This document shows positions 1 to 64,000 of a stretch of 64,000 bases of DNA, one piece after another. The notes beneath the pieces are model-generated. The model did not search any database. It worked only from the letters and a program-made list of their open reading frames with translations, and was not told the origin of the DNA. The stretch is from contig NC_089430.1 of the NCBI RefSeq assembly GCF_026210795.1, positions 3,162,001 through 3,226,000 of the forward strand. Direction: 5' to 3'. Each line of letters begins with the position of its first letter. The first letter of the stretch is position 1. Position numbers and translations under genes: made by a program. This DNA comes from Rhizophagus irregularis (taxonomy: Eukaryota; Glomeromycota; Glomeromycetes; Glomerales; Glomeraceae).

Positions 1-165
1 TTTTTAATAAAATGGCCTGTTGTTAAAAAAATATAACAGTAAAGGCCAAAAAAAAATTTTTATTGAATAAAACAGTTTGTTATAGACCAAAAAAAATTAT
101 TTTATTTTTTTCTTTCAATAAAATGGTTTGTTAAAAGTCAAAAAATTGAAAAAAAATTATCTATT
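1..165. repeat. Three degenerate ~60-bp tandem units
   Basis: Three diverged units follow one another, each with a word like AATAAAATGGYYTGTT followed by an A-rich stretch and a GGCCAAAAA- or GTCAAAAA-like end. No ORF. The array may continue left of the window. Confidence 0.5.
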
Positions 166-239
166 ATCAATCAGATTAGCCGTCAATTACGTATTTTCAA
201 AAATTTATGTATTATACTATGCATAATGCTGCTTATTAA

Positions 240-490
240 GGAATTCCAAGGCATTATGCTGCTAATTAATAGAAAATCGCTGGAATTCCAAGGCGTTATG
301 CTGCTAATTAGTAGAAAATCGCTAGAATTCTAAGCGTTATGCTACTAATTAGTAGAAAATCGCTGGAATTCCAAGGCGTTATGCTGCTAATTAGTAGAAA
401 ATCGCTGAAATTCCAAGGCGTTATACTGCTAATTAGTAAAAAATTGCTGGAATTCTAAGGCGTTATGCTGCTAATTAGTAGAAGACCGCT
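240..490. repeat. 42-bp minisatellite, six copies
   Basis: Units start at 240, 282, 324, 365, 407 and 449. Each opens with GGAATTCCAAGGCGTTATGC and continues through TGCTAATTAGTAGAAAATCG. The third unit is 41 bp (one G lost). A partial unit sits just upstream near 227. Copies differ by only a few substitutions, so the array is fairly young. The units abut without unique spacers. Confidence 0.85.
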
Positions 491-720
491 GAAATTATAT
501 ATATATATATATTTTATTAAAAAATACCATTGACTATGCAAATTAAAATATATGACATATATAAAAATGATTGTTATTATGCAAACTATATATATAACCT
601 TTTAAAAAATCTCAAAATCTATGCAAATAAAATTTTATGACTTTTGGAAATTTTACTAATATGGTTAAGCAAACTTACATGTGACCTTTATATGTATTTT
701 TTGGGGTTTTATTTTAATAC

Positions 721-895
721 TGCAATTCACTTTTTATATATAAAATCGATATAAAAAAGTGAATTTCAATACCACTATTCACTTTTTATATATAAAATCA
801 ATATAAAAAAGCGAATTCCAATATTGCAATTCACTTTTATTATATAAAATCAATATAAAAGTGAATTATAATCACTACTCTTTATTATATAAAAT
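721..895. repeat. Three ~56-bp hairpin-forming tandem units
   Basis: The word TTCACTTTTTATATATAAAA is followed in each unit by its near-reverse complement ending AAAAAGTGAA, so each unit can fold on itself. Three diverged copies. No coding potential. Confidence 0.6.
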
Positions 896-1251
896 CGTAG
901 TTTCGAATTCGACAGGGTCGTTCGAGTTATATTAATGTTACGAAGGCGATGCTGAATTGCAATTGCTAAACCTGATCTGAAAAATTCAGGTCAACTTGTC
1001 AGGTTACCTGAATTTGGTCGGTCAACCTGTTCAGAACTCTAATCAATTATATTTAATTACAATATTTTTTAAATAGTGTTTAAAATTATTATTAGCTTTA
1101 TATAGAATTTATACTAAATTATCTTAATTAAAAAATTTATAAAAATAAATTAAGAAATTTTTTTTACAGTTATTATACATAAAATAAATATTTTTTTTTT
1201 TTTATTGCAATACATTTAATATTTTATTAATCAAAATTTTTATATTAATAT
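896..1251. other. Gene-free A+T-rich stretch
   Basis: No ORF or RNA gene seen. Around 960-1045 the words AATTCAGGT, ACCTGAATT and CAACCTG recur in both orientations, perhaps the end of an old foldback element. The rest is plain A+T-rich DNA. Confidence 0.4.
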
Positions 1252-1716
1252 CACAGGTCGAAAAGTGAAAAATCAGGCATCAATCAGTCACCAATCAGGC
1301 AGTTTGCTAACTTTTGATCCAGTGATCAGAAAAAAATGAAATATAGCTCATTGGAATCGTCTCAACAAGACGAATCTAATGGTAGTAAGATCATATTTTT
1401 AGGATTAATAGTTAATAAAATATTAAATAAAATATAAATGATACATTTTTATTTTTATATTTTACTTAATTTCTCATCAAGTATTAATCCTAGAAATGCG
1501 GTTTTACTACCATTAGATTCGTCTTGTTGAGAGATGATTCCAATGAGCTATATTTCATTTTTTTCTGATCACTGGATCAAAAGTTAGCAAACTGCCTGAT
1601 TGGTGACGGTATTTGGCGAAAATGCCAATCAGTCACCAATCGGTCACCAATCAGCTACCTGATTGGTGACCAATTGGTGACTGATTGATGCCTAATTTTT
1701 CACTTTTCGACCTGCG
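1252..1716. mobile_element. MITE family A, copy 1 (465 bp foldback)
   Basis: The left end reads CACAGGTCGAAAAGTGAAAA. The right end is its near-complement, ending TTTTCACTTTTCGACCTGCG. The arms extend more than 100 bp inward and are nearly self-complementary. Both flanks carry TAT, a candidate 3-bp TSD. Each arm contains the hairpin core (CATTGGAATCGTCTC ... AGACGAATCTAATGG) found in several other elements of this window. No ORF, so nonautonomous. Termini and 3-bp TSD resemble PIF/Harbinger MITEs; the superfamily is uncertain. Confidence 0.8.
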
Positions 1717-1835
1717 TATATTGTACAATGATCAAATACAAAAAAAAAAAAGAAAAATATAATTAAGTACTAAACTACTTATCATTTAATAAATAGACTC
1801 CACATATGCACTATTACATCAGTAAGATGAATACC

Positions 1836-2046
1836 AGTGGTGTAGGGTCAACCACCTGTGTGGTGTATGGTGATATTTAGCGGTGTGTAACAGTGTGTAA
1901 AATAAGGAATGTGAACTATACACAGGTGATTAATAGCATTTCGACCCACTCCAAATCACGTGTTTGGCCCGTCGTGTTATTTATCACCTGTATAAACTGT
2001 CACATAGGAGACCATACACTACACATCTTCTTGATCCTACACCACT
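1836..2046. mobile_element. Foldback MITE with AGTGGTGTAGG ends
   Basis: Left end AGTGGTGTAGGGTCAA is matched by the complement of the right end (TTGATCCTACACCACT). Inner words TGGTGTATGG and CACAGGTGATTAATA also recur inverted. More GC-rich than its surroundings. No ORF. TSD not resolved. Confidence 0.6.
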
Positions 2047-3920
2047 TATCTCCGTAGCATTCCTGTTACATATGCGCTAATTTATACCATAACCCTAAAT
2101 TTTTGAGATAACCCCAAATTTTTATAGCCAATAATAATGATGGTCAATCATCTGACACATTTAGTGTCAATGCTAATCACCAAAAGTTACTATGCAGTAT
2201 TTTTCAAATTTTCTGTTATTTATAATACTAAAGCGATCTGTTGCACAATTTTTTAACGCCAACTTTTTTATTTTACGCGTTTTACTGTATTTCAATGTCA
2301 AATTCTAAGCAAAGACCTTATGAGCAGGAAAACTATCCTGCTTCACCTGAAATAATATATTATGGTGACCAGAAATTTAGCTATACCGTTATTCAAGAAG
2401 GTGTTTACCCACTAATTGCATAATTGAAGTTTACAGAAGCGCCCAATTATTTTTCTGTACCTGACAATTATATTATTAAAACTACCTGGGGCCGGTCTAA
2501 TAACTGTCAAACTATTTAATGTTTCATATATTATATAGAAGGTAATCCACATTACTTAATTTGTTTTGGAAATAATTTTCAGCATCAAATTGTTTTAGTT
2601 CAATCTATATTTGATGCTTTCATTGAATTACATAATGTAAGTTTTAATTCAATTATATTTTTATTTTTTATATAAGCTCGCAAAGAAAATAATTTAATAT
2701 GTAATTATTTTATCAGATAATAATTTCAAATAAGAAAACTGCAGTTTCTGGAGTTCATCTCTATAGACTTCAATTAAAATGTATTGATAGAAATCGCAAA
2801 AGTAAACTATGGGCATTAAAACTTCATGATGAATCAAGTAAAACTACACAAATCAGATATGCTAAAGGCCTTGCAAAATGTGTACAAATAAACTTTAAAA
2901 ATTCAATTCAAGATTACTACAATCCTAAAGACCGCGTTGTTTTAAAGACATTGGAATTTACTGTACAAAATAAGGATTATTATATAACATTTGGAGAAAA
3001 AAACCCTAATAAACAAAACCAAAAATTGCAATCAGTGGTTTGTATACAAAAATATTCTATGTGATGTATATTGCTATTTTGCAGTTATGGAATTAAAATT
3101 ACCTCAGGAGTATGCTGTTTCTCAAACTCACCAAAAGATTGATGTACATATAGAACAATTAATACCAATTAATTTTGTTGACTTAACTCCAACTATTATA
3201 TCTAATTTTTCAGAAGAATCTGACATAACTGATCTGATAATTGTTGAGCAAGTTAACAGTGCAATTAGTAAAGATGCATATCAGAGTATTAAAAAAATTC
3301 TTAAATATATAATACCAGCATATATTCAAAATGAAAAATTAGATCCAACATCGCCAATTATTCATCTTCATATATCTGGTGATGGTCGTAACGTTAAACG
3401 AAAGGTAAAACACATTATGATCACTATAGCATTATTAGATGATTCAGCAAAACTTTTTGAGCCAAATTACCATTATACAGTTATTCTTTTCCAGAAACTG
3501 AAAATTATTCAACCTTAAAAATTGCAGCAGATACTTTTATTTGAGAATTGCAAGAGCTGAGCAGTATTAGAATGGTCATTAATAATATAGTTTGGAACTT
3601 TAAGCTTTATTTTAGCTTTGATTGGAAGTTTTTTGCCACCTACTTAGGTTTTAACGCTGCAAACTCCAATTATTTTTATCCATAGTGTGAGATAACTAAG
3701 AATCAATGTGAAGATAGGCAAACTGAATGGATAATTAGTAAAAAGATGAGTATTTTGAATGAAAATCCAAAAGCATATCCAAGTCATCACTCGCCTCCAC
3801 TTTTTAATATGATTCTACTTGACCATTATGTATTAAATAAACTCCATATTATGTTACGTATTACTGATTGTTTATAGGAATTAGTGCAAGAAATCAAAAA
3901 TAAGGAATTATTTAATGATA

Positions 3921-4096
3921 TACAGTCAACTCTTGTTATAACGAACCCTAAGTTCTAGACCTCAACTTTGCTATAGGGCTATAATGAAGATTTTAAGAGA
4001 TTTAATTAGTTAATTTGTTATAGTAAGGGGAAATTTATTATAGTTGTTTGAAAAATTCACTATATCAAGAGTTTGCTATATCAAGGTTTAACTGTA
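3921..4096. mobile_element. Pogo-like MITE (CAGTCAACTC termini) inside pseudogene
   Basis: Starts TA-CAGTCAACTCTTGTTATAAC and ends ATATCAAGGTTTAACTG-TA. The left end is related to those of the elements at 15137 and 46491. A TA at each edge fits Tc1/mariner-pogo target use. It interrupts the decayed DDE-like gene. Confidence 0.75.
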
Positions 4097-4167
4097 ACTT
4101 AAAATATTATAATTAAAGAGATGAAACCCTTATAAATCTGATTTGAATTTTGGAAAATTCGTAATAC

Positions 4168-4693
4168 TACATCAGGAAATTTGTTTAGGCGTAATTTAGT
4201 GTAATATTTCGAAGGTGGTGTAAAATTTCGAAATATTACACTAAAAACGTAATATTACAAAAGTTTACGCTCTTAAATTTGAATAATTATAGTAATTTAA
4301 GAATATCTCACTATCTACTGATCCAATCAAGACGATCTATAGCTCATTGGAATCAGCTCATCAAGACGAATCGAATGGTAGTAAAATCGTATCTTTACGT
4401 TCGATAGATGATTTTCTATTAATTTAAAACTTTACTGCATACTATAGAGCGTTCTATCAACTGTAGAAATGCGATTTTACTACCATTCGATCCGTCTTGA
4501 TGAGCTGATTCCAATGAGTTATAGATTGTCTTGATTGGATCAGTAGATAGCAAGATATTCTTAAATTACTATAATTATTCAAATTTAAGAGCGTAAACTT
4601 TTGTAATATTACGTTTTTAGTGTAATATTTCGAAATTTTACACCACCTTCAAAATATTACACTAAATTACGCCTAAACAAATTTCCTGATGTA
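4168..4693. mobile_element. MITE family B, 522-bp foldback with CATCAGG ends
   Basis: TA flanks both ends. Left arm TA-CATCAGGAAATTTGTTTAGG is mirrored on the right (CCTAAACAAATTTCCTGATG-TA). The arms stay nearly complementary for about 230 bp, so a single strand would form one long hairpin. Near the loop each arm carries the core CATTGGAATCAGCTCATCAA followed by GACGAATCGAATGGTAGTAA, shared with elements that have unrelated ends. No ORF. It splits the decayed gene of 2241-5145 between its HIMLRI and LYDFLGEKE parts. Confidence 0.9.
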
Positions 4694-7032
4694 ATAATTA
4701 GTATTATACTTCCCTTAAGCTTTGTGTTTTTCAAAAATTTAATTTGGCTAAGCTTTTTGATCCAGAATGTGCTGCATTAATTAAAAGCTTATGAAATGGA
4801 TTTGCTGAATTGTATGACTTTTTGGGAGAAAAAGAAACAAATCCACACTATTTTCGCTTAAAAGCAAAAGAATGGTATGAGTTATTTTTAAAAAAAACTG
4901 TGGTGAATCCTGAAACTAATCATATTATTTTAGTACAAGGACTTTACCGATCTTCAGATTTAACTCCTTATATTTATGTCTTAGTGTCGCATATTTGGAA
5001 ATTTATACTTAAATTCTTTTTCGTGCAGTGCTGTTGAAAAAAAAAATCATAATCATGTTTCTTACTTTTTTCGTAAAACTCTTAAGAATGGTAGAAAGTT
5101 TCAAAATAAAACTTCAGCTATTTGAGAGATTATGGAACATGAAAATTAGCTTTTTTTTTATACTCAAAATAATATTTTTCTTTTATATCCTAAACCTCAA
5201 TATATTCATATTTTATAGATTTTAATATTTTATATAGAATATTTTTGTAAATATATTAATATTTTTTGGCAATTATTGTGATAAAAAAAAAAATATTGTG
5301 TATTTATTTATAAATCAGTGTGACAAAATTTGCATCACTCTATAATAAGTTTAAATTTATTTTTGTCATTGTACTTAGAGATTTTGTTCAGATCACCCCT
5401 GATGATTTCATTAAACGTCATCTTAATAATGTAATCACATGATTTGCATAAACTTTTATTAGACTTTCATAATTTTTTCCCACGATTGGTTTTCCTTTTC
5501 CCTTTTGTTTCAAATATTTTTTTTAATAACTCTTTTCGTCTTTAATAACATTAAAATAAGTAAGTAAAGCTGATTTGTTTCTTTAATTTTTTTTTTCATT
5601 ATTTTATAAATATTAATGTTTCTAACATTTCTGATAAATTTTTTAGTCTAAATGTTTAATTATTTTTATATGAAAAATGTGTGATTTTAATAATGAATAT
5701 GAAACCAACATTGAATACAATTATCTTAATAACCAGAATGAGACTTCTGAAGAGTCATCTGTCCAACAAACTCTCCCTCCTCGTGTTGGAATTTCTAAGG
5801 GACGATCACTTGAAAAATTGATTATACCTGATAGTGCTTTTGACCAGGCTTCTAAATTAAGTGTTGGAATGCAATTTGAAAACTGGAACCATGCTAATTT
5901 AGTATTATTGGCTTATGGACAACAGATTGGCTTTGTATGGAGGATTCAAGATAAATACTTAGATAAAAATGGAGGTGTATATAAGTATGTATTTGAATGT
6001 AGACACGCGGAAATATTCAAATCAAAAAAAACAGCAACAGATCCTTCAAAACAACGCAATAGGGAATCAATCAAAACTGGCTGTACTTGTTTTATAAATA
6101 TGTGCTGGCCACTTAAGTCACAATGTCCTTCGATTACCAAGATGAATCTCACACATGATGGACATTCACTTAATCCAGAAATGATTCAATTTGCTAATGT
6201 TTATCGACAAATTCCTCAAGATATAATGAATAAAATTGAATTTTATGTGAATACAATTCATGGGATTAATCAACACACGTTAAGGCAACTTCTTCAAGGT
6301 GAATTTAAGGATCACCTTTTTCTTGATAGAGATTTGGCCAATGCTATTCAACAATTCTGAAGAAATCATATAAATTCTGAACAGGATCCTGAGAATGATG
6401 CTTCTAATCTTTTTAAAGAGTTACAAAAAATGAAGGAAGATGATCCTACATGGTTCATAACTTATCAATGTGTTAAGAATCGTCTTTTTCATCTATTCTG
6501 GATGAGCCCTCATCAACAAACTCTTTATCTAAGGCATCATGACGTTATTTTGACAGATAATACAGCACGAACCAATAAGTATCATTTATTATTGTGTTTG
6601 TTTGTAGGTGTTGATGAACATCGCCATTCAAGAGTAATAGCTCAGGCATTAATGTCTGATGAAACTACTTCATCATATATGTGGGTTCTTAATAATTTTT
6701 TAGCAGCAACAAATTATTTAGCACCAAGAACAATTTTTTCCGATTGTGATACTGGATTAGAACCAGCTATAGAATCTGTTTTTCCAACAACATGATATTT
6801 ACATTGTATCTTTCATATAGCTTTGAATATTAAAAAGAATCTAATGCGCTTACTTGGTTCCCAATTCACTGCATTTAAAAATGATTTTTTTATTTGCCGC
6901 AATACATTATTTGAAGAAATTTTCGAAACATGATTTATTTCTTTATGTACGAACTTTCCAGAAGCTGCACCATATTTGAAAAATGTTTTATATCCAATTA
7001 AGAAACGCTGGGCTAAATGTTTTACTTTTAAG

Positions 7033-7248
7033 GTAAATATTTATCATAAAATCTGAGTTGCGTTAGAATTAGGGTTAGGGTTATGGTTAGGGTTAGATTA
7101 GGGTTAGGGTTAGATTAGGGTTAGGGTTAGATTAGGGTTAGGATTAAGATGGGTTAGATTAGGTTCAGATTAGGGTTAGGGTTAGGTTAGGGTTGGTTAG
7201 TTTAGGTCAAAAAATAGTATTAATTGAATTTTTTATCAATATTTGTAG
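7033..7248 (+). repeat. Telomere-like TTAGGG array inside a MULE intron
   Basis: The intron starts GTAAATA and ends TTTGTAG. Most of it (about 7062-7200) is a degenerate array of TTAGGG with variants such as TTAGATTAGGG and TTATGG. The flanking exons join in frame (KRWAKCFTFK then EFNAGMFSTQRV), as expected for MULEs, so the array is intronic and not a chromosome end. Confidence 0.9.
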
Positions 7249-8390
7249 GAGTTTAATGCTGGAATGTTTTCTACTCAACGCGTAGAATCTATCAATGCTA
7301 TTATTCATAAATTTATGAATTCACATTCAACTTTATTAAAATGCTTCAATGGATTACAGGAAATGTTAGCTTCAGAACTTCAAAAAGCTGAATATCGAGA
7401 TTATTTAGCCAATTTGCCTTTTATTATTGCTTCTTCTTCAGCAATTCGTGTCTTTCCAAAATTGGTTGAGAATTTAAGAAGTGTTTTAACTGATGAAGTT
7501 TTTTCTATCCAAAAGACTCAAATTGATGTTTGTTTTGAATACTATTCAAAATTAATTCCTTCTGATCAATACCATATGTATAATAATGTAAGTTTATATA
7601 TTTTTTTGTTTAGTAAAATATTTTTATTATCCATTTGGTATTAATATTGAATTTTTTTTTAATTAAAGATTAATGATTTTGATACTTCTGTTTGTCTTGA
7701 AGATTGCACAGATAAATGTCAAATTGCACTTAAGTCTCTAATTAGTGACGTAAATCTTACTAATGTTATAGAAATTTGGGAAGTTAAACACATGGCAGTT
7801 AATACAACGTCAGTAAATTACGTGGCATTATTTCAAGATCATTCTCATATTTGTACATGTTTACTTTTGACTAGTGAAGGTTTGGTTTGCCACCACTTTT
7901 TTCAAGTGATGTTACGAACACAAAAAGCACAGTTTACATTTAATTTGTTAAAGAGTCGGTGGTATAAAAAAGGTGTTGATCTACAGAAAATCAATGCTTT
8001 AGATAAATCCGCTAACTTTGTGATTGATACTGGGAGTGAAAGTTCATTAACTTTTATATGTGAAATTCATATTAATGAAGAAGATCTCTTAAGCAATAAT
8101 TCTGAAGTTGAACATTTTATCAATAAACGTCAGATTTATGGAGAATGTGCAGCATTAGGACGAAAGTTAGCATCCTTAGCATCTGAATTCAACTTAGCAC
8201 ATATTGCAGCTACATTACGAGGTTTAATTCAAGAAGTGAAACTATCTAATAATCCTGTTAATAAGCAAGATCAAGAAATGATTCGTAATCCATTGCAAGT
8301 TAATGCAAAAGGAAGGCCTGCTAAAAGATTGAAATCTTCTGGGGAAAATTCTATGGGCAATAGATCTATTAATCGTTCTGGTGATGGATA

Positions 8391-8956
8391 TACACTACCC
8401 TCCCAAAAGTATCCGGTCAAATAATAAAGATTATATTTTTATTAATAATAATTAGTATTTAGTTGGCCATCCATTGTTTTTAATGCATGCTTCAATTCGA
8501 CGTAGCATGCTCTCAATTAAATTAATATAAGTTTCGGATGGAATTCTTTCCCACTCTTCTTTTAGCTGTTAATCCAGTCGTGTCCTAAAATTTCCAAAAA
8601 GTACTATTACAGACACGATTGTTCGATACAAGAATTTTAATTCTGATAGCTTCATGTTCTTTCTAAAGGCCAATAATTTGCTCAAAACTCACTCAACTCA
8701 CGAGTTTTTCCCATTTTAAAATAGCCAAGTGGCGTAGTGAACAAAAAAAGTAAAGATCGTCATTGGCAAAATTAAGGCGTTATTATTTGTTTTAATCGCC
8801 AAATCTGGTACATGCATCATAACACAATAAAAATACATCCATTTTAATCTTGAGAATTAGGGGAATTGGTTTTTTTTAAAAAAAATGATAATTTATATAT
8901 TCAATTTTGAGAAAATCGAAAAGAGCTTGACCGGATACTTTTTGGAGGGTAGTGTA
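8391..8956 (-). mobile_element. Tc1/mariner-like element inserted in the MULE coding sequence
   Basis: TA target copies at 8391-8392 and 8955-8956 flank 562 bp. The ends are a 28-bp inverted repeat beginning CACTACCCTCC and containing GTATCCGGTCAA. Removing the element with one TA restores the MULE frame exactly: ...GDGY then TCRNC, the first zinc knuckle. Inside is the 3' end of a Tc1-type transposase on the minus strand, so this is a deleted, nonautonomous derivative. Confidence 0.9.
8452..8568 (-). pseudogene. Tc1-type transposase, C-terminal remnant
   Basis: The minus strand reads QLKEEWERIPSETYINLIE then SMLRRIEACIKNNGWPTKY and a stop at 8452-8454. This is the standard end of Tc1 transposases (EEW..IP...L..SM.RR...I...G..TKY). 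An in-frame TAA precedes the Q, and the catalytic DDE region is missing, so it cannot act alone. Confidence 0.8.
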
Positions 8957-9408
8957 CATGTCGCAATTGTCTTAAAGATGGCCATAATTCACGAAGCTGC
9001 AGTGCACCATGTAAAATTTGTAAGGAATCTGGACATAATTATTTACGTTGTCCAAACAAGGAGAATGTATAATTAACTTGTATTATTACTGCAAAAATTC
9101 TTTATTAATTAGTTACATTGTTAATCATATCTTTATTAATCATGTACAAATTTCTTGTAAATTAATATTAATTAATTGATTGTAATAATTATTTGCGATA
9201 TTTTAATAAAAATATATATGAATACATGATTTATATACTGCGCCAAACGAGGATGGTATTTTAAGAAATCATCGGGGATGGTGGATAAAATTACTCTTGT
9301 ACTTAAAATATATTTAGAAATCAATTTTTATTTATTATATATATATACGTGTGATAAAAAATTTTAATAAATTTTTCTACTAATAAAACAAAACAATTAA
9401 ATATCTAT

Positions 9409-10016
9409 TTAAATTTGTTTTACCCAAAAATGCATATATATAAAACCCGCTTCACAATAATTTTCTTTTGCATTCTTTTTAGCTTTAATCTTTCATTCAA
9501 TAGTGATTTCTCCAGGATTATATTTTGATTTGCACCTTTTAGTAGTTATACCTTCAGCACAATTGGCCACAATATCTAATGGATTATTTTTTAAATGTTG
9601 AAGTGGATTATTAAACAAGACAATATAGGTTTGATCATAAGATCTTTGATCTCATAATGGATTATTTAAGATTTCACTTAATGTTTGATATCCAATAGTG
9701 CCTTGGAAAATACATTTGTAAATATTTTTATTGCTATGATGGTGAATATATCTTTTGAAAATATCAAAAAACTGATGCTCAATACAAGCAAGAGATACTA
9801 ATTGACAACCTCCCCTTTTAAACCTATTTGGAAGTTTGCAATGAATTAAATAAACCAGGATATTTTTAAAATTTTTATTATTTATTTCTGACAAATTATC
9901 TGAATTATTTTGCAGAATGTTATATTTTTTCACAATAGTCAAATATCGTGAAAATCTGCTTTGCTTCTTGAATATTTTTTGACAAGCAGAACAGGAAAAT
10001 TCTGATGTAGTTATGA
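9409..10016 (-). pseudogene. Decayed C2H2-like repeat-family protein, 5' end cut off
   Basis: Minus-strand translation from 10016 gives a finger-like CSACQKIFKKQSRFSRYLT, then KYNILQNN, KLPNRFKRGGCQLVSLAC, QFFDIFKRYIHHHSNK, IGYQTLSEILNNPL, an in-frame TGA at 9652-9654, YDQTYIVLFNNPLQHL, NPGEITIE, a second TGA at 9493-9495, KIKAKKNAKENYCEAGF, and a stop at 9409-9411. By memory this matches a multicopy Rhizophagus family of unknown function, in which both TGA sites would be Trp. The apparent ATG at 10095 lies in the neighbouring mobile element and is not a native start. Confidence 0.6.
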
Positions 10017-10017
10017 A

Positions 10018-10441
10018 TATACATGAAGTCGAAATTAAAGTCCAAAAGTAGAAATATTTCGACTTGGGAAGGTCAAAAGTCGAAATTAAAGTCAAAATAG
10101 TTGAAATTACATTATAGTCATGTGATTTTTATAATTATAATTTAATATAAAATTTTAACTGTAAATAACTCCGTCAATATTGATGCTACAAATATAAAAT
10201 ATATATCATTAGAATCCTCTCAATGAGCTGAATCCAACCGTATAAAGATCATAAAAATTGAATCACTGGATGCGGAGTTCATTCATTAACTTTGAATTTT
10301 AATATCATTGTTTACTATAAAATCATATGACTATGATGTAATTTTGACTATTTCAATTTTTGGAGGGGTTCAAGTCAAAATCATTTTGACCATTTTGACC
10401 ATTTCAGAGGTCAAAATTAACCAATTTTGGTTTCATGTATA
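10018..10441. mobile_element. Family C element with ATACATGAA ends, copy 1
   Basis: The left end TATACATGAAG is mirrored by TTCATGTATA on the right, and GTCAAAA/AAAATTA motifs recur inverted inside. The same sequence recurs at 39721-40528. It carries the shared words AATAACTCCGTCAATATTGA and ATCATTAGAATCCTCTCAAT. It separates a minus-strand gene fragment from a plus-strand one. TSD unclear here. Confidence 0.75.
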
Positions 10442-10444
10442 TAG

Positions 10445-10842
10445 ATGATCGCCATCATAGTACAATTGGAAAGTATTATCTGTTATCGCACATATATATG
10501 TTCTTACAGTCATATCTATAAATCAAATTCTACTAAAGATACTGTTACAAAAAAAATTAGTTGTCCATTTATTGTTAATGCATCAAGCCCAACGTTAAAA
10601 AATCCTAAGGAATATATGTTTATTAATAAGATAGTTGAACAACATAACTATTCTTTAAATATATCAATAGTTAAATTTGAAAATTCTAGAAAATTTACTG
10701 ATTCAATGATTGAAGATATTAAATTTATGACAGTTTCTTGTAAGTTTAATACTACAGTGCAAAGAAAATTCCTTGCAAAACAGCAAATTAGTACTCATTC
10801 AAAACACTATTTTTACTAAAGATATTTATTAATTGTTTATTA
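10445..10842 (+). pseudogene. FAR1-like domain fragment of another MULE
   Basis: Reads RTYICSYSHIYKSNSTKDT, ISCPFIVNASSPTLKNPKEY, INKIVEQHNYSLN, then FTDSMIEDIKFMTVSCKFNT and VQRKFLAKQ. This is the FAR1 pattern: a Cys pair, then an H-x-H (EQHNY here), followed by the linker of FAR1/MULE proteins. A frameshift near 10800 moves the continuation (TIFTKDIY) to another frame, and the MULE core is absent. The 5' part is cut by the family C element. Confidence 0.6.
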
Positions 10843-11209
10843 AGATTAGAGACAATAGCTTTTTAAGTAATTTTAAAAAGCATTATAAGTCTTATATTTG
10901 ACAAATTATTATTGTAAATTTAGGTTTAGGGATAAGGTAGATAGTAATATATCTTTAACCTTTAGGAATAATATTTAATTTAATATAACAATTAACAATT
11001 AATAAGATCAAGCAATTGATATGAAATTTATCGCTAAAATGGTTTAATATTTTATTAGAAATGTTAAAAGATCCAAATATCTTATTAGTAGAAAGCAAAT
11101 AAACTGTTTCTTTTCATTTATTTATTGTAATATAATCCATCAAATTATTGTAAATATTATCATTAACATTAATTTTTTAATAATAACAGTTCTATTTCTT
11201 ATTACCTTT
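10843..11209. other. A+T-rich, nothing recognised
   Basis: No ORF, repeat or RNA signal seen. It may be decayed MULE body following the FAR1 fragment. Confidence 0.4.
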
Positions 11210-11698
11210 CACAAGTCAAAAAGTGAAAAATCAGATATCAATTAGTCACGAATCAGGCAGTTTGCTAACTTTTGATTCAGTGATTGGAAAAGGATAAAAT
11301 ATAGCTTATTGGAATCGTCTCAATAAGACGAATCTAATAGTAGTAAAATTGCATTTTTAAGATTAATAGTTAATAAAAAATTAAATAAAATATAAATGAT
11401 ATATTTTTATTTTTATATTTTACTTAATTTCTCATCATCAAGTATTAATCCTAGAAATGCAATTTTACTACTATTAGATTCGTCTATTCCAATAAGCTAT
11501 ATTTTATCCTTTTCTGATTACTGAATCAAAAGTTAATAAACTGCCTGATTGGTGACGATATTTGGTGAAAATGCCAATCAGTCATCAATTAGTCACCAAT
11601 TAGTTACCAATCAGCTACCTGATTAGTGACCGATTGGTGACTGATTGGTAACCAATTGGTGACTAATTGATACCCGATTTTTCACTTTTTGACTTGTG
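11210..11698. mobile_element. MITE family A, copy 2 (489 bp)
   Basis: Same structure as 1252-1716: left end CACAAGTCAAAAAGTGAAAA, right end TTTTCACTTTTTGACTTGTG, flanked by TTT on both sides. Both arms hold the hairpin core. It is older than copy 1, with more substitutions and a truncated core in the right arm (about 11478-11500). Confidence 0.8.
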
Positions 11699-12469
11699 TT
11701 TAAGAACAGAAGATTTATTAGTATTGATTACTATTTAAAAGTATTTGTTAACTTTTTTTTTTGTTTAATAATATATCATTACTATTGTTATCTTTTTTAT
11801 ACATTTTGTTAATAATAACAGAATCCTAGATATTATATATATAACTTAGAGGTAAACTTTTCGCAAATTGGCCTTAAATTTCAAAAAAAATCAGTATTTT
11901 GTGATTATCTCAGTATTCAGTAGTCTAATTTATGTGAATATTTTTTTGTTTTGTAGTTCTCATCAAGTTTTACAAAATAAAAAAATCTGTATAAATCAGA
12001 TTACTGAATGCTGAGATAATTGCAAAAAACTGAAAATAAAAAAAAAAACAAATTAGATTTTTTTTGGCAAAAAATCAGTTATGAGTTTTATAAAAGATGT
12101 TTAAGATTCTATAATAACAATACATTATTCTTTTTCAGTAATCAAATTGATCATTTTTTTCTTATTTGATTTATAATCATCATATTAATTATTAATAAAT
12201 TCTTTGATTTGTTTAACTTTTTTCTAAATAACAAGTTCTATATATTTAACTAACAAGATAGTTTGAATAAATTGTAAACCTTAATAAATAAACCTTAATA
12301 AACATTAGTTAAATTGGAAATATCTAACTTATTGTTAATAATAGATAATACTTTTATATTATCTTTACAATATTTTGCAAAATTTGAATTTTATGATAAT
12401 ATATAAATGGTTCTAAAATTTAAATAAATTTAAATCATTGGGATGATAATATATATGTATATATTATGA
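11699..12469. other. Gene-free A+T-rich stretch
   Basis: No ORF of note. Around 11875-12075 the words CAGTATTTTGTGATTATCTCA and its inverse (GAGATAATTGCAAAAAACTG) suggest a faint old foldback. Nothing else recognised. Confidence 0.35.
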
Positions 12470-12710
12470 CTAAAGTTGCTGGAGAAACTAGAGGGTTTTG
12501 GCAAGTTGGTGAAATGCCGAAATGGCAAAACTTTACTGAAACTATATGAAAGTCTTATTAAAAAGTTGGCAAAACTCTGGAGAAAAGCGAAACCTGACGA
12601 AACTTATTATAAATGCTGAAACTGCCGAAATCTTGCCGAAACTATAGTAAAATTTTGGAGAAACTAATCATAGAATTTTGGAGAGGTTTAGGCAGGCAAC
12701 CTTAATTATA
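12470..12710. repeat. Degenerate GCCGAAACT-type short repeats
   Basis: Variants of GAAACT, GCCGAAA, TTTTGGAGAAACT and GGCAAAACT recur about every 15-25 bp, from GTTGCTGGAGAAACTAG to GGTTTAGGCAGGCAACC. The two edges are partly complementary (GTTGCtgg / ggcaGGCAAC), so this may be a remnant of a small foldback. Confidence 0.4.
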
Positions 12711-14170
12711 ACTATATAATAGATCTGAGATTTATTGTAAATGAATATATATTTTAATAATAAGATTTGTTAATATTCTTAAATCTGCATATATTCTTGA
12801 ATTTACAATCATTAAAATCATCAAAATATAATCTAGCAGTCTTATTTTTAATATATTTTTTTATAAAATTAAAAATATTTAATTGTAAATATTTTTAAAT
12901 ACTATATAATATATGTTGATCATAAATGACATTTAAAGAAAAATGACAATTATTGGCTATCATAATTGACTTATTTTTGTATATCTCTCATACTTTTTAA
13001 TCCATTTCATTATATAAAAAATATAGTTTTTTATTAATCTTAAAATTTCTTGGTTGTTCATCGTAATTGAAAATAGCTGTTTTATCAATAACTGATATGA
13101 CTAACTTGTGATCTAACTTGTTATTGAATAATATCATATATATTAACTTAAAATATTCCAAATGGTTGATAATATTTCTAGAAAATAATTCTAAAAAGAA
13201 ATACTTTTTATATTTGTATGCAACACCAGTAATAATATAGTGATAAGCAATATTATAATCTTTTAGTATTTGTTTAATGTTAACTTAATCTATTTTTTGC
13301 AATATATATTGTATAATATCATATTTTTTATTAATTCATCTGGCTGCATATTAAGATAAACACTAAAAATGCAAATTCTAAGGGATTGCATAGGATCCCA
13401 AATAATATTAATACAACTCATAAATAAACTTTAAATACCAAAGTAAAAATACATTTTATGATATAATTCCATCAATATTAAAATTAGAAATGCGATTTTA
13501 CTATCATTAGAATCCTTTTATTGAGATTTGAGATGATCTAATGATATAAATTTTATTAAAATCAAATCACTAGTTATGTTAAAAAACAGGAGTATGTAAG
13601 ATGATGAAATTTTGAAAATACCTTTATAATACACAACTTTTGAAAAATTTTAATATCAAATTCAAATATGAGTTGTATTAGTATTGTTAATAATTTTATT
13701 GATAATCACAAATTTTCAGAATTATTTAATTTTAAATATGAAACATTAATAATAACCAATCTTTTTCACAATAGCAGATAGTATTTTTTAGTGAAAACAC
13801 AATAACAGACAACTCCTCCATCACAATTTACATAATCTTTAATGATTCAAAACTCTTATTATTTAGCCCAATCATTTATAAAAACTTTGCAATCTTCACA
13901 TAATTCCATAATTGAAATTTCTTTTTTGAATATAATAGTACATACCCATCCTTATTAGATAAGATTGCTTCATCATAAATATCATTATAATTATCTACAA
14001 AAAAACTGTAATAAAATAAAAAGAAGGGTTATAAATAATTGCATTTATTCTAATCCTTAACTCTAAGATTCAAAGTATATTTGCAGGTAGATAGGATGTT
14101 TATTTAAAATAGATTTAATTTTTGTAATTTTTCCTTTAAATAAGGAACCTTTGAGTATAATAAAAAAAGA
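12711..14170. other. A+T-rich intergenic DNA with one core-repeat fragment
   Basis: No coding signal. At about 13458-13570 lies an eroded copy of the shared MITE core (TAATTCCATCAATATTAAAA, then GAAATGCGATTTTACTATCA and TTAGAATCC). Its host element ends are no longer visible. The rest shows no structure. Confidence 0.4.
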
Positions 14171-14174
14171 ATAA

Positions 14175-14475
14175 TAATTAACTCTAAACCTACTCTTACG
14201 CTAATCCTAAGCTACTCCAAACTAACACTAATATAAAATAACACATTTAACCTAAACCAATTCTTCTTACTTTAACCTTAAGCTACTCCTAAGTCCTAAT
14301 ACTCTAAAGATAACACGTTTAATCCAAACTAATTCTCTTTACCTTAACCTTAAACTACTTCAAACCAATATTCTAAAGACAACACACCTAACCTAAACTC
14401 ACTCCTCTTACAACCTTAAGCTGATCTAAAGCCAAATACCACTTTAAAGCTAATACTACTTTGAAGCCAACATTA
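14175..14475. repeat. Minisatellite of ~70-bp C/T-A-rich units, four copies
   Basis: Each unit runs TAACCTAAACC... CTCYTTACNTTAACCTTAAG, then CTACTCCAA.. and CTCTAAAGATAACAC. Copies are 60-85 % alike by eye. The strand is nearly free of G, as in a CCCTAA-type array, so it could descend from telomere-like sequence. Confidence 0.55.
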
Positions 14476-14781
14476 TTTTACCTAATTACATACCTTGAAC
14501 AAATTCAAATTTTGAAAGATGAATATTTTTGAATTCTTCTTTTTTCCATAAAGTAGGTTTATATGAAAGGAAAAAATAAAATAAAATTATTTATGGATTT
14601 TACATTCAATATTAAAAAAATAAAAAAATAAAAAATTCAAATGAAACGTGAAAAATACTGATTGATGATAATCAAAATTTTAATGAAGTATATATTATAT
14701 GTTTACCATGTTAAATTACATAGTAAATTGCATCAGAGATAAATAATAATTTTCTTAAAAATACCTGATTTTAATTTTATA
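14476..14781. other. A+T-rich spacer
   Basis: Nothing recognised between the minisatellite and the next mobile element. Confidence 0.3.
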
Positions 14782-15136
14782 TATGGTGCACACAATCTAA
14801 AGCTACCACTTTTTATTATGTAATTTCAAATGAATAGAAAAAAAAATTTAATTAATATTTTTTTAAAAAACTTTCTGTAATATTGTAGTTTAAACAGTAT
14901 ACTTTTATGTAACAGAGAGTTTTTTCAAATTGAATTACTGTAGCATAAGATATATAAGTTTTAATTTTGGTTATTTTACTATGTTTTGAATAAATTTGGA
15001 GGAATTTGGCCAGTTTAATACTAATATAATGCAGGCCAAAATTAAGAATTAATATAAAAATATTTTTGTTTAAAATAACTGAATGAGAATTATTTATCTA
15101 TAAACTTTATTTTTTTTTTGAAACAAATTAAATATA

Positions 15137-16254
15137 TACAGTCAACTCCTTCTATAGTCACTCCCGTTATAGTCACATTCTACTATATAGTCACACCAGT
15201 TGAATGTTCAAAACACTTTATTATTAAAAACTATCCTATATAGTCACAATCTATCTATAGTCACTATCACACCTATCCTCAAAAATCTTATATTAAAAAG
15301 AACCGTTTATAATTACAGTTATACAGTATAAAGAATATATTAAATAACTTGGCATCTAATAATCGTACAAAGATGTATCATAGCTTGTTAGAATCGTCTC
15401 ACTGAGATGAATCGAATGGATGTAGTTTTATCCTTTTGCGATCACTGGCTGATGAGTTATTCAACAAAATGTTAAGCATCGGCATTATTATATTTCTTGA
15501 TTTACGTTTACTGCGCCATTTAACATTTTGCTAAATTTCTCGGTACCTAGTGATTGTAAAAAGACGATTAATAGCTCGTTGGAATCGCCTCATCGAGACG
15601 AATCGAATGGTGGTAAGCTCATCTCTCTGTGATCAATATTGACGGAGTTATTAATTAAAAACCATTTAATATTTTTTAATTTCGGAAATTGATCTAGTGA
15701 TTGGATTTCGATGTATCTTATACCATTAGATTCGTCTCATCAAGACGAATCGAATGGTAGTAAGATCGTCTTTCTAGGATCAATATTAGCAGAGTTATTA
15801 CACAAAAACCATTAATATTTTTTTAATTTCGGAAATTAATATAGTGATTGGATTTCGATGTATTTTATACCATTAGAACCGTCTCATCAAGACGAATCGA
15901 ATGGCGGTAAGAACGTCTCTCTAAGATCAATATTGGCGGAGTTATTACACAAAAACCATTAATATTTTTTTTAATTTCGGAAATTAATCTAGTGATTGGA
16001 TTTCGATGTATTTTATACCATTAGAACCGTCTCATCAAGACGAATCGAATGGCAGTAAGATCATCTCTCTATGATTAATATTGGCGGAGTTAAGATACAA
16101 TAAAGTTTTGAGTATAATTTTGGCTAAAATTATGTTAATTTTTGGCCAGAATTATGATATACTAATATAAGAAATTTTTTATATAGTCACATCTCTTTAT
16201 AATCACCAAATATGGACTGTCCCAAATGTGTGACTATAAAGAGAGTTGACTGTA
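15137..16254. mobile_element. Pogo-like nonautonomous element, copy 1 (intact reference copy)
   Basis: TA at both edges. Left terminus CAGTCAACTCCTTCTATAGT, right terminus the complement of CAGTCAACTCTCTTTATAGT. The subterminal word TATAGTCAC recurs many times. The interior holds tandem 147-bp repeats of the shared core. No ORF above 60 aa. The family TIR (CAGTYRACTC with TA) is that of pogo/Tigger-type Tc1-mariner elements. It lacks the insertions seen in copy 2 (46491-57289) and so serves as the empty-site reference for them. Confidence 0.85.
15589..16085. repeat. 147-bp tandem repeat, 3.4 copies
   Basis: Unit starts (CTCATCRAGACGAATCGAAT) fall at 15589, 15736, 15883 and 16031, so the period is 147-148 bp. 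Each unit contains GATCAATATTGRCGGAGTTA, TTTAATTTCGGAAATT and GATTGGATTTCGATGTAT. Copy 2 of the host element has one unit fewer (starts at 47738, 47885, 48032). Confidence 0.9.
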
Positions 16255-16524
16255 TTTATTATTTTTAATGAATATAGAAAAAATTTAATGGGTATCCCAA
16301 TTTTATATATAATAAAATAACAGATTCTTTCTAATAATATGAATTTATAAATTATTTTAGCTAGAATTAATATTAATTCTGGCTAAACAATTGGTATTCT
16401 ATTCTACAAACCCACCTATATATATATGATAAGTAAATATTGACCAATGAAATTTGCTCACGTGATTTTATAAAAATTTGGCCAAAAAATAAAAAAGTGG
16501 TGGCTTTAGACTGTGCGCACCATA

Positions 16525-17079
16525 TTTAATATTAATGATTACTTAACCAGAAAAGGGCTCTACCATATAAAAGATAATGACCTGATCTATCATTTAACAG
16601 AGAGTTTATTTAAAATAATTGATTTTTTGGTTACTTCTATTCTTTTAAAGTTATGATAAAATGTGGTTGGCTTTAGACTGTGCGCATCATATTTAAAGGG
16701 TCAAATAATTCTGATAGATCATATGATATAATTCTGTCCGAAATTACATAACGACATGTGACATGTCTTTTTAAATCCTTGGCCTACCAAGGATTAGTAC
16801 AAGTTCATATCATCTGATTATAATAATCTTATGATTAATAATATGGTGATTATCTCTAGACAATATTTGTCCTAATTTTCAAACTTCGAAAACACTTATA
16901 AATATATTTATCCTCCATCCCGCTGGTATAACTGTATAACTGTTTAATAACCGCTATTTACACAATTTACAATTTTTATACGAATATGCATATACTCACT
17001 GTCCGGACTGCACTGCCCGGTAAGTATAGTTATGATTTCGTAATTGTGTAAATGGCGTAATAACGAAATCAAAAGACAA
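16525..17079. other. Gene-free stretch with a long hairpin
   Basis: Holds the partial element end at 16661-16692. At about 16950-17065 an inverted repeat pairs CGCTATTTACACAATTTAC with GTAATTGTGTAAATGGCG around an 80-base loop containing CTGTCCGGACTGCACTGCCC. No ORF. Confidence 0.45.
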
Positions 17080-20000
17080 AATTTTCACCTTTTAACTAAT
17101 AGTTTTTTTCTGTTCGCTATATTGGATCCCTCATATTAAAACTAAAAATTAACGAACTCATTAATTAAATTCTTCTTCGCATATGACATTATAACCAAAA
17201 CCAAAAATTATCAATTCTTACCATAATAAGCATAAAAAAGGCCATTGAACGTTCGTTAAATCTTCTCGCCATGAATGGAAACAACATTGTTAGCACTAGA
17301 TGGAATAATTGCCGGACTTTATGCTTGGAAACCTTAAAGGGCAATTCTATTCTTGGTTAGACAAAAGTGGAATTAGAGCTGATAATTGTCCAAAAGAATT
17401 GGTTGATTAGTTAAAAAAAGTGATTGCTTTATTCTTGGGCATGAGCGGCTTTATTTTTTATCAAATATAATGAAAATAGCGATTTTTATCTAATAATTGA
17501 GAGTTCACTAATTAAAATTCTTCACTCACGTTATTATAAATAGATCACGTCTGCTCCCAACATGATAAACATAATAAGAAGTCACCTTTCTTTTTTGAAC
17601 GTACGGATAAACTCCTAAATCGCCTACCAATCCATTTTTTGTCCAATATGATTAATAATAAATTTTTTGATATGAATCACGTTATAATTTGATAATAGGT
17701 TTTACCTTAATAAATTACGGGAATAAAGATCAGCGAATTTGTTTTCATATGAAATTGCAACTAAATTAAGACAAAAATATCAACCCTCACCATAAAAAGC
17801 ATAATTGTTCGGATTCTTGAGTAACTCCTCGTATCATACGAGTTATTTTATCCAATAAGACATAAACAATGATATCATCATTCCTTTTAAGTATTTCACT
17901 TACGACCCAGATCACTTGATAAAGAATATTAAAAATATTATATAAACTCCCACCAAATAAACATAAATAAAGGCATCTTTTTCACTTGAGAGTTCGTTAA
18001 TCTGATAGTCGTGAACCAAATTTCACCTTTAACTAAACGACATGGAGTATTTTAACAGTGAGTCCTCCTCACTCACTAAATCAAGTTAGAAAGATCAACT
18101 CCCACCCTGATAAATATATCACTTTTTTTGAACGGTCGATAAATCTGATCGTCATAAATTGCCTACAATTTAATTTTTGTATGTGAACGATAAATTATTT
18201 TTAAAAATATAAGTATATTTTTAAAATGTTCTACACAGATCCCTTGATATTAAACGAATATTAAAAGATATTATAAATAACATCCAAGACAAAAATATAA
18301 ACTCTCACCAAATAAACATAAATAAGAGGCATCTTTTCTCTTGAGAGTTCGTTAAATCTGATCGTCATAAACCAATTTCACCTTTAACTAAACGACATTG
18401 AGCATTTTAACAGTGAGTCCTCTTCACTCACTAAATTAAGTTAGAAAGACCATGATAAATATCACTTTTTTTTGAACGTTCGATAAATTTGATCGTCATG
18501 AAAAAAATTCTCACCTCTAAATTGCCCACAATTTAATATTTGTATGTGAACGATAATCCCTTATAAATTATTGTTAAGAATATAAATATACTTAAATGTT
18601 CTACGTTCTACACAGATCTCTTGATATTAAACGAATATTAAAAGATATTATAAATAACACCCAAGACAAAAATATAAACTCTCACCAAATAAACATAAAT
18701 AAGAGGCATCTTTTCTCTTGAGAGTTCGTTAAATCTGATCGTCATGAACCAATTTCACCTTTAACTAAACGACATTGAGCATTTTAACAGTGAGTCCTCT
18801 TCACTCACTAAATTAAGTTAGAAAGATCAACTCCCACCATGATAAATATCACTTTTTTTTGAACGTTCGATAAATTTGATCGTCATGAAAAAAAATTCTC
18901 ACCTCTAAATTGCTGAATTATGATTTTTTGATGTGAATGATCATCCCATTTTTAAAAATATAAATAAATATTAGCGAATCCTACTAAAATTGATCGTCAA
19001 CAAGCCTTTAACTAAAAGAGACAGTTTCAAATATGAAGAAGTGATATAATTTCCCTTAATAAAAACGTATTAAAAATATAAAGGATTAGTTAATTCATTA
19101 ATTAAATTATTCGCATATGACATTAAATTAAATCAAGACAAAAATGTCAACTCTTACCATAAGAAGCATAATAAAGGTCCTTTGAACTCTGTTACTCATG
19201 AACCAAATTTCATCCTTGTTTTTGTCCAACCCCACCCATAATATTTATGATGCAATAAGACGTAATTAATGATCCTTTATAAAAATAGGATAAATTTGAT
19301 CACCTTTAACTAAAAATGACTGAGATTATGTTTTGTTTGATATAATGAAATATTATAATGATCCTATACGATTACCTTGATAAAGATAAAAAGGATCAAC
19401 TAATAAAAATCCGCCATTTCTTTTGAAATTTGATCATCAAAGAACAAAATTCACCTTTAATTAATGACTTACATTTTATTTTTGGTCAAATATGATGAGA
19501 ATATATAAAAAATTATAATTTTTTCGGTATGAGAACCCTTGAAAAAGTATACTAAAAAAAAGATGATTGAATTCATTAGCCAATATTCCTCATTTAAGAC
19601 GTTGTAACTAAAAAAAATATTAACTCATCATAATAATAAAATAAAGGATCATCTTACTGAAAACAAAAAATTTTTAAAAAAAGTAATGCCTGACATGAAT
19701 CCCTTTTATAGATTATTGTAAAAAATATAAAATTTTTCATTTACGACATCATAACAAAAACACATTGTAAATTTGAACATCATAAATTTTCTCTTTTTTA
19801 CCTTTAACTAAATTGCTTACAGTTTATTTTTTTTTGTCCAATATGATAAGATAAGACAGAAAATTATAAATTCTTGATACAAATCCCTTGATAAAATATT
19901 TTAAAATCTAAAGATCAATAAATTCATTAGTTAAAAATTCCTCGCTTTTGACATTTATGATAAAAATATCGATTCCTTACCATGTTAATCATAATAAAAG

Positions 20001-20230
20001 GTTTGAAAGTTGATCGTCATAAACAAACTTTCACCTTTAACTAAATAGTTCCTATACAATATGACGAAAAATAATACGAATACCTTGATAAAATATATTA
20101 AAATCAAAAGATCAATTAAATTCATTAGTTAAAGATTCTTCGCTTTTTGACAATTATATATTATAACGACAAAATGATCACAAAGATCAACTCCTACTCC
20201 AAATTGAACGTTTCATTGAACTTTGATCAC
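17080..20230. repeat. Old 3-kb satellite with 355-375-bp higher-order units
   Basis: Two words alternate across the region: TTCGTTAAATCTGATCGTCA and TTTCACCTTTAACTAAA (near 17085, 18022, 18376, 18754, 19005, 19309, 19445, 19798, 20028). In the centre, three long units beginning ACTCYCACCAAATAAACATA start at about 17946, 18300 and 18676 and are well conserved. Outer units are much more eroded. No ORF above 60 aa in either strand and no TIRs seen. Confidence 0.75.
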
Positions 20231-21287
20231 CATAGAGTAATCTTTCATGCAGCAAATCTATATGCAATGATCTGCGACACTTTATTTTTTTAAAAAACAA
20301 ACGCTTTCTCTTCTTTTTTAAAAAATTGATCGCTCACAAATTCTTTTTACAACCAACTTACTTCTTTTAATAAGATAAAATTAAACGTATTCTTAATAAA
20401 ACACTTGAAGTATAATAGCATCAATATAACCGTCTTGTCACTAACTAAAAGCTTTGCTTATATTGAACTAATTAAACCTAATTAAACCTTCATTTTTAGG
20501 TTAAATTCTTGTTACCTACAACTTGGATATTAACAGACATAAATCGTTTTTTGTTTTAGCATGATGAACATTTTCGGTATTGATATATAGATATTGATAT
20601 AAATCGATTCTTAATAAAGAATATGAGCCCAAAACGTAGCACTGAATAAAATCTTCTTTGATAATCGAAAAATCAACTTTCTTTAATATAATCGAATAAG
20701 AAAATCATAAAAAAGAAATCAATTAAAGTCCGATTAATGTAAATGCCATAAATACGAAAATGAATACTGAAAAAAATTAAAAGATTTTTACCTAATACGA
20801 AATCGAGTACTTTTTATATCGATCATGACAAAATTTTTTAAAATCTAACTTAAACAACTCAACAGCTCATGCGAGGGCGTGTAAATCAATTGTCCATTAC
20901 TAATCAATATAAAAAAAAAAATTTTTTTTTTTCTCTTCCTTCTTCTTTACAATTCTCGAAGATTTATAAGAATTGATGATAACCTAAATAAATATCGTTC
21001 AAATAAAAAAAAAAGTAAAAAAAAATTAATCAGTTAAAAAGTTTTCAAAGCAATTTATCTATCATTATGAATCCTAATCTTTTAAATCATACCCCTTAAA
21101 ATAGCCTTTAACCTGTTTAATTTTGATATTTTTTAAATCAAAAAAATTAAGTGTTGAACTTTTTTCTTAAAAGAAGGAAATTTTATATGATCGTATGACA
21201 TTATTATTTGTATTACTTTCCTTTTTTGTTGGCTGTAATGTGTACGACGTTACACTGGGTAGGTTATCATAGAGACTTTTCCGTTAG
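20231..21287. other. Gene-free A+T-rich stretch
   Basis: No coding signal or recognisable element. Words like AATCGATTCTTAATAAAGAA recur loosely around 20400-20650. Confidence 0.35.
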
Positions 21288-21511
21288 TACAATCAAACTC
21301 TCTATAAATGCACCACGTATAAGTGCATTCCTTCCTAAATGCACATTTCGACTCAATCTCAAGTACATTCCCTTCCTAAATGTACGCTTTGATTCAGTCC
21401 CAAGTATTTATGACCTCTAATTATTTACTCTCTAGAAATGCACACCTTTTGTAATTGCATGCTTTTTTTTTCAGTTCAAATGGGGGTGCATTTATAAAGA
21501 GTCGACTGTGT
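21288..21511. mobile_element. Small pogo-like MITE (TATAAATGCACC arms)
   Basis: Left TA-CAATCAAACTCTCTATAAA followed by TGCACC. Right GGTGCATTTATAAAGAGTCG then ACTG. Inner words AAATGCAC recur. Ends belong to the CAGTCRACTC group. The 70-aa ORF at 21208 runs into this element and is not a gene. Confidence 0.7.
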
Positions 21512-22127
21512 GAAATTCGAATTCCCGTTTTCAAAAAAAAAAAAAATATAAATATTATATATATACGTATATACTTTCATTTATAAAAAATAAGAAATCC
21601 CTGTTATTTTTATTGCGTTTATTTTATTTTATTTATTCTTATTTCTTTTTTTCTAAAAATAAAAAATAAAATAAAAATAAAATAAAAAAAAATATAAAAA
21701 AATTAAAAAAATATATTTAAAAAATATATTAAATATATGGATTCAAATATTTTTTTTTTTTTTTTTCGCATATGAGATATATCGTTCCCCCCTTTTGGCA
21801 AATTTTTATATATTAATCCGTCGATCTTTGCCAAATTTTCCAATTCCCCAATTTTTTTTTTGATTTATTTTATACATCTTTGGCGTAAACCTTTATGTAC
21901 CTAATGTAACACTTTCAAAATCATAAAGTATGCGTATATTCGCCCGCTTTCCAATTTTATTTAGTATATCAAAAAGGGTTCAGAATAATGGTTTTGACAT
22001 TTATATAAGGATGCGATATTTCGCGGTTTGTTATAAAAAAACAAACACTAAATATATATACAATATATATATCTAGTAAAATAATTTTTTTTTAAATAAT
22101 AAACAATTTAAGCCATCTTTAAATAAA
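21512..22127. other. A+T-rich, low-complexity
   Basis: Poly-A and AAAATA runs around 21525-21720, then mixed sequence. No gene recognised. Confidence 0.35.
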
Positions 22128-22241
22128 ATGAATACCGATACGCATAAAAAAAGTTTAGAATTTTCCGAAAGGAAAATAGGAGAAATGGAGGAAAAATGGA
22201 AAAATAGATTAATGTCCGATAGTTTAAATAGAAAAAAATAA
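22128..22241 (+). CDS. Possible 37-aa micro-ORF, unrecognised
   Basis: Starts in an A-rich context (AAATAAAATG) and stops with TAA. The product is strongly charged and likely helical: KKSLEFSERKIGEMEEKWKN sits in the middle. Lys, Glu and Arg dominate and the sequence is not low complexity. No homology known to me and no splice context found. It could equally be a chance ORF. Listed because it lies in unique, repeat-poor DNA. Confidence 0.2.
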   Translation: MNTDTHKKSLEFSERKIGEMEEKWKNRLMSDSLNRKK

Positions 22242-23907
22242 AAAGCCTCTTTTAAAATGACTAATTGTATTACAAGTTTGGAGATCGGTAATATAACACG
22301 TAATGATACATGAATCGTTTAGATTTGTAACAAAGATATAACGGCAATGGATTTCCTTATTCACATAGCATATAAATAAAAATTTTTTTTATTTTACTTT
22401 GTTTGAACGTTTGATTGTAATGTAATACTACATAATAAAATAAATGTCACACTTCAAAAATATATATTCGTGATAATTGCGAATAAGATAATCCATTCTT
22501 TTAATCGATTCAAATTGTTTACTCAAATGGTTTGGCGTTTCGCGTGTCTGTTATTTGCATAAAAAATAAATAAAGATTTTCGTAATTAAAACTTAACCAT
22601 AATTATTTATCAAATGTCTTTTTTAATGCCAGATTTCGCATTATATTACATATATCTATATTAAGAAAAAAGCCAATTTTAAAAGATTTGGACCTTTGAT
22701 TTTTTAGGGGAAGGTTCTAATGATCGACATATAAATTTCCATATTAGGATATAATATTTTTATTATATTAAATGTTTTTTAATAAACAAATTTTAAGTTG
22801 CATAATGAACGATAGTGGTTAGCACGTGACCATAATACTTTGTCAGCATTATGATAATTGTAACTTTACAAGAAGGCATAAAGCATAATAAATATTTCCC
22901 ACTTAGTATTGAAATCTCTCTTTTAATATAAAAATTCTTTGATATCCTTAGATAAAATTGTTTGAAAAATGTACGATAATAATAAATAAGAATATTTCCA
23001 ATCTGAATAATGCGGATAGTATATTAATTGTTGAAACAAATTCACAATTGATTCTGTAAAGCACAAACGATCATCAGGAAAAAATTAGTGCGTATATGAA
23101 TATTATATCCTTGCCAGAATTATTATTAATTTTGGCCCGAATTAAATATTAATTGAACACTTAAAAAAAATTATGGCCTAATCCTAATTAAACTAAATTA
23201 TATGTTGAAAAAACCCTCCCAAAAGTTGAAAAAAAAGAAGGGGGTTATGTTAAAAGTATTGGATTTTTAATCTTGTATTTTTTACGATTCACATAATCAT
23301 AGATTTTCCCCCAATAGGAATTGACTTGTGTATTGATTAATTAAATTAGTTACTAACTAAATTTAATTTCAAATAAAAATAAGATTTACTCGTGGGAATT
23401 GATAGTGAAACGTATAATGAAAAATGAATTAATTACTTTACCAACCACGAGAGACAAAGATAAATAATTCATACCTGCCTATATGCTAATATTAATAATT
23501 AACAGATTATTTAAAGTTTAAAAATTTAGGAATATTACAAATTAAAGTTAAGTAAGTATTTCAAAAATTTTGAGCATCCTAATTACTTTCGGCCTCATAT
23601 CTTAAATTCAATATCTTTAGGAATTTCACAAATGCTATGATCCTTTATATTACATGCTCAAAAGGATTTATTATCCTTCAATACCATTAAAAGAAAGTGC
23701 CTCCTTTTGAAAACTTTTTGGACATGTATTGTTTTAATTCGATTGATAATATATTATTTTTAAAGAAAAAATTAACAATTTATTAGCCTTTAATGGCATA
23801 TATTTTAGTTGTAGGCTTGAATTTAATTAAAATTCAATTATTTTCAGCGTCGGCGTATTTAGTGATACATTACACAATCAATCAATTATACTTTTTCTCA
23901 TCATCAC
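22242..23907. other. Intergenic A+T-rich DNA
   Basis: No recognised gene or repeat over 1.6 kb. The composition is less repetitive than the flanking regions, so it may be ancestral intergenic DNA. Confidence 0.35.
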
Positions 23908-24075
23908 ATGTGTCAAAAACGAAGTATTTGTAATCGTAAATCGGAAAAGTCCCATCAGATGTATTTACAAAATAATAAATCAAAGAATTATAAACCCGAA
24001 ATTTTTGTTAGTTTAAAACAAGAAATAAAAGAACATCGTAAGTTTAATCTTAAAGATGGCGCAATTGGCGCATGA
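23908..24075 (+). CDS. Possible small gene, 55 aa (or 52 aa if spliced), unrecognised
   Basis: The ORF opens MCQKRSICNRKSEKSHQMYL and continues with NYKPEIFVSLKQEIKEHR, a basic, non-repetitive product. A consensus donor GTAAGT lies directly after the GAACATC codons (about 24033) and an acceptor CTATAG at about 24131. Splicing that ~95-nt intron joins in frame to MDSIYRKR and a stop. Both versions stay open, which is mild evidence for a real gene. Family unknown. No expression signal beyond this. Confidence 0.3.
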   Translation: MCQKRSICNRKSEKSHQMYLQNNKSKNYKPEIFVSLKQEIKEHRKFNLKDGAIGA

Positions 24076-24505
24076 TTATATCGAATGATTTGTAATTTAT
24101 TTATTTTTATATTTTTGCTTTTCATCTATAGGGATGGATTCTATTTATAGAAAGAGATAAAAAAAAACGCGCTTTTTTATGGGATGGGATTATGCACTTT
24201 CACGTGACTAAAATACTGGAATTTTATTGGAAACCGTTAAAAAATATTTAGCCGTTATCATAATCTTCCCACCTTAAAAATTTATCTTAATAATTTTAAA
24301 GGTTGGGTTCGTCTGTCTGGGTAGTTTACTATGATAGATAGAGGAACCAGGAGTTCTTTTTAATTTGTAATTTTTGTATCAATAGTTTTGTACTGTTTAC
24401 TTTATTACTTTGATAAATCGACTTACAATCTTATCATAAAAAAAAAAAAAATTATCTAAATATCGTTATAATTTTATATTTTTAAAAAAATTACATAATG
24501 GGAAT

Positions 24506-24593
24506 CCCGTACCGAAATTTGATTATTTTTGATCAATGTATATATCGACCCCGTACCGAAATTTGATTATTTTTGATCAATGTACTGAGTTTT
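24506..24593. repeat. 44-bp direct duplication
   Basis: CCCGTACCGAAATTTGATTA through TTTTTGATCAATGTA occurs twice head to tail, offset 44 bp, with essentially no differences. A recent local duplication. Confidence 0.85.
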
Positions 24594-24710
24594 ATATATC
24601 GACCTTCGATAACTATCGTTCAATAACTATTTAAATATTTTAAATACGGTAATTTAAAATCCTTTAGAAATACTGTAAAATTCTTTATAAATTATGAGAT
24701 ATCTTTGTGA

Positions 24711-24926
24711 TACAGTAACAACTCCTTAAATGCTTCACTATAAAATACATACACTCTCTATAAGCTAAGCGTGATTAAAATGGTATGAGGTTGCAAAATA
24801 CAATATTTAATTAGAAAATACCATAACTTGGTTCAGTTTATAAGAATTTTATATATTTTGCTCTCTCATAAATGCATACCTTATTTATTATGGTTCAAAT
24901 AAGTGTGCATTTAAGGAAGTGTTGTA
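24711..24926. mobile_element. Small pogo-like MITE (CTCCTTAAATGC arms)
   Basis: Left TA-CAGTAACAACTCCTTAAATGC; right GCATTTAAGGAAGTGTTG-TA. Arms are imperfect complements. TA at both edges. No ORF. Confidence 0.65.
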
Positions 24927-25564
24927 TCATGTCTTGGTTTATTTAAAAGAAAGGAAATATTCAGAGGGGCAGTATAATATCAAAATATTTATGTAATTTG
25001 AACAGTTTTATTTACGTATAATATTTTTATTAACATAAAGAAAAATGTGTATGTATGAAAAGCCAAACGATCGATGAAATATTAAAATCTTAAATAATAT
25101 AGAGAGAAAAATCGAGCAGAATTCCTTTTCACTCCCTTGTGAAAAATCGAATGTAGTTGGTATTAATCGGAATTAGATTATATGCTTTAAAGGAAATACA
25201 AGTGATAAAATTTTAAGAAATGCATAAAAAAAAAGAACGATAAAAGAAAAGTAGTACAAGTATGTAGGATGTGCACATCCTACACACAAAAAAATACGAA
25301 TAAAGTTGACATAAAATCGTAATGTTACATAAGTGGAAGGGGGAAATTATTCAATATCATGAATTTAATCATGAATTTTAAGCGAAAAAAATATAATATC
25401 TTAAAAAAAAATCTTATTGTATATTAATATATTAAAAAGTCTAAATATTCTAAATTTGATACCCTCTCTTATCTAGAATTAAAAATAAACATATATTGTT
25501 CAAATATAGGAAAAAAAAATCGAAAAAAAAGAATACGAGAAAGAAAAAATTTTTTTAAAATAGT
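24927..25564. other. 3' flank of the Myb gene, with a perfect palindrome
   Basis: No gene. A perfect 22-bp palindrome occupies 25263-25284 (centre TGTGCACA, arms TGTAGGA/TCCTACA). The remainder is A+T-rich and should hold the Myb 3' UTR. Confidence 0.5.
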
Positions 25565-27993
25565 TTAATAAGAATGTGTATAGAGATACACATTCGGTTT
25601 TTCGAAATAGGGAGGGGAGGAGGAGTTTTCAGGGGTTGTAACACATGATTCATCCGTTACGCTTGTCCCCGTTGGGGACATGGTGGGACTTTGATTTTTT
25701 ATGGTTGTGACCTGTGGCACTATGGTAGGAACAGCAGTTATATGATTCATTGATCTTAACAAGTGCAAACTTTGCCCTTGTGTATTATGCTGAGCTGGTG
25801 TAGGTGGTGCCGTACGTGGAGGAGTCAATATATCGTTACTTTCATCATCAGTTGAAATTGTTGTCTCTGTAGTAACTTTGGCCGCAATAGCGTCACGTTC
25901 GATTTTGGCCTGTTTGTTTTTTATCTGTACCCAACGTGTTCTACATTGTCTCTATTTTATATAGAAAGATAGAAATATATATTTGAATTATTAAGAAATT
26001 ATCAAATAGTCAATGAATAAGTAATAATTATTTACTTGAGTTCTTCCTTCGATTAATTCCGCGATACGAATCCAGCATCTACCATATCTTCTTACACCTT
26101 CTTTCAATACTTCATCTTCTTCAGGTGACCACTTTCCCTTTCTTACACTTGGATCTAAAGCTTCAGACCAACGAGCTTGACATTGAATACCAGTTCTATG
26201 AGGAATACGTGAGGCAATTTTATTCCAAGGTATAGGTTGTGGATGACCATCCGAATCGAGAAGATCTACATATTCGCTAACTGCCTCTTTTAAAGCCGCA
26301 TCTTCTTCAGGGGTCCAACGTCCTTTATGAATAGTTGGATTTAAAGCACCTAACCACCTAGTTGAACATTGCATTGGGGTCCTATTTGGTACGTGAGCGG
26401 CTATGAGAGACCATTTATGTGGACCATAAATACTTATAGCGGCTCTTAAAAGTTCATCTTCTTCTTCGGTCCATTTAGTGTATACAGGTGGTTTTTGACT
26501 TAGTGTGTTAGCTGAGCCAGCAGATGTAATTCGAGACTGATAGTCAGTTTCATATATAGGAAAAGGTTGGGATCGTCTCTGTTTACAAAAAAAAAAAAAT
26601 ATTATTAGATTACTGTTAGTGGAATATCTTGTTTGGTATACAGGAAATGAACATACCGGATTAAATTGGTAATTAAAAGTTTGTGGATCACTGAAAGAGA
26701 TCAGAGAATATGAAGGAGTAGACACTGGTAACGTTGACATCGTTAAAAGATCTGGAGATGGAAATGGACTTTCTAAAACCATTTGTGAAAGCCCCATGTT
26801 ATGATGGGGATACATTTCATTGACTGATGATAATTGTGGTATATGAGACTAAATAAAATAAAAATAATATATAAATTTCTTTGAAATTATCATTCTTCTT
26901 TTAAGATAAAAAAAATATGATAAATTACAGATATAACAGGCCATTCATTTTGATTGTACTGATTATGAGAATTATCAGTCTACTTAACAATAAAATGTGA
27001 AATAAATTAATATGAATAAAAAATTTTGAATTGAAAAAAATTGAAAAAAAATTGATTACCGAAACGGAGAATCTTGTATTTTGAGTACGTTGATGATCAA
27101 AAGTAATTCCCGAATTATTTTGTAATAACTAAAAATAATTTACGTGACTAAGTATGAAAATTCTTTTTTTTTTTAAAAAAAAAAAAAACCCCGTAATTGA
27201 AATAATTACCATATTTTTATTTTGTAATTCCTGCTAAAAAAAAAAAAAAATAAAAAAAAATGAATTGAGTTTTTTTAATATTAAAAATATTCTAAATAAA
27301 AAAAAATTATATAAACGAACTTGGTCGTAATGATTTAACAAAGTGTTGTCTCGAGAATAGACCTAGATAATAATAATATGTTTTTGTTCAGGAAATCAGG
27401 TGATTTGATAAAAATTCAAATTATATTTAAATTACAAACAGTGTTATTTTCAAAATAATACGGGATGTGTATAATAGAATTCCCTATTTCCGCAAGATCT
27501 TGATGGTGATGATATGACTGCAAACCGGAATTCCCAATAGATTCTTTATTACTGTCGTTATTTGCGTTATTATTCATGTCTGAGAAATATTTCGCCAATA
27601 TTTCGTCATCAAACATGTGAGTATCATCAGATTGTTGGGCAGGCTGCACGTGATCTAAAAATATAAATTTGACGTAATTATTAATAACAAAAAAAAAAAA
27701 AAACAAAAAAACAAAAAGGAAAAGGAAAAGGAGAAAAAGAGAAAAAGGAAGAAATGAAAAATAAAATAAAATAAAATTAGATAAAATAAAATAAAAAATA
27801 AATATTTGGTTACGGCGGGATTCCGGAAACAATTTTTTAGAAATTGGAGAATGAATTTTAATTTTTTAAAAGAAGGAAAAAAAGAAAAAGAAAAAGAAAA
27901 AGAAAAAGAAAAAAATTAACAAATTTTTTATTCAATTATGTTACCTAAAAGAAATTGCTCTTCAATAAGAAGATTCTTTGGTAAATTCTCCAT
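25565..27993 (-). CDS. Three-repeat Myb DNA-binding protein, nine exons
   Basis: Exons (minus strand, 5' to 3'): 27993-27945, 27654-27440, 27362-27321, 27233-27210, 27128-27060, 26979-26929, 26848-26657, 26578-26036, 25951-25565. All introns are GT..AG and all joins keep the frame, giving 523 aa (1572 nt with stop). The start MENLPKNLLIEEQ is the first ATG of exon 1. Three Myb repeats lie at about 248-402 with Trp at 250/270/289, 302/332/351 and 364/383/402, each with a W-T/S-x-EED opening. Repeat 2 has a longer first spacer (YVDLLDSDGHPQPIPW). The N-terminus is Asn/Gln/His-rich and the C-terminus Pro/Thr/Ser-rich, as in transcription factors. Probably a nuclear DNA-binding regulator of the BAS1/SNAPc-Myb type; the exact orthologue is uncertain. 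The only solid host gene here. Confidence 0.9.
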
Positions 27994-28799
27994 GATAAAA
28001 AAAGGAAAGCAAAGAATTTATAATGTAATTAAGAGGTAAGAAAAGTTTTATAAAGGGGGGGGGGGGGAAAAAAAGAAACGAATTAATTACTTATATAAAT
28101 GTAAAAAACGAACAATGAATAAGATCACGTTATATGAATAATAAACAATAGAGATTAAAAAGGGATTTCGAGGGAAGAGGCAAATTCGGAGTGCGTCCGT
28201 TAAAAATGAAAGGGATTTGATTTATAAAAATCTCAAATTGTTTAAGTTTTTTCCGAAGATGAAAAAAAAAACAAGGAGATCAAAATAAAAAAATCAAATC
28301 GAATTATTTTAATCTGAAATTAAATTTTAAATCGTTAGACACACAAAGAATAGTAAATTATCTTCAATAATTTAACTTGCGGAATAGTCGAAAATGACGA
28401 AAGGGAATCAAGGATTCACGAATGAGGTTAAGTTCATTAAACCAAAATCGTAACCACTAGAGATGATTTTTTATTGAAAATAGAGGAGGTTTTATATTAT
28501 TATAAATCCAGGATATAAATATGTACCTATTGTAAAAATAATTTTAAATTAATTGAAATAATTGTGCAGATTTTTTTTGATTTATAATAATTAAAATAAA
28601 AAAAGAAAGAAAAAAATGGAAAGATAATTATTTATTTATTGATTTCGCATGTACAGCGTTTAGCATTTCTTAATTTTTTTTTTTCCTGCAAGGCACCGAT
28701 ACTTAAGTGCTAACCTGTTTTTTATCTGAAAGCTTCTTTCTGATATGACCAACGTTCAAATATCAAATAAAAATAATCATCCTATTTTATGCATAAATA
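27994..28799 (-). promoter_or_regulatory. Presumed upstream region of the Myb gene
   Basis: Lies 5' of the Myb start. It contains a run of 13 G at 28055-28067 (C13 on the coding strand) about 60 bp before the ATG, and A-rich tracts. No certain TATA box or transcription start can be named. No other gene. Confidence 0.35.
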
Positions 28800-28812
28800 A
28801 AATATATATATG

Positions 28813-28844
<32 letters not shown>

Positions 28845-28920
28845 CACATAAGTATATATATATGTATTATATATATATATATATATATATTTATGTGTAT
28901 ATATATATATATAATATATG
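28800..28920. repeat. TA-rich microsatellite, palindromic
   Basis: About 120 bp of mostly TA dinucleotides. ACACATAA near 28843 and TTATGTGT near 28891 mark a partial inverted symmetry, so the tract could extrude as a cruciform. Confidence 0.85.
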
Positions 28921-30222
28921 AAAATATAAAAAAGGTGACAAGAAAAAAAACATTTTATAAATAGTTAGTTAATAAAGTAAAATTAATTGAATGAAAATAT
29001 TTAGGGGAGGAAAAAAAAAAGTAAAAAAAAAGAGGTAAATAAGTTTGGTATATAAAACACAATTTTGTTTAGTGCTTAGATGATATCATTTTTGCCAACT
29101 ATAATCATAAAAATAAAAATTCTTGTACATCGGTAAACAAACAATTATTTTATTTTATTTATTTTATTATATAAATTATTAGTATTATAAATACTGAGTT
29201 ATTATAAATACTGAGTTATTATAAATACTGAGTATTATAAATACTGAGTTATAATATAAAAAAAAAATCTCATAATATCACACTATTTTTAAGTGATGAT
29301 CAAAAGATATGTTCGATCACGTAATCTTAAGAATAATAAAATTAAGTTATGAAAAAAAAAAAAACCAGGTAAAGACGAATTGTTCGCTTTCGCAATTTTA
29401 AATCTGAGATTTAATATTCTTTATCTGATAACTCGTCATACATGCATTTAAAAAATAACGAATCAATAATAATATTTTCGGCTTAACAAAAAATTTAACG
29501 GAGAAATAACGTTAATATAAAACATGTTAAAAAAAAATTAAAATAAATAAAAACACGTTTACATTCCTTAAAACACAATGTACTGTACGTCTTATTTATT
29601 ATTATTTACATTACAATGTGTTAATATCCGATTTGTCAAATGATTATATAATGTTATAATATTTAAATTTTCAATTCTTTTTATTGGTTTTACTTTTTGA
29701 TTTTCTCCTTAAATTATTACTGCTTTTTATTTTTTTATTTTTTTATCCCATCCCATTTTTAATTAATAAACCAAAGGGGGGATCTTTTGATGATGTCAAA
29801 ATCGAATTATTTATTAATTAGTACAAACAAGGTAAACAAATCATAATAGAAATAACACAATAGGTTTTTCATTATTTCTAAATAATAATCGAATGATGAT
29901 TTTTTTTTTAAAATACTTCAATGGTTTTTATTAAAAATTAATAATCGTTATTATTAATTTATAATTATAGTTTTTATTATGGCACAAAAAAAAATTTTTC
30001 AATTGCTTTCCTGTAAATGGATAACTGAGAAACCGCGATTTTTTTGAGAGATTCTAGAAATCTAAAAATTTCTCATTAAAAAAATAAGATGCAGATTATA
30101 AATAATAAGTATATTACAAACAAAAAACCAAATCAAGAACTAACTTTGGATTACATATTATATTCAATTAGTGGTACCGTGTCCTTCTCCATGGACCCAA
30201 AATTATTATTTATTTATTTATT

Positions 30223-30258
<36 letters not shown>

Positions 30259-32598
30259 TATTTTTGGCGTTTGTCAGATCATTACCTTAATGACATAATT
30301 TCATAATTTTTGGATATTCAAAAAAAAAAAAATACTTTTTATTGATAATCTCCTTGTTCAAAATTGTGTACAATTTTCAAATGGAATCGCGTGTTATATA
30401 AAATCCCGTATTCTTGGGATGTTCATAATCAAATTATATGAATCTTATTTATTTGCCTAACTACCATATTAATTTATATGAATTATTTATGTTTCATATT
30501 TCAAACAAAAGGATTTTATGCATGTGTCACATTTTTTTTTTTTAAAAAAAAAATCAATGTTTTTTTTTTTGTTTTTTTTTTTATACAGCAAAAAAAAAAA
30601 CCAATACAAATTAGTTATGTTAGTTAAATTAAAAAAGAAGGGACGCGAGCGTGGCTATTCATCATGTGTTACAGGAAAAATTTTTTGTTCACGTGTCATA
30701 AATTTTTATTTTTAATTTAGGCCGTAAATCTGTTTGTAAATCTATGAAATCATCAGATTTTGGAAAACGTTGTCACCCTATTAAATTTATTATACACAAT
30801 GTGAAATGTTTTCCCATTGTAATTAAATTCTCGATTTTTTGGTTTCACATATATAAACTTAATTCCCAATGTTAATATTAAAAAAAAAAATTTTTATTGG
30901 TTAATAATAATGTTTGGCTGAGGGACAATATCCCCCCCCCTTTTTATAGAGATCTCACATTTTATTTATATAAAATTATAATGTATATGTATAAAAAAAA
31001 AAGAAGGTAATTAAAATAAGGGGCTCATTTTTTTGTGATTTTTACGAAAATCTCATGTGAAGAAAAAAAATATATATATAAATAGGTTGATTTATGCATT
31101 ATCGGAACTAATGGTTATTATTGGTTAATCAATTGTCATTATGATCATTATATCGTCCACTTCCGTGCTTTCCCATTTATTTCTACATTGTTTTTTTTAC
31201 CGGAAAATTTTTTTTTTTTTTTTATAATCACGTGAACTTTATAACAAAAATTAATGAACTCAAAACTCAATAATCCCCGGTTTATTTATTTATTTATTTT
31301 TATTTTTTTTTTGATGAGAAAATTTAAATAAAAAAGAATTAAATATTTTATCCGTATTCCTTTTCTCAAATCTAACCATCTTATAACAAAGTTACAAACC
31401 TATTTTCTTGTTCCCTTTTGATTCTTCTTATATTACTTATGTAAGATATTACATGTGATCTTAAATTTTATTTCTTTTTAAAACTAAAAATTCATAGAAC
31501 GATTTAAATATCCCTTTGAGAAGTTTATCTTTTCGAATGAAAACGGTTTCATATATTTTGGATGGGTAACTGTTTATATATACATTTCCAATGACACTTA
31601 ATAACGGAATTTTGTAACATTTATTTTGTTTTATTTTATTTTCCATGAAACTCTTAAATAAATCTATGGCGTTTTTTCCTGTAAACCTAATCAAGAATTT
31701 CAATATCATCGAAACTTAAATTATTATAAATTCTCATGTTCACGTGATCCGTTTAAAAATACTGTTTTAGTCCTCATTGGATATATTCATAATCATAATT
31801 TTCATATTTCGTAATGCATTGACATGAGATTAAGTTTCAAAATATTGGCGAGAAAAACTAGAAATCCGCCAGTATCGTTTATCATCACTATTTTAATAAC
31901 AATGTTTCCTTTGTTTCTTTTGTGGATAATTTCATCAATTTTACCATTGTTCGAGAAGTTTCGAACAATTAAATTATTTAATAGTTGCGCACGAACCATT
32001 CTTGTACCACTATTTATAATGCAAGTGATCAAAATATGATATTTTTATCATGTGAAATGAACAATGACATTTGGGAATTACAGATTCCCGACAATATAAT
32101 ATATAAAAAATATATTTGGGTCAACTTTTTTAACTGTTAAAGTTAAATTTAATCCTGTTTGAGAACATCAAATTGAACTAATCTATCCTCTTCATGAAAC
32201 ATTCAGTGAAACTCGTAATTAAACATGAAATTAAATAATGTATCAAATCTTTTGTTTTAACTTTAATGTTTAAAATTTTTAAAAAAAAGTAAATCTCGTG
32301 TTTAGTTGGTTTAAATTTGACAATGTATTTAGTATACAGCATGTTTCATATATATTCCGCATCAAACTGTACGTTTTTATGCTAATGTGATTTTTTATAT
32401 ATTTATTTTTTACCTATTTTAATTTCAATCCAAAAATTTTTCCTCCCAATTAATAATAGTACAAAATGTATGAGAAAATTTAATAATTTTAGTCATAATT
32501 CTAATAAATTCTGGTATTTTCTCCTTCTAAATTATTGATGTATCAAGTATAAAACTGGTTTTGATTTGTTTCATATACTTTTTTATACTTTTTATAGA
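28921..32598. other. Gene-free 3.7 kb with simple repeats
   Basis: Contains a 17-19-bp tandem (ATTATAAATACTGAGTT, about four copies, 29178-29256), a TTTA/TTA microsatellite (about 30208-30257), several poly-A/T runs and three exact TCACGTGA/TCACGTG sites (near 30690, 31228, 31740). Opposed ORFs of 71-82 aa at 31461-32039 show no recognisable protein. Confidence 0.45.
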
Positions 32599-32731
32599 CA
32601 TATCGGCTGATTGGAAAAATCAAGCCAATTAATATTTAAGCTCAGTTGATGGGTTCATTATATAACTGATGGGTTACTTATTGTCATTTAGCATATAAAA
32701 TTATGGGAGGCTTTTCTGATCAGCCGATATG
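32599..32731. mobile_element. 133-bp MITE with CATATCGGCTGAT ends
   Basis: Left CATATCGGCTGATTGGAAAA; right, complementary, TTTTCTGATCAGCCGATATG. The interior repeats TGATGGGTT. No ORF. TSD not clear. Confidence 0.75.
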
Positions 32732-33432
32732 ATTAATAAATTAATAATTTGAACCTGTTGTATTATATAAATTTGTCAAATATAAAGTAACACATATATA
32801 TGACATGATTTTTACATCAAAAACTAAACCAATTTAATTATTTGTTTTACATTTAATACTTTATATAATAAATTATATTTCAATAATAATTTTGGCCAAA
32901 ATTATTAAATCTAATGACTTTTTTACCTTCTTTTAAAATATAATATTGTTAATTAAATTAATTTAATTTAAATAAATTATTTAATCATTATTTATATTAA
33001 AATTATATATTAAAATTATATATTATATAAATAATTTTTTTTTTTATAAAATATGCAGTATTAAGAAATTTCATGCAATCTAAAATTCTAAATTAGTAAA
33101 ATTCTAAATTAGTAAAATTCTAAATTAGTAAAATTAAAATTAAACTATTTAATTTAAAAATTAAAATAATTTGATTTAATTAATTTTAATTTAATTTTAA
33201 TTAAACTTATACTAATTTATAAATAGTAAAATTAAAAAAAATAAGTACTAATATATAAGAAATTAATATATTTTTTATTTTTATTTTTTTTTCATTAAAA
33301 TTAATTAAATTTTTGGAAATTTATATTTAAAATATTTATATACAAAATATACAAATTATTTTTTTATCTATTATTTTTTTTTTTATAAAAAATAAACAAA
33401 AATGATTTTTTTAATAAAATTTAAATAGTATA
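32732..33432. other. A+T-rich, with a 17-bp tandem
   Basis: AAAATTCTAAATTAGTA repeats about three times at 33076-33133, and long A/T runs follow. No gene seen. Confidence 0.4.
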
Positions 33433-34368
33433 TACATTACTTGGACAAAAGTAGGCAGAATTCTATTATGTTAATTTCTCAACAATTGCACATAATAACA
33501 ATGCTTGAAATTTTAATATGTAATAACATAGATTTTGAAGAACATAATATCAAAATTTTAGATTTCTAGCCTTCATACAACTTTCTTAATTAGAAAGAAC
33601 TTAAAACAAAAATTTGATAATTAACTATATATAAAAGTGAGTAAAGTGAGAAAATAGTCCAATACTGTCAGTTTATTTAGAATTGTACATAGAAATGATA
33701 TCTGAAATTTTAATTTGTGGCTGTATAGAGTTTTGGTTAATGTATATACACGAAATTTCTTTTTTTTAGTTTTTATTTTTATACGAATTATGAAAAAATC
33801 AAAGAAAATTAATTTTAAAAACAACAGTGCTATACTTTCACATTTTCTTAAAATTATGCATAATAAAATATTTATATTTTTTTTTGTATTGTAAAAAATA
33901 TAGTTTAGAAAATAAATATATGAATTTTTATATTTTTGTCTTTTCTAAAAAATAACAAATTAACAATATCATTAAAAATCCACATTTTTTTTAATTTAAC
34001 GATCAATCAGAAATTTTTAAATTTTTTTCATCAATACAGCTGTATGAAAGTTAGAAGTATAAAATTTAATATTATGTCATTTAAAATCTATGTTATTACA
34101 TATTAAAATTTTAAGCATTATTAATATGTGCAATTTTGAGCAATTAACAAACATAAAGAGACTGCTACTTTCATTCAACTAATATAACAATTATCAAAGT
34201 TCTTTTTTTAATTAATACAGTTGTATGAAAGTTAGAAACATGAAAATTTGGTATTATATTCTTAAAAACCTATATTAATACATATTAAAATTTCAAGTAT
34301 TATTAATATGTGCAATTTTGAGTAATTAACAAAAATAGGCTTTCGCCTACTTTTGTCCAAGTAGTGTA
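33433..34368. mobile_element. Tc1-like nonautonomous foldback (CAYTACTTGGACAAAAG ends)
   Basis: TA at both edges. Left CATTACTTGGACAAAAGTAG; right CTACTTTTGTCCAAGTAGTG. Long imperfect arms follow: one arm at the left (33435-33600) and two direct copies of its complement at the right (about 34010-34160 and 34215-34335), each with TGTATGAAAGTTAGAA and ATTAATATGTGCAATTTTGA. No transposase. Termini differ from the Tc1-like element at 8391, so this is a separate family. Confidence 0.8.
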
Positions 34369-34590
34369 TTATATACAATTAAAATGTGATCTGTAAAATT
34401 TAAATAAAAAAAAATTAAATATGATCCAGTAATTAGATTTTAATAATTATTTTATAATTATTAATAATAGCTTTTTCAAAATAAAAAAAAAAATTCAAAA
34501 TTAAATTAATAAACTATAAAATAATCACAAATAAATAAATTTTAAATTTCAAATTTAATTATATTCTAAAAAAAAGTTTTTTACTATTTA

Positions 34591-34760
34591 TTAGGGTACT
34601 GTTAGATATTACCTAATATTTTAGGGAGAGGAGGGTAAATAAAGATCTTAGATTACATATAATACTATATAAGGAATTATATATAACATATCTTACCTAG
34701 GGGAGGGGAGGTAAGCTCTTATATTAAAGTGATATTAGGTAATATTTGACAGTGCCCTTA
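34591..34760. mobile_element. 164-bp MITE, TTA target duplication, GGGYACTGT ends
   Basis: TTA at 34591-34593 and 34758-34760 flank ends GGGTACTGTTAGATATTACC and GGTAATATTTGACAGTGCCC. The interior has GGGGAGGGGAGG and AGGGAGAGGAGGG. TSD TWA and G-rich tips fit PIF/Harbinger MITEs. Confidence 0.8.
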
Positions 34761-36058
34761 AATATTTTATAATTTTATACTAGTTTAATTTCAAATATAT
34801 TTTCTTATTTTAAATAAAATATCAAATACTATAAAATAACTAGATTATAAAATAATATATTTAATTATTTATTTAATTTTTTTTAAAATTTATATAGTAA
34901 ATTATATTAATTTTTGGTAAATCATATTTAAACTAATAAGAAGTATATTAGAAATTAGCTGATTTAAAAGAAAGTGAAGAAGTTAAACTTCAAATTAGAT
35001 ATATATATTACATAACATTTATATATATTAAATATTTTTTAAATATTATACTTAAAGAAAATAATAATCTTTATTTAAGAAGAATTTACATGAAATTATA
35101 TTATATGGGCGGATTTGATTCATCTGCAATATCACATGTTATTGCTAAGCCACCTTAATTAAAAATCATTCAAAATAATTCTTCACTATAACAGAATAAA
35201 GATAAAAACTAAAAAGTATTGAAAAAGCAAATTTTAACTTCCTTCAATATATATCTCTAAAAATATCTTTATAAACAGAAAACTACAAAAAAAAAGAAGT
35301 TAAAACAAAATTTTTTTAAGAAAAAAATAGAAACAGAAAAAACAGCAAAAAAAAAAAAAACTATTTATTATAACTATTCATACAACTTAAAAAATGACTT
35401 ACTATAAGTTGGATGGATTGATAATTATGTTAAATGGGTTTAATGTTATGATCCAGATGGATTCATCATCCATTTAATCTGATCCATAAATAAATGGATG
35501 ATCTGGATGACCATTCGAATGAATTTCAATATAAAAATCTGGATAACCAATCCATGAATAACGAATGATCTGGATAATCATTTAAATAGATCCGTTACTA
35601 TAAAATAGTACTAATTAAACAGATGGATCTGGATTTATATACAGAAATAGCAGATGATGAATTATTCGTATTTTCATCTGGATTATACTTCTCCGCTAAT
35701 TAATTACGTCGTATTTTGACGAACAGACCAATTCACTATTTATTATAAAATTACTATGAATTAATTACGTCTGTCAAAATACATTACATCTATCAAAATA
35801 AATTTAATTAGTATTTTATCATTTTAACAAAAAGTATAATCTGGATCTAATCCAGATAATTTCAAATCAGATAAATTTGCGGATTGGTGAATTGATAGAT
35901 CAACTGATTGCAACACTAAATGGGTTGAATCAGGTTTTTATACTAAGTTGTTTTTTGTTTTAATGTAAAGTAAAATCAAAAAAATTTTTAATTGATCTGC
36001 AAATTTACCTAATATTTAACCCTGTGTATACTAATCAATTTGATATTATATAATAAAT
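34761..36058. other. Gene-free stretch with a degenerate GGATCTGGAT region
   Basis: 35400-35930 is packed with variants of GGATCTGGAT, ATCCAGAT and GGATGGAT in both orientations, ending TGATTGCAACACTAA. It is probably an eroded foldback whose ends I could not fix. The remainder is A+T-rich with no ORF. Confidence 0.4.
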
Positions 36059-36446
36059 GGGCGGACTTATAGCAAAAGGTGGGGCTCAGACAATCACGTG
36101 ATTTTGAAAAAAATTAAACTTTAATATTATTGGTTAATTTAATAAATTATAATTTATTTCATTATTTTTAAAGATTTTTAAAATCAATTTTTTGCAAACT
36201 AGAGTAAATTTTTGCAAGGAATTCATTAAAAGCATTAGTTTTTTTCTAAAGCATCTATATTATTTGTTAAATGCAATAATAGAAAAATACAAAATTTGCA
36301 AATTCTTAAATAAAAAATTTTTTTATTAATATATTTATAAACAAAATTTTTTTTTTTCTGAAAGGTTAAATAAAGTAATATATAATTAAAATAAAATTTC
36401 AAAAAAAAAATTTTGGCCAAGCTCCCCTTTTGCTACAAGTCCGCCC
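36059..36446. mobile_element. 388-bp MITE with GGGCGGACTT ends
   Basis: Left GGGCGGACTTATAGCAAAAG followed by GTGGGGCT; right, complementary, CTTTTGCTACAAGTCCGCCC. AAAT on both sides may be the TSD. The 61-aa minus ORF inside (36235-36420) is a poly-Phe/Lys chance frame. A TCACGTGA octamer sits just inside the left end (36094). Confidence 0.75.
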
Positions 36447-36604
36447 AAATATTTTATTAAGTAAAATCAAAATATTTTTTATATAATAATTCATGGATAT
36501 TGTACGGTGTTATATTTATATTATCATACAGCTAATGCAGTAAACTATCAATATTTAATATTATACGTAAATAAACTATTGATATTTAATATTGTATGCA
36601 AATT

Positions 36605-37854
36605 AAAGTTCTAAATGATCCAGATTGATATCCGGGTTGGAGAGTAACCTGGGATTGGACTGAAAAATTAGTTCATTTTGGTCCAGTTCGGTTTATATTA
36701 AAAGGAGAATCTGGGACCAGACTGAACCGAACCAGTTATTTTAATCCAGTCTAGTCTGGTCCTATAATAAAAAATGTTGCGAAAACGTTTTTTTAATTAT
36801 AATTACTTAGAAAAAATGTTTTGCAAACATTTTTTTATAATAATATATTAAAAAAATGTTATGCAACATTTTTTTGTTAAGTTAATTAAAAAATGGTGCG
36901 CAAACGTTTTTTTTAATTAAATATACCAAGAAAAAACGTTTTACAACGTTTTTTTAATTAAATATATTAAGAAAAAACGTTTTGCAACGTTTTTTTCGTT
37001 AAGTTAATTAAAAAAATATTGCACAAACATTTTTTTAATTAAATATACTAAGAAAAAACGTTTCGCAACATTTTTTCTTTAAATTAATTAAAAAAACATT
37101 GCGCAAACATTTTTTTATAATAATATATTAAAAAAACATTACGCAACGTTTTTTCGTTAAGTTAATTAAAAAAATGTTGCGCAAACGTTTTTTATAATAA
37201 TATATTAAAAAAATGTTACGCAACATTTTTTTGTTAAGTTAATTAAAAAAATGTTGCGCAAATATTTTTTTATAATAATATATTAAAAAAACATTACGCA
37301 ACGTTTTTTCGTTAAGTTAATTAACAAAATGTTGCACAAACGTTTTTTTTAATTAAATATACTAAGAAAAAACATTTCGCAACATTTTTCTTTAAATTAA
37401 TTAAAAAAACGTTGCACAAACATTTTTTTATAATAATATATTAAAAAACATTACGCAACATTTTTTCGTTAAGTTAATTAAAAAAACATTGCGCAAACGT
37501 TTTTTTTAATTAAATATACTAAGAAAAAATGTTTCACAACGTTTTTTCTTTAAATTAATTAAAAAAATGTTGTGCAAACGTTTTTTTTATAATAATATGT
37601 TAAAAAAAACATTATACAACGTTTTTTATTTAATAATTAAATAATCGCAATGGTTTTAATATAAACTATTGCGAAAATATTTATCAGTTCAGTCTGGTCC
37701 CAACCCGTTTAATTCAGTCCAGGTTAGATTTATAATCTGAAACTGGACTGGACCGGACCGAATATTTTGGTCCAGATTGAAGCATCAACTCAGACTGGAC
37801 CAATCCGAATTTCAGTCCAGGTTGTCAGATTAGGACCAACCCGATTAGAGCTTT
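36605..37854. mobile_element. 1.25-kb foldback with tandem AACGTT-hairpin core
   Basis: The ends pair AAAGTTCTAA (left) with TTAGAGCTTT (right). Subterminal arms pair GGTCCAGTYYRGT- and CCAGGTTGG-type words on the two sides. The centre (36766-37640) is an array described separately. Copies of a ~32-bp unit (ACGTAAATAAACTATTGATA...) lie on both outer flanks (about 36525-36600 and 37856-37895), so it inserted in a small tandem repeat. No ORF. Confidence 0.7.
36766..37640. repeat. ~76-bp tandem array of short A-GCGCAA-T palindromes, ~11 units
   Basis: Each unit has AAAAAATGTTGCGCAAACGT TTTTTT, an A/T spacer with ATATACTAAG or AATATATTAA, and AAAAAACGTTTCGCAACGTT TTTT, then GTTAAGTTAATTAA. Every half-unit is itself a palindrome of the type A6-YGTT-GCGC-AAYG-T6. 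Confidence 0.85.
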
Positions 37855-38344
37855 AACGTAAATAAACTATTGATATCAATATTATACAATAATAAAAATA
37901 TCGGTCAAATAAAATCAGCATGATCCTATAGGGCCATATGATAAAATATTTTAAAAAATGTTTTTACAATATTTTTTATTGGGTATTACTACTTGATAAT
38001 TTATCATCATAATAATCCTATTATATGATTTAATAAAATTTTTTGATTGACTAATTTTATGAAAATTTTTATTATTTTTTTTTTTAAAAAAAAAAAATTT
38101 AAAACTTAACCAAATTGACTTTTTTTTATAAGATATAACCATTTTATGATTATAATTTGATAATCCAACTTTTATTATTTTTTTTCAAAAATTTTATATA
38201 AATTTTTTCAATTTTTAAAAAATTCTCATCCCAATATAGTAATAATAAAAAAATTTTTTTTTTAAAACTTAATAAAAATTGATTCAACTGGAATATAAAA
38301 ACTATTTTTATCACTTTATGTTGCTCAATCTAATTTTATTTGAA
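37855..38344. other. A+T-rich spacer
   Basis: Flank of the foldback and poly-T/A runs. No gene (the 63-aa ORF at 37951 is low complexity). Confidence 0.35.
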
Positions 38345-38770
38345 TTTTTTAAATAAAAAAAACAAATAAATGAAATAAGAAAAAGAAAAAAGAAAAAAGA
38401 AGCAAAAGAAGAAGAAATAAAAGAAAAGGAAAAAAAAAATAAAGAAAAATAAAAAACAAAAGTATAAAAAATAAGAAATATAAAGTAAACAAAATAAAAT
38501 AAAAAATGAAATATAAAATAGGATAGTAAATTACAAAATGGAATGGAAAAACAAAATAGAATATAAAGTAAAGAACAAAATGAAGCATAAAGTAAAGAAC
38601 AAAATGAAATGTAAAGTAAAAAATGAAATAAAATATAAAATAAAAAACAAAATGGAATGTGAAGTAAAGGATGTAAAGTAAAAAACAGAAGAATGAAAAA
38701 TAAAAGAAGGAAAAAAGGAAATAAAATAAAAAACAAAATAAGAATAAAGAATAAAAGAAAGAATTAAGAT
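38345..38770. repeat. Long polypurine tract, A/G-rich plus strand
   Basis: About 425 bp almost free of C and poor in T. Loose ~25-bp units of the type AAAATGAAATATAAAGTAAA recur. It gives Phe/Leu-only ORFs on the minus strand, which are artefacts. Confidence 0.8.
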
Positions 38771-39394
38771 TATTAGTATAGTGAAATAAAGAGTAAAAAA
38801 ATAAAAATTAAAACTAATCTCTAAAAAACATCTTTATTTTGTTTTTAAAATCAAAAAAATAATAAAATATTAGTATAAACTCTAGTGAAAAAAATGGCAG
38901 TTAATTTTTCTGATATCATAAATGTAATTTATAGTAAAATGTGAATTTTTTTTTTCTAAAAGAGAAATAGAAAATACATATATTTCATTATTTAAATAAT
39001 ATTTGATATGATCATCTTCCTATATCTTTTTTTTTTTTTTTTAATGATTTATATATACTTTATTGATATGTAGTTTATATACCATACAAACAAATTATCA
39101 TAAGCTATATCCACCCAGTAAAATGCAATTATCAAAATATAGATAAGAATAAATATAAAATAAAAATAATTAGTATTATGTCTATTAACTATAGAATAAA
39201 AATAATTAATATTATGTCTGTTAATTATATTATAGTAATTATTATTATTATTATTATTATTATTTTTATTTTTTCACTTTTTCTCTTCAAATTTGGTAAA
39301 TTTATATAAACCCAAATTAAAATTAATTATACTGTTGCTAAATCAATTATAACATTGTTAACAACCTTTTTTGTTTTTTTATAAGCCCAACTAA
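38771..39394. other. A+T-rich spacer with a TTA microsatellite
   Basis: ATT repeats at about 39235-39265. A short duplication of TATAGAATAAAAATAATTAA occurs around 39165-39225. No gene. Confidence 0.4.
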
Positions 39395-39589
39395 ACTACC
39401 AGTTATACATACCACCCAAATTATTTTGGACTGCCGTAATTATAAGTAAAATCCCAAATTCAATTATGGCATCCCAAATTATTTTGGCACTTTACATAGT
39501 AAATTATATATAAACCGAATGAATTATGGCATCACAAATTATAATTATGGTATCCCAAAATAATTTGGGCAGCATGTATACTACCAGTT
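39395..39589. mobile_element. 175-bp MULE-type MITE with perfect 10-bp TSD
   Basis: ACTACCAGTT occurs at 39395-39404 and 39580-39589. Between them the ends are inverted: left ATACATACCACCCAAATTAT, right the complement of ATACATGCTGCCCAAATTAT. The motif CCCAAATTATTTTGG recurs inside. A TSD of this length points to the Mutator superfamily. Confidence 0.85.
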
Positions 39590-39720
39590 GTTATTAATTA
39601 GTACACATATTTGATCTTGAGCCTTTTTTTCCATTCTGTAACATTTTGATAATATGAGATTTTCATCTTTTAAGTTTTCAGGTTGTATTGAATCCAATTC
39701 AAATGAAGTATCACCAAGCT

Positions 39721-40528
39721 ATACATGAAGTTAAAATTAAAGCCCAAAAGTAGAAATATTTCGACTTGGGAAGGTCAAAAGTCGAAATTAAAGTTAAAAT
39801 GGTTGAAATTACATCATAGTCATGTGATTTTTATAGTTATAATTTAATATAAAATTTTAAACATGAATAACTTCGTTAAATTTTAAAAAATAAAAATAAA
39901 AATAACTTCGTTAAATAAACACTTGATTAACAGATGTCTTTTTATTGTCTGAGCCTTTATCAGTAGCGTAGTTTTACTGTTAGAGTAGTGTAGCCCAGAG
40001 AGTGAGGTCCTTTAAACATGATGTTAGATTTAGTTTACGGGGTTTTTAACCACAGCACTCTTAATTGTATAGTTATTCACTAGTAATAGTTGTTTACTTC
40101 TTTTATATACTTGTCATTGGTTACTCCTTTCTAAAATAAAATAAATAAGAATAACTCTGTTAATATTGATGCTACAGATACAAAATATATCATTAGAATC
40201 CTCTCGATGAGTTGAATCTAACTGCATAAAGATCATAAAAATCGAATCACTGGATGTGAAGTTCGATAACTTTGAATTTTAATATTATTGTTTACTATAA
40301 AATCATATAACTATAATATAACACAGGTCGAAAAGTGAAAAATCAGGCATCAGTCACCAATCAGTCACCAATCAGTCACCAATCAGTTACCGATTGGTGC
40401 CGTATTTTTCACTTTTTGACCTGTGTAATTTTGACCATTTTGACTTTTAGAGAGGCCCAAGTCAAAATCATTTCAACCATTTTGACCATTTTGAAGGTCA
40501 AAATTAACCAATTTCAGTTTCATGTATA
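39721..40528. mobile_element. Family C element, copy 2, with ~270-bp extra insert and nested MITE
   Basis: Matches 10018-10441 from ATACATGAAGT to TTTCATGTATA. The flanks CACCAAGCT and CACTAAGCT are a 9-bp TSD with one mismatch. Two differences from copy 1: an extra segment at about 39870-40145 of unknown origin, flanked by AATAACTTCGTTAA/AATAACTCTGTTAA, and the 104-bp family A MITE at 40322-40425. The ATACAT tip and 9-10-bp TSD are shared with the 39405 element. Confidence 0.75.
40322..40425. mobile_element. MITE family A, copy 3: minimal 104-bp form with TAA TSD
   Basis: Ends CACAGGTCGAAAAGTGAAAA and TTTTTCACTTTTTGACCTGTG with only CAATCAGTCAC-type repeats between; the hairpin core of copies 1 and 2 is absent. 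TAA flanks both sides. The equivalent site in copy 1 of the host element (10339-10341) has a single TAA, which directly confirms insertion and TSD. Confidence 0.95.
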
Positions 40529-41495
40529 CACTAAGCTTTACTATTTGATCTACCTGTGAATTTAATATATTATTCTTCTTTGATTGTTGTTTATTCTATT
40601 TTGATTGCTTAATCTGTTAATGAGGGGATTTGATGAAATAATGATCCATATTTTCAGATTCATTTAATTTGTCTTTTTTTCCAATATTTTTAGCCCTTTT
40701 CCATGCATTAGTAGCATTACATCTAGGCAATCAAATTAGTGAATAATAAAGGAATCCAGAAGTAAGACCAAAAATAAATTGTTTTTTGCCTTTAAAAATC
40801 CAAATATTTGTTTTGATATTTTGGAAAAATTAGTATTAACCTTAGCTTCTAAGGCCAATGAACAAAAATCAATAAATTTGTTGTTATTATGCTGTATTTC
40901 TAGTATCTGGTTTAATTTCTTATTTATGATCTTAGGTGTATTCTCTGTTGAGTTACTCCATTTTTGAATTATGGGAATCACATTGTTTTGTATTCTCCTT
41001 TTAATTATAGACCATAAGTCCTTATTGGCCTTACGTACATTCAATAAAATGATGTCTGTTTTCTTTTTTGTTAGCATTGCACCTTGGACAGACAAACTCT
41101 TTGTATAAATTTGGTTTTCGCTGTATTACAATTGTACCTATAGGAAGAAGTTTAGCAAATAGTTTAATAATAAATATTAAATGCCAATGTTTTTTAATTA
41201 AAATACAATTAAACCCTTTATATCTATGATAAGGTTGCGTGCTGTAAGTATTGATTATTATATTTCGAATTACAATCTAAGCGGGTTGTAATATTATAAA
41301 CATAAATTGTAATTTGGTTATAAATACTATGCTATTGTGGTTAACTAAAAGATGATAATTCTGATTTACAATTATTATAATTACTTGATTTTTAGACTTA
41401 CAACTATTTACGGCAGGCAACACTAATCTATGAATTAAGTTCCAGTTTACATTCCAGTCAATTGGAATTTCATGTTCATTTGATTTTAGTATTGA

Positions 41496-42128
41496 TTATT
41501 CTGCTACCATTCTAGTATTCATTAAAGTTTTGATAAATTTCCTTAAGTTGTATTTAATAGGGATCTGTTTGAAAATTGGAAAAAATTTGACTTTCCTATT
41601 ACTATAGTTAAATCTGTTGTTAAAGTAACATCTGTTGTTACTTGTGTTCTTAGTTAATTTGTCTACCATTTCATTCATAACATCTCTCCTGTGTCCCTTA
41701 ACTTTCACTAATACTAGCTTCATCTTTTTTTCTTGTAAAAGAATATTTATCTTAAGTAAGATTAAAGAATTAGACTGCTTCAGTAGTTTTCTACCTGATT
41801 TGTTATGTTTATTATTAATCATGTAGATGGCGCTTTGACTGTCTGTATATATCTTAATTTTTACATTCATAGGATTTGTGAGTAATGCCAGAAAAATAGC
41901 CACTAATTCTGAATGTGTAGATGAAGACCATAATGATAAATTTGCTTGGGCAGATAAGGCAGGTTTGTCATTGACACAGAACGTCGCACCCATTTTTATA
42001 TACACTAAATTGGGATATTGTTTATCTCTTGATGTAGGGATGCTTGGCCTGAGTGAACCATCTGTGTAATATTCTACCATTGTTCTCTCTGCTAATACAT
42101 TTTTAATATCCATGAGTTTTGATTTCAA
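41496..42128 (-). pseudogene. RNase H domain fragment of the decayed LINE
   Basis: 210 open codons. The acidic catalytic set is visible: YYTDGSLRP (Asp), STHSELVAIFLALL (Glu), IYTDSQSAIYMI (Asp) and KVKGHRRDVMNEMVDKLTK (His...Asp). This is a type-I RNase H as carried C-terminal to RT in I/Tad-type LINEs. Open only because it is the best-preserved piece; no independent start is implied. Confidence 0.8.
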
Positions 42129-43422
42129 GTTATCATCATCTATCCATTTATAAATCCATATGTTCTGAACTAGTGGTAGGCTAATTATGAGACTTGGAGC
42201 TGATGTTAGTAACCTATCTCTGGGTAATAAAATGTTAAGATGATGAGTTGAAGATAATCATTCACCAGGAAAATTCCAACCACGCGAATTAGAGTCTCTA
42301 TCTAAAATTGCCCTCTTACAGCAGAGAGTCAGTATGGTTTGTCCAGTGTTCTGCCATCCAATTGTTCCATTTTCATTGTATCCTGGATGGTAATTCACAG
42401 AAATCCTATGTGTGTGATGATGTATTTTGTTAACTTTGCCAATTAACCATTCATTTGAATTAGCCAAAAACTCTTGAATAAAAATGACTTGTTTGTGGCG
42501 TACATTTGGTATAATATCTAGTAGAAAGGTCTAATGGTTAACTTTCACAAGCTCCAGATTATTCCTTACTGTTAAATTGTCTGTTTTTGATGTGCACAAA
42601 TGGGTCACATCACGATACTATCTAGCTACCCTTCTTTATACCAGGAATAGTGCTAAGCTACAGTATTGTTTCCATATCATTATATATGTATCCCTAATAA
42701 ATAATTGATCAATATAAAATATTGGGTAATGTGAGCTTTGGTTAATCCTATATATATATTTCGTAAGCTGATATTGTTTAAAAAACTTTAATATCAGCTC
42801 TTTTCCTCCTGATACACTTCAAGTTGATCTATCAATTGGGTCTTTCGTCATTGATATGTTAAGAGATTTAGCTATTACCAATGTGTTGAATGAGACATTT
42901 TTCTGGGCTTAAAGTTTTATCCAAGATATTGCGTAAAGATTACAGTCAAAAATTGAATCAACAATGAGTGATTTAAGCTGTGCATCTCTAAATCTAATCT
43001 GTGTAGCTACCACTGTACATGAGTCACTATTTAATCTAATCATTAAATCTGTTATAATATTGATATGATGGATTTTTCATAGGTAATCTATACCTAAACA
43101 CCCTTATGAAATAATAGAGACAAAGGTGTATTTTTGAATAATTTTATCCAGTTTTTAACCAATTTCATTATGGGAGTGAACACTTGATTCCAGTTATGTT
43201 CTGACAATGTCATGATTTGGGCTATATATATCAGTCTAGGAATCAATACTCTATTGATTAGGTAAATACATTGTCCAGCTGGAACAAATTTCCTACGAAC
43301 TGTATCACAAAAGCTTTTGACTGTTTTGGACAAATGTTGTATTCATTATCGTTTACTCAGTTTGTTGGAAAACCATACTTCAAGGTATCTTATTTTATCA
43401 TTTGTGGCTTGAATTATAGAAT

Positions 43423-43954
43423 AGGAATTGCAACGGTCACGGTCATTAACCGGTTATGACCGGTTATAACCAGTTATGACTGTGACTGATATCAGTCAGT
43501 CAAAGGCCTCTGACCAACCGTTTGACTGACCGGTCTGACTGACCGTTTAACTGATTCTGAAAACATTTGTAAAACGTTTTTTAATATGAAATTTAATAAA
43601 AAAATGTTTTGCAAACATTTTTTTAATTATTTTAATAGAAAACGTTGCGAAAATGTTTTTTATTAAGTATTTCATAAAAAAAAAAGGTTTTGTAAACGTT
43701 TTTAATTGATTTAACAAAAAAACGTTGCAAAAATGTAATCTAATAAAAAAAATGTTTCACAACATTTTTAAATAGAAATAAAAATTAAATTTAATAAAAA
43801 GTTTTCGCAAACTTTTTTTTAACCAAAAATATTGCGAAAGTGGTCAGTGGTCAAATCGGTCAAATGGTCAATCAAACAGTCAGTCGGTCGGTCAAAAGTT
43901 CTTGACCGGTTATGATCGACCGATGACCGACTATGACCGACCGTTGCCATCCCT
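43423..43954. mobile_element. 532-bp foldback in the decayed LINE (GGCAACGGTC ends, AACGTT core)
   Basis: Left AGGAATTGCAACGGTCACGG; right, complementary, CCGACCGTTGCCATCCCT. Arms are rich in GGTCA/TGACC words, e.g. ACCGGTTATGACCGG and GACCGGTTATGATCG. The centre repeats AAAAATGTTTTGCAAACATT-type palindromes like those at 36766-37640. It separates the RT catalytic box from the thumb fragment. TSD unclear. Confidence 0.75.
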
Positions 43955-44445
43955 AATCATGAACTAGTCTGATAGTTTGTTCATGCCTTTCCACTAATGG
44001 GTTGATAATTATCAATTCTGACTTTTTAGTGTTGATATCAATATTATTAATCAAATAGAATTAATTTGCTATATCTACTATCTTTTGCATCCTGGATTTT
44101 GATGATTCTAAAAATACCATATCATCCATATATGCATATACCAGAACCTGAAGCCTGTATTATGTTTATGTGGTAGGGTCATTAATATTGTTTGGCCAGG
44201 TAACTTTCATTTCATATTCACTGTCTTTAGATTGTTGTATTCCTACTAGAAGTGGATCATAGAAAATTCGCCATAGCAATGGAGAGAGTGCATTACTCTG
44301 ATCTATTCTGTCATTTCCAATAAACCCATTACTTAACCCATACGCTGTGGATATTTCAAGGGATCTGTGTTTGAAAAGGGCTATTATTCATTCAACAGAA
44401 CGTCAATATGAAACAAGGCTCGATTTAGAACCTCTAATTCAACTG

Positions 44446-45315
44446 GGACGCATTTATTTCACCAAAAATTGTTTCACCGATAATCAACTTACCGACAGTC
44501 ATTTTACTGACAGGGTCGTTTTACCTACAGTTGTTTTACCAACGATCATTTCACCGATAAGATTATTTTACCGACAGAATCATTTCACTGATAACTAAAA
44601 ATATCAGTAAAAAATACAAAAAAAAATAGCATTATAAAACAATTTATTTATTTATTTTATTTTATTTTATGGATACTAGTAACTTCAGTTTGTTCAAACC
44701 AATATGGAGCGGACTCTTACTAGAAAAAAGAAAAAAGAAAAAAACTATTCAGGGCTCCGACCAAGCCTGAATAGATAAGGTTCAGAATAATCTAGTAGTA
44801 GGTTGTGACAACGATTTGTAAAAAACTACTATACATAAAACAATCACATAAATGATCCGTATTTTTCTTTCAATCCTAATGGTTGCCATCTGTAAATACT
44901 GTCAGAAGTGGAGTGGTTCACTCTATTCTAAATTGTTAAAAGGTTTAATGTAATCTACTATAAAAAGTATAAAATGACTCCTATGGATGAAATATAAAAA
45001 ATATTACGTTAATAATGAAATATCTAAAAAAAAAATAAACATGATTAACCATTATTAATCCTTATTGCTAGAACCAGACTCCCCATTTTTTACAATAAAA
45101 AACTATTGAATATTAAATTAATAATTGTGGTTATGTTATCAGTTATTAAATTACGGTAAAAGATTAAAATTCAGTAAAATGATTTTCGGTGATATGATTT
45201 TTGGTGAAATAACCCTGTCAGTGAAATGATTTTATCGGTGAAATAATTTTCAGTGAAATGACTGTCGGTAAGTTGATTGTCGGTGAAATAATTTTTGGTG
45301 AAATATACCGAACTC
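44446..45315. mobile_element. 870-bp foldback with TTTCACCGA arrays and 10-bp TSD
   Basis: AATTCAACTG lies at 44436-44445 and 45316-45325. Both arms (44446-44600, 45170-45315) are built from variants of TTTCACCGA and TTTTACCGACAG: ATTTCACCAAAAATTRTTTC, ACCGAYAATCAACTTACCGA. The right arm is the complement of the left. It splits the LINE reverse transcriptase between AFDSVEL and EVLNRAL. TSD size suggests the Mutator superfamily. No ORF inside. Confidence 0.85.
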
Positions 45316-46788
45316 AATTCAACTGAATCAAATGCCTTCTTCATATCCTGTGTGAGGACCTATAGTTCTTTTTTATTTTCTCTGGCATTCTCAATAAAAT
45401 TATTAACCAGATGTATTAGTTCGTTTGTACGTTTTCTAGGTAAACCGCAACAATTGTATCCCTGTAGTATATTATATTTTTTTAAAACTAAACTCAACCT
45501 GTACGTAATTATCTTTGTGAAGGTTTTCTGAAAGCAGTCCAGTAATGCAATAGGTCGAGTATTTAAAATATTATATTCAAAGTTAGTGGGCTTAGGGATG
45601 GAAAGAATAATCGATGTTTTCCATGCCATAGGTATTAGTCCAGTTTGTAATGTTAGATTCCCGAACTTGACTAAAAAGTGGACTAATTCTTCAGATAATT
45701 ATAGGATGATTTGTAGTTAATACCAGATAACCCTGCAGCTGACTTTTTATTTAAATCTTTAACAGTATTGTTCTATTTTTTCATAGTAATCTTTTCTATT
45801 GTGGCTTCTATTACTTCTTTAAATTAACCTGCAGGTTTGTAAATTTGTTGCCAGAGCGACGTCAAAGAATTCTGAAGTGTATTTCTTTTCCTAAATATGC
45901 TCGCAAAATCATTGTCTACTGCTTTCTTAATCTCTCCTAAATCTGTAACCAGTCTCTTAGTCGAACTTCCTAATTTTTTGTTTACTAACACCTTATCTAT
46001 AACTATATTAGTGTAAGTGTTTTTATCTAATATACTAAACAGCTATGTTGTTTGATCTTTTTGTGTAATTTCAACTCTTTTATTTATTTTATTTTTAATG
46101 GATTTTGTTTCTGTTGCTTTGTATTTTTTATAATCTGCTCTTAGGCGATAATTCACTTTTTTTTTAAGATTGTCAAACCAATTTTCTGAAAACATATTAT
46201 ATATGACTATATTACACTTGTTATAATCATCGGTCGATGTAACATAGTCTTGATTATATTTGGCAATTTTTCTAGTCCATCTGGATTTGGCATCCGCAGT
46301 AGCGGTCATTTGTTAATTGCCATAATAATAATTATGTAATAATTTAAGCAACTCATTTGTATGTTGTTCTGGTCTCATCTTTTTCTTGTTATAATGTCGA
46401 GGGGTGAGGGGAATCCAACTGAATGTTACACAATATGATTTTAGGTTAACGCAACTGTCCATTTAAGGTTACACTGATCACATTTATTATTACAGTCAAC
46501 TCCCTCTATAGTCACTCCCGTTATAGTCACATTCTACTATATAGTCACACCAGTTGAATGTTCAAAACACTTTATTATTAAAATCTATCCTATATAGTCA
46601 CAATCTATCTATAGTCACTATCACACCTATCCTCAAAAATCTTATATTAAAAAGAACCATTTATAATCACAGTTATATAAAGAATATATTAAATAACTTG
46701 GTATCTAATAATCGTACAAAGATGTGTCATAGCTTGTTAGAATCGTCTCACTGAGACGAATCGAATGGTGGTAGTTTTATCCTTTTCC

Positions 46789-47573
46789 TTTGCTAATGTT
46801 TACGGCCAGACCACCCATTGCCTCTTATGAGACTAATCTTGGGTCTGTGTCCTATCATCTTCAATGGGCAACCATTATACCGAGTACTTAATTCCTCAGG
46901 TAACAGCACCACTATAGAAGACATACATCCCCCATCGGGCCATTATAGGCTGATCTGAAGCTAGGTACACGCCGCCTACTCATCCTATACCCATTGCATG
47001 ATACTGATACTCAATTTATTTAACGACCTTTAGAGAGCATCTACTTTCATGGAGGACTTTCGACAGGTAACATCAACCATCTAGTACCCTTCCATACCAC
47101 CATTTTAGGTACTAAGCCTCACTCAAAGGCCACTACAGCCCGCGATTACCTAGCACCGATAGTACAGTTGTTTACCCCAAGTGGTATACTTTGTAGTGAC
47201 CACTCGGACAGGAAGTAGCAGGCTTCTGTCCAGGATCACCCCTTATGGTGGGTATCAACCACCAGGGATCACCAACCAGGACCCAAGAAGTGCGGGAATC
47301 GAACCCCATAACCATGCTACCTGTTCTGCGCACGAACACCTTGGTTGGTCTAAGACCTAACAGAAGGTCAAACTACCACTAAGACATTGCACCCTCAGCT
47401 TTACCATCTAGGACAACCATCTAGCTATTACTGACCCCAAGTGGTATCGTGGAGTGACCACCTGAACAGGAAGTCCCCCAAGGTATAGTAGTGACCTCAA
47501 GGACAGGACTGCGCACATACCAATGGCCTCATAGGGAACGTTAGAAGGACACCATGACCCTTAGTTGAAATGA
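46789..47573 (-). mobile_element. SINE-like noncoding retroelement, copy A, 15-bp TSD
   Basis: GTTTTATCCTTTTCC at 46774-46788 and 47574-47588 is the TSD; copy 1 of the host element has this site once (near 15424). The insert is the reverse complement of 56384-57000, starts internally relative to copy B (5'-truncated), and diverges at its 3' end. More GC-rich than its surroundings and without ORFs. Pol III box-like words lie on the minus strand: a B box GGTTCGATTCC at 47295-47305 and an A-box-like TTAGTGGTAG at 47373-47382. Truncation, TSD and boxes suggest LINE-mobilised SINE behaviour. Confidence 0.75.
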
Positions 47574-48354
47574 GTTTTATCCTTTTCCGATCACTGGCTG
47601 ACGAGTTATTCGACAAAATGTTAAACATCGGCATTATAATATTTCTTAATTTATGTTTACTGCGCCATTTAACATTTTGCTAGATTTCTCAGTACCTAGT
47701 GATTGTAAAAAGACGATTAATAGCTCTTTGGAATCGCCTCATCGAGACGAATCGAATGGTGGTAAGCTCATCTCTCTGTGATCAATATTGACGGAGTTAT
47801 TACTTAAAAACCATTTAATATTTTTTAATTTCGGAAATTGATCTAGTGATTGGATTTCGATGTATCTTATACCATTAGATTCGTCTCATCAAGAAGAATC
47901 GAATGGTAGTAAGATCGTCTTTCTAGGATCAATATTGACAGAGTTATTACACAAAAACTATTAATATTTTTTTAATTTCGGAAATTAATCTAGTGATTGG
48001 ATTTCGACGTATTTTATACCATTAGAACCGTCTCATCAAGACGAATCGAATGGCGGTAAGATCATCTCTCTACGATTAATATTGGCGAAGTTACGATACA
48101 ATAAAGTTTTAAGTATAATTCTGGCTAAAATTATGTTAATTTTTGGCCGGAATTATGATATACAAATATAAGAAATTTTTTATATAGTCACATCTCTTTA
48201 TAATCACCAAATATGGAGGATCATCGCAACTCTTTCCTGAATTTTTGAAAATACTAATAAAATTTATTTTTGAAATTTTCGTTCGAAAATTTCTAAGTGC
48301 TCGTTCTAAATACTATATTTCTTCAGTTGCTTTCCTCTTTACTGAGCTTCTACT

Positions 48355-50475
48355 ATGTCTACACCTCCAGCTCCTTCTGTTATTAACCTGGATATTCCGC
48401 CGCCACCGCGTCTTATTACTTCTACTCCCTCAGGAGACCGCCCTTTGTCTCCCACGACTACCGCTGGCGCGCTTAATAAACGTTCACGAATTGTCACTGA
48501 TGATGCTATGAATGTTGATATAACTTCGCCTTCTGCTCCTGCTCCCACCCTTACTTCTACCGTTCCTTCTGGTCTTCCTGTCAACAAAGTCCACGTGATT
48601 ACATCTCCTCAAAATATTTCCACTCCTGTTGAAACTGTTGACGCTTTTATCCATGCTCCCTCTAACACCAGTGGTAAAGGCAAAGCTGTCGCTTTTGATA
48701 TCCCAGAACGACGACCATCCCCCGATGGTAATGCTGCCGCTATAAAATCCGCTCTATCTCGTTATTATGCTGCGGCATATTTACGCGATGCGCCTGACGC
48801 GTTCAAGACTAAATTCACCACCAATCGCTCCATGTGTGACGAAGTGGATTGCTCGCTCTCCAGATATTCCTCATATGGCACCCGCGCACGCTGCGATGGA
48901 TCAGGCGATAACAAAAAAATCCTTGTCTTCTTCTTTGATCAACATGATTTTACCGATTGTGTCAGCTCCCCACGTGCCGATCTCCTCGATTTGGCCTTCA
49001 GTCATTATTCCTCTGCAGACGCCAAGCTCAGTGACGAAATGAAGTCTTTGTTCGTCACTGATATCCCACTTTTCCTTACTGAGACTCAAGTCCGTCAGGC
49101 ATTTTCCCGATATGGTACTGTGATTAAATGCAAACTCACCCCCAAAAAACATTACTATAATGGACATATCCAGTTCTCCTCCGCGGATGCAATTACCCAA
49201 TTTAATGATATCTGGGCAATCATTTGCCTTGGTAATTCTTTACGTGTCTGCCCCGCATCTTTTTCGAAATCCCAACGTGATAGCCGCAGAGAACATGTTG
49301 CTATCCTTGCCGGCATTCCTAAGAATATTAAAGAAGCTGATCTACTAGAAATTGCCACTCAAGTCAATGCCAAGGCCCTTAACGTTCCATTATCTATCAA
49401 TTCCTACAAGCCTAAACCATATGTATATTTGAATTTCTCCTCATTTGAATCTCTTGAAGCTGCCAAAGAAATGACCGTGGCTTTCCGCGGCAAATGTTTA
49501 ACATGGCACTCTCCTAACGAAGCACAAACTCTATGTCATGTTTGTGGGCGTCCTGGTTGTTCTCCCTCTGTATGCAATCCCCATACCACACGGAAAGTGG
49601 ACGATCGCCTTAACAAACTTTATTCTCGTTTCAATGCTGGCCCTAGACGAGGCCGTCAGGATTCACGACAATCACGTGACAATTCTAATTCTCGTTCGAG
49701 ATCGCGTTCCAATTCTCGATCTCGCAATAATAATTCTTCTTCATCCCGCTCTAACAACAACAATAAGAATTCCAACTCTTCTTGTCCCAATACTTCTCGA
49801 AGTAGCAACCGGACCAATAATAATCATAATAATCCTAGGAACAATGATAATTCTTCTGGACCTACTCAACCTCTGCACAAACCTCATCCTATCATTTCTA
49901 CAACGCCTACTTCTTCATCCAACAATCCTGCCCCTACGCTTCCTCAACATGTTATTGATGAACTAAAGGCACAGATCAAAGAGATCGCTAACACTCTCCA
50001 TACTTTGGAAGAAACTGTCTCTTGGATGAATGATACTATTACGTCCCATGAGTATAGGCTATCCGAACTTGAATCAATGATGAACTATGACAACCCTGGT
50101 GATTCTGATTTGTATCCACCTCGTGATGATTATGAACGTCACAATCATTCCTATGACAATGGATGGGATGACGCTCCAACCCAAGACACGAATTCTGGTT
50201 TCAATTTTCCTCCCCATACTTCCTCTTCTCTTATGGACGTTTCTCCTGATGCTTCCTTCTCAGCCCTAGATCCTAACTCCATCCTATCAAGACGACATGT
50301 CCCCTTACCTGTCTCCCGACCTACTACTATTGCCCCCGATGCTAACACTTCCCGTTTGCAATCAGAAATTTTTAATGTTACTAATACACAAAAGAATCTC
50401 TCTGCCCAACTTGGTTCGATTATGGACAAATTGGACTCTTTCTCCCCCTCAAAACTCTCCCCTTCCAATGATTGA
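48355..50475 (+). CDS. LINE ORF1 protein (two RRM-like domains, zinc knuckle, coiled coils), 706 aa
   Basis: Intact from ATG 48355 to TGA 50473. The first 130 residues are Pro/Ser/Thr-rich and probably disordered. Residues ~230-300 look like an RRM (SLFVTDIPLFLTETQVRQAF, then NGHIQFSSADAI); a second, weaker one follows at ~315-385 (AILAGIPKNIKEADLLEI, VYLNFSS). Residues 394-407 are CHVCGRPGCSPSVC, a knuckle with Cys where CCHC has His. Then an Arg/Ser/Asn-rich stretch (RSRSRSNSRSR), a coiled coil at ~532-576 (IDELKAQIKEIANTLHTLEE) and a short C-terminal coil. Expected role: RNA binding and RNP assembly for retrotransposition. The many ORFs in other frames here are shadows. Confidence 0.9.
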   Translation: MSTPPAPSVINLDIPPPPRLITSTPSGDRPLSPTTTAGALNKRSRIVTDDAMNVDITSPSAPAPTLTSTVPSGLPVNKVHVITSPQNISTPVETVDAFIHAPSNTSGKGKAVAFDIPERRPSPDGNAAAIKSALSRYYAAAYLRDAPDAFKTKFTTNRSMCDEVDCSLSRYSSYGTRARCDGSGDNKKILVFFFDQHDFTDCVSSPRADLLDLAFSHYSSADAKLSDEMKSLFVTDIPLFLTETQVRQAFSRYGTVIKCKLTPKKHYYNGHIQFSSADAITQFNDIWAIICLGNSLRVCPASFSKSQRDSRREHVAILAGIPKNIKEADLLEIATQVNAKALNVPLSINSYKPKPYVYLNFSSFESLEAAKEMTVAFRGKCLTWHSPNEAQTLCHVCGRPGCSPSVCNPHTTRKVDDRLNKLYSRFNAGPRRGRQDSRQSRDNSNSRSRSRSNSRSRNNNSSSSRSNNNNKNSNSSCPNTSRSSNRTNNNHNNPRNNDNSSGPTQPLHKPHPIISTTPTSSSNNPAPTLPQHVIDELKAQIKEIANTLHTLEETVSWMNDTITSHEYRLSELESMMNYDNPGDSDLYPPRDDYERHNHSYDNGWDDAPTQDTNSGFNFPPHTSSSLMDVSPDASFSALDPNSILSRRHVPLPVSRPTTIAPDANTSRLQSEIFNVTNTQKNLSAQLGSIMDKLDSFSPSKLSPSND

Positions 50476-53400
50476 ACACCAATTTATATCGGGTGCATCA
50501 CAGGGATTTTACCCCCCTAATAGTGCGATACCTAATAATAATATTCTTAATAATTCTTCCTCTCCTTTCTCTTCCCCTCTTATTTCCTTTGGACAAATCA
50601 ATGTTAATGATTTGTGTTCCCCTGTTCGACAATTGCATTTGTTAAATTATTTTCTCCATTCTTCTTTTGGCGTTTTATCTTTAAATAATACTCGTCTTAC
50701 TTCTTCCGGTGCTAAATTTATTTATCAAAATGAACATTCCCACCATAATTTTAAGTCCTATTGGGCCCCTTCTTCTTCTAATTCACGACCTCATGATGGT
50801 GTTAGTCTTTTACTCCGTCATCCTTTACACAAACATGTTCAGAAGATTGATTCCTGGAAAGGTCGTCTTTTAAAATTAGATCTTTTTTTTCATCAGACGA
50901 AAATTTCTATTATTTCTGTTTATATTCCTCCTTATCATTCTATTCATTATAAAGAACGTGATGCTATTTTTGCCCAACTTAATTTATGGCTTGATAAAGC
51001 CCGCTCTAATAACTATCACGTAGTCATCCTTGGTGATTTTAATGCAGATGAAATTTCACATTCACATCTTCTTCAACATCATTTGAAAATTTTGCGATCA
51101 CTTTCTTCTCGATATTTTACGGATCATCAATCCCATACCTCTTCAATTTCAGGTCCAAGTCCCACCTTTTATCATCAGAATGGTTCTTCAAGACTTGATT
51201 ATATTTGGTCATCCCCTGGATTTCCTGCTCCTGGTCTTTTCTCTCAAACTGAAACTTGTCCTAAGCTGAACGATAATCAATTTACTGATCACTGTGTACT
51301 TTTAACGGCCTTCGATTTTAGCTCATGTTTCGCTAATTTATCCAAAGCTCGATTAAAACAGAAAAGCGAACAACGCACCATCTTTCTTTATAAAAATTTG
51401 AAAGATGACACTTGGGACAAATTTTCCAATGAAGTAAACTCACGTCTTGAGTTATACTTGACCACACACCACCCTTCAGTATCTTCACTTTCAGCTCTTT
51501 CATTGGACAAACTTTGGCACGCTCTTAAACGTTCTATTCTTGGTGATGCCATTGATTCTCTACCATTCCAACATGTATCCAATACTCATCACCATAAATA
51601 TCCTCCTGAACTTACCATGCTTATTGCTGTCAACAAATTCTTGGATAGATTATTGTTTAAATTGACCACATCTAGGCCTGGTCATCCTGCTCAAATTTTA
51701 CAAATGATTAATTCTTTACCAACCCAATTCATCCTCCTTAAGTCTCTTTTAACAGATTATACTATACCTTCTTATAGTACAACACCGCTTCCTACTTTTG
51801 TCAAATTTTTACGTTCACAAAAAGCTTTGGTCTCAGCTTATCTTTCCACACAATTTCATCAGCATCGTGTAGATTCCATTGAATATTATACTGCTCTTAG
51901 AGATGAACATTTCTCTACATCCCCGGGCTCTTTTATTTCTTCAGCCCTATCAGTGGAACATCGTTCTATTGTCCTTGATAGAGTTTTGGTTGTTATTGAC
52001 TCCAAACCCACATTACTTACTGATCCTTCAGATATCAAACAAGCTGCTATTAAACACTTCCAATCGGTTGTCACTCCTCCTTTGGTCCAGTATTCTTCTA
52101 CGGATTCATTTCCTCCTCGATGGCAACGAGCTTATACTCCTCTTCCAGATATTGATTCGTCCTTATATAACTTGGTTATGTCTCCTATTCTGGCCGATGA
52201 ATGGAAAAACACTCTCAATTCTATGCCTAATAATAAAGCCTCTGGTCCTTCCAAGATCTCTTATGAGATGCTCAAACATTTAACTGGAGAAACTTTCAAT
52301 TTGTCCCTTGTATTAGCCAATGCTTGTCTCATTCATGGAGATATTCCTGCCGATTGGCGTGAAGCACTTGTTTATCCCATTCCAAAGCCTCATGAATTTG
52401 ACGCCCAATTGAAGAATACGCGACCTATCACTCTATTGGAAACAGTACGTAAATGTGTGGTTAAGGTCGTTACAACTCGACTATCAAAAATCCTAGCCGA
52501 CAATCAAGTGCTCCAAGGTGGTAATTTTGCCGGATTACCAGGCGGCTCCACCGACATTCCTATTAAGATGCTTGATGCTATTATTCATCAACGACGCTTT
52601 GATAAAAGCGATGACCAAGAACTATGGGTTGTTTCTCAGGACATTTCTAAGGCCTTTGACTCAATTGATTTGAACATGCTTAGACTGGCTTTAATCCGTC
52701 TGCATATTCCGTCTTTATTGATCAAATTTATCATTAACCTTTTTTACAAGGCGTAATAATAAAATTATTACACATCATGGTGATACTTCTGGATATAGAG
52801 TTAGAATTGGTATTGACCAAGGTGAAATCATCTCTCCACTATTATGGGTTATATATTTGGATCCATTACTTACCACACTTAATCGAGAAGCTTGTGATCC
52901 CTTTATTTTGAAATCTTCTGCATTATTGGATTATTTTCCAATTGAATATGAACAACATAATCTTCCTGTTTCACATATTACATTTATGGATGACTCTACT
53001 TTGATTGCTTCATCTAAACAAGGAATTGAAGATCGCCTTTCTATTACTGCGGAATTTTACACTTTAAATAATACTCAAGCAAATTCAGCAAAATATATCC
53101 TTCTTTCTTCTGAACAATTTTCTCAAACTATTGTATTTGATCTATTCCCATCTTCTTTAAATACGATTCATACCCTTACTTTAAAGGCGTTAGCCTTATC
53201 TACATCCTTTCGGTTTTTAGGTGTTTGGTTTAACCTTTCAGCTTCTTCTCGTTTCGTTTATAACCAAACTGTTTCCATGGTCAAAGACATGGCTGCTCTA
53301 CTCAGTCCTAAAAAACTTTTAGTACAACATATAGCTTATCTTTATAACGTTGTCCTACTTCCGAGGCTTGAATTTCGCCTACAAACCACATTATTTGCAG

Positions 53401-55946
53401 AATCCACCATTAATCGCATGATTTCTCCAATGCTTTCTCTTATTCGGCAGAAGGCTGGTTTGGCCTCAGTCACTCCTCTTTCCACACTCTTCACACTATT
53501 GCCTTTCTCTATTCAACAAGCGTTTGGTCGATTTCTATCATCTCATGTGGCTTCGTGGCAGAAAATTTTTTCTCACCCTTCATATAAGCTCTTTGCTAAT
53601 TATATGATTACTTATCTCCAAGGTTTTTTGGACTGTGATGTCTGCCCTTTTACTATTGACCTGGAACCATGGTCCCACACCTTTTCTTTGCGATCACATT
53701 CTTTATTTAATTCTTTATTGTTCTCTTCTCGTTTAAATATCACGTGGTCTTTACTGTTCTGACCTCCGAGGAAAGATTTACGTCCGGCGATTCCACTCCG
53801 GTCTATTTTACCAAAAGATTTATTTACTTCCATGAAAAATGTTCGGAAAAATTTCTGCACTCATTTTCTTGCTCAATTGATTACACCGTGTGGCTCTCGA
53901 CTTCTCTCATGGAAAGATTTACGCTTTCTTAAACGAGTATCGAACAAAGGATCTGTGCCTGCTTGGTTTAATTATTTGTTCAATCTTATTGTTATTCTTA
54001 ATTCACTTTCTTTTTTTATTTTACAACAATTTAGAATTCCTAGTTCTCATACCGTAGCTTCTATTTCTTTTATAGATATTAGTCGAAATTATTGGTTTAA
54101 CCCTCAATGGGCTATTTCTTTTAATCGCAATACTAACTCTTTCCTCGTTGGCCGTGTGATTACTACCTATCCTGCTCCACGTAATGAAGCTCTTATTTCA
54201 CATTGGATTGCGTCATCGGTTGATGATTTACTTTCTGAATTTACTGCATGCCAAGGTTGTGCCTCTGCTATTCCGCGATCCTCTACCTCTAAGACTTTAA
54301 TTAAACGATGTCCCTCTGAAGGATGTTTCTCTTATGTTCTGTTATTAAGTTTGATCCGTTATCCTACGAAACCTCGTACTTATATACATGCGGATACTCG
54401 TTCGGTTTCACTTTCTGCCTCGCTAGGCTATGCCAAATCTCTTTTACTATTTCATCTTTTTGCTCCGGTTCGCTTACCTCCTACGAATGAACTAGTGCTT
54501 AGGATTTCTGATATCCAACTTCCTTCTTCGGTGTTTACCCTTTATATTGATGGTTCCTTTCTTTCTCCTCCTAGTCGTCCGGCATCCTCGATGGCTTATG
54601 CATGGACTGCTATAGATCCTGATGGATTTATTTTGGAATCCCATTATAATATCATCTCTTCCATTTTTCCTTCTGCTTTACGTTCAGAAGTTTTTGCTTT
54701 GTTGCACGGATTGGACTCCCTTCCTCGGAATTCAAAGATTACTGTCGCCACTGATTGTGCTCAATTACTTTCTTTATGGTCTTTATATGTGGATGCTCCT
54801 TTTATTTTCAGAATGCTTAAAGAATTCAACCACCTTTTGTGGTCCTCCATACGCACTATTATGTTGCAAAAGAATCTGGATGTTACCTTGATCAAGGTTC
54901 CTGCTCATGCTGACGACCCTTTGAATAATCATGTAGATGCATTAGCCAAAGCCGCTCATACTGACTCACATCTTTCTCCTTGTCCACCATCGGAATTGAT
55001 GGCTCCTTGCATTTTACAATATAATTCCTTACCTGTGGATATGAATATCCGGAAATTTATTAGAGATATTTTTGACGCCAAAAGTCTTTTAACTCTTGCT
55101 GTATTACCAAGATTTAATTCCTATTCTTCAATTTCTGATATTGATTGGGCTTGCACCAAATTTTGTCTCAATAACAATAAGCATTTTATCTCTCATCGGA
55201 ATGGCCGTTCCGAGTTTTGTGGTTTCCGTATTAAGCTACTTTTAGATATGCTTCCAACGCTTACAACTCTTCAGAGACAAAAGCCTCATCTTTATAATCC
55301 TAGTTGGCTTTGTCCTCAATGTAACTCCTTTCCTGAGACTTTAGACCACTTGTGGACTTGTCCTTATATTTTACCGGAATTTAGCCCTTTACAAACTTTT
55401 AAAACGTTACTATTGGCTCTTCGGACTACTTATCTTGATCATTTCCTTTCCGCGTCATCTTTAATGCCTTTACCGGACTCTTTTGCTGCTGAATTTATGG
55501 CTCTTAATTGTTGGGATTGTGACCCTCCTTCAATTTCCTGCCTGCGACTCACAAGAGGACTTATACCGATATCTTTGACAGAATTTCTTGGAGTTTATTT
55601 TTCTTCACCTACCATATGGTCTATCTTAGATACACCTTTGCACGACTTTCATTTTGACCTTTATGTTCAAATCTGGTTGTGCCGATCCATTTTCTTTCAT
55701 CACTGGGAATTAGCTCAAGGCATTACAAAAAAAATGAAATCGTCAGCTCTTGGGCCTTCTTCTATTCTTCGACCTTCCTCTAACATTCCTCTTGACTCTT
55801 CGACACCTTCCTTGGCGACAGCTTCCTTGGATTCCTGGGTTTCTTGGGTTTCCTCTACTATAATCCGTGGGGGATCTTGGATTTCGCATTTGGATTTTTG
55901 GCACCGCTTAACAGTTCAGCCTCTACTTAAGACTTCTTTTTGGTAA
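50468..55946 (+). pseudogene. LINE ORF2 (APE endonuclease, RT, RNase H), one frameshift and one TGA
   Basis: ATG at 50468 overlaps the ORF1 stop (8-base overlap). Endonuclease: GQINVND, VVILGDFNAD, SRLDYIW, FTDHCVLLT (to ~residue 290). RT: NKASGPSKISYEML, NTRPITLLETVRKCVVK, SQDISKAFDSIDLNML, then SHITFMDDSTLIASS, the catalytic box near 52984. RNase H: FTLYIDGSFLS (~54540), SALRSEVFALLHGL, VATDCAQLL, KVPAHADDPLNNHVDAL. C-terminal finger CPQCNSFPETLDHLWTC (~55313). Breaks: an extra base in the T6 run at 52740-52745 shifts the frame, and TGA at 53760 follows TWSLLF. Discounting these, the length is 1825 codons plus stop. Inactive as written, but young. Confidence 0.9.
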
Positions 55947-56227
55947 CGGATTGGATCTTAGGACATGCTGGATAGTTGACTCACACTGGCCTTCGGGTAA
56001 AGATGGGGTATGCGTTTCTGTAATAGTTTAGTTTTTCTTTACTTAATTTTATTTTGTTTAGATTTCTTTACTTGTATGAATCGTGAAGCTAGTTCTTTTT
56101 ATTTTTTATGTTTATTTTCTATATTTGATATTAGTAATATTGTTCGATCTGTTTATTGTACTTTTCGTTTAAATTTAATAATAAAAGATAAAGTCATAAG
56201 ACTGTTTGCTCATAATCACCAAATATA

Positions 56228-57187
56228 AGCCTGAGTATGGTGAGGTCGCAGGTTCGATTCCCATGACCACGGAAATAAAAAGAATTTTACTGCGGACGCT
56301 ACAACCAATAGCGTGAAGGTACGGGGGAGTTAGTGTAGTTGGACTGCATCATGGTGAATTAGTGTGTACGGTTAGGCCGCACATTTCAACTAAGGGTCAT
56401 GGTGTCCTTCTAACGTTCCCTATGAGGCCATTGGCATGTGCGCAGTCCTGTCCTTGAGGTCACTACTATACCTTGGGAGGACTTCCTGTCCAGGTGGTCA
56501 CTCTACGATACCACTTGGGGTCAGTAATGGCTAGATGGTCGTTCTAGATGGTAAAGCTGAGGGTGCAATGTCTTAGTGGTAGTTTGACCTTCTGTTAGGT
56601 CATAGACCAACCACGGTGTTCGTGCGCAGAACAGATAGCTTGGTGATTGGGTTCGATTCCCTTACTCTGATGGGGCGCCTGGTTGGTGATTCCTGGTGGT
56701 TGATACCCACCATAAGGGATGATCCTGGGTAACACCTACAAGCTTACTGTTTAGGTGGTCACTACAAAGTATACCACTTGGGGATTACAACTGTACTATC
56801 GGTGGTGGGTAATCGCAGGCTGTAGTGGCCTTTGAGTGAGACTTGTTACCTAATATGGTGGTATGGAAGGGGTCTAGATGTTTGAAGGTTATCTGACGAA
56901 AGTCCTCCGTGAAAGTAGTAGTGGTGAGGGGTTATAATAGTAGCCATTACAGTATCATGCACGGATTAAAGGACGAGTAGGGTGGTGTTCAGCAGATTCG
57001 AAGGCCTTCGGGTCCCTGGGATATGTCCTTGCGTTTCGGTTGTGGTGTTGAATTGTCCCTGTTAAAAGGTGGCGGGGATGGTTACATCATGGCTTAGTGA
57101 GGATGATGCAATGAACGACCTACCTCCATAGCCTTCAATAGAGGGTGCGGAAAGTAGTGGCCACTAAACTTACAAAACACTTGTAAA
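56228..57187 (+). mobile_element. SINE-like noncoding retroelement, copy B, 16-bp TSD
   Basis: ATAATCACCAAATATA at 56212-56227 and 57188-57203 flanks 960 bp without ORFs. B-box words GGTTCGATTCC occur at 56251-56261 and 56650-56660; A-box-like TTAGTGTAGTTGG at 56330-56342 and TTAGTGGTAG at 56573-56582. Two internal stem-loops of one type, CCAGGTGGT..ACCACTTGG (about 56490-56518) and TTAGGTGGT..ACCACTTGG (about 56752-56782), recur in copy A. About 620 bp (56384-57000) match copy A inverted; the first ~157 bp and the 3' end do not. Pol III transcription is inference. Confidence 0.7.
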
Positions 57188-57203
57188 ATAATCACCAAAT
57201 ATA

Positions 57204-57251
57204 TAAAAGATAAAGTCATAAGACTGTTTGCTTATAATCACCAAATATGGA
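57204..57251 (+). repeat. Second copy of the LINE 3' tail plus target site
   Basis: TAAAAGATAAAGTCATAAGA through CTGTTTGCT repeats the LINE tail at 56182-56210, followed by the target word again. It is either a severely truncated LINE insertion or a shared tail of copy B. Confidence 0.75.
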
Positions 57252-57564
57252 CTGTCCCAAATGTGTGATTATAAAGAGAGTTGACTGTATATCAAAAATT
57301 TATATTGAAGTTCAAAATTTTTAATTTTTATGTTTAGCATTTTCAAAGAGCCGATGTTTAACAGTTAATTACTGCAAGTGAGAACTATATACTGTAAAAG
57401 TTTCGTGGCTTTTAGTGTAATATTGGCTTTCTGAGCTAGCTCTCTAATTAAGTTTAATGAATAGCTTCTTTGAAAAATATCACTTTTTATTAATTTTATA
57501 TAATTTTTATATACTTATTACATCATCTGTTTAGAAACTACAAATTTATAAAGTAACAGATGTT

Positions 57565-60492
57565 TTACTTCATAAAAATAGCATTTTTTTCAAGTGCTTT
57601 TTCAATGAAAAGTATCTTGTTTTTTAAGTTAAATATGATGATAGATACCAATTTTTGTTTTCTTTTATAAGCTGTTAATACTCCAAATGCCCGAACTAAC
57701 CACAATAATTCTGATACTGTGAATATTTTTGCAAATGATTCCTCTGCTCCCTCAAGCTGCGTCCATATACGGAGTTGTTCCAGAGCATGAATAGGGTTGG
57801 TTGGCAAGTTCACTTTCTTTATAATCATAGGTTTTTTATTTTCATTTAAAGCTGTAGTAGAATGATTATGATTCATCACCTTTAGACTTTTTCATAAACT
57901 TGCTGTTCCTTTTTTTGGAATATAGTTATTAACACTCCTCCAAGTTTTTTGACGGCTTTTCATATAAATTAAAACACATCTTTCATAAATAAATTTGCAG
58001 TCCTCATTTTCTAATTCAGAATTATTTTCTCCATTTGAAGATTTCAAAATTTGAATAAATGTTTGATTCAAATGTAGGTTGGTTAGAAAACTGTTTTCCA
58101 CATAACGCAAAATATTTGATCCTAATTCGTTATGTTTTTCAAATAATTCGATCACTAAAGATTCTAAACGATACATAAACTGAACAAATTCAGATCTGGA
58201 TATAATAATAGTAGTTTGTAATTTTGTTTCTAATACATCATACTCAACTTTTTCAGTGCAGAGAGATCTAAGTAAAATGCATATAACTGAAAATTTTGGA
58301 TGTGAATTCATTAAATAATCTCTTTTAATCAACTTAAAGAGCATCCAACCGACGATATAAGAAAATTTAGAAGCTTCTACCTGATTCAAGGTAATAATAG
58401 TTTTAGGAATCAAGGTAGGATCTGCTTGCTCTTGTATATTTTTGTTTTTACAATAATCTCCTCTAATTGTTTCTTCTAAAACTTTATTAATAAGAAAATA
58501 AGCAACTAGTCTTTTTGTCATAAGTGAACTTTGAGAATGAGGAATTATGATCTTCTGAAACTGCTGAAACCAAATTCCAGAATAGAGATAATTATTCAAG
58601 CAAGTTTCTAGATAAGAAATCCACATAGTTGTCCAAAGATTTCCCTTTTGTTTAGGCATTGATTTTAAAATAATGTTTTTAATATCATTCTTCCATCTTT
58701 CCAGCAAGAAAATAATTTCATTATTATAGATCAACAAATTAAATAGCTGCTGATGTTCTACTTGAAAAAGTAAAATTCTTTGATTTTACTGATTAATTTC
58801 AGTATTAAAAAATAACGTTAGAATTTCAATTTTTCCCATAAATAAATCATCCATTAAAAGACCTTTGAATATACGTTGTATAAAGGAAGACATATTGGAT
58901 AAATGCTTAGCATGGTCTAATAGGTTAGAATAAATATCATTATTCTTTGTTGATTTTTTCCTATAATCACTATTTTTTTAAAAAAAATTTTATTATACAT
59001 TTTCAGGTACAAATTAATTAACATAATAAGTTAATAACTTATTATCAAGAAAGATAATCCAAATCCATTTTGGTATGATTTGATGTTCTATAATTTACGC
59101 TTTTCATTTTGGCAGTTACTAGAGAAGTAATCTGAAATTTATTTAATGCATACCCATATCCCTTTAGTGTTTGAATGGAAGAATCTCCACCAAGTTGTCA
59201 AATTGTGCCAAATAATCCTTTCAACATATCTTGTGATACTCTGCGAGGTTCAATAGTTACATCTGGATATAAAGTAAAAATATTTTTTACCATATCAAGA
59301 AAACCTTGAATAGACAAGAGTAAATCAAATTGATACTGTGGTGAGATCCAGTTCATTGTGCTGGTTTTTTGATTATCCCTAATTACAAACTAATCCTGAA
59401 TTTCTTTTAAAATTTGAAGACGAGAATCAGCAAGATTTTCCAAAGATTTCTTGCTATGAAATATTTGCCGATAAAGGTATGAATAATTTATAAATTCCTT
59501 AATAAATAAAATTTGTTAATATTTATAATTTTATTTACTAACATTTTCACAATTAATTACCCTTGTTCCTGCAGAGATTTCCTTTAACTCATCAATCATT
59601 TCCATGGCATTCTCAACATCTTTTGACAAAGTTTGCTCAGCAAGATCAACACGCATTTTACTTTATGATGTAAGCCATATGTGACATTTAGTAAGTCTTA
59701 AAATTTTTGCTGTTTTATTTTGGCAACTATAATCATAGACATCCTGAACATGACGCCAACTAACTTCTTTTCCATCTATCATAATTTCTTTAATATTTCG
59801 GCCTTTACCTTCTCCAATGTGACTTTTTGAAAGATTATTTCAAAGCTTCTTAAAAACATGTGTAAGATCACTAATAAAATATTATGGTGTGCTAGTAATT
59901 GGATTAATCGTTTTGTGATTCATCCAGTGTATTTGAGAATTATAAGGTAATCTAATATACAAATTTAGAGATGTGATAGCTACCTTCCACTCCTTTTTAA
60001 TGGATAAAATTGTAACAAAAAATGTCTGTGATTTATCAATATTTGTAATGATTGCCAAATGCCATTTATTATCTTCTGGATTCTTAAATTCACAAGAATC
60101 ATTAATTTTCCAATCCAATTTATTAGGCATTGGTTGTCTTAATAAGTTATGATTAACTTAAAATTTATCAGGAAAAAATGGATCCAGTAAACGTACTGTA
60201 AATTTGCTATGATCAAGGTTCGTTGCCATAATTTTTGCTTTTTCATAATTGTTTTTTCCAATATTAACTTTAACAATATCTTCTAAACACCAGAAAGAAG
60301 TCCATCAGTCAAAACTTTTAATGTGATTCCTATTTCTTCAGCTCCATCACAAATAGATTCACAAGTATGTATACCAAGACATTCAAGATTAGCCGCAAGT
60401 TGAAAAAGTATTTTATTGATTTCATGGGCAGTAAGAGTATTAATTCCATAATATGCTACAGGATATGCAAATTTACAAGTAGCTGAATGCAC
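57565..60492 (-). pseudogene. Decayed P-element/THAP9-like transposase
   Basis: Minus-strand fragments in order: AYYGINTLTAHEINKILFQL...IHTCESICDGAEE (60492-60283), an RNase H-like block; PNKLDWKINDSCEFKNPEDN (60130-59882); NWISPQYQFDLLLSIQGFL, TIEPRRVSQDMLKGLFGTI and LKGYGYALNKFQIT (about 59360-59120); DYRKKSTKNNDIYSNLLDHA (about 58965); then 58737-57892 with ASKFSYIVGWMLFKLIKRDY, a TGA at 57892, and ALEQLRIWTQLEGAEESFAK to 57565. From memory this is a multicopy Rhizophagus family related to P transposases; the THAP finger is not seen. Stops at 59390 (TAG), 59198 (TGA) and 57892 and frameshifts make it inactive. Confidence 0.55.
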
Positions 60493-60526
60493 AGGTCAAG
60501 AAACGATCTATCTCACACATATCAGG

Positions 60527-60726
60527 TACCTATATATCGGTGACTAATTAGGTACATATCGGGTATTTTTACATATTAACAACATATCGGGTACCCGATT
60601 TGTCACATAATGCGCAAATTTCAAATATGGTTAAAAAAAAAATGTAAATTACCATGTGTCCGATATCCAAACTATTAGTTACCGATCCGTTATCTAATAT
60701 ATATCGGTCACCGATATTTGTACGAT
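60527..60726. mobile_element. Imperfect foldback with ATCGGTGAC arms
   Basis: TATATATCGGTGACTAATTA at left pairs loosely with TATATATCGGTCACCGATAT at right; ATATCGGGTA and GTGTCCGATATCC words recur inverted. It lies just upstream (on the minus strand) of the P-like gene, possibly cutting its 5' part. No ORF. Confidence 0.45.
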
Positions 60727-61487
60727 CTTTAAAAAAATTTGTGTGTTTATTTAATATTATTATAGTATAGAAAACAACTACTGATTTCTGCCTATTTGGT
60801 ATTGGCTTTGTATGCTTTGTACTTTGTAAAAATGTAATACAGTGTACGAAAAAAGATAATTGCTATGGAATGCTTGATTCAACTTCATATGGAGTTTTTC
60901 CAAATTATGAATACTTATAAATAGATGATGTTTATTTACTTTTTTAGGAAATATTGAATGATAAAATTATTATATAAGCAAGCCAACTCTCAGTGATCAT
61001 AGTAATACAAGAGTGCGGCCAGAGAATATCTAAACTTCAAACCCGTTATTAAAAGCATATACAAATTATTCAAATTACCACGATTTTCTGAAATCCACTT
61101 ATTGTAATTAAATTTCTCATGGCAAAAAAATAAATACGTTTCCTTTTTTTTCTTTGTAAACTATTACACTGAATTTGCAAAATGGCGTATAAGGTGTATT
61201 GTACTATTACCATATTAGGAATCTTTCCATATAGCCAGGATACCTGAAAAAAAATAAATTTTAAGGAGATATTTTTTTTACCCAAATCGTAATAAAATTG
61301 TAATACAAACTAATTCCATATAAATGACAGATTTTATTTCTCCAACATCTTTAGTTCGATCGTTACTGATAAGGGTGATTATTGGTATCTTTGATTCTAG
61401 CGATCACTTCTGATGGAAGTTTGATAACCGGAGGCGATCGATTCAGTCATATTGAATTTGGATCCTATCTTTCAATTTAATTAATCT
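60727..61487. other. A+T-rich, no recognised gene
   Basis: Includes a 71-aa minus ORF (61070-61285; SLQRKKRKRIYFFAMRNL) with no family known to me and a possible acceptor (TTTCAG) in it. It might be an exon of the next feature, but I cannot join them in frame. Confidence 0.3.
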
Positions 61488-61715
61488 TTAAAGAAATACG
61501 TAAGCCAAAATGCCTGCGCTGATCCCTGTCCTTTTGGAGTTTATAGGGTGACGATGAAGATTGGCTATTGCCCAAGTATACTTTTTATTGATTAATTTCT
61601 TTGAGAGACGTTTTCGTCGATGTGCTTTGTATGATAACAATGTTGCCTCTATAATTCCGGGCTGGATTAGAGGAAAAAATCCTGATTGCACCTCACCTAT
61701 TTTGTCGTCAGGCAC
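61488..61715 (-). CDS. Unrecognised 75-aa ORF, possible exon of a repeat-family gene
   Basis: The product is non-repetitive and basic in the middle: GEVQSGFFPLIQPGIIEATL, then SYKAHRRKRLSKKLINKKYT and AIANLHRHPINSKRTG. It reads like a genuine protein segment, though no domain is recognisable. An upstream exon is possible because the ORF is open a little beyond the ATG. Could be a fragment of a decayed multicopy gene like its neighbours. Confidence 0.3.
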   Translation of the reverse strand: MPDDKIGEVQSGFFPLIQPGIIEATLLSYKAHRRKRLSKKLINKKYTWAIANLHRHPINSKRTGISAGILAYVFL

Positions 61716-62761
61716 AGTCTGAAACTTACATTTGTAAACTTTTATTTCTATACCAACTGCATGGGTTTAGGGTATATTTTATTCCCTAACCCTTAGACCT
61801 ACTTGTTAGGTTAGATAGGTTGCATTGCACTCTGTAGCCTACCTTTTTAATGAGTTTTATGGCCATGTTTGCTCATTTAAAAATGAATTAAACAGGTTGC
61901 CATATCATTAAACACATCGCAGCCATTTGGTAATGAAGCTATAATTGTCTAATAAGGGTTCGCCCTGTCTGGCAATTTATGGTGGATTCAAATGGATCAA
62001 ATTACAAACAATAATAATTTAGTCAAATGAAGAATTCCAGGAAGGAACGAGGATGCTTTGTCTAATTGAAAATATTTTTTTATTTTATTTTATTTTTTAT
62101 ATTTTTATTTTTATTTTATTTTATTTTTTTATTTTTTATTTTTCTATTTGTGATTATTCATCGTATCCTATGTTCATTCATAAATGGTATTTTCGAATAT
62201 ACTTATCCTTATTATCATAGCGAGTTTTCTTAAAGCGTACCTGTGGCACCTCATCTGACTTGGGAAGTGTCGCTGAATCTAAAGCAAGGTCCGGTTAATC
62301 CTCAACTTTGGGTTATGAGTTATGATTTAAGCATATAGTAATTTAATTTGACTTACATACCAAAAACAAAAATTTGTGTATATTTTCATTTTAATTTTTT
62401 TGAAAAAATAATATTATCGTATTTAGCTCATTAATCTAATTTATCATATGTTAATATAGAAAATTTTATTAATCAGTTTTTGATATCTTATTAAATACCT
62501 TATCCGTAATTAAATTGTTACTGTAATAAAGTAATCAGTACCGTAACTTGTTTATTAATAAAAAATAAACTGTAATCTATAGCTTTATCAAACCATGATA
62601 TTTTTAATTTAATCAATCAATTTTTAAAAAAATTAAATGAAAATGTTTGAATTCTGATTTTTATTAAAGTCTGATTAGTATTTTTTACGATAAACCTATT
62701 TAGGCAAAAGTGTAATAATTGTAAAATTTATTTTTTTGATTTTTTATTTTTTGATTTAGAT
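61716..62761. other. Gene-free, with TTTTA-type low complexity
   Basis: 62078-62145 is a run of ATTTTATTTT units. GC is slightly raised around 62220-62320 (GGCACCTCATCTGACTTGGG) without a recognisable gene. Remainder A+T-rich. Confidence 0.35.
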
Positions 62762-63908
62762 TTATTTTTCTTTTTTTTCCTTTGGTTTGTTATTTTTGTT
62801 ATTTACGACATTATTATCAACATCATCATCGGCACCATTGTTGTCTTGAATAATGCTTTCATCAGTATCATAATCATAAACCGGAATATTTTTGGTTAAA
62901 CGGTTGAATTTTTCAAGTGCTTCTCTATTCAAACACCAGCTTGGTGCACCGGCAGGTGGCACACTAGCTGTTTCTATTTTGTCTAGAACTCTTTTACATT
63001 TTAAGTTTGGTGGTTTTTTCCTTAATAACTCTACCGTTGGATCAATACAATCATGTAATAAACGTTGAAGCTTAAATAAAGAAATTAAACTATAAATTAG
63101 TGTTTATACTTTAATAAAATATACATACAGCAGAAGATCTCCATCATCTTTCATAAATATATATCGAATTTTTTTTTGTGACTACTTCTTCTTCATCATT
63201 TTCATCATCTTTATCATCTTCGTCGGTTTCCTCCCATTCTTCGGAATGGTAGCCTGAATCTTTTAAAATTTAAACTAGATCCTTTTCAGGATATCGGCGA
63301 ATGTACTTATCTTTGTTTTGTATTAGGTAATTGGCCGCGTTTGTTCTTCTTTTTTTTTTCTAACAATGTTAATTATAAAGCACAATATAATTAATTTAAA
63401 AAAAAAACTAAATTTAATAGCTTCTGTTAATTAAATAATTTACATCCTGCATCCTTGAATTCTTCATTGCTCTTCTTTTGTTACGTTTTATTTGGGCTTC
63501 CCCTTGCTTTCTAATATTACTAACGTGATGGCGAGATCGCCAACGTCCATATAACATCTTAAATAAATCACTATTTGAGACTTTATATTTTTTATTTACA
63601 AGTTTGTAAAGTGGTGGAAGCAACTTGGTGACTATGTTATCTTTTTACTCAGCCCATGTGAGCTCATAGTTAATACTGTATACGTCTTTTAGCTCAGAGT
63701 CACTCCAAATAAACACTTCTTTCTGTAAAATAATAGATAAATGTAAATAGAATAAAAGCAGAAATAATATATAAAATAATCAAATACTTGCTTTTATCGT
63801 GTTATAAGAACTTTTAGAAAAGGAAGAAGAAGAAGAAGAGGAGGAGGAGGAGGAGGAGGAGGATGATGATGATGATTCATCACTAGATGATACATTATCA
63901 CCATTCAT
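62762..63908 (-). pseudogene. Decayed acidic repeat-family gene (GYHSEEWEE / RWWRS family)
   Basis: Minus-strand pieces: MNGDNVSSSDE plus a run of 18 Ser (63908-63822); VFIWSDSELKDVYSINYELT (about 63717); LPPLYKLVNKKYKVSNSDLF to KNSRMQD, intron about 63350-63445, then RRTNAANYLIQNKDKYIRRY; DSGYHSEEWEETDEDDKDD (about 63255-63205); YER-TGA-WRSSA; intron about 63074-63133; LQRLLHDCIDPTVELLRKK and PPAGAPSWCLNREALEKFN to the stop at 62762. Stops (TAA after ELTWAE, TAA after EKDLV, TGA at 63144) show decay. By memory this is a multicopy family of unknown function in Rhizophagus; its Arg-Trp-Trp-Arg box supports that the TGA was Trp. Confidence 0.6.
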
Positions 63909-64000
63909 TGTTACGAAGTATAAAATCTTTTTGTTATTTTGTAAAATAAAAAAATCCCATATAAAGTAGAGATTTCAGAACGCGAGAAAAGTTGATTGTG

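Follow-up and report, generated by a model that had tools for sequence, protein, structure and literature searches.

The window analysed here, a 64-kb stretch of the Rhizophagus irregularis genome, contains 18 copies of a repeated unit, hereafter module M, as counted with a module profile by taking the better strand at each matching place. All 18 lie inside MITE-like hosts, with four copies in host A, two each in B and C, one in D, and five and four in the two copies of host T. Host A, with CACAGG...CCTGYG ends, is found at 1252–1716 (+), where it has a 3-bp duplication (TAT) and an inverted module pair, and again at 11210–11698 (+), with the duplication TTT and modules at 11267–11372 (+) and 11435–11534 (−). 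In the first A copy, the left module spans 1308–1422 (+; profile match 1309–1414, alignment row A1L), with its 13-7-13 core at 1349–1381, and the right module, which bears a 2-bp insertion, spans 1470–1586 (−; profile and alignment). Host B (4170–4691, +) has CATCAGG...CCTGATG ends and a TA duplication, and both of its modules, at 4304–4418 (+) and 4443–4557 (−), were likewise placed by profile and alignment. Host C, which has the TIR TATACATGAA, lies at 10018–10441 (−) with one central module at 10166–10280 (−; profile and alignment) and an 8-bp duplication seen in other copies; its second copy, at 39720–40528 (−), is interrupted at about 39883–40149 and by an A-ended MITE at 40322–40425, and its module lies at 40152–40263 (−). 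Host D occupies 13392–13697 (−), the right end being approximate, with a module match at 13467–13576 (−); the place described in the earlier note as a lone relic (13460–13570) is the centre of a separate MITE family. Host T, with the putative pogo/Tigger-type TIR CAGTCAAC and a TA duplication, contains five modules at 15139–16252 (+), namely Ta (15345–15459, +), Tc (15536–15650, +) and three Tb modules about 147 bp apart within 15683–16092 (+), at 15690–15797, 15841–15944 and 15986–16092. The second copy of T (46493–48217, +) has lost its 3′ end and is interrupted at about 46787–47569, with profile matches to modules at 46695–46788, 47686–47799, 47839–47946 and 47987–48093.

Module M is carried by at least eight kinds of small mobile elements that are otherwise different. 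Hosts A, B, C, D and T fit the definition of MITEs, being short and present in many copies, with TIRs and a target duplication and no transposase; A, B, C and T show this duplication clearly, and in D it is exact in one copy (L045). Beyond these window families, the further hosts E, F, G, H, J and K were obtained. For F, G, H and J the definition comes from one or two loci apiece, and their assignment by flank therefore compares them partly with themselves. The flanks revealed a target duplication of 3 bp in nine of nine A copies, of TA in five of six B copies, in 11 of 12 correctly anchored T copies and in F, and of 8 bp in C and D, exact in 8 of 12 C copies and in 1 of the 10 D copies listed, the others being eroded. 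The earlier note had proposed that the hosts differ in termini and target size, and this holds with 3 bp for A, TA for B and T, and 8 bp for C and D. These duplications, together with the TIRs in A, B, C, T and F, do not fit a Helentron/HINE identity for the hosts. The window copy of B is 98–99% like the best 39 other copies listed, and the TIRs of T are similar, not identical, to the TIRs found at pogo-type ORFs of the genome. When the hosts were compared with M masked, mainly pieces of a spacer S (in E, J and T2) and the T/T2 and F/H pairs were in common; together with the flanks, this agrees with the proposal that the core is not the TIR of any single superfamily. The masked comparison also showed an insertion of A type next to J and a handful of short matches.

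The module itself is a 115-bp imperfect palindrome of fixed length with the ends TAACTCSG...CSGAGTTA. The shared core reported previously, described as an imperfect palindrome, is indeed palindromic but forms only the middle of this larger palindrome, with a conserved two-half-site centre, and the word GATCAATATTGRCGGAGTTA, previously listed as separate, belongs to this module too, as its right end. At ≤3 mismatches, the window contains 11, 14 and 9 occurrences of the three words of the earlier note, compared with means of 0.00, 0.00 and 0.01 in dinucleotide shuffles, and the genome-wide search that it suggested gave 890 + 871 = 1761 matches to the right-half core at ≤2 mismatches and none to the reversed control. 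The sharing of the core by several MITE families is thus borne out on a larger scale than was reported. A random genome sample of 20 × 4 kb contained one module place, inside a T fragment, and among 16 loci with the left-end pattern, L161 and L162 have no module and L156 has only 42 module positions. The module is gap-free over 115 columns in 24 of the 27 aligned rows (exceptions E3, G1 and A1R), and its mean pairwise divergence is 0.369 among 13 representatives, almost without indels. The profile is local and its consensus rows were themselves free of gaps, a design that favours gap-free matches. Inverted module pairs were observed in hosts A, B, F and K and tandem units in T, C and E, with spacings of 147 bp (T), 182 bp (E) and 190/191 bp (C), and the spacer S, of roughly 70 bp, often adjoins the module. 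The outer module ends recur in most hosts in the alignment, and are degenerate in A (right) and B. No coding capacity was found, each frame being stop-free in at most 8 of the 27 rows, and a search of the window against Rfam 15 (E ≤ 5) gave 17 matches, none of which reached its gathering score. The most conserved part is a 33-bp dyad of 13-7-13 layout with the half-site GACGAWTCNAATG, the variation being 0.118 in the half-sites, 0.245 in the spacer and 0.286 in the rest of the module (half-sites against rest, Mann–Whitney p = 3.4e-5; rank 2 of 115 circular shifts).

The modules of a single host do not share one history. In the module tree, built from just 115 columns and with many forks poorly supported, branches with good support require three origins for host T: Ta falls with hosts E and J (support 99/95), Tb groups with C, D and G (100/98), and Tc is a mosaic by alignment, tree and triplets, its left part being like T2b and its right end like Tb/D. 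The PHI test on 14 representatives gave p = 0.001, and p = 0.002 with the core left out, compared with none of 60 simulations without recombination reaching p ≤ 0.01; 122 of 2088 ordered triplets, which are non-independent, were significant at p ≤ 0.005, where about 10 are expected. Leaving out E, J, Ta and T2a did not remove the signal (p = 0.006). By half, it is significant in the right alone (p = 0.001) and not in the left alone (p = 0.20), so that any exchange is not centred on the core alone. Parts of module M appear to have been exchanged between host families, and within-module copying of arms could mimic part of the mosaic signal. The right arm of module J pairs almost completely with its left arm and looks like a copy of it.

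The explanation we prefer, and hold with about as much belief as doubt, is that an old palindromic unit was captured by many MITE lineages and later exchanged among them by recombination. Module M would have begun as an independent 115-bp imperfect palindrome, probably a mini-transposon relic, which non-autonomous DNA transposons of several superfamily types took up as their interior. Inside these hosts it would have multiplied as inverted pairs or tandem units, and arms would have passed between modules of different families by recombination or palindrome-templated copying, so that host T now holds distinct module lineages; movement would be by the hosts' own ends, with M as a passenger. Among the three possibilities listed in the earlier note, the swapped passenger is the best supported, given the different module lineages in T and the mosaic module, and the older element buried in all hosts may well be the origin. 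A plainer account, possible if somewhat unlikely, is nesting alone, in which M, originally a mini-transposon with TA targets, entered the middle of each host a single time and was later duplicated there, with no exchange between hosts. It would explain the same outer ends in most hosts, the flanks GCAGTTTGC-TA...TA-GCAAACTGC around the module pair of host A, which are as expected of a TA duplication in a palindrome centre, and the existence of A-type ends without M, as in the 104-bp element at 40322–40425 with its TAA duplication. However, T carries more than one lineage, M is mosaic, and degenerate module ends are present in A (right) and B. The guessed empty junctions of host A (26 letters) and host C (30 letters) each gave no match at ≤3 mismatches, a search that misses other joins, and no standalone module was recognised among 388 module matches, six of which have no assignment and whose number exceeds that of independent copies, since overlapping loci of the same genomic copies (L009–L038) are included. 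The sample thus showed no insertion event and no free source copy; having followed module patterns, it is not an unbiased census of contexts. For M as a transposon in its own right, standalone copies with their own duplication or empty sites were looked for, and neither was found in this partial sampling. Extremely unlikely is simple descent, in which the hosts all arose by deletion from a single autonomous element with varying ends, the outcome that the earlier note had named as its refutation. Deletion derivatives often have a shared interior, yet the hosts here have unrelated ends and three kinds of target (3 bp, TA and 8 bp), and their arms have little in common. The 10 pogo-type transposase loci viewed with their flanks include none that is T-ended and contain no M, except for one element (L143/L144) nested in a T copy. 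No autonomous element with M-like ends was found at 20 places, picked partly for having no exact core match nearby, of the 100 listed from 1024 end-pattern matches; all 20 were T copies.

The dyad may itself be under selection. A single protein, belonging either to the fungus or to some other element, might bind the candidate GACGAWTCNAATG dyad and thereby favour the carrier MITEs, a reading that we regard as unlikely. It is consistent with the half-sites being the least variable part of M and with the Ta core, which in 26 distinct T copies has 3/702 non-CpG changes, compared with 74/2028 in the rest of the module (p = 4.5e-7) and 55/1820 in the spacer; core conservation is biased upward in A, because an inner query was used to retrieve its copies, and in many T copies, retrieved with core or end patterns, but not for Ta, which the search patterns did not target. 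With CpG sites counted, the difference is weak (17/858 against 83/2132, p = 0.009), the Tc core is no more conserved than the rest of its module (p = 0.37), and the D core, at 0.086, is no lower than the remainder of its module, at 0.067. The comparison of core and arm divergence that had been suggested earlier showed no difference in C (p = 0.21), but indels per aligned base are fewer in M than in the host arms of A, C and D; the zero-gap count, being circular since copies were chosen by spacing, was not used. The CENP-B box is a 17-bp box with NTTCGNNNNANNCGGGN, and it was rejected for M, the best match being 9–11 of 17 letters; for each of 14 modules, at least 30 of 200 shuffles matched it just as well. 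Core sites of tyrosine recombinases likewise consist of an inverted pair of half-sites on either side of a short spacer, and from its conserved 13-7-13 layout the 33-bp dyad is a candidate recombination site, where a trans-acting recombinase or domesticated transposase might recognise it in unrelated MITE classes, an idea that we consider quite improbable. Were it so, interiors could be swapped, inverted or multiplied, giving MITEs a shared cassette market. Very unlikely, finally, is that M was retained as a hairpin formed by its transcript or single strand, for example as a source of small RNAs. Seven of ten modules fold better than shuffles at z ≤ −2.2 (J −16, E −9, F −7.7), and 66% of cells are paired in the palindrome register, compared with 33–43% once it is slid. 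However, the B (z 0.06) and Tc (z −0.04) modules fold like shuffles and Ta folds weakly (z −1.4), all three coming from families that multiplied despite poor folding; 23 of 27 rows retain a mismatch in the stem (columns 49/69), stem covariation is weak, pairs altered on both sides numbering 26 against 25.9 in shuffles, and no Rfam family scored above gathering. The hairpin reading of the earlier note is weakened on these grounds, and the non-folding members and the lack of a compensatory excess speak against a conserved RNA hairpin; a binding site fits better, since the half-sites are conserved and the spacer is variable.

The interior of a MITE is usually taken to be what remains of its parent element. 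In the present case, a single interior unit is shared across several TIR classes and keeps its length at about 37% divergence, with a better-conserved dyad; if exchange is confirmed, MITE families would not be traceable by their interiors, and what binds to, or is exchanged at, the dyad would become a testable question. No description of module M was found in the literature searched (titles and starts of abstracts, with few subscription papers covered). The nearest precedent, as summarised in PMC7492417, is the satellite-like cores of oyster Helentrons, the Cg_HINE non-autonomous elements of Crassostrea gigas, for which recombination and cut-and-replace are discussed; several of them hold short satellite-like arrays centrally, with their own flanks and a set of central repeats. 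They are, however, all Helentrons without target duplications, unlike the TIR elements with 3-bp, TA and 8-bp duplications that host M, and one repeat family crossing transposon classes is the feature of the M hosts and, relative to that account, the new part. The modular pearl/DTC84 MITEs of bivalves are similar in their short internal arrays, in repeats related between elements and satellites and, for DTC84, in a conserved palindrome near the repeat junction, as outlined in PMC5139131, whereas M is a fungal 115-bp palindrome in several TIR classes with no satellite array seen. Tetris of Drosophila virilis is, in the description of PMC4079207, a foldback element with internal tandem repeats of ~220 bp within inverted arms, as in host E (read without its ends), but it has its ends in common with the MITE DAIBAM, while the M hosts have a common interior and different ends. 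Satellites of root-knot nematodes also keep a short conserved motif in diverged repeats, proposed in the summary of PMC3694981 to promote rearrangement; that motif resembles the CENP-B box (10–12 of 17 letters), whereas the match in M does not exceed shuffles and the carriers of M are MITEs. In R. irregularis, part of the repeats remains unclassified according to the account in PMC11075540, and module M may help to sort some of them.

The genome of Rhizophagus irregularis was searched over 146,748,485 bases in 32 contigs, with the window (28% G+C) corresponding to G000:C2:3162001-3226000. The three core words, which an earlier note had regarded as a hairpin common to MITEs with different ends, occur in the window at a frequency far above chance expectation, and the right-half core, with up to two mismatches allowed, yielded 1761 matches genome-wide against 0 for its reversed control. 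Alignment of the family consensus sequences revealed that their likeness extends well past this core, from TAACTCSG to CSGAGTTA, a module of 115 bp in total (M). The core is palindromic, as had been proposed, but its extent had been understated: at many places the profile of M aligns, over most of its length, with either strand, and the imperfect palindrome is therefore M in its entirety. Eighteen modules were found in the window, each inside one of the MITE-like hosts A, B, C, D or T. What had been taken for a lone relic (13450-13573) matches at least 40 places (40 scored out of 282 candidates) and belongs to MITE family D, which was defined from 20 fetched copies. At locus L156 (G000:C8:616450-617250), the match to M is limited to the left 42 positions and may be due to chance or to a relic that has been truncated.

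The hosts differ in termini and target size, in agreement with the earlier note, with 3-bp (A), TA (B, T and F) and 8-bp (C and D) duplications, the ends and duplications being assigned by our reading of the flanking sequence. Host A has CACAGG ends and a 3-bp duplication in 9/9 copies, B has CATCAGG ends and a TA duplication in 5/6, C has TATACATGAA ends and an exact 8-bp duplication in eight of 12 copies, D has AGGACCCCGAA ends and an 8-bp duplication that is exact in L045 and eroded in the other copies, and T has CAGTCAAC ends and a TA duplication in 11 of 12 anchored copies. Elsewhere in the genome, host F is a foldback of 1663 bp with Tc1-like ends (CAGTGGCTTACAAAA) and a TA duplication (one copy), and in E the modules are arrayed with a period of 182 bp in arms that are inverted relative to each other, within a larger repeat extending past the fetched sequence. 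Further contexts are G (L152, L164), J (L153), H (L154, related to F) and K (L018 and L022, an inverted module pair); the host families number eight if A-G and T alone are counted. With M masked, the likeness between hosts consists mainly of pieces of S, the ~70-bp spacer often found beside M (in E, J and the T-related host T2), together with parts shared by T and T2 and by F and H, an A-type insertion adjoining J and a few short matches. A 104-bp MITE with host-A ends and a TAA duplication, harboring no module, sits within the second C copy (40322-40425).

In T, the starts of neighbouring modules lie 147 and 191 bp apart; this spacing is 190 bp in C, 182 bp in E, 181-182 bp in J, 184 bp in F and 147-150 bp in G, and inverted pairs are spaced 161-165 bp in A and 139 bp in B. 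The C arrays contain up to five modules (L082), and seven matches to the left end of M at 190-bp intervals were observed at C25:1140194-1141353. L082, L083 and the latter locus (G000:C25:1140194-1141353) are tandem-expanded C elements with a unit of 190 bp, a second independent instance of module arrays. The spacer is partly palindromic in E and F, so that, in our reading, an array there may be viewed as a series of ~91-bp monomers in alternating orientation.

The 115 columns are kept in all but three of the 27 aligned modules (A1R, +2; E3, -1; G1, shifted by five), with a mean difference of 0.369 among 13 representatives. The net length change is zero in 364/388 profile hits, a count that includes overlapping loci and comes from a local profile of gap-free consensus rows, which favours gap-free hits. 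No reading frame is maintained across the aligned modules. Averaged over pairs, divergence amounts to 0.227 and 0.152 for the two halves of the core, to 0.467 for the 5-bp loop and to 0.37-0.46 for the arms and ends. A pair of inverted 13-bp half-sites (GACGAWTCNAATG) flanking a 7-bp spacer is the best description of what is conserved. Inside single families the results for core conservation were mixed. For Ta, a module of the first T copy, 26 distinct T copies gave 3/702 non-CpG changes in the core against 74/2028 in the rest of the module (p = 4.5e-7; only 0.009 with all sites counted), while the core of Tc, in the same host, was not more conserved than the rest of its module (p = 0.37). The A core is more conserved than the host arms (p = 6.7e-5, from a biased fetch of A copies) and not significantly more than the rest of the module (p = 0.12); the C core is more conserved than the remainder of its module (p = 0.014) but does not differ from the host arms (p = 0.21); the D core is more conserved than the host arms (p = 0.01), with divergence not lower than in the rest of the module. 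The B copies are too similar for such a comparison.

Folding energy was better than that of shuffles in most modules tested, the paired cells and covariation score exceeded most shuffles (matched by 4/500), and slid palindrome registers scored worse than the true one. However, B (z 0.06) and Tc (z -0.04) folded no better than shuffles and Ta only weakly (z -1.4), stem pairs with both sides changed numbered 26 against 25.9 in shuffles, and one stem mismatch is retained in 23 of 27 rows; a folded strand is thus a poorer fit than putative sequence-specific half-sites.

A tree of 74 modules, its resolution limited by the few columns, placed most hosts in one group each, while well-supported branches force three origins for T, and T2 needs two; Ta falls with E and J, Tb with C, D and G, and Tc separately. 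The PHI test for recombination gave p = 0.001 for 14 representatives, 0.002 for the arms only (0.002 also without J), 0.006 without E, J, Ta and T2a, 0.001 for the right half alone and a non-significant 0.20 for the left half alone, whereas simulations without recombination at matched site rates reached p 0.01 in 0/60 and 0.05 in 3/60. Triplet scans placed the switch points chiefly at positions 40-59 and 90-109. Tc is a mosaic, resembling T2b on the left and Tb or D1 on the right (switch ~86-98, p = 0.0005), as is E2, resembling Ta or J1 on the left and Tb on the right (switch 49-58, p = 0.0005). Arm copying within a palindrome, as seen in J, may account for part of this signal. We regard lateral capture of M followed by exchange as the best explanation, with belief and doubt about evenly balanced: the host ends would carry out the movement of the element, and M would be a passenger spreading through recombination between MITE interiors. 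M likely originated as a TA-target mini-transposon. A search for empty A and C hosts by their presumed junctions found none. The closest described relatives are the oyster Helentrons with their central satellite-like repeats, the modular MITEs of bivalves and the foldback Tetris, and work on nematode satellites proposes that a motif promotes rearrangement. The parts of these descriptions that were compared show no instance of one repeat crossing several TIR classes.

Other repeats were also observed. The second T copy is interrupted by an insertion of higher GC content (46787-47569), of which a second copy, 90% alike, lies in reverse at 56382-56918. It has a flanking duplication of ~14 bp (GTTTTATCCTTTTC), contains a B-box-like GGGGTTCGATTCCC and looks like a tRNA-derived SINE. 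A ~80-bp unit forms an array at 36763-37645, where self-matches are numerous in both direct and inverted orientation, with a related stretch 6 kb off (43559-43830), and two direct repeats, ~355 bp apart and 86-91% alike, lie at 17940-18947. Nested inside a T copy at L143 and L144 (G000:C28:3125550-3128700) is an element of pogo type that has perfect 31-bp TIRs (TTATACAGTCGACTCTGG...) and matches a transposase.
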